Program-made: the position numbers and the translations under genes
Shown here: positions 1 to 41,365 of the stretch, piece after piece
Position numbering within the stretch: the stretch's first letter is position 1
Layout of the letters: each line of letters begins with the position of its first letter
IMG/VR virus record: IMGVR_UViG_3300001533_000780
Coordinates: 1-41,365 of that record
Direction: 5' to 3' (one strand)
DNA length: 41,365 bases
Origin: a virus
The notes under the pieces: generated by a model
Told to the model about the DNA's origin: nothing
What the model saw: the letters and a program-made list of their open reading frames with translations, nothing else
Database searches by the model: none

Positions 1-503
1 CAACAGCAACAACATCTACAAATGCATCTGCAATAAGTTCAAATGCAACAGATATAGCTTCTAATTCAGCAACAACATCTACAAACGCATCTGCAATAAG
101 TTCAAATTCAACAAATATAGCTTCTAATGAAACTGCAATAAGTTCAAATGCAACAGATATATCAACTATATCTGGATTAACAAATCAAATGGGTGTTAAT
201 TATATTCAAGAAGCTACTACAAATCCAATAGCATCTAATACTACAGATTCTGTTGGTATTAGTTTACAATATGAACCAGCAGGTGATTGTTATGTGGAAT
301 GTAAAATAAATGGTATTTCATACGGTATAAATCCTAATTCTGCATCAGCAACTTCTACTTATCCTTTTTATTTTACTTCGGGTTCTAGAACTAATTGGGG
401 TTCTGGGGATTCATTACAAGTAGATACGGGTGATTTAGGATTTGAATTAGAAGCATCAGATTTAGTTCAATTAACTTATTCTGTAAAACCTACTAATTTT
501 TAA
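1..503 (+). CDS. Tail fibre or stalk protein, C-terminal part (5' end outside the window)
   Basis: The reading frame is open from base 3, so this is the end of a longer gene and the Met at 189 is internal. The first 55 codons are a Ser/Thr/Asn/Ala repeat of 21 residues (three heptads) with Ile recurring seven residues apart, as expected for a trimeric fibrous stalk. About 100 residues of non-repetitive, probably beta-structured C-terminal domain follow, with Gly/Ser/Thr-rich strands and a final LTYSVKPTNF. A strong hairpin terminator lies just after the stop. Position at the edge of an adhesin region supports a receptor-binding or tail-fibre role. No catalytic motif is visible, and the specific receptor cannot be inferred. 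Confidence 0.7.
   Translation, partial: TATTSTNASAISSNATDIASNSATTSTNASAISSNSTNIASNETAISSNATDISTISGLTNQMGVNYIQEATTNPIASNTTDSVGISLQYEPAGDCYVECKINGISYGINPNSASATSTYPFYFTSGSRTNWGSGDSLQVDTGDLGFELEASDLVQLTYSVKPTNF
6..165 (+). repeat. 63-bp (21-aa) direct repeats in fibre gene
   Basis: Two near-identical 63-bp units start at 6 and 69, and a third, shortened copy (TAISSNATDIS) begins near 131. Each unit encodes three heptads beginning ATTSTNASAISSNATD. The array is probably longer, as it runs off the left edge. Such in-frame repeats can change copy number and so fibre length. Confidence 0.8.
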
Positions 504-528
504 TAAAATAAATTAAATAATTAAATAT

Positions 529-561
529 AAAAGTTGAACTAAATAAGTTCAACTTTTTTTT
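529..561 (+). terminator. Rho-independent terminator after fibre gene
   Basis: A perfect 12-bp stem (AAAAGTTGAACT, 529-540, with its complement at 546-557) has a 5-nt loop and runs into eight T residues. It lies 26 nt after the fibre stop codon and before a new promoter-like motif at 579, so it separates two transcription units. Confidence 0.8.
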
Positions 562-578
562 GAATTAAACTTTTTCGA

Positions 579-590
579 TATATAAGAATA
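579..590 (+). promoter_or_regulatory. Putative phage promoter motif TATATAAGAA
   Basis: TATATAAGAATA lies 21 nt before the ATG at 600, directly after a terminator. Related TATATAAAAG-like sequences precede many first genes in the window (3670, 5551, 10641, 24907), so this looks like the phage's own promoter class. In an A+T-rich genome this remains inference. Confidence 0.45.
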
Positions 591-599
591 AAATTTTTA

Positions 600-1751
600 A
601 TGAAAAATATTAAAAATTTAAATATAGGTTTAACTATTAACTTGAATAAAGATTTTGGTGTTTGGTCAAATGGAATAATTCAAAATGTAGTATATTTGTA
701 TCAATCTTTAAAATGTAGTAATAATCAATACAATGTTTTTATTGTTGATTGTGGAGACTATGAAAATCTTGAAGATTTTAAATGGGCAAATGATTTAAAT
801 TTAGTTAAATTAAAAGATGTTATTCAAGAATTAGATTTATTAATTTTAATAGGTTCTCAAGTTACAGATAATGATATTAAAAAAATTCATGATAATAATG
901 GTAAAGTTGTATTTTATCAATGTGGATCTAATTATATTTTAAATATGGAAGATATTTTATTTAAGGAAGAAAAAAATAATTTTAAATATACTAAATTATC
1001 AGATGAAATATGGATGATACCACAAAATGAAAAAATTAATTATCATTATTTTAAAATGATGCATAATACACATACAGTTATTGTTCCTTTCGTATGGGGT
1101 TCTAAATTTTTAGATTCTGAAAAAGAAAATTTAAAAAATAAAGCAATATATAACAGAAGTAATAAACCTAAAAGAATATCTATTTTTGAACCTAATATTA
1201 ATGTTGTAAAATTTTTCATGTATCCATTATTAATTACAGAAAAATTAAATAAAATAAATCCAACATTAATAAAAAATGTTTATGTGACTAACACATTAAA
1301 ATTTACTAAAAATAAAAAATTTTCTAATTTAGTTACTAATTTAGATATTGTAAAATCAAAAATAGCAACTTTTGAAAAAAGGTATATAACACCATATTTT
1401 TTAGCTAATTTTACAGATGTTGTAATTGCACATCAATGGGAAAATCCATTAAATTATGCATATTTAGATGTCTTATATTTAGGATATCCTTTAGTTCATA
1501 ATTCAAATTTTTGTAAAAATGCTGGTTATTATTATGAAGGATTTAATATTGATGAAGGTGCTAATCAATTACAAAAAGCAATAGAAGAACATGATAAATA
1601 TATAGAAGAATATAATTATAGAAGTAGTACAGTTCTTAAAAAATATAAATATGATAATCCACACACAGTTGTGTATTATGATAAATTAATTCATAATGTT
1701 ATGAATAGTATAAAAAATGAATATACATATCAACAAAAAAATAATTTTTAA
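600..1751 (+). CDS. DUF2827-like glycosyltransferase candidate
   Basis: This 383-aa protein resembles the DUF2827 family of putative glycosyltransferases, as recalled from its pattern rather than a search. Visible landmarks are an N-terminal beta-strand LNIGLTINL, then VWSNGIIQNVVYLY, a mid-region KVVFYQCGSNYI, DEIWMIPQNE, a basic NKPKRISIFEPNINVVKF block, and a C-terminal GYPLVHNSNFCKNAGYYY segment. The last is like the nucleotide-sugar-binding half of GT-B folds. There is no signal peptide or membrane segment, so it should act in the cytoplasm. The next gene, a sulfotransferase, starts 2 nt downstream. The pair may decorate a phage fibre or a host surface glycan, but the acceptor is unknown. 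Confidence 0.6.
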   Translation: MKNIKNLNIGLTINLNKDFGVWSNGIIQNVVYLYQSLKCSNNQYNVFIVDCGDYENLEDFKWANDLNLVKLKDVIQELDLLILIGSQVTDNDIKKIHDNNGKVVFYQCGSNYILNMEDILFKEEKNNFKYTKLSDEIWMIPQNEKINYHYFKMMHNTHTVIVPFVWGSKFLDSEKENLKNKAIYNRSNKPKRISIFEPNINVVKFFMYPLLITEKLNKINPTLIKNVYVTNTLKFTKNKKFSNLVTNLDIVKSKIATFEKRYITPYFLANFTDVVIAHQWENPLNYAYLDVLYLGYPLVHNSNFCKNAGYYYEGFNIDEGANQLQKAIEEHDKYIEEYNYRSSTVLKKYKYDNPHTVVYYDKLIHNVMNSIKNEYTYQQKNNF

Positions 1752-1752
1752 A

Positions 1753-2394
1753 ATGTTATATCATCAAAATAATTTTATAATGGTACATGTACCAAAAACA
1801 GCAGGAACTTCTATTGAAGAAATATTTGGATTTAGATATTATAATGAAAATGATAAAATAGATCCAAAAAGATTTGAATTTGAATTAGAAAAATATAATA
1901 AAAAATTAACACAATCACATCCAAAACATTTTAGGTTTATAGATTATGAAAATTTATTATCGGAACAAATTATGATTAGATATTTTAAATTTGCTTTTAT
2001 TAGAAATCCATGGGATTTGATTGTTTCAAAATTTGAATATGGTAAAAGTACAAATATAATAACTTGGGAATTTTTAAAAGATTTTGAAAAATCAAAAAAA
2101 GAAATTTCTTTTGAAGAATATTTAGAAGGGATGAAAAATTATGTAGATATGGATTTTGATTATTGGTTAATAGGTAAAAAATATTCATTAGATTATATTG
2201 GTAAACTAGAAAATATAAATGAAGATTGGGCATATATTTGTGGTAGATGTCAAATGGATAAATTAGAATTACCTATTGTTAATAAGAATAAAAAAAGGAA
2301 AAGAAATTATCAAGATTATTATAATTCTAAAACGAAAGATTATATTTATAATAGATATAAAAAGTGGATAAAAGAATTTAAATATGAATTTTAA
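1753..2394 (+). CDS. Sulfotransferase family protein
   Basis: The protein (213 aa) carries the two PAPS-binding signatures of the sulfotransferase superfamily: a 5'-phosphosulfate loop VPKTAGTS at residues 13-20 and a 3'-phosphate motif FIRNPWDLIVSKF near 82-94. Family knowledge predicts transfer of sulfate from PAPS to a carbohydrate or protein hydroxyl. I start it at the ATG at 1753, immediately after the preceding stop; the frame is open back to 1717, but that would overlap the upstream gene. It is short for the family, so it is probably a minimal catalytic domain. Coupling to the upstream glycosyltransferase candidate suggests a sulfated glycan product; that is inference. Confidence 0.8.
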   Translation: MLYHQNNFIMVHVPKTAGTSIEEIFGFRYYNENDKIDPKRFEFELEKYNKKLTQSHPKHFRFIDYENLLSEQIMIRYFKFAFIRNPWDLIVSKFEYGKSTNIITWEFLKDFEKSKKEISFEEYLEGMKNYVDMDFDYWLIGKKYSLDYIGKLENINEDWAYICGRCQMDKLELPIVNKNKKRKRNYQDYYNSKTKDYIYNRYKKWIKEFKYEF

Positions 2395-2396
2395 AT

Positions 2397-2972
2397 CTAT
2401 ATTTTAAAGTAAAGACCCCAACCTTCATCATAAAGATTAGTTTTTAATTTTTCAAATGAATTTTCACTTAAAACAACTTTAAGAAAGTATTTATAAATTT
2501 TATTTTTCTTAATTAATTCTGTTGAACCTATACAAAAATCATTAGTTTTTAATTTATTATTATTTTTTAAATTTTTTATTATATATTTAATTCTATTTAA
2601 TATTTCTATTATTTCATATTTATTTGTTTTTAACATATCATAATTTAATAATGTTGCTTCCCATAAACTAAATCCTAAATGATATATATTTTTATTAAAT
2701 TCATTATATGAAAAAAGATCTAATCTATATTTATTATTAGAATAGGTTTTAAATTTTATTTCTAAATCATCATTATTTTTAAAAAGAATATAATCCGATT
2801 CAAGTGATGAATCAAAAATTTCATTAACATTATGTTCTTTAATATTTTTAATAATTATTCTTTTTGAACCTCCTGAATAAATTTTTATTCCTTTGTCTAA
2901 TCTTTCGGTTTTATTTTCATTATAAAAAGTTTTAAATTGATTATAAGTTGTATATAAATGAATTGCTTTCAT
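2397..2972 (-). CDS. Unknown protein with a truncated paralogue elsewhere in the window
   Basis: This 191-aa protein is not recognised. It is predicted soluble and mixed alpha/beta, with a start MKAIHLYTTYNQFKTF and a C-terminal segment ending EGWGLYFKI. It ends 2 nt from the convergent sulfotransferase. A 22-codon remnant with a near-identical N-terminus (MKATHSYTTYNQFKKF) lies at 9658-9726 on the same strand, so this family has been duplicated or exchanged within the phage. No catalytic motif is visible. Confidence 0.6.
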   Translation of the reverse strand: MKAIHLYTTYNQFKTFYNENKTERLDKGIKIYSGGSKRIIIKNIKEHNVNEIFDSSLESDYILFKNNDDLEIKFKTYSNNKYRLDLFSYNEFNKNIYHLGFSLWEATLLNYDMLKTNKYEIIEILNRIKYIIKNLKNNNKLKTNDFCIGSTELIKKNKIYKYFLKVVLSENSFEKLKTNLYDEGWGLYFKI

Positions 2973-2998
2973 ACAAAATTTAAATAAATTATATTTTT

Positions 2999-3601
2999 TT
3001 AAAATAGTGTTCTTTTTTTTAATTTATTAAACATTATTTCTTTTAATTTGGGATTATCTGTAGTATACCAAACATAAAAATCATTATATTCTAAAGTTAA
3101 TGATTTTTTCTTTAATTTAGTTTTATATTCATCAAATTTTTTAAATAAATTATTATCTATGTCATTCATTTCAATATTTAATTTATTTCCAATTAATACT
3201 AATTCAACTTCATTATTATCTTTATAATATTGAACAGCATTAATATAAATTTTATTTAATTCATCATCTTTTATTTTATCTGGATGTGTTTTAATAACTA
3301 TTTTTCTAAATAATTTTTTAATAAAAAGACTAGTATTATTATTTTCATTAATATTTTTTTCTATTTCATCATTTATTTTTTTATCTTTATCATTATTATC
3401 TTTTTTATTTTCTTTATTTTCTTTATTATTTTGATTATTTTCATTTTTATTATTTTCATCTTTTATTTCTGGAATATAATTTTCTTCTATTTTAGTGAAA
3501 GCTAATTTTTTAATATATTCAATTTTTTGTTCTTTTGCTGATATTTCATTTTTTAAAATATCAATATCAAATATCAAAATTTTTAATTCTAAATTTTGCA
3601 T
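2999..3601 (-). CDS. J-domain-like (DnaJ-type) protein with low-complexity linker
   Basis: With the start placed at the ATG at 3601 (MQNLELKI) the protein is 200 aa. Residues 1-40 look helical. Residues about 45-95 are an Asn/Lys/Glu/Asp-rich linker. The segment FRKIVIKTHPDKIKDDEL near 97-116 has the HPD tripeptide (106-108) and helix pattern of a J domain, followed by a helix INAVQYYKDN. J domains recruit Hsp70/DnaK, so the protein may redirect host chaperone. The frame is open to 3664, but a 20-nt promoter-like block ends 2 nt before 3601 and decides the start. No Gly/Phe or zinc-finger region is present, so this is not a full DnaJ. Confidence 0.6.
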   Translation of the reverse strand: MQNLELKILIFDIDILKNEISAKEQKIEYIKKLAFTKIEENYIPEIKDENNKNENNQNNKENKENKKDNNDKDKKINDEIEKNINENNNTSLFIKKLFRKIVIKTHPDKIKDDELNKIYINAVQYYKDNNEVELVLIGNKLNIEMNDIDNNLFKKFDEYKTKLKKKSLTLEYNDFYVWYTTDNPKLKEIMFNKLKKRTLF

Positions 3602-3602
3602 T

Positions 3603-3622
3603 TTAAACTTTTTTAATATATA
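3603..3622 (-). promoter_or_regulatory. Putative phage promoter, 20 nt identical to one at 19220-19239
   Basis: On the minus strand this reads TATATATTAAAAAAGTTTAA and ends one base before the ATG at 3601. Exactly the same 20 nt precede the minus-strand endonuclease at 19216. A shorter version (ATATATTAAAAAG) precedes 31818. Confidence 0.5.
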
Positions 3623-3669
3623 TACAATTTTTAAATTCCTTAAAAATAATTTTAAATGAAACAATTTAA

Positions 3670-3680
3670 TATATAAAGAA
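3670..3680 (+). promoter_or_regulatory. Putative phage promoter TATATAAAGAA
   Basis: The motif lies 32 nt before the fibre gene at 3702 in a divergent intergenic gap, in the same sequence class as those at 579 and 10641. Confidence 0.4.
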
Positions 3681-3701
3681 GAAAAAATTTATATTTTTTA
3701 A

Positions 3702-4283
3702 ATGGGTAAATTAATTGATGGAAAACAATTAGAAAATTCAACAGTATCACAATCTAAATTAAATTTGACAAATCCAGATAATGATAATGATGCGGCTACT
3801 AAAAGTTATGTTGATAATGGAAATTATTTAAGTGGTGGTACAAATATTGATATTTCAGGAACTACTATAAATGTTAAAGTAACAGGAACAACATTAGGAA
3901 ATATCCCAAAATTTAATTCTAATGGAGAACTTGTTGATTCAGGTATAGAAGCTTCAGAAGAAGAATTTGATTTAATTGATTTTGTTAATTTATCAGAAAT
4001 ATCAACTAATTCAGAACAAACTATACCATCAAATTATAGAATAACTTCAATAGTTTTTGAAGAAATTACAGGATCATCAGCAGGAAATATATCTGTAGGA
4101 ACTTCTTCTAGTGGAACTGATATTGTCAATTCAGAATCAGTTGGTGCAAATTCATTAGTGGATGCTACATTAGGAACAACTATATTTAGTACATCATCGG
4201 ATCAAACTATTTATATTGAATCTGATTCTTGGGGTAGTGGTGTTGTTAATGTTTATATAAGAATAGAAAAATTTACTGAATAA
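3702..4283 (+). CDS. Small tail-fibre / virion appendage protein
   Basis: This 193-aa protein starts MGKLIDGKQLENSTVSQSKL and contains NDAATKSYVDNG, a segment typical of phage fibre proteins. The C-terminal half (about residues 95-193) is a beta-rich domain with SNYRITSIVFEEITG, GNISVGTSSSGTDIV and IYIESDSWGSGVVNVYI, a pattern common in fibre or appendage C-terminal domains. The lectin-like gene starts 2 nt after its stop, so the two are probably co-transcribed and may form one adhesion device. No enzymatic motif is seen. Confidence 0.65.
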   Translation: MGKLIDGKQLENSTVSQSKLNLTNPDNDNDAATKSYVDNGNYLSGGTNIDISGTTINVKVTGTTLGNIPKFNSNGELVDSGIEASEEEFDLIDFVNLSEISTNSEQTIPSNYRITSIVFEEITGSSAGNISVGTSSSGTDIVNSESVGANSLVDATLGTTIFSTSSDQTIYIESDSWGSGVVNVYIRIEKFTE

Positions 4284-4285
4284 AT

Positions 4286-4939
4286 ATGAGTCTTTTTACA
4301 TATAAAAATAAATTGATGGTTTATAATGGAAAAATACAAACTACTTCTGGTTATTATACAGATAATTTAGTAACATGGTGGAAATTTGATGGCAATGCAG
4401 ATGATGAATATGGAAATTATGATGGTATTGTTCATGGTGCAACATATACTACTGATGGAAAAATAGATGGATGTTATTATTTTGATGGTAATGATGATTA
4501 TATAGATGTTGGTGATGCTGGAAAATATAGTAGTAATGATAATTTTAGTATTACTGCTTGGATTTTAGCGAATAATACTGGAAGATTTTTTAGTAGAAGA
4601 GGAAGTTATGAAATTCACCCACATCCATCTAGAGAAACATTATTATTTTATGATGGTTCATGGGAAGCTAGGGGAACAAAAAATATAGTTGACGGAGAAT
4701 GGCATCATATAGGAATAGTAATTGATAGTGATGTTTCAAAAGTAACTTTATATGTAGATGGTGAAGTAGATTTATCACCTACAGATGTTTCTTTTAGTGC
4801 TGGTGGAAGTGATGCTGAAATAGGATCATGGAATAATGGTAGTAATAATCAATTAGATGGAAAAATAGATGATTTTAGAATTTATGAATCTAAATTAACA
4901 GATAAAAATATTGAAACGATATATAATAACACTAAATAA
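4286..4939 (+). CDS. LamG/concanavalin-A-like lectin domain protein
   Basis: Most of this 217-aa protein is one Laminin_G_3/ConA-like jelly-roll domain: LVTWWKFDGNADDEYGN at about 28-44, CYYFDGNDDYIDVG near 63-76, FSITAWILA, GEWHHIGIVID, VTLYVDGE and a closing LDGKIDDFRIYESKLTD. These are characteristic strands of the fold, which usually binds carbohydrate. There is no signal peptide, as expected for a virion protein. It follows the fibre gene at 3702 with 2 nt spacing, which suggests a receptor-binding tip. Its stop overlaps the end of the convergent HD-hydrolase gene by 8 nt. Confidence 0.8.
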   Translation: MSLFTYKNKLMVYNGKIQTTSGYYTDNLVTWWKFDGNADDEYGNYDGIVHGATYTTDGKIDGCYYFDGNDDYIDVGDAGKYSSNDNFSITAWILANNTGRFFSRRGSYEIHPHPSRETLLFYDGSWEARGTKNIVDGEWHHIGIVIDSDVSKVTLYVDGEVDLSPTDVSFSAGGSDAEIGSWNNGSNNQLDGKIDDFRIYESKLTDKNIETIYNNTK

Positions 4940-5519
4940 TAGCAATTTTTATTTTTTCTAGTATTTCATTAACTAATTTTAATTGTGGTTCTGATAATTT
5001 TCTTTTTTCTTTTAATTCATTTAATATATTAAAAGTTTGTTTTGCATAATTTTTTGACCATTTCTTTTCTTTATCATTACCATATATATACATTTTAGGA
5101 ATATCTTGAACATTATGTAGTCTATCCGCTAATTTTATTATTAATGCCCAATTTGACATATTTAAAATTTTTTCACTTAAATATTTTTCTTTTCCTAATA
5201 ATTTTATTTTTTCTTCATCTGAAGTTAATTCTTTAACTAAAGAAGTTACTAATTCACCAAATTCTTTTTTTATTTCATTAAAAGTAATATTTTGATCTTC
5301 AACAACATCATGTAAATATGCTGCTGCTATAATATCTTTAATTCTTTTAGATTTTTTTATTTTTTCAACTATTTTTGCTACACTTTTAGGATGTGTAAAA
5401 TATTCAATTTTTTCACCTTTTTCTGTTTTACCTTTTCTATATTGACCTTTATGAACTTTTTTAGAAAATTCTTCAGCCTTTTTTATTTTATTTTCAAATA
5501 ATTTAAAATCAATTAACAT
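4932..5519 (-). CDS. HD-domain (p)ppGpp hydrolase, SpoT/MESH1-like, with CTS-like leader
   Basis: This 195-aa protein matches the hydrolase domain of RelA/SpoT enzymes and MESH1. It has H23 in HKGQYRKG, FTHP at 41-44, the metal-binding AAYLHDVVED at 66-75 (H70, D71, E74, D75) and KLADRLHNVQD at 129-139 (D132, N136). Only the hydrolase domain is present, with no synthetase, TGS or ACT domain, so it should remove pyrophosphate from (p)ppGpp and relieve the stringent response. Its leader MLIDFKLFENK contains L-F-E and matches five other leaders in this window. It is transcribed divergently from the 1024-aa structural gene. Activity on a different nucleotide cannot be excluded. Confidence 0.8.
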   Translation of the reverse strand: MLIDFKLFENKIKKAEEFSKKVHKGQYRKGKTEKGEKIEYFTHPKSVAKIVEKIKKSKRIKDIIAAAYLHDVVEDQNITFNEIKKEFGELVTSLVKELTSDEEKIKLLGKEKYLSEKILNMSNWALIIKLADRLHNVQDIPKMYIYGNDKEKKWSKNYAKQTFNILNELKEKRKLSEPQLKLVNEILEKIKIAII

Positions 5520-5550
5520 TTTTTCAATTTATTTTGGAGTATATCTTATT

Positions 5551-5566
5551 TATATATAAAAAGAAA
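5551..5566. promoter_or_regulatory. Shared promoter region of divergent genes
   Basis: The 56-nt gap between the starts at 5519 (minus) and 5576 (plus) holds TATATATAAAAAGAAA, 10-25 nt before the plus-strand ATG. Its reverse complement also contains TATATATAAATAAG. It fits the putative phage promoter class and may serve both strands. Confidence 0.4.
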
Positions 5567-5575
5567 ACATCAAAA

Positions 5576-8500
5576 ATGTCAAATCAAAAAAATTCTTTCG
5601 TTTCAATGTTAGAAAATGTTTCTAGGCTTAATAAAAATAGCGTTGAAATAATAACTTCTTTAAATAATGTTACTTCTTCAAAAAGGGATTCTGTAACTGT
5701 AAGTTTATTAAATAATGATGGAACCACATCTGAATATTCAATGCCAACAATTGGTAAATTGAAAAATGATTTAGAAGCCGCAAATTCAAATATTAAAAGA
5801 TTATCTGGGTTTGAAGGTAAAACATATATAAAAGATGGAACTTCTATTAAAAGAGTTTATACTGTTGATTTATCTAGAGAACCACAAGAAATTCCTAGTA
5901 TTAATCAAATAAATGAATTTTCTAATAAAGTAAATTGGTTTTTTGAAGAATTAATGAATCCAATGTTATCAGTTAATGTTGATTTAACAGGAAAAATAAG
6001 TGATAATGTTAATAGAATTTTATCAAGAAGATATATAGTTAGATTTACTAGAAATGCTGATAATTCTTTAACAACAGAGGGACAAAATTCATTAACTGAT
6101 TTTACAAATAGATTTTTAAATGGTAGAACTGATATTACTATTACTGAATTTTTAAATTGGCATACTGGTGAATCTAATAATGGTGGTGTTATTAATTACA
6201 GAGATCCTTCTTTTAATTTAGATGAACAATTATTTGATGTTAATTATAAAGAATTACCATATAAAGGAATATTTAGAGTATTAAAGATAGAAACTGATGA
6301 TATTAATAATAAATTATGGCATCATTTAAATACATTAAGTTATTCAGACAGAAGGGCAAATGGAAATAAATCATTACAAATTGGAGATTCATTAATTATT
6401 AAGAAAAAATCTGTAACTACTAGTAGATATAAAATAGTTGAAATTTCAAATGCTAATTCTCAAAATAAAGTTAGATTAGAAAGGGTAGAAGGATATGATC
6501 CTATTGGAATAGATACAGAATTAGAATATTATTCAAATTTTACATCAAATAAAACTATTAATATTTCTATTGGTTATGATGAATATAATGTTATATTTAT
6601 TAAACCTATTAATACGGAAAATAATGTTATTGGATCTTTATGGAGTAATGGAACAGCATTTTATACAAATAATTTAATTTTAGATTCTAGTCAAAATAAT
6701 AAAGATTTGGCAACATATTATTCTGAAGTTGTAGAAGATTATGGTGCTTTATTAAAAGATATGGTTAAAAGGAATATACCAGCAGTTATAGGTGTAACTC
6801 CATTATCTCCAATTTTAGAATCGGATTCTTTTGAAGTTGTTCAAATAAATAAACATTTAACAGATTCTGCAAATGCTAAAGAATTACAACAATTACATTC
6901 TGAAAAAGATTCAATAAAATCAAAATTATCTTCACAACAAGAAACTATAAAATCTTTAAATAAAAGAATTGCTAAAGAAAAAAGTAATTCTAAAAAACAA
7001 GAATTTGAAGAAAAATTAGAAAAGGCTGTTGGTAAGCAAGAAGAATTATCAAATTCATTAGCAAGTATTACAGAACAAATTACAAATTCTAGAGCAACAC
7101 AAGCTTTATCAGAAGAACCAAAATATAGAGTAAGAGGATTTTTTGATATTCCAGCACCTACTAATAATCAAGAAATTATTCAATTTAGAATTCAATATAA
7201 ATATTCTTCTAAAGATGGATCTACTAATTCTAATGAAACTTTTGAAACAGAAGATATAGTTGCAACTTTTTCAAATTGGGAACAAAAAATAACAGATATA
7301 AGACAAAGAATTTATAATGTTAATACTGACACATGGGAATGGTTAAATGAAGATGTTACTAGTTCTGATGTTCCTAATATTAATTCTGTTGATATTCCAA
7401 TTAGACAAGGTGAACAAGTAACAATTAGAATTAAATCTATTAGTGAAGCTGGTTTTCCAGATACTAAAATTGAATCTCCATGGTCAGAAGAATTAACTAT
7501 ACCATTTCCAGATGATTTAAATAATAGATTTAATGAGTTTATTTATGAAGAAGGAATAAAAGATGAAGCATTAGTAGAAATGGATAATAAATTAAATACA
7601 GCTGGTGTTTATGAACATGTTAGAAATCAAGTTTCTATTGGTGATGAATTATATACACATAGAGATAATCAAATTTTAACTTCTTTTACTTCTCTAGGAA
7701 ATTCAGTAGATTTATTTACTTATTTACAAAATTTAACTGATAGAATTGTAACTATTGAAAATGAATTAGCTAAAACTAAAGGAAGATTAGATGTTAAATT
7801 GGTTTTTGATGGTGAAGAAACTATATTAAGTGCAAATTCTGTATTGACTGTTCCTATTGAATGTACTGAAATTGCAACACCTTATGGTGGTGGAAATAAA
7901 TATGTAAATGATATTTATAAATATCAAAAATATTCTATTTGGGTTGAAAATGATTCACCTAATAATTCATTATTTTTATTATCCGATAGAAGTTATGCTA
8001 CTGGTGGAACTAATATTTATTATCAAGAACCTAATAATAAAATGTTATTCGTAGATGAAGATAATTATCTATATGAACAAGTTAATAACCAATTTGTATG
8101 GTTTTCAGATAATCATGGTGGTGATCCTTTGTATACTGGGATGACAGAAGCATCAACATATTCATATTTTGCTAATTTAAATAGAATTTTATTAGCAAAT
8201 ACAGAAGGTAGAAATTTAGGAAATAATGATGTGAAAGAAGAAGTTTCAGGAACTATAGGTGGATTTAGTTTATTAAATGAAGGTTATGTTTCTTGGACAG
8301 ATACTGGAAATACTGATTTAACAGGAGGTACATTTTTAGCAACAGTTCATCCAGAATTACCAGATCCACTTGAATTACAAGAATTGGCAGAATCGGGTGA
8401 AAAAGAAATAAAACCTGAAAATAAACAAATAATTAAAATTAATATTTATTTTAAATTATCCGATGTTGATTATGAAGAACCTGCTGATGAAGGAGTTTAT

Positions 8501-8650
8501 ACATGGAGGGCAAGAAGAGATTATTCAGATGTTCAAATTTTAGATAGATATGTTAAATTATATATGGAAAAAATTGGTGAACAAAGACCTTTACAATATA
8601 CATTAAGATTTAGATTAAAAAGAAATGAACCTGCAACTAGAGTAAGATAG
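5576..8650 (+). CDS. Large virion structural protein with coiled coil and FnIII-like domain
   Basis: I start this 1024-aa protein at the ATG at 5576 (MSNQKNSFVSMLENVS), just after the promoter-like block. An in-frame TTG at 5534 lies upstream of that block. Features along the chain are: an N-terminal region with helical segments; a charged Gln/Lys/Glu coiled coil around residues 430-520; a fibronectin type III-like region near 530-650 (RVRGFFDIPAPTN ... VTIRIKSISEAGFPDTKIESPWSEEL); and a beta-rich C-terminal part. There is no enzymatic motif. Size and position beside other baseplate-type genes suggest a baseplate or tail protein. A perfect hairpin follows the stop. Confidence 0.65.
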   Translation: MSNQKNSFVSMLENVSRLNKNSVEIITSLNNVTSSKRDSVTVSLLNNDGTTSEYSMPTIGKLKNDLEAANSNIKRLSGFEGKTYIKDGTSIKRVYTVDLSREPQEIPSINQINEFSNKVNWFFEELMNPMLSVNVDLTGKISDNVNRILSRRYIVRFTRNADNSLTTEGQNSLTDFTNRFLNGRTDITITEFLNWHTGESNNGGVINYRDPSFNLDEQLFDVNYKELPYKGIFRVLKIETDDINNKLWHHLNTLSYSDRRANGNKSLQIGDSLIIKKKSVTTSRYKIVEISNANSQNKVRLERVEGYDPIGIDTELEYYSNFTSNKTINISIGYDEYNVIFIKPINTENNVIGSLWSNGTAFYTNNLILDSSQNNKDLATYYSEVVEDYGALLKDMVKRNIPAVIGVTPLSPILESDSFEVVQINKHLTDSANAKELQQLHSEKDSIKSKLSSQQETIKSLNKRIAKEKSNSKKQEFEEKLEKAVGKQEELSNSLASITEQITNSRATQALSEEPKYRVRGFFDIPAPTNNQEIIQFRIQYKYSSKDGSTNSNETFETEDIVATFSNWEQKITDIRQRIYNVNTDTWEWLNEDVTSSDVPNINSVDIPIRQGEQVTIRIKSISEAGFPDTKIESPWSEELTIPFPDDLNNRFNEFIYEEGIKDEALVEMDNKLNTAGVYEHVRNQVSIGDELYTHRDNQILTSFTSLGNSVDLFTYLQNLTDRIVTIENELAKTKGRLDVKLVFDGEETILSANSVLTVPIECTEIATPYGGGNKYVNDIYKYQKYSIWVENDSPNNSLFLLSDRSYATGGTNIYYQEPNNKMLFVDEDNYLYEQVNNQFVWFSDNHGGDPLYTGMTEASTYSYFANLNRILLANTEGRNLGNNDVKEEVSGTIGGFSLLNEGYVSWTDTGNTDLTGGTFLATVHPELPDPLELQELAESGEKEIKPENKQIIKINIYFKLSDVDYEEPADEGVYTWRARRDYSDVQILDRYVKLYMEKIGEQRPLQYTLRFRLKRNEPATRVR

Positions 8651-8668
8651 TAAATGAAAATTTAAATT

Positions 8669-8707
8669 AAAAAACCTGATGAATATTCATATTCATCAGG
8701 TTTTTTT
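8669..8707. terminator. Bidirectional terminator, 18-bp perfect stem
   Basis: AAAAAACCTGATGAATAT (8669-8686) is exactly complementary to 8689-8706 across a 2-nt loop, with A and T tracts at either side. It lies between the convergent structural gene (ending 8650) and the T9SS cargo gene (ending 8732), so it can stop transcription from both directions. Confidence 0.85.
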
Positions 8708-8731
8708 AGGAAAGAGCAACGGTTTAACGAA

Positions 8732-9520
8732 CTACTTATAAACAACTTTTATTCTTGTTGTTTCATTATCCCAATTATAAATTTTCAAAATATATGTTCC
8801 TTTTTTTAGATCAATAAAATTTATAATTTTAGTATATTCAGTTTTTAAAAGTCTACCATCTATTGAATAAACTTCTGTTTTATCATAATTTTCTAATTCA
8901 ACATTAACATAATCTGTTGTTGGATTAGGATAAACATTTACATCAATTTGATTTATTGTTGCTGATTTTGTTTCACAATCAACACTTTTTACACCATCAT
9001 CATAACCTGAATTATAAATAGAATCTGTATTTACACTTTCTACACCATTATTAAATGCATCTATTGAATCTTGTTTTGTATAATCACAAGTATAATCCAA
9101 CTGACCTTGATCATAACCATTGTTATATGCATCAATTGTGTCTTGTTCTACATAATCACAAGTAGTTTCAATTATTGGTGTTCTAGAAACATTAATTAAT
9201 TGTCCACCAAACACATTTGTTTTTATTCTAATTATATTTTCATAAAATATTAATAAGGTTTCACTATCATCATCTATTGTGGTATCAATAATGTATTCAA
9301 CAAATTTTAATGAATCATTAACATATTCTAAACAAGTAATGTTTATTTTTATATCCCCTTTTCCAAACAAAAAATCAAAAGTTATAGGTTCATAAAATAG
9401 ATATTCCCAATATGAAAATTCTTCATAATTAACACCAATAGCATCAACTTCACTAAGATCAAATCCAAATGTAGTTAAACTAAAAAACCCTAATATAATT
9501 CCTAAAATAATCTTTTTCAT
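8732..9520 (-). CDS. Secreted protein with T9SS C-terminal sorting domain
   Basis: The 262-aa protein begins with a classical signal peptide, MKKIILGIILGFFSLTTFG. Residues about 121-182 hold Cys-spaced repeats (CDYVEQDTIDAYNNGYDQGQ, then CDYTKQDSIDAFNNG). Residues 189-262 form a type A Por/T9SS sorting domain: VYPNPTTDYVNVEL, VYSIDGRLLK, IDLKKGTYILKIY and the C-terminal TTRIKVVYK. In Bacteroidota this domain directs export through the type IX system and is then cleaved for surface anchoring or release. I use the ATG at 9520 rather than an in-frame TTG at 9529. It has its own host-type promoter and a terminator, like an autonomous accessory gene. The function of the mature region is unknown. 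Confidence 0.85.
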   Translation of the reverse strand: MKKIILGIILGFFSLTTFGFDLSEVDAIGVNYEEFSYWEYLFYEPITFDFLFGKGDIKINITCLEYVNDSLKFVEYIIDTTIDDDSETLLIFYENIIRIKTNVFGGQLINVSRTPIIETTCDYVEQDTIDAYNNGYDQGQLDYTCDYTKQDSIDAFNNGVESVNTDSIYNSGYDDGVKSVDCETKSATINQIDVNVYPNPTTDYVNVELENYDKTEVYSIDGRLLKTEYTKIINFIDLKKGTYILKIYNWDNETTRIKVVYK

Positions 9521-9562
9521 AATTTTCAATTTTTAAATTTTACAATATATTTTTAATTAGTA

Positions 9563-9594
9563 CAAATATACAAAAAAATTTTTTAATATACAAA
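9563..9594 (-). promoter_or_regulatory. Bacteroidota-type housekeeping promoter for the T9SS cargo gene
   Basis: On the minus strand a -33 element TTTG (9591-9594) and a perfect -7 element TATATTTG (9563-9570, consensus TAnnTTTG) are separated by 20 nt, the arrangement recognised by the Bacteroidota primary sigma factor. The start codon lies about 43 nt further on. Phage-type TATATAAAAG motifs are absent here. Confidence 0.65.
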
Positions 9595-9657
9595 TTTTTT
9601 AACAAAAAAATTATTATAATAATTAATTTATTCTATCAATTAAGTCATCATCAATAT

Positions 9658-9726
9658 TTACATTAATATATTTTCATTAAATTTTTTAAATTGATTATAT
9701 GTTGTATAAGAATGAGTTGCTTTCAT
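9658..9726 (-). pseudogene. Truncated N-terminal remnant of a paralogue of the 2397-2972 gene
   Basis: A 22-codon frame reads MKATHSYTTYNQFKKFNE and then stops. It aligns residue by residue with the start of the unknown protein at 2972 (MKAIHLYTTYNQFKTFYNEN). Nothing recognisable of the remaining 170 residues is seen downstream. It is best explained as the stump left after a duplicate was deleted or replaced. Confidence 0.7.
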
Positions 9727-9776
9727 TAAAACTTAAATTATGTTTTATTATATAAAATAAAAATAAAATTGTTTTA

Positions 9777-10469
9777 ATGTTAAAGTTTAGTCAATTTAAA
9801 AGTGCATTTGAAGAAAGAAATAAATCTTTAATTTCAGAAGGTTTAATAAATTCAATATCTTATAGTTTATTTATTGATAAATTAGAAGATATCTTAAATA
9901 AAAATAATATGAATTATTTTAATGTAGTAAAATTTGATGATGGAATTAAATTAATTGATTTGAAACCTTTTAAAAATAAAAATTTTTATAATGATTTAAT
10001 TTCATTATTAAATTTATCTGGATATTATATATCTAATTATGAAAAAGATAAAAATAACATTAAATATGATAACATTGGAATAAAGACATATATGAATTCA
10101 AATAATTTAACTATTATATTTAATAAAAAATTTGATTATTTAGATTTTGGAATTAAAATAAAATTATTTCACGTTACTGATGAAAAATTTATAAATAAAA
10201 TAAGGAAAAATGGATTAATTCCAAAAACAAATAAAATGATTGATAATCATCCACATAGAATATATTTATTTGATAATATAAAAGATATGGATTTTTTTAT
10301 TGAACAAAAAATCAAATATGATAAAACATTTGAACCCAAGAAATTAGAAATTAATGTTAAATCTTTACCTAAATTAAAATTATATAAAGATCCAAAATAT
10401 CCTAATGTAGATGTATATTACACTTATGATAATATTCCATCATATTGTATTGATATATTAAAACAATAA
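9777..10469 (+). CDS. ADP-ribosyltransferase-fold (KptA/DarT-like) candidate with CTS-like leader
   Basis: The last third of this 230-aa protein has the layout of small ART-fold proteins. KLFHVTDEKFINKIRKNGLIPK (129-150, H132) resembles the first strand and helix that bind NAD. RIYLFDNIKDMDFFIEQ (161-177) and LEINVKSLPKLKLYKD follow, and the end is VYYTYDNIPSYCIDIL. Some relatives transfer ADP-ribose; others (KptA/Tpt1) remove RNA 2'-phosphate. The first 22 residues form a leader with a canonical-looking I-S-E/G site at 19-22, like T4 internal-protein propeptides. A broken second copy of its C-terminus lies just downstream. No search was possible, so the fold call is moderate. Confidence 0.5.
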   Translation: MLKFSQFKSAFEERNKSLISEGLINSISYSLFIDKLEDILNKNNMNYFNVVKFDDGIKLIDLKPFKNKNFYNDLISLLNLSGYYISNYEKDKNNIKYDNIGIKTYMNSNNLTIIFNKKFDYLDFGIKIKLFHVTDEKFINKIRKNGLIPKTNKMIDNHPHRIYLFDNIKDMDFFIEQKIKYDKTFEPKKLEINVKSLPKLKLYKDPKYPNVDVYYTYDNIPSYCIDILKQ

Positions 10470-10495
10470 AAGAATTAAAAAACAAAACTAAATTT

Positions 10496-10577
10496 TTTAA
10501 AGAACCTTATTATGAAAAGGGTTTATACTTATAATAATATTCATCCAAAATATATCACAAATATTCTTAATTATTAA
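10496..10577 (+). pseudogene. Frameshifted C-terminal remnant of a second ART-fold gene
   Basis: FKEPYYEK in one frame (10496-10519) and VYTYNNIHPKYITNILNY-stop in the next (10521-10577) together align with the end of the preceding gene (YKDPKYPN, VYYTYDNIPSYCIDIL). The frame change falls near 10520. An ATG at 10512 would give a 21-aa peptide, but homology indicates decay of a duplicate. The rest of 10470-10668 shows only A+T-rich sequence and the promoter motif at 10641. Confidence 0.6.
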
Positions 10578-10640
10578 GATTTAATTTTTTTTATATTTAA
10601 AAATGTAAATATAATTTTTATTTAAGTCATTTATATTTAA

Positions 10641-10650
10641 TATATAAAAG
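10641..10650 (+). promoter_or_regulatory. Putative phage promoter TATATAAAAG
   Basis: The motif lies 28 nt before the ATG of the 1609-aa structural gene. It is the best match to the shared phage motif in the window (compare 24907, which is identical). Confidence 0.5.
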
Positions 10651-10668
10651 AAATTTTAAATATATTTA

Positions 10669-13600
10669 ATGTCTAATGATAAAAGTTTTCAATTATTAAG
10701 AACAAATCCAGCTTTAACTGGAAATGTTAAAGTAGTAGTAAATTCAGAATATAAATTATTTTTAGAATCTTATAATTCTAATAAAATTTTAACAAAAGAT
10801 AAATATAAACATTTTATATTTAATAAAGATCAAATATATGATGTAATCGTATCAAATTTTTTTAATAATTTATCTTCTGATATTGTTTTTGATGTTAAAA
10901 TTAATGAAGATAGAAAGTCTGATGTAATGTTTACTGAATATAAAAATCAGTTTTCAACAATTTATTTTGCGGGTGCTTCAAATATTGAAGATCAATGGCA
11001 TAAAGAAGAATTTGAATATAATGCACCACTTTATATTAAACAAGATGAATTACCAGAAGGATTTGTAATTTTAAGAGTAGATAATCCAGCAATTTTTAAT
11101 GAAACAACAGGTTATATATTAGATAATATTAATAAAGATAATTTTAGAGAAGAAATAATAGATAAATGGAAATTTGTATCTTTAATGGATATGACATCTG
11201 ATAATGATTTGGGACATTGGATAAATTCTAATTTTGTTGAAAATGAAAATTATCCTACTAAATCTTTTGAATTTGATTCAACTTTATCAGATAATCCAAC
11301 TTGGTATGGTTTAGTGTATACTAATGGTTATTGGGGAAGTAGAAAATCATTTATTCATGATTTTATTGAATATGATCAACCACATTTTAAATTAGAAAAA
11401 TATATAACAGACGGATTTAAAAATAATGAAGTTATTTATCCACATATAATAAATTTTAAATTTTTATTTGATGACACACCAGCTTCACCTTTTGAATTAA
11501 AAAAATGGAGTATAAATAGATATTATGGATTTTATATACAACAATTAGATTTAATAACAAATTTAACTTCTTATAATCCACCAGATATAGCAACAGGGGT
11601 TACAATAACTAATAATATATTTGTTTCTGAAGAAAATTTTAAAGAATCAATATATCCTTTTAAAGAAAAATTTAATGAAAATAAAGAATATTATATTTAT
11701 GCTAAAAATGATTTACATAAAGTAGAAAGAGTAATAGAAAATAATAAAGAAGTATATAAGATATTATCAAAAGAAAATATTTCAATAGAAGATATAAATA
11801 AAGATAAAGTAATAAATATAAATTATAATTCTGTAAATAGAACTTCTTATGAAAATACTATTGAAGGAAGATTTTCAAATTTAGAAATAGATCCTTATGT
11901 AAATAAAAATGGTAGTAGAGAAGGATTATATGGTGATTTATATTTAATTAAAATAAAAGATAAATTTCATGTTTTAAAATATAGAAATAATTTAGATACT
12001 ATTATATTTACAAGTGGTGGAACTATATTTGAAAATACAGGAAATACAAATGATGTGGTTGGAAATAAAAATTATATATTTACTGCTTCTAATTCAGGTA
12101 TAACTGTTTATGATTGGGAAGGTGAGATTTTATTACAAATTAATGAATCTAATTCTGATTTACCTTCAAATATTGTAAATTCATTATTTTTAAAAAATAA
12201 TATATTATATGCAGGAACTGATAATGGTATTTGGTATAAATCTTTTTCTAATTTTACTTTAATTGGAAATAATATTATAAATACTAACAATTCTAATATT
12301 CCTTGTAATAAAGTAAATAAAATTTATTATAATAATTATATAGTTGCTGGATGTTATAATAGTGGTAATACTAAAAATTATTGGTGGATAAATAATATAA
12401 ATGAATTTTCAGGATATACAAATGAATTATCAAATTTAATTATTCCAAATTCTTTTTCAATAGATAGAAATGATTTATATGTTGCAGAATCAAAAGTTAT
12501 AAGAAAATATTTTAATTTTAATCCTGTTACTTTTCTTGAATATTCTAATTCTACAAATTCATTATTACCAGATGCTATAATTAATGATATATTTGTTGAA
12601 GATGAAATTTTATATGTAGGAACAGATAATGGTTTTTGGCTTAAAAATGGTCCATTTGAAAGATTATTTAATTCTGAATTTGATATAGATCTTGGATCTA
12701 ATAAAGTTAAAAGAATTTATGTTAATTCTGATGACGGAATGGTATATTTAACAATTAATTCTGAAGGAACTTCAGGATCAACTGATGGAATATATTTTTT
12801 AAATTATTTTAATAATGAATTACAAAAATTTACTAATTCAAATTCAAATATATTACAAGAACCAAATAATTCAGTCATTATTCCAGGGGATGATGAAATA
12901 GCAATATCTTCAAATAACGGTTTTCAAATATTTAATTTACCTATAAATGTTTCTTCATCAACATTTAATTTTTTTGAATATTATTTAAATACTGACTATG
13001 CAATAAATTCAAATTCTGAATTTCTTGAATATTGGATAGAAAGTAGAAATTCAGATTTTTATAAAAAATATTCAACTAATGTAACACCTATTAAATATCC
13101 TATTTATAGATTAAGATTTAGTGATATAAAAGATTTTGATTTTAATAGGGTTAATTCTGAATATGCAAATTTTGATTATATGCAAGATAATGAATATTCA
13201 ACTACAGAAGAAGCTAAATTATATTCAATAAATTATAATGATAAATCTTTAGAAAAAGATTGGAGAAGATATGAAAGTGGTAGAGATAAAGGTAAAGTAA
13301 TAAATGTATCTTCTGAATATATAGCAAATGATGAATTGTGGGAGTTAGATGAAGATGGAAATATGACAGATATTTGGTCAATTAATCCAAAAATTTCTAA
13401 ATGGGGTTATGTAGATTCAATAGGACATGGTGATTATGTTTATAAATTAAATAATTCTTATAAAATAGGATCAAAATATAATCAAGGTGTTGGTATTTTT
13501 GAATCTAGTTCATATATAAAATTAAAAAATTTAGATTATTTTTATAGGGTAGGTGAATTAACTGAAAATAATGGACAAGATAATAAACATTTTTATTTTC

Positions 13601-15498
13601 AATCTAGAAATATTGAAACATCTTTATTAAATCCAGATTCTAGAAAATTTAATTTAGACCTTTATATAGAAAATGATTTTGATTATTTTATTTATTTTTT
13701 TGATAATTACATGAAACAAAGAGTAAATAATGATAATGATAATTTAAAATCTACACAAAAATATTCGATATTTAACAATGGTGATAATAATGAACCATCA
13801 TCAACAATATTAAATGATATAAATTATGAATTAATAAATATTGAAGATATTGTGTATGAAGAATATGAAGATGGTGATTTGTTTGTTAAAGAAATAGAAA
13901 GAAAAGAAAATGGTAATAATTATAATGGTTATAAATCTTCTATAATATTTAATCCATCATATGAATTTCAAAATTCTTCTTCAACTTCTGGAATAATAGA
14001 TGATATTATAATAAATCCATTAGTTTGGTATAATCCAATATATTTGGAAGGATATGATTTCTTTTTTAATCCTTTAACACCACCAGTTAGAGGATTTGAT
14101 AAAGCTATAAAAGAAAATATAAATTTAACATTTGATAGTTATTCAGGATTAACTTATTATATAGGAAAAGAAGTAAAAGTAAGAGAAATATGGGAAGAAA
14201 AATATAAGAATGAAAATAATTATGATGAAATTTTAGAATTAAAAAATTCTGGAAGATTATATTTAAAAATAGAAAATTCACAAACTGGAATAACATATTT
14301 ATCAGGACAAACATTTACAGATACAGATTTAAGAAATGACTATGTAATATTTTCTGGAGATACATATTATTCACAAGAAACATATGATAAATCAAAAAAT
14401 ATCATTCCAAATGATGAATTTTATGGTATATCAAATGGAACAGATGATTCATTTATATCTTTAATAGATTGGCAAGAAGAAGATTTTGAAAATAATTATG
14501 TGAATTGGATTACAAGTGGTGTTTTATATCAAATTGATAATACTCTTACAAATGAAGGAATAAGAGATACAAATGAAATTATAAACAATAAAAAAATAAG
14601 TATAGATGTATTTTTAAATGATGTTTTTAAAAATTGTTTAATAATAGTTAATTGTCCTATAACAATTAAGAAAGAATTAATAAGTTTAAATAATTATGAT
14701 GAATTTTTAGAAAATTATGGATTATATTATAATACAACATTTGATGAAGATCCTATTTATTATAGTGGATTAACACATAATTATATTTATAATTCAAAAA
14801 ATATAGTAGCTAAAAATTTCATTGAAACAATTAATAAAATAGTTGAACCTGAAGGATTTGAACAATTAACATATCATCATATTGATTCAAATAATAATTA
14901 TAATAAATATATTATGACTGGAGAAACCGTTTCACCTTTTATACTTCAAATTAAAAATCCTGTTAAAATTGAAACAAAAAAACATTCATATGATATAATA
15001 CCAATTAAAGGACCAGATCATAATATACTTGATTATGAAAAATCAAATTCTAAAAATAAATTAGGTGATGTTATCAATCAACCATTATCTAGAATATTTA
15101 TTAAAAATGAAAAAGATTTAAATTTATTAAAATTTTCAGAAGGTGAAATTAATTATCCTTTTAATTTTATTTATAGATATAATGGTTATTATGAACCTGT
15201 TTTTAAAAAAATTGAAATTTTTAATAAAATAGATTATAATGATGAAAATGGTGAAAAAATAATATATAAAGGAAATTATAAATTTGAAGATACATATATA
15301 AAATTTGGAAGTATGGATGAAATTGTTTATTCAAAAGTAAATGAAAATGGATCTGTTTTAAAATTAAAAGATGTTGAAGGTGATAAAAGTGTCTATCCTA
15401 TGATAGATGAATTTGGCTATAGTTTCGATTCTATATTTATTTTTAAATCTAATTGGGATTCAGATTTTTATATTAAAACTAATAAAAAAATTAAATAA
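10669..15498 (+). CDS. Giant baseplate/tail protein containing a Reg_prop-like beta-propeller
   Basis: This 1609-aa protein is one of the largest in the window and is followed after 3 nt by the next structural gene. The N-terminal 400 residues and the C-terminal 800 residues are Asn/Asp/Tyr-rich with no recognised fold. Residues about 465-760 contain propeller-type repeats: NILYAGTDNGIWYKS, ILYVGTDNGFWLKNG, EIAISSNNGFQIFNL, plus weaker blades between. These match the two-component-regulator propeller (Reg_prop) signature common in Bacteroidota sensors. In a virion protein such a domain probably binds a protein or glycan. A tail or baseplate location is inferred from size and context only. Confidence 0.65.
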   Translation: MSNDKSFQLLRTNPALTGNVKVVVNSEYKLFLESYNSNKILTKDKYKHFIFNKDQIYDVIVSNFFNNLSSDIVFDVKINEDRKSDVMFTEYKNQFSTIYFAGASNIEDQWHKEEFEYNAPLYIKQDELPEGFVILRVDNPAIFNETTGYILDNINKDNFREEIIDKWKFVSLMDMTSDNDLGHWINSNFVENENYPTKSFEFDSTLSDNPTWYGLVYTNGYWGSRKSFIHDFIEYDQPHFKLEKYITDGFKNNEVIYPHIINFKFLFDDTPASPFELKKWSINRYYGFYIQQLDLITNLTSYNPPDIATGVTITNNIFVSEENFKESIYPFKEKFNENKEYYIYAKNDLHKVERVIENNKEVYKILSKENISIEDINKDKVININYNSVNRTSYENTIEGRFSNLEIDPYVNKNGSREGLYGDLYLIKIKDKFHVLKYRNNLDTIIFTSGGTIFENTGNTNDVVGNKNYIFTASNSGITVYDWEGEILLQINESNSDLPSNIVNSLFLKNNILYAGTDNGIWYKSFSNFTLIGNNIINTNNSNIPCNKVNKIYYNNYIVAGCYNSGNTKNYWWINNINEFSGYTNELSNLIIPNSFSIDRNDLYVAESKVIRKYFNFNPVTFLEYSNSTNSLLPDAIINDIFVEDEILYVGTDNGFWLKNGPFERLFNSEFDIDLGSNKVKRIYVNSDDGMVYLTINSEGTSGSTDGIYFLNYFNNELQKFTNSNSNILQEPNNSVIIPGDDEIAISSNNGFQIFNLPINVSSSTFNFFEYYLNTDYAINSNSEFLEYWIESRNSDFYKKYSTNVTPIKYPIYRLRFSDIKDFDFNRVNSEYANFDYMQDNEYSTTEEAKLYSINYNDKSLEKDWRRYESGRDKGKVINVSSEYIANDELWELDEDGNMTDIWSINPKISKWGYVDSIGHGDYVYKLNNSYKIGSKYNQGVGIFESSSYIKLKNLDYFYRVGELTENNGQDNKHFYFQSRNIETSLLNPDSRKFNLDLYIENDFDYFIYFFDNYMKQRVNNDNDNLKSTQKYSIFNNGDNNEPSSTILNDINYELINIEDIVYEEYEDGDLFVKEIERKENGNNYNGYKSSIIFNPSYEFQNSSSTSGIIDDIIINPLVWYNPIYLEGYDFFFNPLTPPVRGFDKAIKENINLTFDSYSGLTYYIGKEVKVREIWEEKYKNENNYDEILELKNSGRLYLKIENSQTGITYLSGQTFTDTDLRNDYVIFSGDTYYSQETYDKSKNIIPNDEFYGISNGTDDSFISLIDWQEEDFENNYVNWITSGVLYQIDNTLTNEGIRDTNEIINNKKISIDVFLNDVFKNCLIIVNCPITIKKELISLNNYDEFLENYGLYYNTTFDEDPIYYSGLTHNYIYNSKNIVAKNFIETINKIVEPEGFEQLTYHHIDSNNNYNKYIMTGETVSPFILQIKNPVKIETKKHSYDIIPIKGPDHNILDYEKSNSKNKLGDVINQPLSRIFIKNEKDLNLLKFSEGEINYPFNFIYRYNGYYEPVFKKIEIFNKIDYNDENGEKIIYKGNYKFEDTYIKFGSMDEIVYSKVNENGSVLKLKDVEGDKSVYPMIDEFGYSFDSIFIFKSNWDSDFYIKTNKKIK

Positions 15499-15501
15499 AA
15501 A

Positions 15502-16218
15502 ATGAAAGAAAATTTAATATTAAAGCAATTTGAAACAGAAAGAGTTAATGGAACTTATGAATTAGAAGAATTTAAATGGTTTTTTGGATCAAAAATGTTA
15601 GAAATTGAAGATGAAATAATAATAGATGATAAAACAATTCAATATTCAGAAGAAGAAAAAACGGGTTTTCAATATTATGATTCAGAATCAAGAGGTGTAA
15701 ATGAAATGTTTTCTACACCTAATTTAAATAGTTTAAAAGAAGAAAATAATAGTATAAGTTTATTACCACAAAATGAAACAACATTAAAAAACAATACAAA
15801 ATGGAAAATTAAGATTAATATGAAAAACATAATTATAAATTATATTTTTTATAAATTAAAAGAAAGTAGAACTTTTAAAGGATTAAGTAAAGATAATTTT
15901 TTAAATAAAAATATTAATTTATCAATTAAAAATTATATAAAATTAAATGTTGTTGATAGATATAAATATAAAAATATAGATTTATATATTAAATATAATA
16001 ATATTGAACAAAGTCAAAATGTATTATCAGAAACAAAATTACAATTTAAAACTAATTTTAATCCTTTAATTAAAGAAAAAACTAATTTAATAAAAGATTA
16101 TACAACAAATAATGAATCTTTAAGAATTACAACATTAGATGTTTTATATAATCAAATTAGACCTTCAGATAAATATAATTTTGATTATTATTTTGATTTA
16201 TATTTTGAAAAAATTTAA
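15502..16218 (+). CDS. Unknown structural-operon protein
   Basis: The 238-aa protein begins MKENLILKQFETERVNGTY and starts 3 nt after the stop of the 1609-aa gene, so it is almost certainly co-transcribed and probably part of the same assembly. It has an acidic middle (EIEDEIIIDDKTIQYSEEE) and beta-type segments towards the end (LDVLYNQIRPSDKYNFDYYF). No signal peptide, membrane segment or enzyme motif is visible, and I do not recognise the family. Confidence 0.55.
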   Translation: MKENLILKQFETERVNGTYELEEFKWFFGSKMLEIEDEIIIDDKTIQYSEEEKTGFQYYDSESRGVNEMFSTPNLNSLKEENNSISLLPQNETTLKNNTKWKIKINMKNIIINYIFYKLKESRTFKGLSKDNFLNKNINLSIKNYIKLNVVDRYKYKNIDLYIKYNNIEQSQNVLSETKLQFKTNFNPLIKEKTNLIKDYTTNNESLRITTLDVLYNQIRPSDKYNFDYYFDLYFEKI

Positions 16219-16255
16219 ATAAATATTAATATATAATAAATAAAAAAAATTTAAT

Positions 16256-17065
16256 ATGATAATAAATTTTAAAAATTTTTTATTAGAAAAAGAAAAAATC
16301 ACAAGAAATTATTATATATTTGATTGGGATGATAATTTATTAGAAATGCCCACTAAAATTTATTTATATGATAAAAAACAAGATGAAATAATATCAGTAT
16401 CCACAAAAGAATTTGTCAATTATAGAAATGATGAAAATTATGATTATGTAGATTATTCTTTTATTGAATTTAGAGATGATGGTTCTAGAGGTAATCAAGC
16501 CTTTATTGAAGATATGATTGAAGCTTTAAATAATAAAAGATTTGCTAATAGTTGGGATGATTTTATTAAATGTTTAAGAAATGGTAGTTTATTTGCAATA
16601 GTAACTGCTCGTGGACATGATCCTATAATATTTAAAAAAGGAATAAAATATATTATTGAAAATATTTTAAATAAAGAAGATTATGAAAAAATGATTAAAA
16701 ATTTAATTTCATTTAGAAGTTTTTATGATACTGAAAATAATGAAAAAAATGAAAATGAATTAATAACAGAATATTTAGATAAATGTGGATATTATCCTAT
16801 AAATAATAAAAAAATATATGAAAAATTTAATTTAAATCCAGTTAAAAACCAGGAAAAATTAAAATTAGCATGTATAAATGATTTTATGGATAAAGTTAAA
16901 AAATTAAATATAATTGAGAAAACCACTCACTTTAATTATGATTATGATATTAAAATAAAATTTGGATTTTCTGATGATGATTATAAAAACGCTTCAATTG
17001 TTTCTAAATATGGAAAAGATATATCAGTTTATTATACTAAAAATTATAAAGAAAAAATAAATTAA
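16256..17065 (+). CDS. HAD-superfamily phosphatase with CTS-like leader
   Basis: In this 269-aa protein, YYIFDWDDNLL (19-29) is HAD motif I with nucleophile D23 and acid D25. FAIVTARG near residues 112-119 fits motif II (the T before ARG). FGFSDDDYKN near 238-247 fits motif IV, the Mg-binding acidic pair. The HAD fold predicts phosphoester hydrolysis; the substrate is not evident, but similar phage proteins act on nucleotides or polynucleotide ends. The first 12 residues, MIINFKNFLLEK, form the shared leader with L-L-E at 9-11, directly before the catalytic domain. It has its own promoter-like TATATAATAAATAA near 16230. Confidence 0.7.
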   Translation: MIINFKNFLLEKEKITRNYYIFDWDDNLLEMPTKIYLYDKKQDEIISVSTKEFVNYRNDENYDYVDYSFIEFRDDGSRGNQAFIEDMIEALNNKRFANSWDDFIKCLRNGSLFAIVTARGHDPIIFKKGIKYIIENILNKEDYEKMIKNLISFRSFYDTENNEKNENELITEYLDKCGYYPINNKKIYEKFNLNPVKNQEKLKLACINDFMDKVKKLNIIEKTTHFNYDYDIKIKFGFSDDDYKNASIVSKYGKDISVYYTKNYKEKIN

Positions 17066-17101
17066 TTATTTTTATATAAAATTAAATTATTTTAAACATT
17101 T

Positions 17102-17132
17102 TATATAAAATATATAAAATATATAAAATATA
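17102..17132 (+). promoter_or_regulatory. Three tandem 9-bp copies of the promoter motif TATATAAAA
   Basis: TATATAAAA occurs head to tail at 17102, 17111 and 17120 and ends with TATA, 9 nt before the ATG at 17141. The array may be several start sites or a slipped-strand expansion of the phage promoter in front of the recombination gene. Confidence 0.5.
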
Positions 17133-17140
17133 ATTTAAAA

Positions 17141-17605
17141 ATGGAGAAATCTAAAATACAAGAAAAACAAGATAAAATAGAAATACTTGAAGCAGAATTA
17201 ATGGAAGAAAGAAAAGAATGGAATCAAATTATTTCAAAATTATCAAAAGATATTAAGAAAGATTTAAATTATTGTATGATTTTAGAATCCGAATCTGTAT
17301 CTAGAAGACAAGAAATAACAGAAATAATAGGTAAATATTCTTATAAGATAAATAAAGCAATGCCAGGAATAAAACAAACAAAAAAGAATTTATGGGAAAA
17401 TTATGCAACTAAATATCAATTAAAATTAAATTCAACAGAAAAGAAAATGTTTACTGAATCTGATTTAAGATATGCAGAATCACAAGTACAATCTTATAAA
17501 AATCATATTGATTTTTTTATAGAAACAAGAAAAACTATGGATCATATTATATGGTCTGTTAAAAATAAAATTCAATTATATAATATTACAGAAATGATGG
17601 GATAG
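17141..17605 (+). CDS. UvsY-like recombination mediator candidate
   Basis: This 154-aa, highly charged, helical protein has the size and C-terminal pattern of T4 UvsY (137 aa). FTESDLRYAESQVQ is followed by a long helix (HIDFFIETRKTMDHIIWSVKNKI). UvsY loads the UvsX recombinase on ssDNA coated with gp32. Support comes from synteny: T4 keeps uvsY and uvsW close together, and here a UvsW-type helicase is the next conserved gene, separated only by an endonuclease. Residues 1-45 form a coiled coil. The end overlaps the convergent endonuclease by 30 nt. Sequence identity is too low to be certain by eye. Confidence 0.5.
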   Translation: MEKSKIQEKQDKIEILEAELMEERKEWNQIISKLSKDIKKDLNYCMILESESVSRRQEITEIIGKYSYKINKAMPGIKQTKKNLWENYATKYQLKLNSTEKKMFTESDLRYAESQVQSYKNHIDFFIETRKTMDHIIWSVKNKIQLYNITEMMG

Positions 17606-19216
17606 CTTAAAAATTAAATATCCTGAATCATAAATTTTATAATTTTTATTAGTTTTATTATTATTAATAGTTTTTTGGTTATGTTTATTTATATAATAAA
17701 AATTTGGGATAGTTTTAAAAAGAAATTTCATATTTGATTTTAATAAATTTTTGTCTATATAATTTCTATCTATTTTTGAAATTATTTCAATTGGTTTATA
17801 TTTTTTAATGAAATAATTAAATAATTTTGAAAAATATTCTTTTACATTAATAAAATTTTTATTACAAAATTGATTTAAATAATATTTTCCTTTATAATCA
17901 CTTTTTGTAAAAGTCATAATAGATACCAATTCTTTTTTATAAAATAAACCTAATTTAATATAAGAATCTTTAAAACCATGAATATGATTATTATTTAAAA
18001 AATTTTTTATTTGTTCGTTATTTTTTAATTCTAATATTTTACATTCTATAGAATTTATTATTTTATTTTTATTTAATTTTTCTAAAATTATAGATTTAAT
18101 AATATCTTTTTTATAATTCCAATCATCTTCAAATATATGAATTAATTGAATTCCTTTCTTTTCACATAATTCTGTTTTATTTAAATGATAATTTTTTTCT
18201 TTTATTAAATCACTATGCCAATATAAACCATTGAATTCAAATGCTAAATTTAAATTAGGTAAATAAATATCTAATTCATAAGGAATAATTATTTTTCTAG
18301 ATGAAGTTATTATTTTTCCTTTATAATTTTCTTTTATAAAATTATAAACGTTTATTTCATCGTTTGATTTATAATAATGACCAATGGGATAACATATAGT
18401 ACAAATTTCTAAATTTTTTCTTGAATATCTATCTATTAATTGTTGGTATGATATATTATAATTTTTATTACATTTTTTACATTTTATTGTTATAATATCA
18501 TTATCAAAATCGACATTTATTATATTTAATTTAAATTTATTTTTTAAATTATTTATTTTGCTTTTCCTACTTTTTTCTTTAATTAAGGGATTACATAAAG
18601 TGCAACTTGTTTTATATTTTTTCAAATTAGTTTTTTTAATTTTTTCTTTTATTAATTCATTTTTTGGGGGAAATGAAAAACCATATCTTTTTATATTTGT
18701 TTTAATTCTTTTTGTAATTATATCATCTTTATGTTTTTTAAAATAAATATTTAATTTTTCTCTACATTCATTTGTTTCTAAATAGCATTTAAAACCATAT
18801 TTTTTTATATTTGTTTTTATTGATTTATTTTTTATATCTTGATTTTGTGAAGAATATTTTGTGCCATATTTTTCTATATTTGTTTTAATAGATTTATTTT
18901 TTAATTTATCGTTATGTAACGGAATTTTATAACCGAATCTTTTTAAATTTGTATTTTCTGTTTTTAATCTACTACATTTTTGTGAACAAGAATAATAATT
19001 ACCATTAGATATATTTTTAATATATTTATAATATGGTAGTTCTTTTTCTTTACCACAAATATCACATTTTACTTTAATTGAATAATGGGAATTTTTCTTT
19101 AAATCGTTTATTTTTATAATAAAGTAATTTTGATTTATTATTTTATAACCTTTTTCTAAAAAATAATTTTTATTTTTTGTTTTCGCACTTATTCTAATTT
19201 CTTTATTTAAAATCAT
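17576..19216 (-). CDS. Homing-type endonuclease, Hef/EDxHD-like with zinc-finger and repeat DNA-binding region
   Basis: In this 546-aa protein, residues 1-90 contain a Cys pair C51/C54 and C77/C81, a probable zinc ribbon. Residues 90-205 carry four or five repeats of the type IKTNIKKYGF, which look like small DNA-binding modules. A second Cys cluster lies at 246-275 (CKKCN, CTIC). The nuclease core is IPYELDIYLPNLNLAFEFNG (311-330) followed by YWHSD, with likely catalytic E314, D316, E327 and H334 as in EDxHD/Vsr-like enzymes. GIQLIHIFEDDW follows. It lies between the UvsY-like gene and uvsW and is probably a free-standing homing endonuclease. A broken relative lies on the far side of uvsW. 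Confidence 0.75.
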   Translation of the reverse strand: MILNKEIRISAKTKNKNYFLEKGYKIINQNYFIIKINDLKKNSHYSIKVKCDICGKEKELPYYKYIKNISNGNYYSCSQKCSRLKTENTNLKRFGYKIPLHNDKLKNKSIKTNIEKYGTKYSSQNQDIKNKSIKTNIKKYGFKCYLETNECREKLNIYFKKHKDDIITKRIKTNIKRYGFSFPPKNELIKEKIKKTNLKKYKTSCTLCNPLIKEKSRKSKINNLKNKFKLNIINVDFDNDIITIKCKKCNKNYNISYQQLIDRYSRKNLEICTICYPIGHYYKSNDEINVYNFIKENYKGKIITSSRKIIIPYELDIYLPNLNLAFEFNGLYWHSDLIKEKNYHLNKTELCEKKGIQLIHIFEDDWNYKKDIIKSIILEKLNKNKIINSIECKILELKNNEQIKNFLNNNHIHGFKDSYIKLGLFYKKELVSIMTFTKSDYKGKYYLNQFCNKNFINVKEYFSKLFNYFIKKYKPIEIISKIDRNYIDKNLLKSNMKFLFKTIPNFYYINKHNQKTINNNKTNKNYKIYDSGYLIFKLSHHFCNII

Positions 19217-19219
19217 ATC

Positions 19220-19239
19220 TTAAACTTTTTTAATATATA
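19220..19239 (-). promoter_or_regulatory. Putative phage promoter, second copy of the 20-nt block at 3603-3622
   Basis: On the minus strand it reads TATATATTAAAAAAGTTTAA, 3 nt before the endonuclease ATG at 19216. The exact 20-nt match with an unrelated gene's leader argues for a conserved control signal. Confidence 0.5.
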
Positions 19240-19270
19240 ATATATAATATCAAAATATATTTAAGTTTAA

Positions 19271-20920
19271 ATGAAATTTAAAATAAATGAAGAAAAAACA
19301 AAATTAGTTTTAACAAAATCAAACACAGAAGAATATAATCAAATTAAAAGAATTTTAAATCCATATGTTGACGGCTATCGGTTTATGCCACGCTTCAAAA
19401 TGGGCGTTTGGAATGGTAAAATAGACTTTTTTAAAAATGGGTTTATTAATTTGGGTTTATGGAAAGTTGTATATGATTCTTGTAAAGAATATGGTTATAA
19501 ATTTAATATAGAAAATCCAGAATTATTTCCAAAAGAAAAATTAGATAAAAAAGAAATAGAAGATTTTTGTTTTGATTTTTTTAAAAATCATAGAATACAA
19601 GATAAAAAAGATAAAAAAGGAAATATTATTAAAGGTGAAAAATTTATGCCATATAGCCATCAAATTGATGCTATTTATAAAATTTTAAAATATAAATATG
19701 GTTTAGTAGAAATTGCAACTGCTGGTGGTAAATCATTAGTTATATCAACAATTATATTTTATATTTTAAAGAATATAAAACCAGATGCTAAATTTTTAAT
19801 TATTGTTCCAAATATTTCACTTGTTACTCAAATGTATGATGATATTTTAGATTATAATTTAGGTTTCAATAATGAAAATTTAAATCCACTTGACATAAAT
19901 TTATTAGAAATTATGTCAGATAAACCTAGAAAAGTTAGGGATAATAAAGAACCTAATATTATTATTGGAACATATCAATCTTTAGAAAAATTATCTTATA
20001 AATTTTTTAAACAATTTGATATGGTTGCAACAGATGAAGCTCATAGAGCAAAGGCAATTTCTATAAATAAAATTTTAACAAAAACATTTGGATATGCTAA
20101 TTATAGATTTGGTGTTACTGGTACTTTACCTGCTAAAAATTCTTCAAATAGATTAACAATAGAATCTTTAATGGGTCCAAATTTATTTTCAATAAAAGCT
20201 AAAAAATTACAAGATAAAGGATTAATAAGTCCTATTAAAATAAAATCATTAATGTTAAATTATGATGACTATGATTTTGCAAAAAATATTTATGCAATAA
20301 AAAAAAGAGGTGGTGGTAAACAGGCTTATCAATTAGAAAGAAAATATATTCATAATTCAGAAAAAAGAAAATATTTTATTGTAAAATTAATTAAAAAATT
20401 AAAAACTAATTCTTTAGTTTTATTTCATGCAGTACAACATGGTACTGATTTATATAATTTTTGTAGGGATAATATTCCTAATATAGATTTTTATTATGTT
20501 GACGGAAGTGTAAAAAGTGATAAAAGAGAATACATTAAAAAGCAGTTAGAAGAAACATCTTCTAAAAATATAAAAGTAGGTATATGTAGTTTTGGAACAT
20601 TTTCTACTGGAATAAACGTTAGGGCAATTAATAATATTATTTTTGTAGATTCATTTAAATCTGATCAAATTATTAGACAATCAATTGGTAGGGGGTTAAG
20701 ATTACATAAAGATAAAGTTTTATTGGTTGTTTATGATATTGTAGATATTTTTTCAAAAAAATATACAAATACATTATTACAACATTATAAATATCGTAGG
20801 GATAAAATTTATAAAGAACAAAAATTTGATTATGAAGAAATAAAAATATCTTTACCAGGAACAAAAGATTCAAGAAGAATTAAATTAAATAAATTAAATG
20901 ATAATAACAAAAAAAATTAA
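19271..20920 (+). CDS. uvsW: UvsW-type ATP-dependent helicase
   Basis: In this 549-aa superfamily 2 helicase, the N-terminal DNA-binding segment GYRFMPRFKMGVWNGKID (35-52) matches that of T4 UvsW. Helicase motifs are clear: Q-like YSHQIDAI (128-135), Walker A ATAGGKS (149-155), Walker B DEAH (255-258), motif III TGT (283-285) and motif VI QSIGRGLR (about 469-476). UvsW unwinds D-loops, R-loops and branched DNA and helps switch T4 from origin- to recombination-dependent replication. Length is slightly above the T4 protein because of a basic tail ending SRRIKLNKL plus seven residues. The last 23 nt overlap the start of an endonuclease gene. A short GC-richer patch (19370-19415) encodes the conserved GYRFMPRF block. 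Confidence 0.9.
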   Translation: MKFKINEEKTKLVLTKSNTEEYNQIKRILNPYVDGYRFMPRFKMGVWNGKIDFFKNGFINLGLWKVVYDSCKEYGYKFNIENPELFPKEKLDKKEIEDFCFDFFKNHRIQDKKDKKGNIIKGEKFMPYSHQIDAIYKILKYKYGLVEIATAGGKSLVISTIIFYILKNIKPDAKFLIIVPNISLVTQMYDDILDYNLGFNNENLNPLDINLLEIMSDKPRKVRDNKEPNIIIGTYQSLEKLSYKFFKQFDMVATDEAHRAKAISINKILTKTFGYANYRFGVTGTLPAKNSSNRLTIESLMGPNLFSIKAKKLQDKGLISPIKIKSLMLNYDDYDFAKNIYAIKKRGGGKQAYQLERKYIHNSEKRKYFIVKLIKKLKTNSLVLFHAVQHGTDLYNFCRDNIPNIDFYYVDGSVKSDKREYIKKQLEETSSKNIKVGICSFGTFSTGINVRAINNIIFVDSFKSDQIIRQSIGRGLRLHKDKVLLVVYDIVDIFSKKYTNTLLQHYKYRRDKIYKEQKFDYEEIKISLPGTKDSRRIKLNKLNDNNKKN

Positions 20921-22045
20921 AATAAATTCAAAAAGTAAAGATAAAAAATATTATATTTCTTTAGGATATAATGTTAAAAATGATTTTATTATAGATATAA
21001 AGGATTTAAAAAAAGGTAGTGGTAAAAAGATAAATGTTATATGTGATGTTTGTGGAAATGAAAAAATAATTGAATATAGAAGGTATATAAAAAATACTAA
21101 TAATTTAAAAGAAGATTATTGTTGTAGTAAAAAATGTTCTAATTTAAAAAGTGAAAAAAGATTAAAAGATAAATATGGTGTTATAAATGTATTTCAACTC
21201 AGTGAAATAAAAGAAAAATCTAAGGAAACTAAAAAAAGATTATATTTGAATCCTAATTTTACTAATATTGAAAAAAGGAAGAAAACTAATTTAAAAAAAT
21301 ATGGTTGTGAAGAATCTTTATCAGATAAAAATATAAGAAAAAAGATACGAAATACGTGTATAAATAAATATGGTGTAGATTCTGTTTTAAAAATTAATAA
21401 TATTAAAAAATCGCAGGAAGAAAAATCGAAAATAACTAAATTTGAAAAATCTAAAAATTATTATAAAGAAAAATATAATTTGAATTTAATTGATTTTGAT
21501 AATTTTTGTTATAAATTTAAATGTGAAAAAGGACATAATTATTTAATTAAAAAATCTATTTTAAAGAATAGATTAGCTCATTCTGTTCAAATATGTACAA
21601 TATGTAATCCTATTGGAATTTCATATATTTCGCAAGGTGAAAAAGAATTATTAAATTTTATAAAAAAATACATTAATAGTGTTGAATCTACAAATAGAAA
21701 TAAAATTCATCATATCATTTAGATATTTATTTACCTAAATTAAAAATAGCATTTGAATTTAATGGTATTTATTGGCATAATAATAAAAATAAAGAAAAAT
21801 ATTATCATAAAATAAAAACAGATTTATGTAAAGATAAAAATATTCGATTAATTCATATATGGGAAAATGATTGGTATGAAAAAAAAGATATTATTAAATC
21901 AATTATTTTAGAAAAAATAAATATAAATGAATATTATATATTAGAGGATTATTATATCAAAAAACTTAATAAAATTAAATTAGATAATTTTATTAATTTA
22001 AATTCTATTAAAGATTTTAATAGTGTTTTTGGTTATGGATTATAG
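20898..22045 (+). pseudogene. Frameshifted and truncated homing-type endonuclease
   Basis: The first 274 codons (20898-21722) are related to the 546-aa endonuclease at 17576: the same start (MIITKKIKINSKSKDKKYY), zinc-ribbon Cys pairs, NLKKYG repeats and the CTICNPIG cluster. The frame stops just where the nuclease core should begin. The core continues one frame away from about 21719 (LDIYLPKLKIAFEFNGIYWH, then IRLIHIWENDW) and ends at 22045. A one-base change between about 21700 and 21718 explains this. The C-terminal 150 residues of the family are missing, and the stop lies inside the left arm of a 35-bp inverted repeat. It overlaps uvsW by 23 nt. Confidence 0.75.
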
Positions 22046-22116
22046 TCAATTAAAATCATATATTTTACATCATTTTATATTAAATGGTGTAAAATATATG
22101 ATTTTAATTGACTATA
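22041..22116. repeat. 35-bp near-perfect inverted repeat with 6-nt loop
   Basis: Arm 22041-22075 is complementary to 22082-22116 with a single G-T mismatch, so the RNA hairpin would be fully paired. The arms are A+T-rich without a T tract at the end. The left arm contains the stop of the broken endonuclease. It could be a terminator, but the stem is far longer than the others here and may mark a small palindromic insertion. Confidence 0.85.
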
Positions 22117-22344
22117 ATAAATAAAACAATATTATGTCATAATTTTATTGTTTTAAAAAAAGATTTAAATAAAGATATAATATCATATATTAATAATTTA
22201 TTATATAAATTTAATAGAATATTATATGTTAAAATAATTAAATATGATAATTTTTATGAATGTTTAATAAGAGGGAATTATGATAAAAAAGGAAAAAGAT
22301 TACTTAAAAACAGAAAAAGGAAATTAAACAAATTATTTTTTTAA
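22108..22344 (+). CDS. Small unknown protein, start uncertain (possibly 5'-truncated)
   Basis: This is an open frame of 78 codons without any internal ATG. It can only begin at the TTG at 22108, which lies inside the right arm of the inverted repeat, and an in-frame TGA lies just upstream. The product is lysine- and isoleucine-rich and ends KNRKRKLNKLFF, a tail also present in neighbouring small proteins. The shared tail suggests a real coding sequence. The missing ATG suggests that its original 5' end was lost when the palindrome arose. Confidence 0.4.
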   Translation: MTIINKTILCHNFIVLKKDLNKDIISYINNLLYKFNRILYVKIIKYDNFYECLIRGNYDKKGKRLLKNRKRKLNKLFF

Positions 22345-22367
22345 TTTATTTAATTTCCTTTTTCTGT
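22310..22367. terminator. Bidirectional hairpin shared by two convergent gene ends
   Basis: A 25-bp stem (22310-22334 with 22343-22367, one mismatch) has an A/T loop of 8 nt. It spans the stop codons of the convergent genes ending at 22344 and 22333. Each arm encodes RKRKLNKL in its own strand, so the palindrome is the direct result of two facing genes ending with the same coding sequence. Confidence 0.7.
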
Positions 22368-22569
22368 CATAAATTGTAATAATTTCTTTTAATAATTTTT
22401 CTTTTATATTTCCTTTTAAAATTTTAAAATTATCATCATTTTTTAAAATTATTATGTCCGTTAAATTTTTAAATTTTTCATAGTCAACAAAATCATACAT
22501 ATTATCTTTTATTAAATCTGAACTTTCTATTATAGTATAATTTTTATTTTTGAAATTTATTTTCACCAT
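22333..22569 (-). CDS. Small unknown protein with RKRKLNKL tail
   Basis: The 78-aa product begins MVKINFKNKNYTIIESSDLI and has a middle segment DIIILKNDDNFKILKG that looks like a beta hairpin. It ends with the basic tail DRKRKLNKLKK. Its start overlaps the end of the upstream gene by 26 nt, so it is the last gene of a five-gene overlapping minus-strand operon. No family is recognised. Confidence 0.6.
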   Translation of the reverse strand: MVKINFKNKNYTIIESSDLIKDNMYDFVDYEKFKNLTDIIILKNDDNFKILKGNIKEKLLKEIITIYDRKRKLNKLKK

Positions 22570-23098
22570 TTAATTTATTAAATTTATTTTTTCTAATTAT
22601 TGGTTTTATTTTATTTAAATAGTTTTTAATTTTATAATTACTTGAATAATTTATTGAATAATAAACAAATATTTGATAATTTTCATCTAAATAATAACTA
22701 TAACCAATTATATCATCATTTTTTATTTTATTATTTTGATTTATGTTATGATATTCTTTAATTATATTTTTTCTTACATATTGAACACCATGAATTAATG
22801 TTGCGCTTTTTTCAAAGTTTCTAATTGTTTTATTATCTATTTCAAAATTTTTTATATAATTTATAAATCCTTCTAAATAAAAATTATTCATAGTTGTTTC
22901 AAAATGTAAATTATTCTTATTTTCATAAATTGTCCAACTATCTGATTGACTAGGAGAATAATAATCATCACAATCATATTTTAATTGTTTAGCAATATTA
23001 ATATGATCAACTATAAATGGCATTAATTCATCTTTAGGGTAATTTAGTATAAAAGATGAACTAGATGAATTACTAACAAAACCTTTTCTTATTTTCAT
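22544..23098 (-). CDS. Unknown protein with the FVSNSSSSSF N-terminal motif
   Basis: The 184-aa protein begins MKIRKGFVSNSSSSSFIL, a serine-rich opening that I recognise from many uncharacterised phage and bacterial proteins, always at the N-terminus. Its role is unknown to me. The remainder has a Tyr/Asp-rich stretch (KYDCDDYYSPSQSDSW), a motif LIHGVQYVRKNIIKEY and a C-terminal RKNKFNKL tail like neighbouring genes. It overlaps both flanking genes (4 nt upstream, 26 nt downstream), indicating translational coupling. Confidence 0.65.
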   Translation of the reverse strand: MKIRKGFVSNSSSSSFILNYPKDELMPFIVDHINIAKQLKYDCDDYYSPSQSDSWTIYENKNNLHFETTMNNFYLEGFINYIKNFEIDNKTIRNFEKSATLIHGVQYVRKNIIKEYHNINQNNKIKNDDIIGYSYYLDENYQIFVYYSINYSSNYKIKNYLNKIKPIIRKNKFNKLNGENKFQK

Positions 23099-23811
23099 AA
23101 TTGATTTAATATTATTTTTCTTTTATCTAATTTTGATAATTTCCCCTTTTTAATCAAATTATATATATTATTTTTTGATTTTCTAAGAACAACATAATTA
23201 TTATTTGAAAATAAAAATTTACATTTAGCCATTTTTGGAGTTGTTTTCAAAATTTTTAAACTTTTTAAATTATAATAAGAACTTATATCTCTATCATAAA
23301 CAACATTTTCAAATTTATATTCTAAATTTTCTTTTATATAATTTTCTATATAATTTTCTTTTATTTTTTCTTTTATTTCATTTAATTTATTTTTTAATTT
23401 TGGAATATTAAATTTCTTTTTTCTTTCTTTATATTTTCTTTCTTGATTTTTTAATTTTTCTATTGCTTCATATAAAAAATTTTCTTCTTTTATTTTTTCA
23501 GCTATTTTACCAGCTAATATTAATGCATCTAGTTTATAATTATTATTAAAAATAAAATAATTTAAATTTAAATTAATATAATCATATAAAATATTTATTT
23601 CTATTAAAGAAATTTCTTCATTATTTTCTAATAATTTTAGATTTTTATTTTCAAAAAAATATTTATTTCCAAATTCTTTTTTAATTTTTTCATTTATTAA
23701 TCTTTCTAATAATTTATTATGTATTATATTTAATCTTGATAAATAATTTTCTTTATTTTTTATTTCTTCTTCAATTTTCTTTTTTTTATTTAAAAGTTCA
23801 ATTTTTTTCAT
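23095..23811 (-). CDS. Unknown coiled-coil protein
   Basis: The 238-aa protein is very rich in Lys, Glu, Asn and Ile. Residues 1-60 and about 110-165 are predicted coiled coils (MKKIELLNKKKKIEEEIKNK; LKNQERKYKERKKKF). Between them lies a hydrophobic block (YKLDALILAGKIAEKI). The last 60 residues look globular (MAKCKFLFSNNNYVVLRKS), suggesting a DNA- or protein-binding end. It overlaps the next gene by 4 nt and the previous one by 4 nt. No known family is recognised. Confidence 0.6.
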   Translation of the reverse strand: MKKIELLNKKKKIEEEIKNKENYLSRLNIIHNKLLERLINEKIKKEFGNKYFFENKNLKLLENNEEISLIEINILYDYINLNLNYFIFNNNYKLDALILAGKIAEKIKEENFLYEAIEKLKNQERKYKERKKKFNIPKLKNKLNEIKEKIKENYIENYIKENLEYKFENVVYDRDISSYYNLKSLKILKTTPKMAKCKFLFSNNNYVVLRKSKNNIYNLIKKGKLSKLDKRKIILNQL

Positions 23812-24089
23812 TTGTTTTTATTTAATAGATTATTTAATTTTGTTTTTCTACTACTTGTAATTGTTCTAAAATAATTAATAGCATTATTTATTTTTAAACC
23901 AATTTCATCTTCTTTATCATTTCTAAATTTTATCCAATTTCCATCTGAACATTCTATAATGTATTTATTACCTGATGTAATATTTAAAGTCCAATCAGAT
24001 TTAATACACTCAAGTGTTCTTTTTTGTTGTTCTTTAAATAATTGTTTTATACCTTCAACATCTTTTATATTTTCAGTTCTTTTGTCCAT
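23808..24089 (-). CDS. Small unknown protein with SRKTKLNNL tail
   Basis: The 93-aa product has a helical start (DVEGIKQLFKEQQKRTL), a beta-type middle (NITSGNKYIIECSDGNWIKF) and a C-terminal SSRKTKLNNLLNKNK like the tails of neighbouring genes. It overlaps the upstream gene by 25 nt and the downstream gene by 4 nt within the minus-strand operon. Family and function are unknown. Confidence 0.6.
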   Translation of the reverse strand: MDKRTENIKDVEGIKQLFKEQQKRTLECIKSDWTLNITSGNKYIIECSDGNWIKFRNDKEDEIGLKINNAINYFRTITSSRKTKLNNLLNKNK

Positions 24090-24343
24090 TTTAAAAAAAT
24101 TTTAGTATCATTTTCATGAAAAGTTTTTATTGTTGATAATGTTAATTCTAATTGATTTATAATGATGTTTTTAATATTTATTTTTTCTTCATTATTTAAA
24201 TTATCATTTTCAAAAATATTTATAATTGATTTTTTAATATCAGATAAGATTTTATTATATAATTTATAATTATTTGATGATTCTACATGTCTAAGAATAT
24301 CGAAATATAATTGGAAAATTTCATTATAATTTTTTGATTTCAT
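24065..24343 (-). CDS. Small helical unknown protein, first gene of the operon
   Basis: The 92-aa protein begins MKSKNYNEIFQLYFDILRHV and is predicted all-helical with no Cys and few Gly. It opens the five-gene overlapping operon that runs to 22333. The reverse complement of 24350-24372 contains ATATTAAAAATAAAAATG, a weaker version of the minus-strand promoter block. Function is unknown. Confidence 0.6.
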   Translation of the reverse strand: MKSKNYNEIFQLYFDILRHVESSNNYKLYNKILSDIKKSIINIFENDNLNNEEKINIKNIIINQLELTLSTIKTFHENDTKIFLKWTKELKI

Positions 24344-24417
24344 TTTATTTCATTTTTATTTTTAATATAATAAAACATTTTAAATAAAAAAATATAAAAT
24401 AATAAAAAAAATTAAAT

Positions 24418-24861
24418 ATGTATAAAAGATTTACTTTTACAGAAGATGAATATAATAGAATTTTAAAAGAAAAAGATATATTAAGAAAAGATAATGAAGA
24501 ACTAGTTAAATTAGTAAAAGAAAAAGAATTAGAAATTGAAAATATGAAATTAAAAAGTGATGATGTTCTTGTTGTTGTTAAAGATAAAAATAAAAAAGAT
24601 GATTATCATTTTAAAACAAAAGAAAAAGATATTATTAGAGAATTAATTAAAATAAATAAGGAATATTCAACTAAAATAGAAACTTTGTTAAATAATGAAA
24701 AAATAATGAATGAAAAAGTAGAAAAAAATGAAAATAAAATTAAAAAATTAGAAGAAGAAAAAAATAATTTAAATGATGAAATAAATAATTCAAAAAATTA
24801 TATTGATAAAATTAAAAATAGAAATTTTATAGAAAGGATTATTAATAAATTAGATTTTTAA
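24418..24861 (+). CDS. Coiled-coil protein of unknown function
   Basis: This 147-aa protein is almost entirely coiled coil: residues 10-48 (EYNRILKEKDILRKDNEELV) and 65-140 (EKNENKIKKLEEEKNNLNDE) with a short break at VVVKDKNKKDDYHF. It is divergent from the minus-strand operon and shares its A+T-rich control region. No domain beyond the coil is visible, so it could be a scaffold or an inhibitor protein. I do not recognise it. Confidence 0.55.
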   Translation: MYKRFTFTEDEYNRILKEKDILRKDNEELVKLVKEKELEIENMKLKSDDVLVVVKDKNKKDDYHFKTKEKDIIRELIKINKEYSTKIETLLNNEKIMNEKVEKNENKIKKLEEEKNNLNDEINNSKNYIDKIKNRNFIERIINKLDF

Positions 24862-24906
24862 TAAATTTGTTAGTTTAAAAACTTTTAATGGATAAAATAT
24901 ATTTGA

Positions 24907-24916
24907 TATATAAAAG
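24907..24916 (+). promoter_or_regulatory. Putative phage promoter TATATAAAAG, next to TATATTTG
   Basis: The motif lies 16 nt before the ATG at 24923 and is identical to that at 10641. A Bacteroidota -7-like TATATTTG lies at 24898-24905, but its nearest TTTG (24866) is too far upstream (28 nt), so the host-type reading is weak. Confidence 0.45.
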
Positions 24917-24922
24917 TAAAAA

Positions 24923-25228
24923 ATGTATATATACCTTTTAGAAGATGTTACTGATGGTGGTAATTTTATTTATAAAATAGGTTTTACAACAAATTTAGTA
25001 AAAAGAATGCAAGCACATAAAACATCAAATCCAGATGCAATTTTAATTAAGTCATTTAAAACAAATTATAATAGAAAAGTTGAAACTGCATTAAAAAATT
25101 ATTTTAAAAAGAAATTATATTTTGGTGAATGGTTTTTTTTAGAAGAAGGTGATATCAATAATTTTATACCATTATGTGAAAAATTTGAAAAAAATTTTAT
25201 TTGTTTAAATGATAATCCATTCTTTTAA
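24923..25228 (+). CDS. GIY-YIG superfamily (T5orf172/MUG113-like) protein
   Basis: The 101-aa protein opens with MYIYLLEDVTDGGNFIYKIG, where the spaced Y-I-Y and YKIG replace GIY and YIG, followed by FTTNLVKRMQAHKTSNPDA with the conserved Arg and His region. The KVETALKNYFKKKLYFGEWFFL segment carries the catalytic-type Glu and the GEWF motif of the T5orf172 branch. These are small phage nucleases or nuclease-like proteins, probably acting on DNA. It stands alone behind its own promoter motif. Only the single nuclease domain is present. Confidence 0.7.
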   Translation: MYIYLLEDVTDGGNFIYKIGFTTNLVKRMQAHKTSNPDAILIKSFKTNYNRKVETALKNYFKKKLYFGEWFFLEEGDINNFIPLCEKFEKNFICLNDNPFF

Positions 25229-25275
25229 AACTTTTTATAATAATTTATATACAATTTAAAAATAAAAAATATTTT

Positions 25276-25800
25276 ATGATAATAACAATAACACCAGAAG
25301 ATTTAATTAAAAGATGTATTTGGAATAACTATAAAAAATTTATTTTAAAAGATTATTCTGAAAAAGATATAGAAAAAATAATTTCTGATAATGAACCTTT
25401 TTCATTAAAAGAAGATGACGCATATGTTATAGGTTTATTAAAAGTTGTTAAAACTGATAATTTAATTCATAGATTTAAGGAAGTAATTAATGAAGTAATA
25501 AATATTAAATCAACAATACAAAAAGTAGATAATAGTAAAAAAGTTTTAATAAATAAATCTTCTTTATTAAAAGAATGTTTATCATTTAAAAATCATTTCC
25601 CTGTTTATTATAATTCTGATGAAAATTTTTTAATTAAAATTAATGAAGTTAATAAATATATAAATAAAAAAGTAAAAGAAATTGATAATTTAGAAATTAT
25701 AGAATTAGAAAAAATTATAAAAAATAAGAAAAAGAAAATTACATATTTACATTCTAGTAAAGTTTCTAAATTATTTAAATTAAACACTATTATTGATTAA
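25276..25800 (+). CDS. Unknown protein
   Basis: The 174-aa protein starts MIITITPEDLIKRCIWNNYK and is predicted mainly helical, with a long C-terminal charged helix (NKYINKKVKEIDNLEIIELE). The opening ITPEDLIKRCIWNNYKKF and the acidic segment SLKEDDAYVIGLLKV may form a small globular domain. It overlaps the convergent gene at 25780 by 21 nt. No family is recognised; it could be a phage DNA-metabolism accessory protein. Confidence 0.55.
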   Translation: MIITITPEDLIKRCIWNNYKKFILKDYSEKDIEKIISDNEPFSLKEDDAYVIGLLKVVKTDNLIHRFKEVINEVINIKSTIQKVDNSKKVLINKSSLLKECLSFKNHFPVYYNSDENFLIKINEVNKYINKKVKEIDNLEIIELEKIIKNKKKKITYLHSSKVSKLFKLNTIID

Positions 25801-26031
25801 TTTTTTAATTTTTCTTTTTCTTAATTCAATAATATCAATAAAATAATGTTGAAAATCATTTAATTTATAAAAATCAGCTAAAATAAATTTATTATTATAT
25901 TTATTAATTTTATTATTATATATAACATAACCAATAATATCTTTTCCATTTAAACTATATTTGTATCCATTATATATTTCATTTTTTATAAAATCTTTAT
26001 TTGATTTTTTACATTTATATTTTTTAATCAT
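25780..26031 (-). CDS. Small unknown protein with RKRKIKKL tail
   Basis: The 83-aa product begins MIKKYKCKKSNKDFIKNEIY, has a beta-type middle (GKDIIGYVIYNNKI), and ends ELRKRKIKKLINNSV, a tail like those in the 22-24 kb cluster. Its ATG overlaps the stop of the upstream 856-aa structural gene by one base (TAATG), so the two are translationally coupled. Function is unknown. Confidence 0.55.
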   Translation of the reverse strand: MIKKYKCKKSNKDFIKNEIYNGYKYSLNGKDIIGYVIYNNKINKYNNKFILADFYKLNDFQHYFIDIIELRKRKIKKLINNSV

Positions 26032-28601
26032 TATTCAAATCTCCTATTGAAATGTTTAAGTGTTTTTATCTCTCTATTTGCATTATCCCACATTATTAAA
26101 TGTTGTTCATCTTTAATAATGTCTTGACTTAAAATATTAGTTTCACTTTCATTTTTTATAATATCATCAAAAATTCTAAGATTAGTAAATCTTAATGGTG
26201 ATGATAACAATTCCATTTGTTTAGTATGTTCAAATTCATCTGGTTGAATATCAAATTCAATTTCATCAATTAATATTAATTTATCAATTTTTGAATTTTC
26301 TTTTGCATAATAATTTGTTTCATTATTTTTAACTGGTAAAAAATTATCAGAAATTGCATTTAAATATGTATAATTAGTATTATCTGGATCATAAGAATCA
26401 TCAATAGTTGTTGTAGTTATTAAATCTTTTCTTTCATATGTATTTCTATTAAACATAATTACAGAAATATCGTAATTTCTTCTAAATAATTTAATGTTTA
26501 ATTTTTGCTGTCTTTGATTTAATTTAATTAATAAGCCATACCAAATATCTGTATATAATTCAACTGGAAATTCATAAGTATTTTCATTTAATTGAAAAAA
26601 TATTCTATCTCTTTCATTAAACCATCTATAACCTAATTTATTTTCTATATCAAAATTATTTAATAATGTATATGTTTCATTTTCAACATAATATTTTTTA
26701 AATGTATTTGTTGATAAATGTTTATTTTCATCATAATTAGATTTAAAATTAAACCAAGATATAAATGTTCTATTTTCATTCTTTTTTAATATTTGATCTA
26801 TTTTTTTATAATTTACAGCTAATTGATTTCTATTAAGTTCAGAAAAATCATAATGATTCCTTGATATAACAATATTATCATTCCATAATTTTTGCTTAAT
26901 TATTTTAACTCCTTTAACTATTTTTTGTCGTATTTTTTCATAAGCTAATGAAAATGATTGTTCTTTATTTGCTATTTCATCTTCATTTTGTTTTTTCTCA
27001 GGTTGAAGTAATTCTTCTATATCAGTATTTTCTTGTAATGAATCTAATATATTTTTAGAATCTTCATCTTTAACATCAATATCTGCTCTTTTTTCATATT
27101 TTTCTAATGTAAGTTTATAATGTATCATAGCATTCATATCTTTTCTTATTGCTTGTGTGTGTTTGACATAATATAATTTATTTGTTACACAAATATGTAT
27201 TATATCATCTTGACTCGGTCTTTTTTCTATACCAAAACCTCTTTTAAATTCATCTTTTAAAATATTAATTTCAAATGTGTCAAATAAATCTAAGTTAAAA
27301 TAATTTAATTTTAAATTTTCATCTGGAAAATTATTTTCTGGAACTATTATTTTTATTTGTTCTACTTTAACAACATTTTTTAATTGATATTCATGCATAT
27401 ATCTATCAACACCATTTTCATCAGGATCAGTTATAAAATAATTAACTTTCCAACCAAATATACTATTCATATTATTTGCTAAGAAATTTTCCCATTTAAT
27501 TATTTTTTCATTATTGTAAGGGTTCCATAAATTAAAACCATCATCACCAGAACCACCAACACCCCAAAATGATCCTATTCCTTCTTCACCTTGATTATAT
27601 GTAAGTTCAGTTGTTGCATCTTTATTTAAATAACAAGCTAAACCATTTGTTTCAACATTATGTAAATTTATTCCTGTAAAATCAGTAACTCCTTCTTCAT
27701 TATTAGGATTATTAGGAAATGCATTAGAAGAATTTGAATTTGTCCAAGGACTTGAATCAGAATTAATTCCCATAATATCACTACTAGCACCATTATCTAA
27801 TAAAAAACTAATACATTCTTGTTTTAATCCATATCTATTTATATTTAAATAATTTGCTGAAACATTTTGAAATTTTCCTAATAATATTATATCATAAATC
27901 ATTAATGCACCTACATTTGATTCTAATTTTATTAAATATTCAACTTGTGCAAATCTTAATTCATCTAATTTAATACTACTTATATTTTCTTGAGTTAATG
28001 GTTCAAATGGTGTATATGTTCTTCCACCATTTTGTGTAAATCTATATAATATTTTATAATCAACTAATCCAGTATCTTGTTTAGTTATTTCAAATCCATC
28101 TAATCTAAATATTTTATAAATATCTTTTGGTTTTAATATAATTTCTGGATTTTCAGGTGTAACTAGTGCTTCAGAATCAACAGAAGTTAAAATATATTCA
28201 CCATTTATTACAATAGAATTAATTAATATATTTGTAAAACCATATGATGATGGGTCTACATTATAAGAATAATAAAAATTTAATTCTAATTTAAATGGTA
28301 AAAGATGATTAATTTCTAATCCTTCTATTTCAGATATTTCCATTTGATTACTCCATGCATCACCACTTTTATATCTAAAAAATATTTTAACAAATTGATA
28401 TTGATTTTGATTTTCTATATCGTAAGAAATTGAATTAATTTTAGAAATACCTTTTAATTCATCAGTAGTATATTGCCTAAAATTATTAGGTTTGATAGGT
28501 GATATTTTATCAGGGGTATCACCTAACCAATTTAATGTTAAAGTTTGATCATATCTTTTATTTAAAACAAATTTTAAATTATATTCTTTTGGACAAGACA
28601 T
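26031..28601 (-). CDS. Large virion structural protein on the minus strand
   Basis: The 856-aa protein begins MSCPKEYNLKFVLNKRYDQT. The N-terminal 260 residues are beta-rich (WSNQMEISEIEGLEINHLLP, DYKILYRFTQNGGRTYTPF). A Gly/Asn/Ser-rich stretch around 270-360 is followed by mixed sequence with an acidic Gln/Glu helix near 530-560. There is no enzyme motif or signal peptide. Length, composition and position before other baseplate-type genes suggest a baseplate or tail component. Unlike its structural neighbours it is transcribed on the minus strand, divergent from the Ig-repeat gene. Confidence 0.6.
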   Translation of the reverse strand: MSCPKEYNLKFVLNKRYDQTLTLNWLGDTPDKISPIKPNNFRQYTTDELKGISKINSISYDIENQNQYQFVKIFFRYKSGDAWSNQMEISEIEGLEINHLLPFKLELNFYYSYNVDPSSYGFTNILINSIVINGEYILTSVDSEALVTPENPEIILKPKDIYKIFRLDGFEITKQDTGLVDYKILYRFTQNGGRTYTPFEPLTQENISSIKLDELRFAQVEYLIKLESNVGALMIYDIILLGKFQNVSANYLNINRYGLKQECISFLLDNGASSDIMGINSDSSPWTNSNSSNAFPNNPNNEEGVTDFTGINLHNVETNGLACYLNKDATTELTYNQGEEGIGSFWGVGGSGDDGFNLWNPYNNEKIIKWENFLANNMNSIFGWKVNYFITDPDENGVDRYMHEYQLKNVVKVEQIKIIVPENNFPDENLKLNYFNLDLFDTFEINILKDEFKRGFGIEKRPSQDDIIHICVTNKLYYVKHTQAIRKDMNAMIHYKLTLEKYEKRADIDVKDEDSKNILDSLQENTDIEELLQPEKKQNEDEIANKEQSFSLAYEKIRQKIVKGVKIIKQKLWNDNIVISRNHYDFSELNRNQLAVNYKKIDQILKKNENRTFISWFNFKSNYDENKHLSTNTFKKYYVENETYTLLNNFDIENKLGYRWFNERDRIFFQLNENTYEFPVELYTDIWYGLLIKLNQRQQKLNIKLFRRNYDISVIMFNRNTYERKDLITTTTIDDSYDPDNTNYTYLNAISDNFLPVKNNETNYYAKENSKIDKLILIDEIEFDIQPDEFEHTKQMELLSSPLRFTNLRIFDDIIKNESETNILSQDIIKDEQHLIMWDNANREIKTLKHFNRRFE

Positions 28602-28701
28602 TAATATTTAAATAAATTTTAATTATATATAAATATATATTAATTGAATTTAAAATCAAGTCAATTTTTTAATATATAATCTAAAGTTGAATTAAATTTT
28701 T

Positions 28702-30723
28702 ATGGAAATAAAACCAACACAATTATTAAAACCAGTTAAAAAAGTAATTAAACCATATGAATGTAGTTTAATTGCTGCAGATGGACCAAGATTATCAGGT
28801 AGATGGAATTTAGAAGGATTACAAATTCCTTATGATTCTCAATTTACTTCTGTTATGGAATTGCAACCAAAAGAAGATGCAATGCCTATAATGTATGGTC
28901 ATTTAGGTACAGATATAACATTTTTAGCTATAAGATCTGTTTATGGTTCTAGAGTTCAAAGATCAACAAGTGAACAAATAATTTCTGATAAATATCTTCA
29001 GTGGTATTATGAAGATAATCCAGATGATAAATTTACAATGACAGATTTACTAGTTTTAACTGGGAATGATTTACATAGAATTCCACAAATATATATTTAT
29101 AACCCGTGTGAATATGTTTGTGAATTACATATCATGTGTGCAAATATAAAGAAAAATGCAATATCGAATGTTTTAGTTCCGAATAAAAATATATTTAATG
29201 GTTTATATTATTCATCTATTTTATCAGATCAAGTTAATTTTACACCATCGACAACAGGTTCAACACAAATTGAAGTTTATAATAATCAAGGTGATTTAAT
29301 ATTAGTATTACCATATTCTGAAATAGATAATATTGAAAGAGATTGTGATAAATTAATTATACAAACTTCAAATAGAGAAGATGTAAGATTAAATTTTTTA
29401 AGTGATTATCATGCTAGACAAGGGCATTCTAGAATAAGTTGGGTGACAGAAGATAATATAAATAGATATTTAACTGCTGACTATCCAAATATTGATAATA
29501 TTTCCCCAACTATTAATTTTTATACAAATCCACAAGTTATATTTTCTGGAACAACATTAACAAAAACACAATTAAAAGAATTATTTATTGATACTATAAT
29601 AGATAATAGAGATGGTCAAATAAGTAAATTTGATACAGAAGTAGATATTAGAAAAATAGGATCAATAAGAAATTTTGATGAAATATCAGAATTTGGAAAT
29701 TATGATGTAACATTTTCAATAGATGATATTGCTGGTAATAATACAACAAAAGTAAAACAAGTTTATATGTATTCAACACCACCAGTTATTGTATATTTAC
29801 CTACATCTGCTAATGATACAATGTATATAAATGATCCATTTTATTATAAATCAGAATATGATCAAAATATTATTGATAATAATGATATTAGAAATTATTA
29901 TATTTCTTGTGTTGAAGATTATGTTGATGATATTCCAAAATCTGCTGTAACTGTAGATATTATTCAACTATCTGGATCATCAAATGGTTTGACAGATTCT
30001 GGAATTACATTAGTTGGAGATTATGAAATAACATTCACTGTTCAAAATCAATCTGGTATGATTTTTACAGATACTAAAATTTTAAAAGTACATACTAATA
30101 ATTATATTACACCAGAAATATTATTTAAATCAGGATATGATGGTAATTCATTTACAATAATGACTGGTTTAACAGAATCACAATTAATAGATTTAACTGT
30201 ATCCGCAGTAACTAATATAGATTATGATACTGTAACATCAAAAGATGATATTGAAATTACTGGTATAAGTTATAATATTGAAGGAACATATACGACAACA
30301 TATTCAATACAAAATTATTCGGGTTTTTATAATAGTATACAATATATTAAAAATGTTACTGTTGATGACGATAAGGCAGAATTCGTATTTAATACATGGA
30401 CTGGTAACACTAATTTAATGGGTGTTACTGCATTAACCGAATCATTTTTAATTGATTTTTATGTTTCTGCTGTAACAGATACAACTGATGGATTAATTCC
30501 ATTATCTGCTGTTACTTTAAATATAGGTGATTCTTCTGGAAATACTGGATTAACAAATATAACACAAGATGGATTATATGATTTAGAATTTAGTGTAACT
30601 AATTCTAGATTAATTGAAACAAAAGTTACAAAACCATTAATAGTTGATTCACTTTTAGATGGTAGTAATGCTTTTGGTGCTTATGACTTTACAATATATG
30701 GTGGAAATGCATTTTCATCTTAA
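28702..30723 (+). CDS. Virion protein with about four Ig-like (DUF5011-type) repeats
   Basis: The first 260 of 673 residues form a probable virion-anchoring domain (ECSLIAADGPRLSGRWNLEG, DLHRIPQIYIYNPCEYVCEL). From about 265 the protein is built of four beta repeats with the signature 'L...DG.I......G.Y.V.F...D.AGN': IDNRDGQISKFDTEVD with FGNYDVTFSIDDIAGN, then VGDYEITFTVQNQSG, IEGTYTTTYSIQNYSG and GLYDLEFSVTNS. This matches bacterial surface Ig-like/DUF5011 domains, often found in adhesins and phage decoration proteins. It is followed after 18 nt by a fibre N-domain gene. Confidence 0.7.
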   Translation: MEIKPTQLLKPVKKVIKPYECSLIAADGPRLSGRWNLEGLQIPYDSQFTSVMELQPKEDAMPIMYGHLGTDITFLAIRSVYGSRVQRSTSEQIISDKYLQWYYEDNPDDKFTMTDLLVLTGNDLHRIPQIYIYNPCEYVCELHIMCANIKKNAISNVLVPNKNIFNGLYYSSILSDQVNFTPSTTGSTQIEVYNNQGDLILVLPYSEIDNIERDCDKLIIQTSNREDVRLNFLSDYHARQGHSRISWVTEDNINRYLTADYPNIDNISPTINFYTNPQVIFSGTTLTKTQLKELFIDTIIDNRDGQISKFDTEVDIRKIGSIRNFDEISEFGNYDVTFSIDDIAGNNTTKVKQVYMYSTPPVIVYLPTSANDTMYINDPFYYKSEYDQNIIDNNDIRNYYISCVEDYVDDIPKSAVTVDIIQLSGSSNGLTDSGITLVGDYEITFTVQNQSGMIFTDTKILKVHTNNYITPEILFKSGYDGNSFTIMTGLTESQLIDLTVSAVTNIDYDTVTSKDDIEITGISYNIEGTYTTTYSIQNYSGFYNSIQYIKNVTVDDDKAEFVFNTWTGNTNLMGVTALTESFLIDFYVSAVTDTTDGLIPLSAVTLNIGDSSGNTGLTNITQDGLYDLEFSVTNSRLIETKVTKPLIVDSLLDGSNAFGAYDFTIYGGNAFSS

Positions 30724-30741
30724 AAAAAATAATTATATAAA

Positions 30742-31140
30742 ATGACAGGTTATACTTATAGAATATTAACAAGAAATGATACAATTCCTAATTGGAATTT
30801 AACAGGAACTACAATTTTAGAAAAAGGAGAATTTGCAATAGCATTTTCAGGAACTACTTTTTATGGATTAAAAGTGGGAAATGGAATAGATACTTGGAAT
30901 GATTTAAATTATTTATATACTGGAATTACAGATTTAAGTGATTATTATACAAAATCAGAAAGTAATAATAATTTTTTATCTGGAAATACAACTATAACAG
31001 ATTTAAGTGGTTATACACAAACATATATTGATGATACTTTTACTGGTTTTACAGGAAATATAAATATAAGTGGTCAAACAGGAGAAGTAGTTTTAAATGT
31101 TTCTAATGGTTTGATAACTTCAACAGGAAATACTTGGTAA
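30742..31140 (+). CDS. Short tail-fibre protein with Mtd_N-like start
   Basis: The 132-aa protein has TYRILTRNDTIPNWNLTG and ILEKGEFAIAF, then YGLKVGNGIDTWNDLNYLY, the pattern of the phage fibre N-terminal domain related to major tropism determinant. The C-terminal half is a DLSDYYTKSESNNNFL/DLSGYTQTYIDD repeat region ending NISGQTGEVVLNVSNG. It lacks a large receptor-binding tip, so it may be a connector or a shortened fibre. It is probably co-transcribed with the Ig-repeat gene. Confidence 0.65.
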   Translation: MTGYTYRILTRNDTIPNWNLTGTTILEKGEFAIAFSGTTFYGLKVGNGIDTWNDLNYLYTGITDLSDYYTKSESNNNFLSGNTTITDLSGYTQTYIDDTFTGFTGNINISGQTGEVVLNVSNGLITSTGNTW

Positions 31141-31165
31141 TTTTTTTTATAAAAAAATAATAAAA

Positions 31166-31504
31166 TTAAAAAATACCATGATGTGCAATATCATTTGACA
31201 TTCTTATTGCATCTTTTCTAATAAAATCTGCTGGAATATTTGCTGGATTCCTAAATGTTACTGGATCATTTGTTAATTTATAAGATGAGATTATATCTGA
31301 TTTTTTTATTTGAAATTTATTTGAACCTTCTATATTTACACCATCTTTATCACAAAGAGTAACTTGACAATATTTCTTTTTAGGCAACCAATCTGTTATT
31401 TTTGCTAAAGCAACATCTTGTGTTGCCCAATATCTAATTTTAACAACATCTCCTACTTTATAACTTTTAGATTCAAACAATTTATAAGATTTAATATATT
31501 TCAT
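31166..31504 (-). CDS. Small SH3-barrel-like protein with CTS-like leader
   Basis: The 112-aa protein starts MKYIKSYKLFESKSYKVGDV. Residues 1-12 fit the shared leader, and L9-F10-E11/S12 resembles a prohead-protease cleavage site. Residues 16-75 have the strand pattern of a small beta barrel (VGDVVKIRYWATQDVALAKI, KYCQVTLCDKDGVNIEG). The start overlaps the stop of the upstream gene by one base (TAATG), and both carry the leader, so they may be co-packaged. Function is unknown. Confidence 0.6.
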   Translation of the reverse strand: MKYIKSYKLFESKSYKVGDVVKIRYWATQDVALAKITDWLPKKKYCQVTLCDKDGVNIEGSNKFQIKKSDIISSYKLTNDPVTFRNPANIPADFIRKDAIRMSNDIAHHGIF

Positions 31505-31818
31505 TATTTTAATTCTATTAATTTTTCATCACATAAATTATATAATTTATCCCATATTTTAAAAGATTCATCAATATTATTAGATTTTTTTAATTCTTTA
31601 ATAATATCATTAAATTCAATATTAGAATTTAAATTTTCTTCTAATTTTGTTGCTAATTGCATATTATATGTTTTTAAATCTATAATTTTATTTTCAAAAT
31701 TATTCCATAATTTTGAAATATCTATAGTTTGATCCCATTCTATATCTTCTTCAAAATCATTTTCAATATATAATTTATTTTCTAATAATTTTTCATTAAA
31801 AGATAAAATATGTTTCAT
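31504..31818 (-). CDS. Small helical protein with CTS-like leader
   Basis: The 104-aa acidic, helical protein begins MKHILSFNEKLLENKLYIEN, again F...L-L-E within the first 13 residues. The rest (WNNFENKIIDLKTYNMQLAT, DIIKELKKSNNIDESFKIWD) is predicted as helices without a known domain. It is the first gene of a two-gene minus-strand unit embedded between plus-strand structural genes, with its own promoter-like block at 31822-31834. Function is unknown. Confidence 0.6.
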   Translation of the reverse strand: MKHILSFNEKLLENKLYIENDFEEDIEWDQTIDISKLWNNFENKIIDLKTYNMQLATKLEENLNSNIEFNDIIKELKKSNNIDESFKIWDKLYNLCDEKLIELK

Positions 31819-31821
31819 ATT

Positions 31822-31834
31822 CTTTTTAATATAT
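31822..31834 (-). promoter_or_regulatory. Putative phage promoter ATATATTAAAAAG
   Basis: This is a shortened version of the 20-nt minus-strand block at 3603 and 19220, located 3 nt before the ATG at 31818. The wider gap 31819-31971 contains only this and plus-strand A+T-rich leader sequence. Confidence 0.45.
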
Positions 31835-31971
31835 TTTATTTATATATAAAAATATTATAATAAAACATATTTTAATATTGATTTATATTTTATTCTTTTT
31901 TATTATCAAATAAATTTTATTTTTATACTTACATAATTTATATATATATTCAAAAGAAAAAAAGTTTAAAT

Positions 31972-34659
31972 ATGGCTACACCATTATACACATTTATGAA
32001 AGATAGGGGAACATCAATATATGTATTTCCATCTGCTAGTAGAGATATGAATAAATCTTTCCAAAATCCAAATATAAAATTAAATTTTTCTAAATTTATT
32101 TTATTAAATATACCAAAACAAGAATTAGCAAGAGGAGATGGTGAAGGTCAAGAATACGGAATAATGAATTTTTCTAATTATAGTCAAGGACCTATATTTT
32201 ATAATTATCAACCTGGTTCTGGAACTTTTCCAGGTCCTGTTCCTGATTTATTTTCTGAACAAATTATAGAATCTTTAAGAAATTATGTTGCAAATCAAGA
32301 TGAAGTTATTAGAACTAGTAAAATTAATACTAAAGATGATTTTTATAATCTATCTGAAAAAGTATCAAATTCTGAAATGATATTTTGGAAATGGTGTAAA
32401 AAATTAAATCTTATTGATTTAGAACCAGCTAAACATCAAATAGATTGGGATAAAAATTTAGAAGATTTTGAAAATCAAAATTCTTCTAATAGTTCTAGTT
32501 TGGATTACTTTAGAGAATATCTTTGGAAAGAAAGAGAAATTAATAATTACAATATTGATGAAATTAGGGGTATTAATGCAGATACAGTTCAAATAAAGGT
32601 TAATGAATTAATGAAAATTAAAGAAGGTGATAAATTTATATTTAGTGGTGAATTAATTGAAAATGATGGTGTTTTGACTGGTGTTAGTTATGAAGTTTTT
32701 GATGTTCAATTATTTGAGGGTGCAAATAAAACAATATTTAAAGTTAATCATGTTGGTATTGGACAAAGAATTTTTACAATTGGAAGTGAAGGATTTAGTT
32801 GTTATTTAGATTATGATCAGTTAATACAATATATTGGTGAAATATCAGTTCAAAGTAAAATAGAAACTTCAAATAAATCATATACTGAAATAACAGCTAA
32901 TATTGCACATCACCAAGGTAAAACACCTACAATATTATTTAAAACTTATGATAATACAAACTATTATCCTAATTTAGAAATTCCTATTTTACCTGATGAA
33001 ATTCAAGAAGAAATAAAAGGTTCGGAAAATATTCAATCACAAATTAGACAAAATCCATCTAATTATCCTGGATCATTTTATGGTTTATTTGATACGGTAG
33101 ATAAAACATATAAAACTGAAAATGGTGATAAATTAAGAAAACAAGGTGATTATTATGGTATATTAAAGACAAATAACATAGATTTAGATAGTGATAATTA
33201 TTTTGAAAAATTATCTGAATTTAATTCAGATAATATAGATGGTTTAAAGATTGATTTTGATACTGATCATTATTTAAAAATGGGAGATGAAATAACTAAT
33301 TTTGATGAATTTAATTCTTTTGCTTTTAATAATCAACCACCAGAAGATTTTGAATTTAATGCAATATTATGGTATTATGAATTAGATGATGGTTCTGGTG
33401 ATATTTATTCTAATTTATATGGTATAGAATTTTTAAATAATCCAAATGATGATTTTGATGAAAATGATCCAGATGGTCAAAAAATTAGATCATTTCAAAA
33501 ATTGGTTAGTAATGGTGAACAAGATGGTTTATCATATATATATAATTTAGATATAAATTATCGTTCTGATAATGATATAATTCCTATGCAATATGATCCA
33601 ACAACATTACATAATAATTTTTCTTTTGATTTATATCAAAATGTTTTACAAACTAATTATTTATTAACAGAAAATATATCAGAAATTATATCTGGATTTA
33701 CAGAATTACAAGATGAATTATTTAAAGTTAAAAGTTTAATTTTTTCACAACAACAATATGATGAAATTCAACAAAGATTAGATAATTTAGATTCATTATT
33801 AAATTTTTATTCTTCTATGAGAATGGTAGATTCTCCTACTGCTAAAGTTGAAATAGATTATACTAAAACTTATCCATCTGCAAAAATAAATGTAGTAAGA
33901 AATGAATATCAAGAAATACAAAATATTAATACTAGTGATATAAGAAATCAAAATATTTTACTTCAAGATTCTAATGGTGTTAAATCACTTCCAGTTAATA
34001 TACCATCACAAAATAAATTAATGCTTAATATTTTAAATGATTCAAAAGAACTTTATCCTGATCCAATTAAAATAGTTTTAAATAAAGATTTAGAATATAC
34101 CCAATCAATTGAAATATTTTTAATACCATCAAATAGTGATATTATAAATGATATACAAATAAATATAAAATTTCAAACAAATACAGGAACTTTTGAAGAA
34201 GAATTAATAAGAACTAATTTACCAATAGATTTAAAAGAATATAATGAAAATGATCCAACTTTAAATGTTGACACGGAAACTTCATATATGAATTCACCAA
34301 TATTTCAATATTCTAAAGAAATAGATTCAACTTTTATTAGTGGTAAAACCATTGTTCAAGTTTCAGAAGAAATTTTTGAAATAGGTGATGTTATTTATAT
34401 AGATAATTTTTGGTTATATGATTCAAGTGGTCAATTTGTTGGTGGTGATTTTTCTGGTGCATATAAAATTGAAGATATAGGTACAATTGGAAATAAAAAA
34501 TATTATCAAATAGATTTATCACTTAGTAATGTTAATACACTTAGGACAACATTAAAAATAAGTAATTATAATGGAATGAAATTAGATATTGTAAGAATAG
34601 AAGAAAATATAGATGGTACAATATCATCTAGATATAAAATAACAAAAGAATTATTATAA
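31972..34659 (+). CDS. Large baseplate/tail structural protein
   Basis: The 895-aa protein starts MATPLYTFMKDRGTSIYVFP. It is rich in Asn, Asp, Glu and Tyr and has no signal peptide or enzyme motif. Segments such as KFILLNIPKQELARGDGEGQ, a mid-protein helix (QQRLDNLDSLLNFYSSMR) and a C-terminal beta region (FEIGDVIYIDNFWLYDSSGQ) suggest several domains. It is followed after 2 nt by the next gene and then directly by the gp6-like wedge gene, so it belongs to a baseplate operon. The specific homologue is not identified. Confidence 0.65.
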   Translation: MATPLYTFMKDRGTSIYVFPSASRDMNKSFQNPNIKLNFSKFILLNIPKQELARGDGEGQEYGIMNFSNYSQGPIFYNYQPGSGTFPGPVPDLFSEQIIESLRNYVANQDEVIRTSKINTKDDFYNLSEKVSNSEMIFWKWCKKLNLIDLEPAKHQIDWDKNLEDFENQNSSNSSSLDYFREYLWKEREINNYNIDEIRGINADTVQIKVNELMKIKEGDKFIFSGELIENDGVLTGVSYEVFDVQLFEGANKTIFKVNHVGIGQRIFTIGSEGFSCYLDYDQLIQYIGEISVQSKIETSNKSYTEITANIAHHQGKTPTILFKTYDNTNYYPNLEIPILPDEIQEEIKGSENIQSQIRQNPSNYPGSFYGLFDTVDKTYKTENGDKLRKQGDYYGILKTNNIDLDSDNYFEKLSEFNSDNIDGLKIDFDTDHYLKMGDEITNFDEFNSFAFNNQPPEDFEFNAILWYYELDDGSGDIYSNLYGIEFLNNPNDDFDENDPDGQKIRSFQKLVSNGEQDGLSYIYNLDINYRSDNDIIPMQYDPTTLHNNFSFDLYQNVLQTNYLLTENISEIISGFTELQDELFKVKSLIFSQQQYDEIQQRLDNLDSLLNFYSSMRMVDSPTAKVEIDYTKTYPSAKINVVRNEYQEIQNINTSDIRNQNILLQDSNGVKSLPVNIPSQNKLMLNILNDSKELYPDPIKIVLNKDLEYTQSIEIFLIPSNSDIINDIQINIKFQTNTGTFEEELIRTNLPIDLKEYNENDPTLNVDTETSYMNSPIFQYSKEIDSTFISGKTIVQVSEEIFEIGDVIYIDNFWLYDSSGQFVGGDFSGAYKIEDIGTIGNKKYYQIDLSLSNVNTLRTTLKISNYNGMKLDIVRIEENIDGTISSRYKITKELL

Positions 34660-34661
34660 AT

Positions 34662-35303
34662 ATGACTATAAAAGAAATTGATGATGCTATTAAAGAATTA
34701 TTTGATGATGTGGATGCACTAGATATTTCAAATGTTTATGAAAAAGATAATGAACATTATAAATTAGTTATATTTTTATCTAAATTTTATATGGAAGATG
34801 TTAAAATACTTTATACAAAATTAATATTTCCAGTTGATTCTAATAAAGTAAAGTTAATTAAACAATCTTTTTTGTATTTATATGATATTAATTGTGTTTA
34901 TAGAAATGTTGATTTTAAAGATATTTATGATTTTAAAGATAAATTAAAATCTATAATTATAAAAGAAAAATTTGGAAAATCAATAAAAATATTATCTGAA
35001 TTTATGAAATATCCAACAAATTTAATTAATGATTGGTTATCAAAACAAAATATAAATAATATAAATGTTACTCACGTAGATTATTCACCTAAAATAAAAA
35101 TTATTCCTTGTAAATATTTATCTTTTGATTTTAAAATTCATGTAAATAATATAGAAGTTAATTTAATTATTACAAAAGAAGGAAAAGATAATTTTAGATA
35201 TGGTTTTGTTTATCCTAAAATAAGAGATAAAATTGAAAAAATTGATTTAACTGATATGATTCAAACTATTGGTATTTCATTAAAAAATAACTTATTAGAA
35301 TAA
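34662..35303 (+). CDS. Baseplate-operon protein of unknown function
   Basis: The 213-aa protein starts MTIKEIDDAIKELFDDVDAL. It has an N-terminal helical half (FLSKFYMEDVKILYTKLIF) and a beta-rich C-terminal half (YLSFDFKIHVNNIEVNLIIT, NFRYGFVYPKIRDKIEK). It starts 2 nt after the 895-aa gene, and its stop overlaps the gp6-like start by one base (TAATG), so expression is tightly coupled with the wedge protein. It may be a small wedge partner (functional counterpart of T4 gp53 or gp25), but no sequence motif proves that. Confidence 0.55.
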   Translation: MTIKEIDDAIKELFDDVDALDISNVYEKDNEHYKLVIFLSKFYMEDVKILYTKLIFPVDSNKVKLIKQSFLYLYDINCVYRNVDFKDIYDFKDKLKSIIIKEKFGKSIKILSEFMKYPTNLINDWLSKQNINNINVTHVDYSPKIKIIPCKYLSFDFKIHVNNIEVNLIITKEGKDNFRYGFVYPKIRDKIEKIDLTDMIQTIGISLKNNLLE

Positions 35304-37141
35304 TGGCATTAGAAAATACCAGATTTTTTAATTTTATTGAATTACAATATGAAAAATTAAATGAACAAATAAACAATTGGTTACAAGTTGTTTATAATAA
35401 ATCAGATATACAATTTGATGTTTCTAGTCCTTATGGTCAAATTTTAACAGTTGCTAAAGAATTATTTACACATAATATAATTTATCTTAAAAATTCATTA
35501 GAACAAATAAATATTGAAACTAGTCAAGATGAAAGAACTATAAGATATATTTCAAGAATTGCTGGTCATAATCCAACTAGATCAGTTGCAGCTAGTGGTG
35601 TTTTAAAATTTAAAGTTAAAGGCGGAATTAATATTTCAGAAGAATTAGAAACATCTAATCCTTCTATAATGGTAAGGAATAAAACCGTTATAAAAAATGA
35701 AACAAATTCATTACAATATTCAATTAATTTAGGAACTATAGATTCAAATATTTATCCATTAAATAATAATTCTGTTTTTTATTTAAATATAATTCAGGGA
35801 AAATGGGAAGTTCAAAGATATACATCAAATGGTTTAGCTGGTCAAAGTATATCTGTTAATGTAGGAAATAATTCTAAAATAGATAATTTTAATTATGCTG
35901 TTTATGTAAATAATATAAGATTGACTATTAAAGAACATATGTGGGATATGTTGCCAGATGAATTTTCTTGTGTTTCAAAAACAGGTTTTAATGGTGGATT
36001 GGATATTTATTTTGGAAATGGTGATTATGGTTTTATACCATCCGAAGGGAGTATTATAAGAATAGAATATTTATTAACAAACGGTGTTACTGGAGAAATT
36101 TTAAATCCTATACTTAACGATTGGAAATTTGAAACACCAGTATATGATAATAATAGAAATGAAGTAAAAATGTCTGATTTATTTGATATTGATGTTTATA
36201 AAGATGTTGGTTTTGCTTCTGATGGTGAAGATACAGAAACCACTAAATCTTTAATTCCTATTATTTCAAGAAATTTTGTATTAGCAACACCAGATCAATT
36301 TATTTATCATTTAACTAAATTAGGAATTTTTAGTCAAGTTGATGCTTTCAATAAATTACAAGATAATGATTTTTCTTTTTATACAACAAATCAAAAAGTA
36401 AAAAATAAAATTAAAAGGTTAAAAAAGGGAATTACAGAAAATAAAAATAAGACAGATTTATTAAATATTGTACAAGAAATAAATAAAGATTATGGTAAAT
36501 TTTGGAATAATACTAATGATAATATCATATTTTTATTTTTAATTCCAAAAATAAGAAAATATCTATCTAATAGTGTAAATTATTTTAATCTTCCAATAGA
36601 TGTTTTTTCTTTAGATGATTATGAAAAACAAAAAGTTAAAAATTATTTAAATGCTCAAGGAATATTAAGTATGACAACAGAAATAAGAATTATCCAACCA
36701 AAAATTAGTAGATATATTTGTAAAGTTTTTGTTAATAGATTTGAAGAATCTAATGAAGATAATATTAGACAAAGAATAATAAATGTTATATCAAATTTTA
36801 TGTTAAATAATTCTAGGATAGATAGAATAGTTAAGTCTGAATTGATATTTCAAATAAAAAATAATATTGATGAAATTGATTCTGTAGATATTCAATTTAT
36901 TTCAAAAAAGAATGAACAATATCATGCTACAAGAGGTTCTTCTATTGGAGAAAGTTATAATCCAAATAAAATATTAGGAATTGATAAAATTCATGGAGAT
37001 ATGATTTTAGAAAAAGATGAATATCCATTGATTAGGGGTGGTTGGTCAGATAGAAATAAAAATTTTTATAGTGATAAATTAAAAAATAATGGTTTATCTA
37101 GTATAAATATTAGATTTGGTAAAAAATTAATAAAAAAATAA
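35303..37141 (+). CDS. Baseplate wedge protein, T4 gp6 / baseplate-J-like
   Basis: The 612-aa protein is close to T4 gp6 in length (660 aa). It has the start-region pattern of J-like wedge proteins: FDVSSPYGQILTVAKELFTH, then RTIRYISRIAGHNPTRSVAA, where two helices precede a GxxPxRxxAASG turn. A beta-domain with FNGGLDIYFGNGDYGFIPSE and IRIEYLLTNG follows, typical of this family. Gp6 forms the ring that joins wedges in the T4 baseplate. The C-terminal third (ISRYICKVFVNRFEESNEDN) resembles the J-protein C-terminal domain. It is coupled to the upstream gene by a one-base overlap. Confidence 0.8.
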   Translation: MALENTRFFNFIELQYEKLNEQINNWLQVVYNKSDIQFDVSSPYGQILTVAKELFTHNIIYLKNSLEQINIETSQDERTIRYISRIAGHNPTRSVAASGVLKFKVKGGINISEELETSNPSIMVRNKTVIKNETNSLQYSINLGTIDSNIYPLNNNSVFYLNIIQGKWEVQRYTSNGLAGQSISVNVGNNSKIDNFNYAVYVNNIRLTIKEHMWDMLPDEFSCVSKTGFNGGLDIYFGNGDYGFIPSEGSIIRIEYLLTNGVTGEILNPILNDWKFETPVYDNNRNEVKMSDLFDIDVYKDVGFASDGEDTETTKSLIPIISRNFVLATPDQFIYHLTKLGIFSQVDAFNKLQDNDFSFYTTNQKVKNKIKRLKKGITENKNKTDLLNIVQEINKDYGKFWNNTNDNIIFLFLIPKIRKYLSNSVNYFNLPIDVFSLDDYEKQKVKNYLNAQGILSMTTEIRIIQPKISRYICKVFVNRFEESNEDNIRQRIINVISNFMLNNSRIDRIVKSELIFQIKNNIDEIDSVDIQFISKKNEQYHATRGSSIGESYNPNKILGIDKIHGDMILEKDEYPLIRGGWSDRNKNFYSDKLKNNGLSSINIRFGKKLIKK

Positions 37142-37144
37142 TAA

Positions 37145-37405
37145 ATGATAGAAAAAGAATTACAAATAAAAGAATTATATGAATTTAGACATTTTCATGA
37201 TGATTTTGGAAATAATAAACCACTTGATTATGAAAATAAATTATTACCATTAATAATGACAGATTCAATGTTTAAAAATAATAAAACTAGAATTTTTTTA
37301 GAAAAATTACAAAAGTTATTTATTTGGAATCTTGAATCTATATTGGTTTTAAGAAATTTTTGGAATTATACTGTTGGTAAATATTATAATAAGCATATAA
37401 ATTAA
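37145..37405 (+). CDS. Small baseplate-operon protein
   Basis: The 86-aa protein begins MIEKELQIKELYEFRHFHDD, 3 nt after the gp6-like stop, and is therefore probably translated from the same message. It is helical with an aromatic C-terminal part (LFIWNLESILVLRNFWNYTV). No family is recognised. A minor wedge or assembly component is plausible from position only. Confidence 0.5.
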   Translation: MIEKELQIKELYEFRHFHDDFGNNKPLDYENKLLPLIMTDSMFKNNKTRIFLEKLQKLFIWNLESILVLRNFWNYTVGKYYNKHIN

Positions 37406-37444
37406 TAATTAATTTTAATATATATTTAAAAAATATTAAATTTC

Positions 37445-38389
37445 ATGATTATCAAAAATTATAATAATTTTTTAAAATTAATTTTAGAAGAAGAAAAAAA
37501 TCCAAAAGAAGAAGTACAAGATTCTGAAAAAGATAAAAATGTTCAAAATCCTGAACAAAAACAAAAAGAAGAAGTACAAGATTCTGAAAAAGATAAAAAT
37601 GTTCAAAAACCTGAACAAAAACCTGAACAAAAACCTGAACAAAAACCTGAACAAAATTCAGAAGTACAAAAAGAATTAGATCAAATTCAATCTGAAATAG
37701 ATAAAGAAGCTTCTGAAATAGTTAATGATGTTAAGTCTAAAATAAAAAAAAATGAATCATTTTATTTAAAAGAAGCAGCTGGTATGTCATTTGCGTTTTT
37801 ATCTGCAATTGTTTTATCATTACCTAAATTAATTGATTTATTGGGAATAGCGGTTAAAAAAATTAGAAATTTATTTAAAAAAGATAAGAAATGGAATACA
37901 ACAAAATTAGAAGAATGGGGTGAAGAATTACATGAAATTTATATTAATACAATATCTAAAATTATCAAATCAGTTTCTAAAATTTTTGGAAAATGGGAAT
38001 TATCGGATGAACAAGCTAAAAAAATTGCAACATATATATATTGGATTGCTTTAATATATTTGGGATTATCTGGTGCTACTAGTTTAATGACAAGTGCTGG
38101 TAAATATGGATTAGCTGCTGGTACAGTAAAAACAATTACAACATTAACAAAAACATATGAAATATCTTTAATTGTTGTTGCTGCTTATTTAGTTATTACA
38201 TCTTCATATTTTAAAAGTTTAGAAGATGCTGTACATGGATTAGAGAAATGTGTAGAAAATCCACCAAAGGATATTAAAATTGAAAAAGATAAATTAGAAT
38301 TATTAATAAAAAAAGGTGGTAAAAGACCATCAAGTAAAACATATAAAAGATTAGTTGCTTGTGCTATAAAAGCAAGTGAAAAACATTAA
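37445..38389 (+). CDS. Membrane protein with CTS-like leader and Pro/Glu/Gln repeats
   Basis: In this 314-aa protein, residues 1-16 (MIIKNYNNFLKLILEE) match the shared leader with I-L-E at 13-15. Residues 20-75 are a charged repeat region: a 20-aa unit containing EEVQDSEKDKNVQ twice, then repeated KPEQ. Three hydrophobic segments follow, around 112-135 (SFAFLSAIVLSLPKLIDLLG), 195-220 (IYWIALIYLGLSGATSLM) and 240-258 (ISLIVVAAYLVITSSYF), and then a basic C-terminus. A phage protein with a packaging-type leader and membrane segments could be ejected into the host envelope, as internal virion proteins are in other phages. A holin-like role is an alternative. Confidence 0.6.
   Translation: MIIKNYNNFLKLILEEEKNPKEEVQDSEKDKNVQNPEQKQKEEVQDSEKDKNVQKPEQKPEQKPEQKPEQNSEVQKELDQIQSEIDKEASEIVNDVKSKIKKNESFYLKEAAGMSFAFLSAIVLSLPKLIDLLGIAVKKIRNLFKKDKKWNTTKLEEWGEELHEIYINTISKIIKSVSKIFGKWELSDEQAKKIATYIYWIALIYLGLSGATSLMTSAGKYGLAAGTVKTITTLTKTYEISLIVVAAYLVITSSYFKSLEDAVHGLEKCVENPPKDIKIEKDKLELLIKKGGKRPSSKTYKRLVACAIKASEKH
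37504..37656 (+). repeat. 60-bp duplication and four 12-bp repeats inside the membrane-protein gene
   Basis: A 60-bp unit is repeated (37504-37563 and 37564-37623) with one difference seen at 37549. It is followed by four exact copies of ACCTGAACAAAA from 37609 to 37656. Both keep the reading frame, so the linker can lengthen or shorten without disrupting the protein. Confidence 0.85.
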
Positions 38390-39309
38390 TTTTTAATTTT
38401 TGGTAATCTATGAATTATTGAATCTTTAACATAATTAACAGAATCAATAATAATATATTTTTGTTCTAAACTTAAATTATCATCATTAAATGGTAATTTT
38501 TTATCTTTTATATTTTCTAAAAATTTATTTATTCTTTTTTCAACAATTTCACCATCATCTATAAACCTTTCCAATTTTAAATTATATCTTCCCAACTGCT
38601 GAAGATAATCTACACCCTTTTTACCATTCCCATCAACAATATGATATGTATATGTTAAATTATATCTTCCTGAATTAAGCCACCTTTTAACCCTATTAGG
38701 TCCAATTAAGTGCGACATTGCTAATAATCCAGATTCAGTTATATAAAAACTCCCATAAAATTTATTATCCCATTTTTCAATTTCATCACTTAGATATGTT
38801 TTTAAATATATTAACCAAAGTAATACAGATTTATGTTGTAATTCTGGTGAATTCCAATATTTTTTTATTGGAATATTCCCCATTCCAATAGATTTTCTAC
38901 TACTTACACCCATTTGATAATATCCAATATATTGTGAATAAGCTATTATAGTATCTAAACCATGACTTGTTTTCATTATAACAATTTCTCTTCTTCTAGC
39001 TTTATAATTATCATTTGATTCAATATATCTTAATTGATATAAAAATTCTGTAAGCGTATTTATAGTGTCAGCAATATATATTTCTTTTGTATGTGTAGAT
39101 TTATCTACTATTTGAATTTTTGTTCTTAATGCAAGTATTGTTAATATGGTTAATATGGAAATTATAGAATACTTTATTAAAAATTTTCTTTTTTTATATT
39201 TCCATTGTAATTTATAATTTCTTATTAATATTAATATTTTTATTTTAATAATTCTTTTAAATTTTTTAATTTTTAAAAGAAATAATTTTTTAATAGATTT
39301 AAATTTCAT
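38386..39309 (-). CDS. Membrane-anchored lysozyme/transglycosylase-like protein
   Basis: The 307-aa protein has a very basic N-terminus (1-44) followed by one membrane segment at about 45-61 (IKYSIISILTILTILALR), giving an N-in, C-out or signal-anchor topology. The outer domain contains LRYIESNDNYKARRR (93-107, E97), then IAYSQYIGYYQMG, and later GLLAMSHLIGPNRVKRWLNS. The order E-S-x-x-x-Y, then YxGxYQ(M/F)G, then AxxHLxG is that of soluble-lytic-transglycosylase-like and phage lysozyme domains. It probably cleaves peptidoglycan for lysis, held at the inner membrane like signal-arrest endolysins. It overlaps the convergent gene by 4 nt. Confidence 0.65.
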   Translation of the reverse strand: MKFKSIKKLFLLKIKKFKRIIKIKILILIRNYKLQWKYKKRKFLIKYSIISILTILTILALRTKIQIVDKSTHTKEIYIADTINTLTEFLYQLRYIESNDNYKARRREIVIMKTSHGLDTIIAYSQYIGYYQMGVSSRKSIGMGNIPIKKYWNSPELQHKSVLLWLIYLKTYLSDEIEKWDNKFYGSFYITESGLLAMSHLIGPNRVKRWLNSGRYNLTYTYHIVDGNGKKGVDYLQQLGRYNLKLERFIDDGEIVEKRINKFLENIKDKKLPFNDDNLSLEQKYIIIDSVNYVKDSIIHRLPKIKN

Positions 39310-39317
39310 TAGGAAGA

Positions 39318-39722
39318 TTATTTTAAAAGTTTAATAAGATCTTGAGTTATAATTGTTATAAATTTCTTACCATCAACAATAATATCTGGAATATTTTTTA
39401 TTATTGAAAAGTCTTCTTTACCTTCAACTTTTAATTGTTCTACTAAAGGTATTAATCTTTCATCTTTACTATAATATTTTTTTAATTCATTAATAAAATC
39501 AACACAATTAACACCTCTTTTATTATTATATTTAATAAGTTGTAATTCTTGAATTTCACCATTATTATCTTCAGTATATTCTTTTTCAACAATAAAATAC
39601 CATAACTTTTTTTTACTTATTTTAATATTTTCTAAAAAATTATATGCCTTATGAGCTTGTGTATTTTTAGGAAATTTAAATATTTTTCCATATGTTTCTA
39701 TTTTTTTAGAATCTTTTGGCAT
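39318..39722 (-). CDS. Unknown protein upstream of the lysozyme-like gene
   Basis: The 134-aa protein starts MPKDSKKIETYGKIFKFPKN. It shows a strand-rich middle (KLWYFIVEKEYTEDNNGEIQ) and a C-terminal domain with VDFINELKKYYSKDERLIPL and IIKNIPDIIVDGKKFITIIT. It is 8 nt upstream of the lysozyme-like gene, probably in the same unit. I do not recognise the family; conserved phage hypothetical is the fairest description. Confidence 0.55.
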   Translation of the reverse strand: MPKDSKKIETYGKIFKFPKNTQAHKAYNFLENIKISKKKLWYFIVEKEYTEDNNGEIQELQLIKYNNKRGVNCVDFINELKKYYSKDERLIPLVEQLKVEGKEDFSIIKNIPDIIVDGKKFITIITQDLIKLLK

Positions 39723-39741
39723 ATTTCATATTAATTTTTTG

Positions 39742-39812
39742 AGCAAGCTGAAGGATTCGAACCTTCGTCTCTATATTGGAAATATAGCATCTTACCATTA
39801 GACCATTACCGC
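39742..39812 (-). tRNA. tRNA-Gly (UCC), with imperfect acceptor stem
   Basis: On the minus strand a 71-nt cloverleaf starts GCGGTAA. The D arm is GTCT-AATGGTA-AGAT, the anticodon stem CTATA/TATAG has loop TTTCCAA (anticodon UCC, U33 present), and the T arm is GAAGG-TTCGAAT-CCTTC. The discriminator is T and CCA is not encoded. Acceptor pairs 1-4 form (two by G-U), but pairs 5-7 (T-C, A-G, A-A) do not, so the tRNA may be degenerate. It would read the A-ending Gly codon GGA, which this genome uses often. Confidence 0.7.
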
Positions 39813-39850
39813 ATTTATTATATATATATATTAGTTTTAAATATTAGTTT

Positions 39851-40771
39851 TTATAAAAATTTTAATTTTTCTAAAATATTTTCATCATATTTAATTCTAA
39901 TTAATTTTATATTATTTTTTTCACAATATTTATCCTTTATATGATCTCTAATTTTATTTTTTTTTAAAGCTTTTTCCCCACCAAATATTTCAACATTTTC
40001 ATAATGTTGTCTACCATCAAATTCAATACATAAGTTAAAATTAGTTAAATAGAAATCAAAATATAGTAATTTTTTGTATTTACAATCTTTAAATGTTTTT
40101 TGTTTTTCAAATATTATATTATTTTTTAATAAAAATGTTTCAATTTTTCTTTCCCCTTTACTCATATTGCAATTTGGACATCCTTGACCTCTTTTATGTA
40201 AATATGCATTTATAGTAAATAAACCATGAATAGGACAAATAATATTTATTTCATCTTGTGTTATATTTTTTATTTTTAAATTTGGATATTTATAAAAATT
40301 ATTGTGAATTTTATTTATTATATTTAAATATATTTCATTATTATATTTTGATTTTGTTCTTTTTTCAATAGCACATTTATTACAACCATATCCACTTAAA
40401 TGATCATTTGGTTTTTGTTTAAATTCACCATGGAAAGGACAAATAATAATTACTTCTATTTTAGCATTATTATAAATTACCTTAGAATAATCATATTTGT
40501 AATTATGAATTATATTAGATTTTTGAATAAATTCTTTATTATTTGATTTTTGTTTATTATGTGCTTTTTCTATTCCACATTTTTTACAACCATTGCCATA
40601 AAGATGATTTTTAATTTTTTGTTTAAATTTACCATGAATAGGACAAATAATAGTTATTTCATTATCTAAACAAAAATTATATTTAAATAAAGATAAAGAA
40701 TAATCATAATAATTATTATGTTTTTTTTTAAATTTTTCTAATATTTCTAATCTTGATAATTTTTTACCCAT
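39851..40771 (-). CDS. Homing-type endonuclease with three CPxHG zinc modules and a Vsr-like nuclease core
   Basis: The 306-aa protein has three repeated modules with CPIHG or CPFHG (43, 111 and 179), each followed about 15 residues later by G.GC.KC, which are probable zinc-binding DNA-recognition units. The C-terminal part has FEKQKTFKDCKYKKLLYFDF, then FNLCIEFDGRQHYE with likely catalytic D239, E250 and H256, and a closing NNIKLIRIKYDENILEKL. This is the layout of phage endonucleases of the Vsr/EDxHD type. It lies beside a tRNA, a common target of mobile genes. A second copy's tail lies just upstream. Confidence 0.75.
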   Translation of the reverse strand: MGKKLSRLEILEKFKKKHNNYYDYSLSLFKYNFCLDNEITIICPIHGKFKQKIKNHLYGNGCKKCGIEKAHNKQKSNNKEFIQKSNIIHNYKYDYSKVIYNNAKIEVIIICPFHGEFKQKPNDHLSGYGCNKCAIEKRTKSKYNNEIYLNIINKIHNNFYKYPNLKIKNITQDEINIICPIHGLFTINAYLHKRGQGCPNCNMSKGERKIETFLLKNNIIFEKQKTFKDCKYKKLLYFDFYLTNFNLCIEFDGRQHYENVEIFGGEKALKKNKIRDHIKDKYCEKNNIKLIRIKYDENILEKLKFL

Positions 40772-40773
40772 TC

Positions 40774-40842
40774 TTAAAAATTAATTGAATTTAATAGTTT
40801 TTCTAAAATATTTTCATCATATTTTATTCTTATAAGTTTTAT
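40774..40842 (-). pseudogene. C-terminal fragment of another endonuclease copy, interrupted at the IS element
   Basis: On the minus strand IKLIRIKYDENILEKLLNSINF-stop matches the end of the endonuclease at 39851 (IKLIRIKYDENILEKLKFL). Homology stops abruptly at about 40843, where the hairpin and TnpB gene of an IS605-type element begin. The rest of this copy, if it survives, would lie beyond the right edge of the window. Confidence 0.7.
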
Positions 40843-40854
40843 AAAAAAATAAAA

Positions 40855-40877
40855 CACACCGATCTTTAGTCGGTGTG
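40855..40877. repeat. Left-end hairpin of the IS605-type element
   Basis: CACACCGA (855-862) pairs with TCGGTGTG (870-877) around a 7-nt loop, the most GC-rich hairpin in this part of the window. IS605 elements have subterminal hairpins that TnpA recognises. In minus-strand direction a T-rich tract follows, so it could also end transcription. Confidence 0.6.
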
Positions 40878-40940
40878 AAAAAAAATATATTTTTAAACTT
40901 TAATTATTTAATATATATAGTATAAATTAAAGAAAAAAGT

Positions 40941-41365
40941 TTGAAAATAATAAAATATACTTATAAATTTAGGTTAAAACCTACTGAAGAACAGAAAATA
41001 CTTCTAAATAAACACTTTGGTTGTGTTAGGTGGTCTTATAACTATTTTCTAAATAAAAGAAAAGAAGAATATTCTTCTAATAATAAAACATTAAACTATA
41101 ATAAACAATCTAAATTATTAACTAATTTAAAGAAAGAAGAAGAAACTTCTTGGTTAAAAGAAGTAAATGCTCAAAGTCTTCAATATTCATTAAAATGTTT
41201 AGACCAAGCTTACCAAAATTTCTTTAAAAAAAGAAGTAAATTTCCTAGATTTAAATCAAAAAAACATAAAAATTCTTTTACAGTGCCTCAACACATAAAA
41301 AATGAAGGAAATAAAATAATTTTTCCTAAATTTAAAGAAGGTATAAGAATGGTTATGGAAAGAAA
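40941..41365 (+). CDS. tnpB: TnpB (IS605 OrfB) RNA-guided nuclease, N-terminal part
   Basis: The frame is open from a TTG at 40941 to the window edge (141 codons). The start YTYKFRLKPTEEQKILLNKH and then GCVRWSYNYFLNKRKEEY form the classic N-terminal domain of TnpB. The middle, WLKEVNAQSLQYSLKCLDQA followed by NFFKKRSKFPRFKSKKHKNS, is also diagnostic. TnpB is an omega-RNA-guided nuclease that keeps its element in place and is the ancestor type of Cas12. No ATG is available in frame; an upstream stop at 40923 limits the start. The RuvC residues lie beyond the window. Confidence 0.85.
   Translation, partial: MKIIKYTYKFRLKPTEEQKILLNKHFGCVRWSYNYFLNKRKEEYSSNNKTLNYNKQSKLLTNLKKEEETSWLKEVNAQSLQYSLKCLDQAYQNFFKKRSKFPRFKSKKHKNSFTVPQHIKNEGNKIIFPKFKEGIRMVMER

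Follow-up and report, generated by a model that had tools for sequence, protein, structure and literature searches.

In bacteriophage T4, the leader of the internal proteins acts in targeting mainly through residues 4 and 7 and in processing through residues 8 and 10, and the prohead protease gp21 cleaves behind L/I-x-E (PMC9026906). Once injected, the three internal proteins of T4 all inactivate restriction enzymes of the host (PMC12373910), and IPIII is also thought to aid head assembly (PMC9026906). Reports on SPN3US and phiKZ describe large sets of head proteins that enter the cell, some of which are cleaved by the prohead protease (PMC5694885, PMC7411985).

The window analyzed in this study is the whole of a 41,365-base viral contig with 20% G+C and the standard code. 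Its gp6-like baseplate wedge protein (35303–37141, + strand), which matched PHROG 219 (baseplate wedge subunit) and has no leader, was 45.7–34.5% identical to its best matches in the W01–W04 genomes (46% for LR756501, 36% for LR756502 and 35% for LR745206), and the best matches of its UvsW helicase in these genomes were 50–46% identical. Judged from the baseplate wedge protein, the window belongs to the Mahaphage group; the Mahaphage clade includes the largest genomes of Al-Shayeb et al. as well as Lak (PMC7162821). The relatives searched were four genomes of uncultured phages, namely W01 (LR756501, 735 kb), W02 (LR756502, 642 kb, of which only parts of the sequence were used), W03 (LR745206, 635 kb) and W04 (LR756504, 636 kb), together with two that are more distant from the window than W01–W04, W05 (LR756500, 462 kb) and W06 (Lak-A1). 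The comparison genomes were T4, phiKZ, cyanophage S-SM2, Flavobacterium phage MaF61 and Lak-A1, and gene calling was uniform across all genomes. An IMG/VR search with the window baseplate protein as a single sequence returned no relatives, whereas alignment queries did find them. The nearest sequence found to the window was L320, whose baseplate wedge protein was 64% identical.

Similar to that of the T4 internal proteins, the Mahaphage leader comprises ~10 residues with aromatic residues at 4–5 and 7–8 and an [IL]-x-E end, stands before different cargo and occurs in genomes with an S77 prohead protease. Residues that are aromatic or large occupy the T4 positions 4 and 7, with [IL] at 8 and E at 10. 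Different from T4, which has three leader proteins, the three closest complete Mahaphage relatives each have about 70–140, and the leader occurs in lineage-specific forms. Different from the ejection proteins of phiKZ and, apparently, from those of SPN3US, moreover, the Mahaphage proteins share a short leader, of which the phiKZ proteome contained no clear excess by the first-pass rule described below, a tight pattern or a profile.

Leader-like N-termini in the window

A first-pass annotation of the window had described six unrelated proteins whose N-termini share an aromatic residue followed by L/I-x-E. All six open reading frames and N-termini are present as described, this rule fits 6/6 of them, and no pair of the six cargoes matched at E < 0.01. 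The rule is loose, because the window proteins 22333 and 24418 also fit it. Altogether, 8/41 window proteins fit the rule, compared with 2.6 in residue shuffles (P 0.0014), an excess that is optimistic because the rule was devised after the sequences had been viewed. In the huge relatives the excess was only 1.7–2.4-fold, and a trained profile with held-out tests was therefore used instead. When the window was scored with a profile trained on other genomes only, at a threshold of 1% false positives, the leaders of 31166, 31504 and 4932 passed and those of 16256, 37445 and 9777 failed. The window alone is modest evidence, and the claim rests on the complete genomes of relatives.

Taking scores and homologs together, the leaders of 31166, 31504 and 4932 are strong, those of 16256 and 9777 are backed by homologs and that of 37445 is weak. 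The first two precede small proteins with no assigned function. One (31166–31504, − strand) begins MKYIKSYKLFE↓S (the arrow marks the predicted cleavage site) and scored 14.2 bits, and its ortholog in L320 begins MKYLKTYNQLYEN; the other (31504–31818, − strand) has the leader MKHILSFNEKLLE↓N and scored 10.9 bits, and its ortholog in L320 begins MIHLDTFKIFEN↓KLYIE. Both L320 leaders also passed. The third leader, MLIDFKLFE↓N (4932–5519, − strand; 7.1 bits), precedes a protein first described as a (p)ppGpp hydrolase. This prediction agrees with a match to Pfam HD_4 at residues 21–169 (9e-15) and a match to MESH1 in the PDB (9e-15), which starts at residue 12, directly after the leader. Thus, 4932 is a predicted MESH1/SpoT-type (p)ppGpp hydrolase with an HD domain. 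Its homologs in W03 and W04 have no leader.

The leader of 16256 (16256–17065, + strand), MIINFKNFLLE↓K, scored 5.4 bits, slightly below the threshold. Its homologs W03_124617 and W01_237854 have passing leaders, and W04_156476 begins at the domain itself, without a leader. No Pfam match was found for this protein, which is a candidate HAD-like phosphatase by its DxDD motif (DWDDNLL). The leader of 9777 (9777–10469, + strand), MLKFSQF...SLISE↓G, scored 2.1 bits and failed the threshold. Its homologs, however, which occur in W01 and in L316/L319, preserve both the aromatic start and, at the matching boundary, an [LI]-x-E site (LISE↓G, LIVE↓G, FLNE↓T and HIKE↓G); L319 has IKD↓G. The suggestion that 9777 has an ART fold was borne out by its structural model, which matched tRNA 2'-phosphotransferase KptA/Tpt1 over ~105 residues (Foldseek probability 1.0, E 7e-4). 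The pLDDT was ~80 in much of the ART part and weak outside the domain, and an H (LYH/LFH) and an RIY block were the only ones conserved. Thus, 9777 is modeled as an ART-superfamily protein nearest to the KptA/Tpt1 branch and is a candidate for 2'-phosphotransferase or ADP-ribosyltransferase activity. Similar to Alt, the head-carried ADP-ribosyltransferase of T4, 9777 and two W01 relatives would place an ART-superfamily fold behind a leader; different from Alt, the fold of 9777 is nearest to that of a tRNA 2'-phosphotransferase, and no relation to Alt was noticed.

The least supported of the six is the leader-like start MIIKNYNNFLKLILEE of 37445 (37445–38389, + strand), a membrane-type protein with KPEQ repeats. 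It scored 4.9 bits, slightly below the threshold, and this accessory gene is missing from the corresponding junction of L320. In addition to the six, a candidate seventh leader was found at 2397–2972 (− strand), where the protein starts MKAIHLYTTYNQFKTFYNEN and the leader would be MKAIHLYTTYNQFKTFYNE↓N. A homolog in L316 with 27% identity begins ...ITYNNYIKEN↓NSERLDK, with the same boundary in the alignment. Several of the window leader genes lie between conserved virion genes. Given that these virion genes are adjacent to each other in relatives, the intervening leader genes look like accessory insertions. A TATATA element was found upstream of 6/6 window leader genes and 14/35 other window genes (P 0.009).

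The leader in complete Mahaphage genomes

In the whole proteomes of the complete relatives, the leader was enriched over random starts, whether these were represented by shuffles or by internal Met residues, as the capsid-targeting proposal had anticipated. Its form is M-x(1-5)-[FYW]-x-x-[FYL]-[LIVF]-x-E or [FY]-x-L-F-E. A tight pattern matched 96/964 proteins of W01, compared with 19 in shuffled sequences and 17 expected from internal Met, 83 of W03 (vs. 18) and 57 of W04 (vs. 17). The iterated profile identified 105, 142, 73 and 28 carriers in W01, W03, W04 and W05, where about 10, 11, 10 and 8 were expected, respectively. Profiles trained on the other genomes still yielded 76 (vs. 6.6) in W01, 98 (vs. 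8.3) in W03 and 69 (vs. 12.8) in W04, with a weaker excess in W05 (30 vs. 8.5). Overall, in the three closest complete relatives, about 8–16% of all proteins possess the leader (about 70–140 per genome). Moreover, MKYLK was the most over-represented 5-mer of the W03 proteome with no motif supplied, being found in 31 proteins where 0.14 were expected. S-SM2 showed little excess. The Lak phage, with no clear excess (12 vs. 6.2) and a protease without the repeat described below, was rejected as a positive relative.

The leader forms differ by lineage and include MIKKFKLFES and MIKNYxxFINEA in W01, MKYLKxFES, MKHLKxFNES and MKYLKxYKIFES in W03, MKYLKLFENF in W04 and MKYIKEYEEFLNEA in W05. Position P3 is I/L in 46–63% of carriers (background 19–23%) and [LIVF] in most, and P1' is A/G/S/N in 55–68% of carriers of three genomes (background ~20%), both preferences being partly built in by the profile. 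A putative cleavage site of the L/I-x-E kind, as first proposed, is present, but its rule seems to be [LIVF]-x-E with S/N/A next to it and not strictly L/I-x-E.

Without their leaders, the 348 carriers from four genomes fell into 288 cargo clusters. Expansion of paralogs was rejected as an explanation because the carriers are spread over so many clusters. Shared core genes seldom have the leader: among 722 reciprocal best-hit pairs, it was absent from 657, present in both members of 12 and present in a single member of 53. Some of these 53 are clean additions, such as MENLNDYKQFNENILNLSKKRKFP of W01 vs. MLNISKKRKFP of W05. Similarly, the RnlA-type RNA ligases of W02 and W03 carry the leader and those of W01 and W04 lack it, and Acb1-like proteins have leader-form starts in W02, W03 and W04. 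Except for a modest excess in W01, the codon identity of the leaders was close to the codon-usage expectation or lower. As the variety of codons is roughly what codon usage would give, it is the peptide and not the DNA that is conserved, and recent copying of leader DNA was rejected on this codon diversity.

The carrier families identified in W01 and W03 include polyphosphate kinase 2, pantetheine-phosphate adenylyltransferase, DeoC and methyltransferases. RNA-related carriers are a T4-type RNA ligase, a CCA-adding enzyme and a match to polynucleotide kinase-phosphatase, and a 2',3'-cyclic phosphodiesterase match and the anti-CBASS protein Acb1 were also found. Most carriers have no known family, and a family scan of the large W03 leader proteins mostly returned none. 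As many cargo proteins lack a known family, most of the cargo can be called effectors only by conjecture.

Similar to the window, leader genes of the relatives are often preceded by [TA]TATATA. This element was found upstream of 63–73% of virion genes (10/16 in W01, 11/15 in W03 and 11/15 in W04) and of 39, 47 and 66% of leader genes in W01, W03 and W04, compared with 21, 22 and 19% of the remaining genes, respectively. The difference between leader genes and others had P values of 5e-5 in W01, 2e-9 in W03, 1e-16 in W04 and 0.08 in W05. The element is a putative late promoter.

The prohead protease and its repeat region

A gp21-like protease, expected if the leaders are processed as in T4, was not found in the window, a 41-kb fragment. 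Peptidase_S77 was, however, identified in all six huge relatives searched (W01–W06), with the family cut-off exceeded only in W05 and Lak. The gene adjoins that of the gp23 homolog in W01–W05. The protease can be aligned to T4 gp21 over the conserved H and SSR blocks, beyond which lies a long C-terminal region. In W01–W04, this region repeats a unit like NLDKNIAYSEYIAE (form YSEYIAEN) every 14 residues. The repeats are degenerate in W05, and the Lak protease has none. The motif [YFW]xx[FYW][ILV]xE, which occurs inside proteins at a background of about one per 3,000 residues, is present in 14 copies in the protease of W01 and in 11 copies each in those of W02, W03 and W04. No other protein contains as many internal leader motifs as the protease in W01, W03, W04 or the part of W02 used. 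A readable protease with 9–16 copies, typically spaced 14 residues apart, was found in 73 of the 80 IMG/VR relatives, and the genes near these proteases encode 86 leaders, compared with 13 in shuffles.

The repeat region was modeled by AlphaFold as long helices. As the mean pLDDT was 55, only the helical character of the region is used here. When the protease profile was compared with solved structures, the only matches were to designed coiled coils and scaffold fusions, and gp21 was not among them. In lambda (C/Nu3) and P2 (gpO), the prohead protease and the scaffold are parts of one polypeptide, to which the apparent protease-scaffold fusion of Mahaphages is similar. Different from these fusions, the Mahaphage protease is of the S77 family and its 14-residue repeat has the motif of the cargo leader. 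It also differs from T4, whose gp21 and gp22 lack a motif-repeating scaffold by the same pattern; none of the T4 core proteins checked for the strict motif stands out.

A profile was then built from the scaffold repeats without any N-terminus. On T4, the TYQEFIAEA of two internal-protein leaders ranked 1 and 2 of 48,689 positions. Among the 50 best matches, 16 were N-terminal in W01 (P 1e-9), 10 in W05 (P 2e-4) and 6 in W03 (P 0.05), compared with none in Lak and one in phiKZ. The 4 N-termini among the 50 best of W04 were not significant (P 0.27). Given that the repeat profile reveals no clear N-terminal preference in W03 and W04, the leader has drifted from the repeat in these two genomes.

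Interpretation of the leaders

The capsid-targeting reading first suggested for the window is supported by the whole-proteome enrichment, the S77 protease, its motif-repeating rod, the match to T4 and the upstream element common to leader and virion genes. Thus, the leaders are probably T4-type capsid targeting sequences, used on a proteome-wide scale and cut at L/I-x-E (probability roughly 0.8); packaging, cleavage and injection of the cargo are inferred. Comparative evidence places the leader on unrelated cargo, which amounts to about 8–16% of all proteins in the three closest complete relatives. Because the helical rod of the prohead protease is built of leader-form repeats, the leader probably mimics a single unit of the core scaffold, which would let the cargo co-assemble with the core. 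The protease would then cleave both scaffold and leaders after [LI]-x-E and free the mature cargo inside the head, and the cargo may enter the host with the DNA and act immediately, for example, against CBASS, tRNA cleavage or the stringent response.

It is possible, but unlikely, that the leader packages proteins whose role lies in the head or its assembly, with neither injection nor effector function. Such a role would resemble the one considered for T4 IPIII (PMC9026906) and suit the many carriers that are small and without a known family. However, the cargo of known family consists mostly of enzymes that fit the cytoplasm, such as Acb1, RNA ligase, CCA-adding enzyme, polyphosphate kinase 2 and (p)ppGpp hydrolase, and all three T4 internal proteins act on host restriction enzymes after injection (PMC12373910). 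Still less probable is that the leader stays on the protein and sorts it to a destination other than the head, such as a membrane, a replication compartment or an adaptor encoded by the phage. Short amphipathic N-terminal peptides are capable of such sorting, and the cargo is broad, including the membrane-type protein of the window and metabolic proteins; sorting of this kind, however, leaves unexplained the matches to the protease-fused scaffold repeat and to the T4 capsid targeting sequences, the L/I-x-E↓S/N/A ending and the upstream element common to leader and virion genes. Finally, similarity arising by chance or A+T-rich composition, for which the 20% G+C of the window and the two further window proteins that fit the loose rule could speak, or by recent copying of DNA with promoter and first codons, is a negligible prospect and already refuted for the relatives by the shuffle and internal-Met controls, by phiKZ, which has no excess under the first-pass rule or the tight pattern, and by leader codon identities near or below the codon-usage expectation, the modest W01 excess aside.

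A literature search, with subscription journals mostly outside its coverage, returned no earlier report of such a leader set. If the leaders are capsid targeting sequences, the packaged payload of these phages would be readable from sequence alone, at about 70–140 proteins per genome, and would include Acb1, RNA repair enzymes and many unassigned families that become anti-defense candidates. The relatives would also offer a possible structural reason for capsid targeting in T4, in that their core carries the same motif in repeated form. We lean towards the broader view that Mahaphages package a large share of their accessory proteome, on the order of 100 proteins per genome, by means of a detached copy of the scaffold repeat. 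About 10 added codons would then make any gene cargo, and the head would serve as a general protein delivery device that disables defenses before phage expression. Each virus particle may thus hold a large, ready-made protein payload.

The DPYGEExW peptide of W01

A peptide tag, DPYGEExW, was identified in the 735-kb phage W01 (LR756501; loci L015-L051) in 110 copies across approximately 95 proteins, and was also listed at the loci L229, L230, and L249. The 5-mer DPYGE was present in 93 W01 proteins, with 0.13 expected. The tag was positioned at the very C-terminus for 41 of the 110 copies. Given that synonymous codons differed among the W01 copies, DPYGEExW looks like a protein motif, and a DNA repeat is disfavoured. 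Moreover, 35 of the 93 tag proteins of W01 also carried the capsid-targeting-like leader (odds ratio 4.5, P 2e-9). The tag was not present in W03 (LR745206), W04 (LR756504), W05 (LR756500), or the window, and the literature search found no phage paper naming it. DPYGEExW is possibly a second sorting tag.

In Lak-A1 (W06; loci L201-L227), approximately 10 proteins share a different start, MNKNIKxLLESLFDDD. The 5-mer ESLFD occurred in 8 Lak-A1 proteins (0.16 expected). Lak may possess a leader of its own.

Other features of the window

The ORFs at 20898-21722 and 17576-19216 were both related to one common set of W05/W04/Lak proteins. The former matched the N-terminal part only, and this ORF looks truncated. 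A DUF2827 protein (600-1751; 3e-105) and an adjoining sulfotransferase-family protein (1717-2394) are encoded next to tail-like genes. A tRNA gene at 39750-39805 (minus strand) was identified with Rfam (46.8 bits) and was not called by ARAGORN; its anticodon reads TCC, and a TATATATATA run was found upstream.

The protein encoded at 8732-9529 (minus strand) had a signal-peptide-like start and matched Por_Secre_tail, the C-terminal sorting signal of the type IX secretion system of Bacteroidota. The phage may use the secretion system of its host.

Leader genes at virion-gene junctions

The leader genes at 16256-17065 and 37445-38389 sit at junctions where relatives, including L320, the nearest sequence found, have adjoining virion genes. 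Given that several leader genes lie inside the matching baseplate region of W01 (571-579 kb), junctions between virion genes that hold leader genes may be insertion hot spots.

Follow-up and report, generated by a model that had tools for sequence, protein, structure and literature searches.

Why would a phage carry, between two of its tail genes and on the opposite strand, a gene whose product ends in the sorting domain of a bacterial type IX secretion system (T9SS) cargo? The gene lies in an IMG/VR fragment, and the window referred to below is the whole stretch of DNA analysed, 41,365 nucleotides. We propose that it is a moron-like cargo gene that is transcribed by the host, and that its product is exported by the T9SS and alters the surface of the infected cell; we put the chance that this explanation holds as a whole at roughly three in four. 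The features on which the proposal is based are collected in Table 1.

Table 1. Features of the cargo locus (positions in the window)
Feature	Position	Strand	Remarks
Flanking tail protein, 1025 aa	5573..8650	+	relatives: PAU gp264 and pT24 BPT24_178
Insert of 2,018 bases between two tail genes	8651..10668		tail genes adjacent in relatives
Putative bidirectional intrinsic terminator hairpin	8669..8706	both	17-pair stem, T-runs either side
Candidate T9SS type A cargo gene	8732..9520	-	262 aa, ATG at 9520
Predicted layout of cargo protein			signal peptide 1-19, acidic domain 20-120, Cys/NNG repeats 121-182, sorting domain 196-260
Region modelled as type A C-terminal sorting domain, residues 185-262	8735..8968	-	TIGR04183/PF18962 and model
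Three short Cys/NNG repeats (Cys 121, 145, 182), linker-like	8975..9160	-	sequence
Predicted Sec-type signal peptide, residues 1-19 (MKKIILGIILGFFSLTTFG)	9464..9520	-	sequence inspection and hydropathy
Candidate Bacteroidota sigma-A-type promoter, TTTG-N20-TATATTTG	9563..9594	-	match to published consensus
Second insert gene, 230 aa, no family	9777..10469	+	two homologues elsewhere in G006
Flanking tail protein, 1609 aa	10669..15498	+	adjoins the 1025-aa tail protein in relatives

Genomic context

The tail proteins of the window match those of the 634-735 kb Mahaphages, with 33-42% identity between the Mahaphage tail genes and the window, as well as those of the Lak phages and of the isolates PAU, pT24, PTm1, MaF61 and MA9V. 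The closest relative found was G006, an IMG/VR contig of 344,634 bases that has the same structural module and, in the first half of the tail gene, is 48% identical. Judged by the shared structural genes and the synteny with G006, the window is a fragment of a phage of the Mahaphage clade. Bacteroidetes have been predicted as the hosts of the largest Mahaphages (PMC7162821).

A sequence-only reading had described the gene as a self-contained unit inside a block of phage structural genes. This is borne out by the tail genes on both flanks and by synteny, which identifies an insert holding the cargo gene and one further gene. No more than ~80 bases separate the alignments of the two tail genes in LR745206, LR756501, LR756502 and G006, and the annotation of PAU and pT24 likewise has the two genes adjacent. 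The layout is moron-like because the insert splits tail genes that adjoin each other in relatives, and the insert of 2,018 bases, together with the homologues of the second gene elsewhere in G006, makes both inserted genes look accessory. On this layout we class the cargo gene as a moron-like accessory gene.

Several other loci of the window were noted in passing. The product of the second insert gene contains a HVTDEKFINKIRKNGLIPKT stretch reminiscent of ADP-ribosyltransferase or Tpt1-like folds, as an impression only. A DUF2827 protein adjoining a sulfotransferase (600-2394) is perhaps concerned with surface-glycan modification, and an HD_4 domain protein (4932-5519) has the domain of (p)ppGpp hydrolases. 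Two homing-endonuclease-like genes (17576-19216 and 20898-21722), with many related copies in G006, lie either side of a helicase gene; the start of an IS605 OrfB/TnpB-like gene (40941-41363) is cut by the contig end; and a minus-strand tRNA (39750-39805) was called by Rfam (46.8 bits) and is absent from the ARAGORN output.

The predicted cargo protein

The TTG start listed at 9529 is an upstream extension of the cargo reading frame. The sequence-only reading had seen a signal peptide, Cys-containing repeats and a complete T9SS domain in the product, and all three were recovered, the signal peptide by inspection and hydropathy. It consists of KK, a hydrophobic core (residues 4-18, with a mean hydropathy of 2.3) and a T-x-G site. 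Export as a lipoprotein was ruled out, as the lipobox Cys is absent; the Cys residues are at positions 63, 121, 145 and 182.

The search with TIGR04183 that had been proposed gave 36.8 bits (E 2.9e-9) against a cut-off of 23, aligning residues 196-260 with positions 1-70 of the 72 in the profile, and PF18962 gave 39.4 bits against a cut-off of 27. The domain is at the extreme C-terminus and has VYPNPTTD, a central G, GTY, a VVYK end and a basic tail. The cargo was aligned with 60 further sorting domains, of which 57 came from bacterial genome contigs and three from viral contigs. YPNPT, D, the central G and a Tyr close to the C-terminus do not vary in this alignment; for YPNPT the conservation partly reflects how the domains were picked, as YPNPTTD-type patterns had served to seed the scan. 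A mixed alignment of six domains was too diverse to be used as a scan profile. Given a sorting-domain alignment, AlphaFold predicted a confident Ig-like beta-sandwich for the modelled region (pLDDT 83); the full-length protein predicted from its single sequence was unusable (pLDDT 36). For the modelled domain, VIA-align placed T9SS substrate domains in its first five ranks, with Z scores of 8.0-8.5 to the FspA, NucA, RemA, mirolase and RemZ domains; four of the five come from structures of SprA translocon complexes. The first three rows from Foldseek are also T9SS substrate domains, with no row of the output reaching E 0.001. As the alignment used for modelling included known sorting domains, this test of the fold depends in part on the family assignment.

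Ig-like folds are frequent in phage structural proteins and the gene lies between tail genes, so the product could instead be a virion protein, such as a tail decoration or fibre, with a C-terminal domain that merely resembles that of T9SS substrates. We regard this as scarcely credible given the signal peptide, the separate promoter and terminator on the opposite strand, a gene that is not conserved along with the tail module, and a TIGR04183 score above cut-off with all motifs present.

Profile searches gave no family for residues 20-120 and no enzyme or lectin family anywhere in the cargo protein. No close homologues of the whole protein were found in viral_contigs or genome_contigs, and the phages collection gave weak matches to its C-terminal part only. 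Residues 20-190 had no homologue in 20 Bacteroidota genomes, in a search run without a positive control, and chance-level matches only in 395 Bacteroidota genomes (best per-genome E 0.0036). One candidate homologue of the repeat region (L147) was set aside, its sequence on reading looking unrelated.

Other phages likewise gave no homologue of the N-terminal part, and the codon use of the gene is slightly atypical, resembling that of the homing endonucleases. Both points would fit a gene that was acquired from a host and has no role in the phage, or an artefact of the contig, but we consider this very unlikely, as the frame of 262 codons and its signals are intact and curated complete genomes hold similar cargos. 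The GC3 of the gene (0.069) is inside the range of the other genes of the phage (0.034-0.098), a value that speaks against contamination and against capture in the very recent past; together with synteny it marks the gene as phage-resident. Contamination was ruled out on these two grounds and on the presence of cargos in curated complete genomes.

Transcription signals of the cargo gene

The promoter of the form TTTG-N20-TAnnTTTG that had been proposed as host-type is a perfect match, at 9594-9563, to the Bacteroidota -33/-7 consensus TTTG / TAHHTTTG (PMC6847099). Its TTTG is at 9594-9591 and, after a 20-nt spacer, TATATTTG is at 9570-9563, ending 42 nt upstream of the ATG. Transcription would be expected to start at ~9558, giving a leader of 38 nt in which A occupies -3, -6, -12 and -13, positions at which it favours initiation in F. 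johnsoniae; because the DNA is so A-rich, this is weak evidence.

The cargo gene is the only gene of the window with a perfect match upstream. It could be argued that this is chance in A+T-rich DNA and that the gene is under phage-directed transcription, since 0.86 perfect matches are expected by chance anywhere in the window and, in G006, the nearest relative, the motif is upstream of just 3 of 456 genes, with a perfect match at 1 of 403. We think this unlikely. The match is on the correct strand at the correct distance, the chance of a perfect match in an upstream region of the same composition is ~1.5%, and perfect matches also precede the cargo genes of LR745206 and LR756504. Moreover, the motif exceeds its reversed control three- to fivefold in three Mahaphages (68 v 23 in LR745206, 83 v 21 in LR756502 and 110 v 21 in LR756504), with no such enrichment in the Lak phages. 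Host-type promoters thus seem to be in wide use in part of the clade and not peculiar to this cargo gene. The match at the cargo gene is above chance, without being overwhelming alone.

Perfect matches precede 3 of the 15 sorting-domain genes on phage contigs, among which the cargo of the window is counted, versus 4 of 487 other genes (Fisher p 0.0007, with a background that leaves out the window genes). With one mismatch or none the figures are 6/15 and 47/526 (p 0.0017); both backgrounds are counts rounded from fractions, come largely from one phage and are non-independent. There is thus moderate support only for sorting-domain genes being richer in promoter matches than other genes.

The bidirectional terminator of the sequence-only reading was likewise found, as a hairpin that starts 25 nt past the cargo stop codon and is common to the plus-strand tail gene. 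From its sequence it could end the transcripts of both.

Sorting domains in related phages

When run over whole records, TIGR04183 scored above cut-off in five of five non-Lak Mahaphage records tested from the phages collection (LR745206, LR756501, LR756502, LR756504 and LR756500). It also did so in G006 and in contigs of 270 kb and 231 kb, for which the terminase match is weak proof of a phage, as that family also matches bacterial genomes. None was found over the whole records of four Lak phages or a 673 kb relative, or over those of the isolates PAU, PTm1, pT24, MaF61 and MA9V-1. The trait is therefore not essential, since isolate relatives of T9SS-bearing hosts are without such cargos. Sorting domains are also present in MT836839 and MT836089, two short 'Bacteriophage sp.' records from the gut; as neither gave a terminase match, both may be bacterial, and we discounted them.

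Most cargos of the relatives start with a signal-peptide-like stretch and differ in their N-terminal parts, which carry LamG (G006), Fib_succ_major (LR756501), a propeller repeat (LR756504) or no family. One type A domain (L014, LR756501:654254-654469) is located in the middle of a 446-aa protein, before Fib_succ_major, and not at its C-terminus. Type B domains (TIGR04131) were above cut-off in LR745206 (three) and LR756502 (three), all but one of them in frames of 732-1675 aa, and the very large type B proteins L149-L152 of these two phages are repetitive and adhesin-like in the stretches read. The PorP/SprF shuttle (TIGR03519) had no match in any phage searched, and none in the control. It is conceivable, at slightly less than an even chance, that non-Lak Mahaphages, the largest phages known, routinely export several small type A and very large, adhesin-like type B proteins through the host T9SS and so rebuild the surface of the infected cell.

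A model for export and function

In our model, host sigma-A RNA polymerase would transcribe the cargo gene from its own promoter and stop at the hairpin common to the tail gene. The Sec machinery would carry the protein into the periplasm and the host SprA/PorV translocon would take up its type A C-terminal domain, after which the protein would be anchored on the surface of the infected cell or released. The acidic N-terminal domain, set off by the Cys/NNG linker, may then alter the cell surface. For export by the T9SS, a type A domain is both required and enough by itself (PMC10202324), and such domains lead to static surface anchoring or release (PMC12618676). We infer a T9SS-positive host, transcription by host polymerase and export; the function at the surface is a conjecture, as searches with the N-terminal part gave no homologue.

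Superinfection exclusion is our leading guess for this function, ahead of adhesion or glycan binding, although taken by itself we would call it doubtful. Phage-encoded surface proteins have been proposed to affect susceptibility to other phages (PMC7162821). A substantial possibility, if one we lean against, is that the protein is exported by the T9SS but acts in the medium, or in glycan binding or adhesion, and not against phages. Type A domains can release as well as anchor their proteins (PMC12618676), the cargos of Cryophage include an endoglucanase and a glycoside hydrolase (PMC7468147) and the LamG domain in one relative's cargo is lectin-like, but this cargo matches no enzyme or lectin family. 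If the protein is exported, giant phages would be using the type IX machine of the host, presumably altering the cell surface before lysis. With cargos in every non-Lak Mahaphage record tested, mostly with differing N-termini, control of the Bacteroidota surface by phages becomes directly testable in laboratory Flavobacterium.

Comparison with known systems

The cargo gene resembles phage morons in having its own promoter and terminator on the opposite strand and in being inserted between genes that are contiguous in relatives. Classical morons are known from prophages, and the likeness here is one of gene layout alone. Its product has the signal peptide, the C-terminal Ig-like domain and the conserved motifs of the type A substrates FspA, NucA, RemA and RgpB; these are bacterial, whereas here the gene is a phage gene and the N-terminus has no family.

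Our literature search found no paper joining Mahaphages with type IX secretion and, for T9SS and superinfection in flavophages, nothing directly relevant; the word 'secretion' is absent from the main text of the huge-phage paper (PMC7162821). The sequence-only reading had held that phage-encoded T9SS cargos are few. This view is weakened by the five Mahaphage records above and by reports from 2019 and 2020 (PMC6949934; PMC7468147). Cryophage also has type A sorting-domain genes, which are in variable islands; Bellas et al. (2020; PMC7468147) suggest that it commandeers the secretion system of the host and that the cargos act in superinfection exclusion. It differs in not being a Mahaphage and in its cargos, an endoglucanase, a GH39 and a PA14-domain protein, compared with an N-terminus without family here (PMC7468147). 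The BACON-bearing gut phages likewise have sorting-domain proteins, which adjoin Bacteroidetes-phage head genes, but they belong to another lineage and the BACON domain is absent here (PMC6949934). Phage T9SS cargos as such are thus already known from Cryophage (2020) and the BACON-bearing phages (2019), and the new part is the regularity of such cargos, type B included, in the non-Lak Mahaphages.
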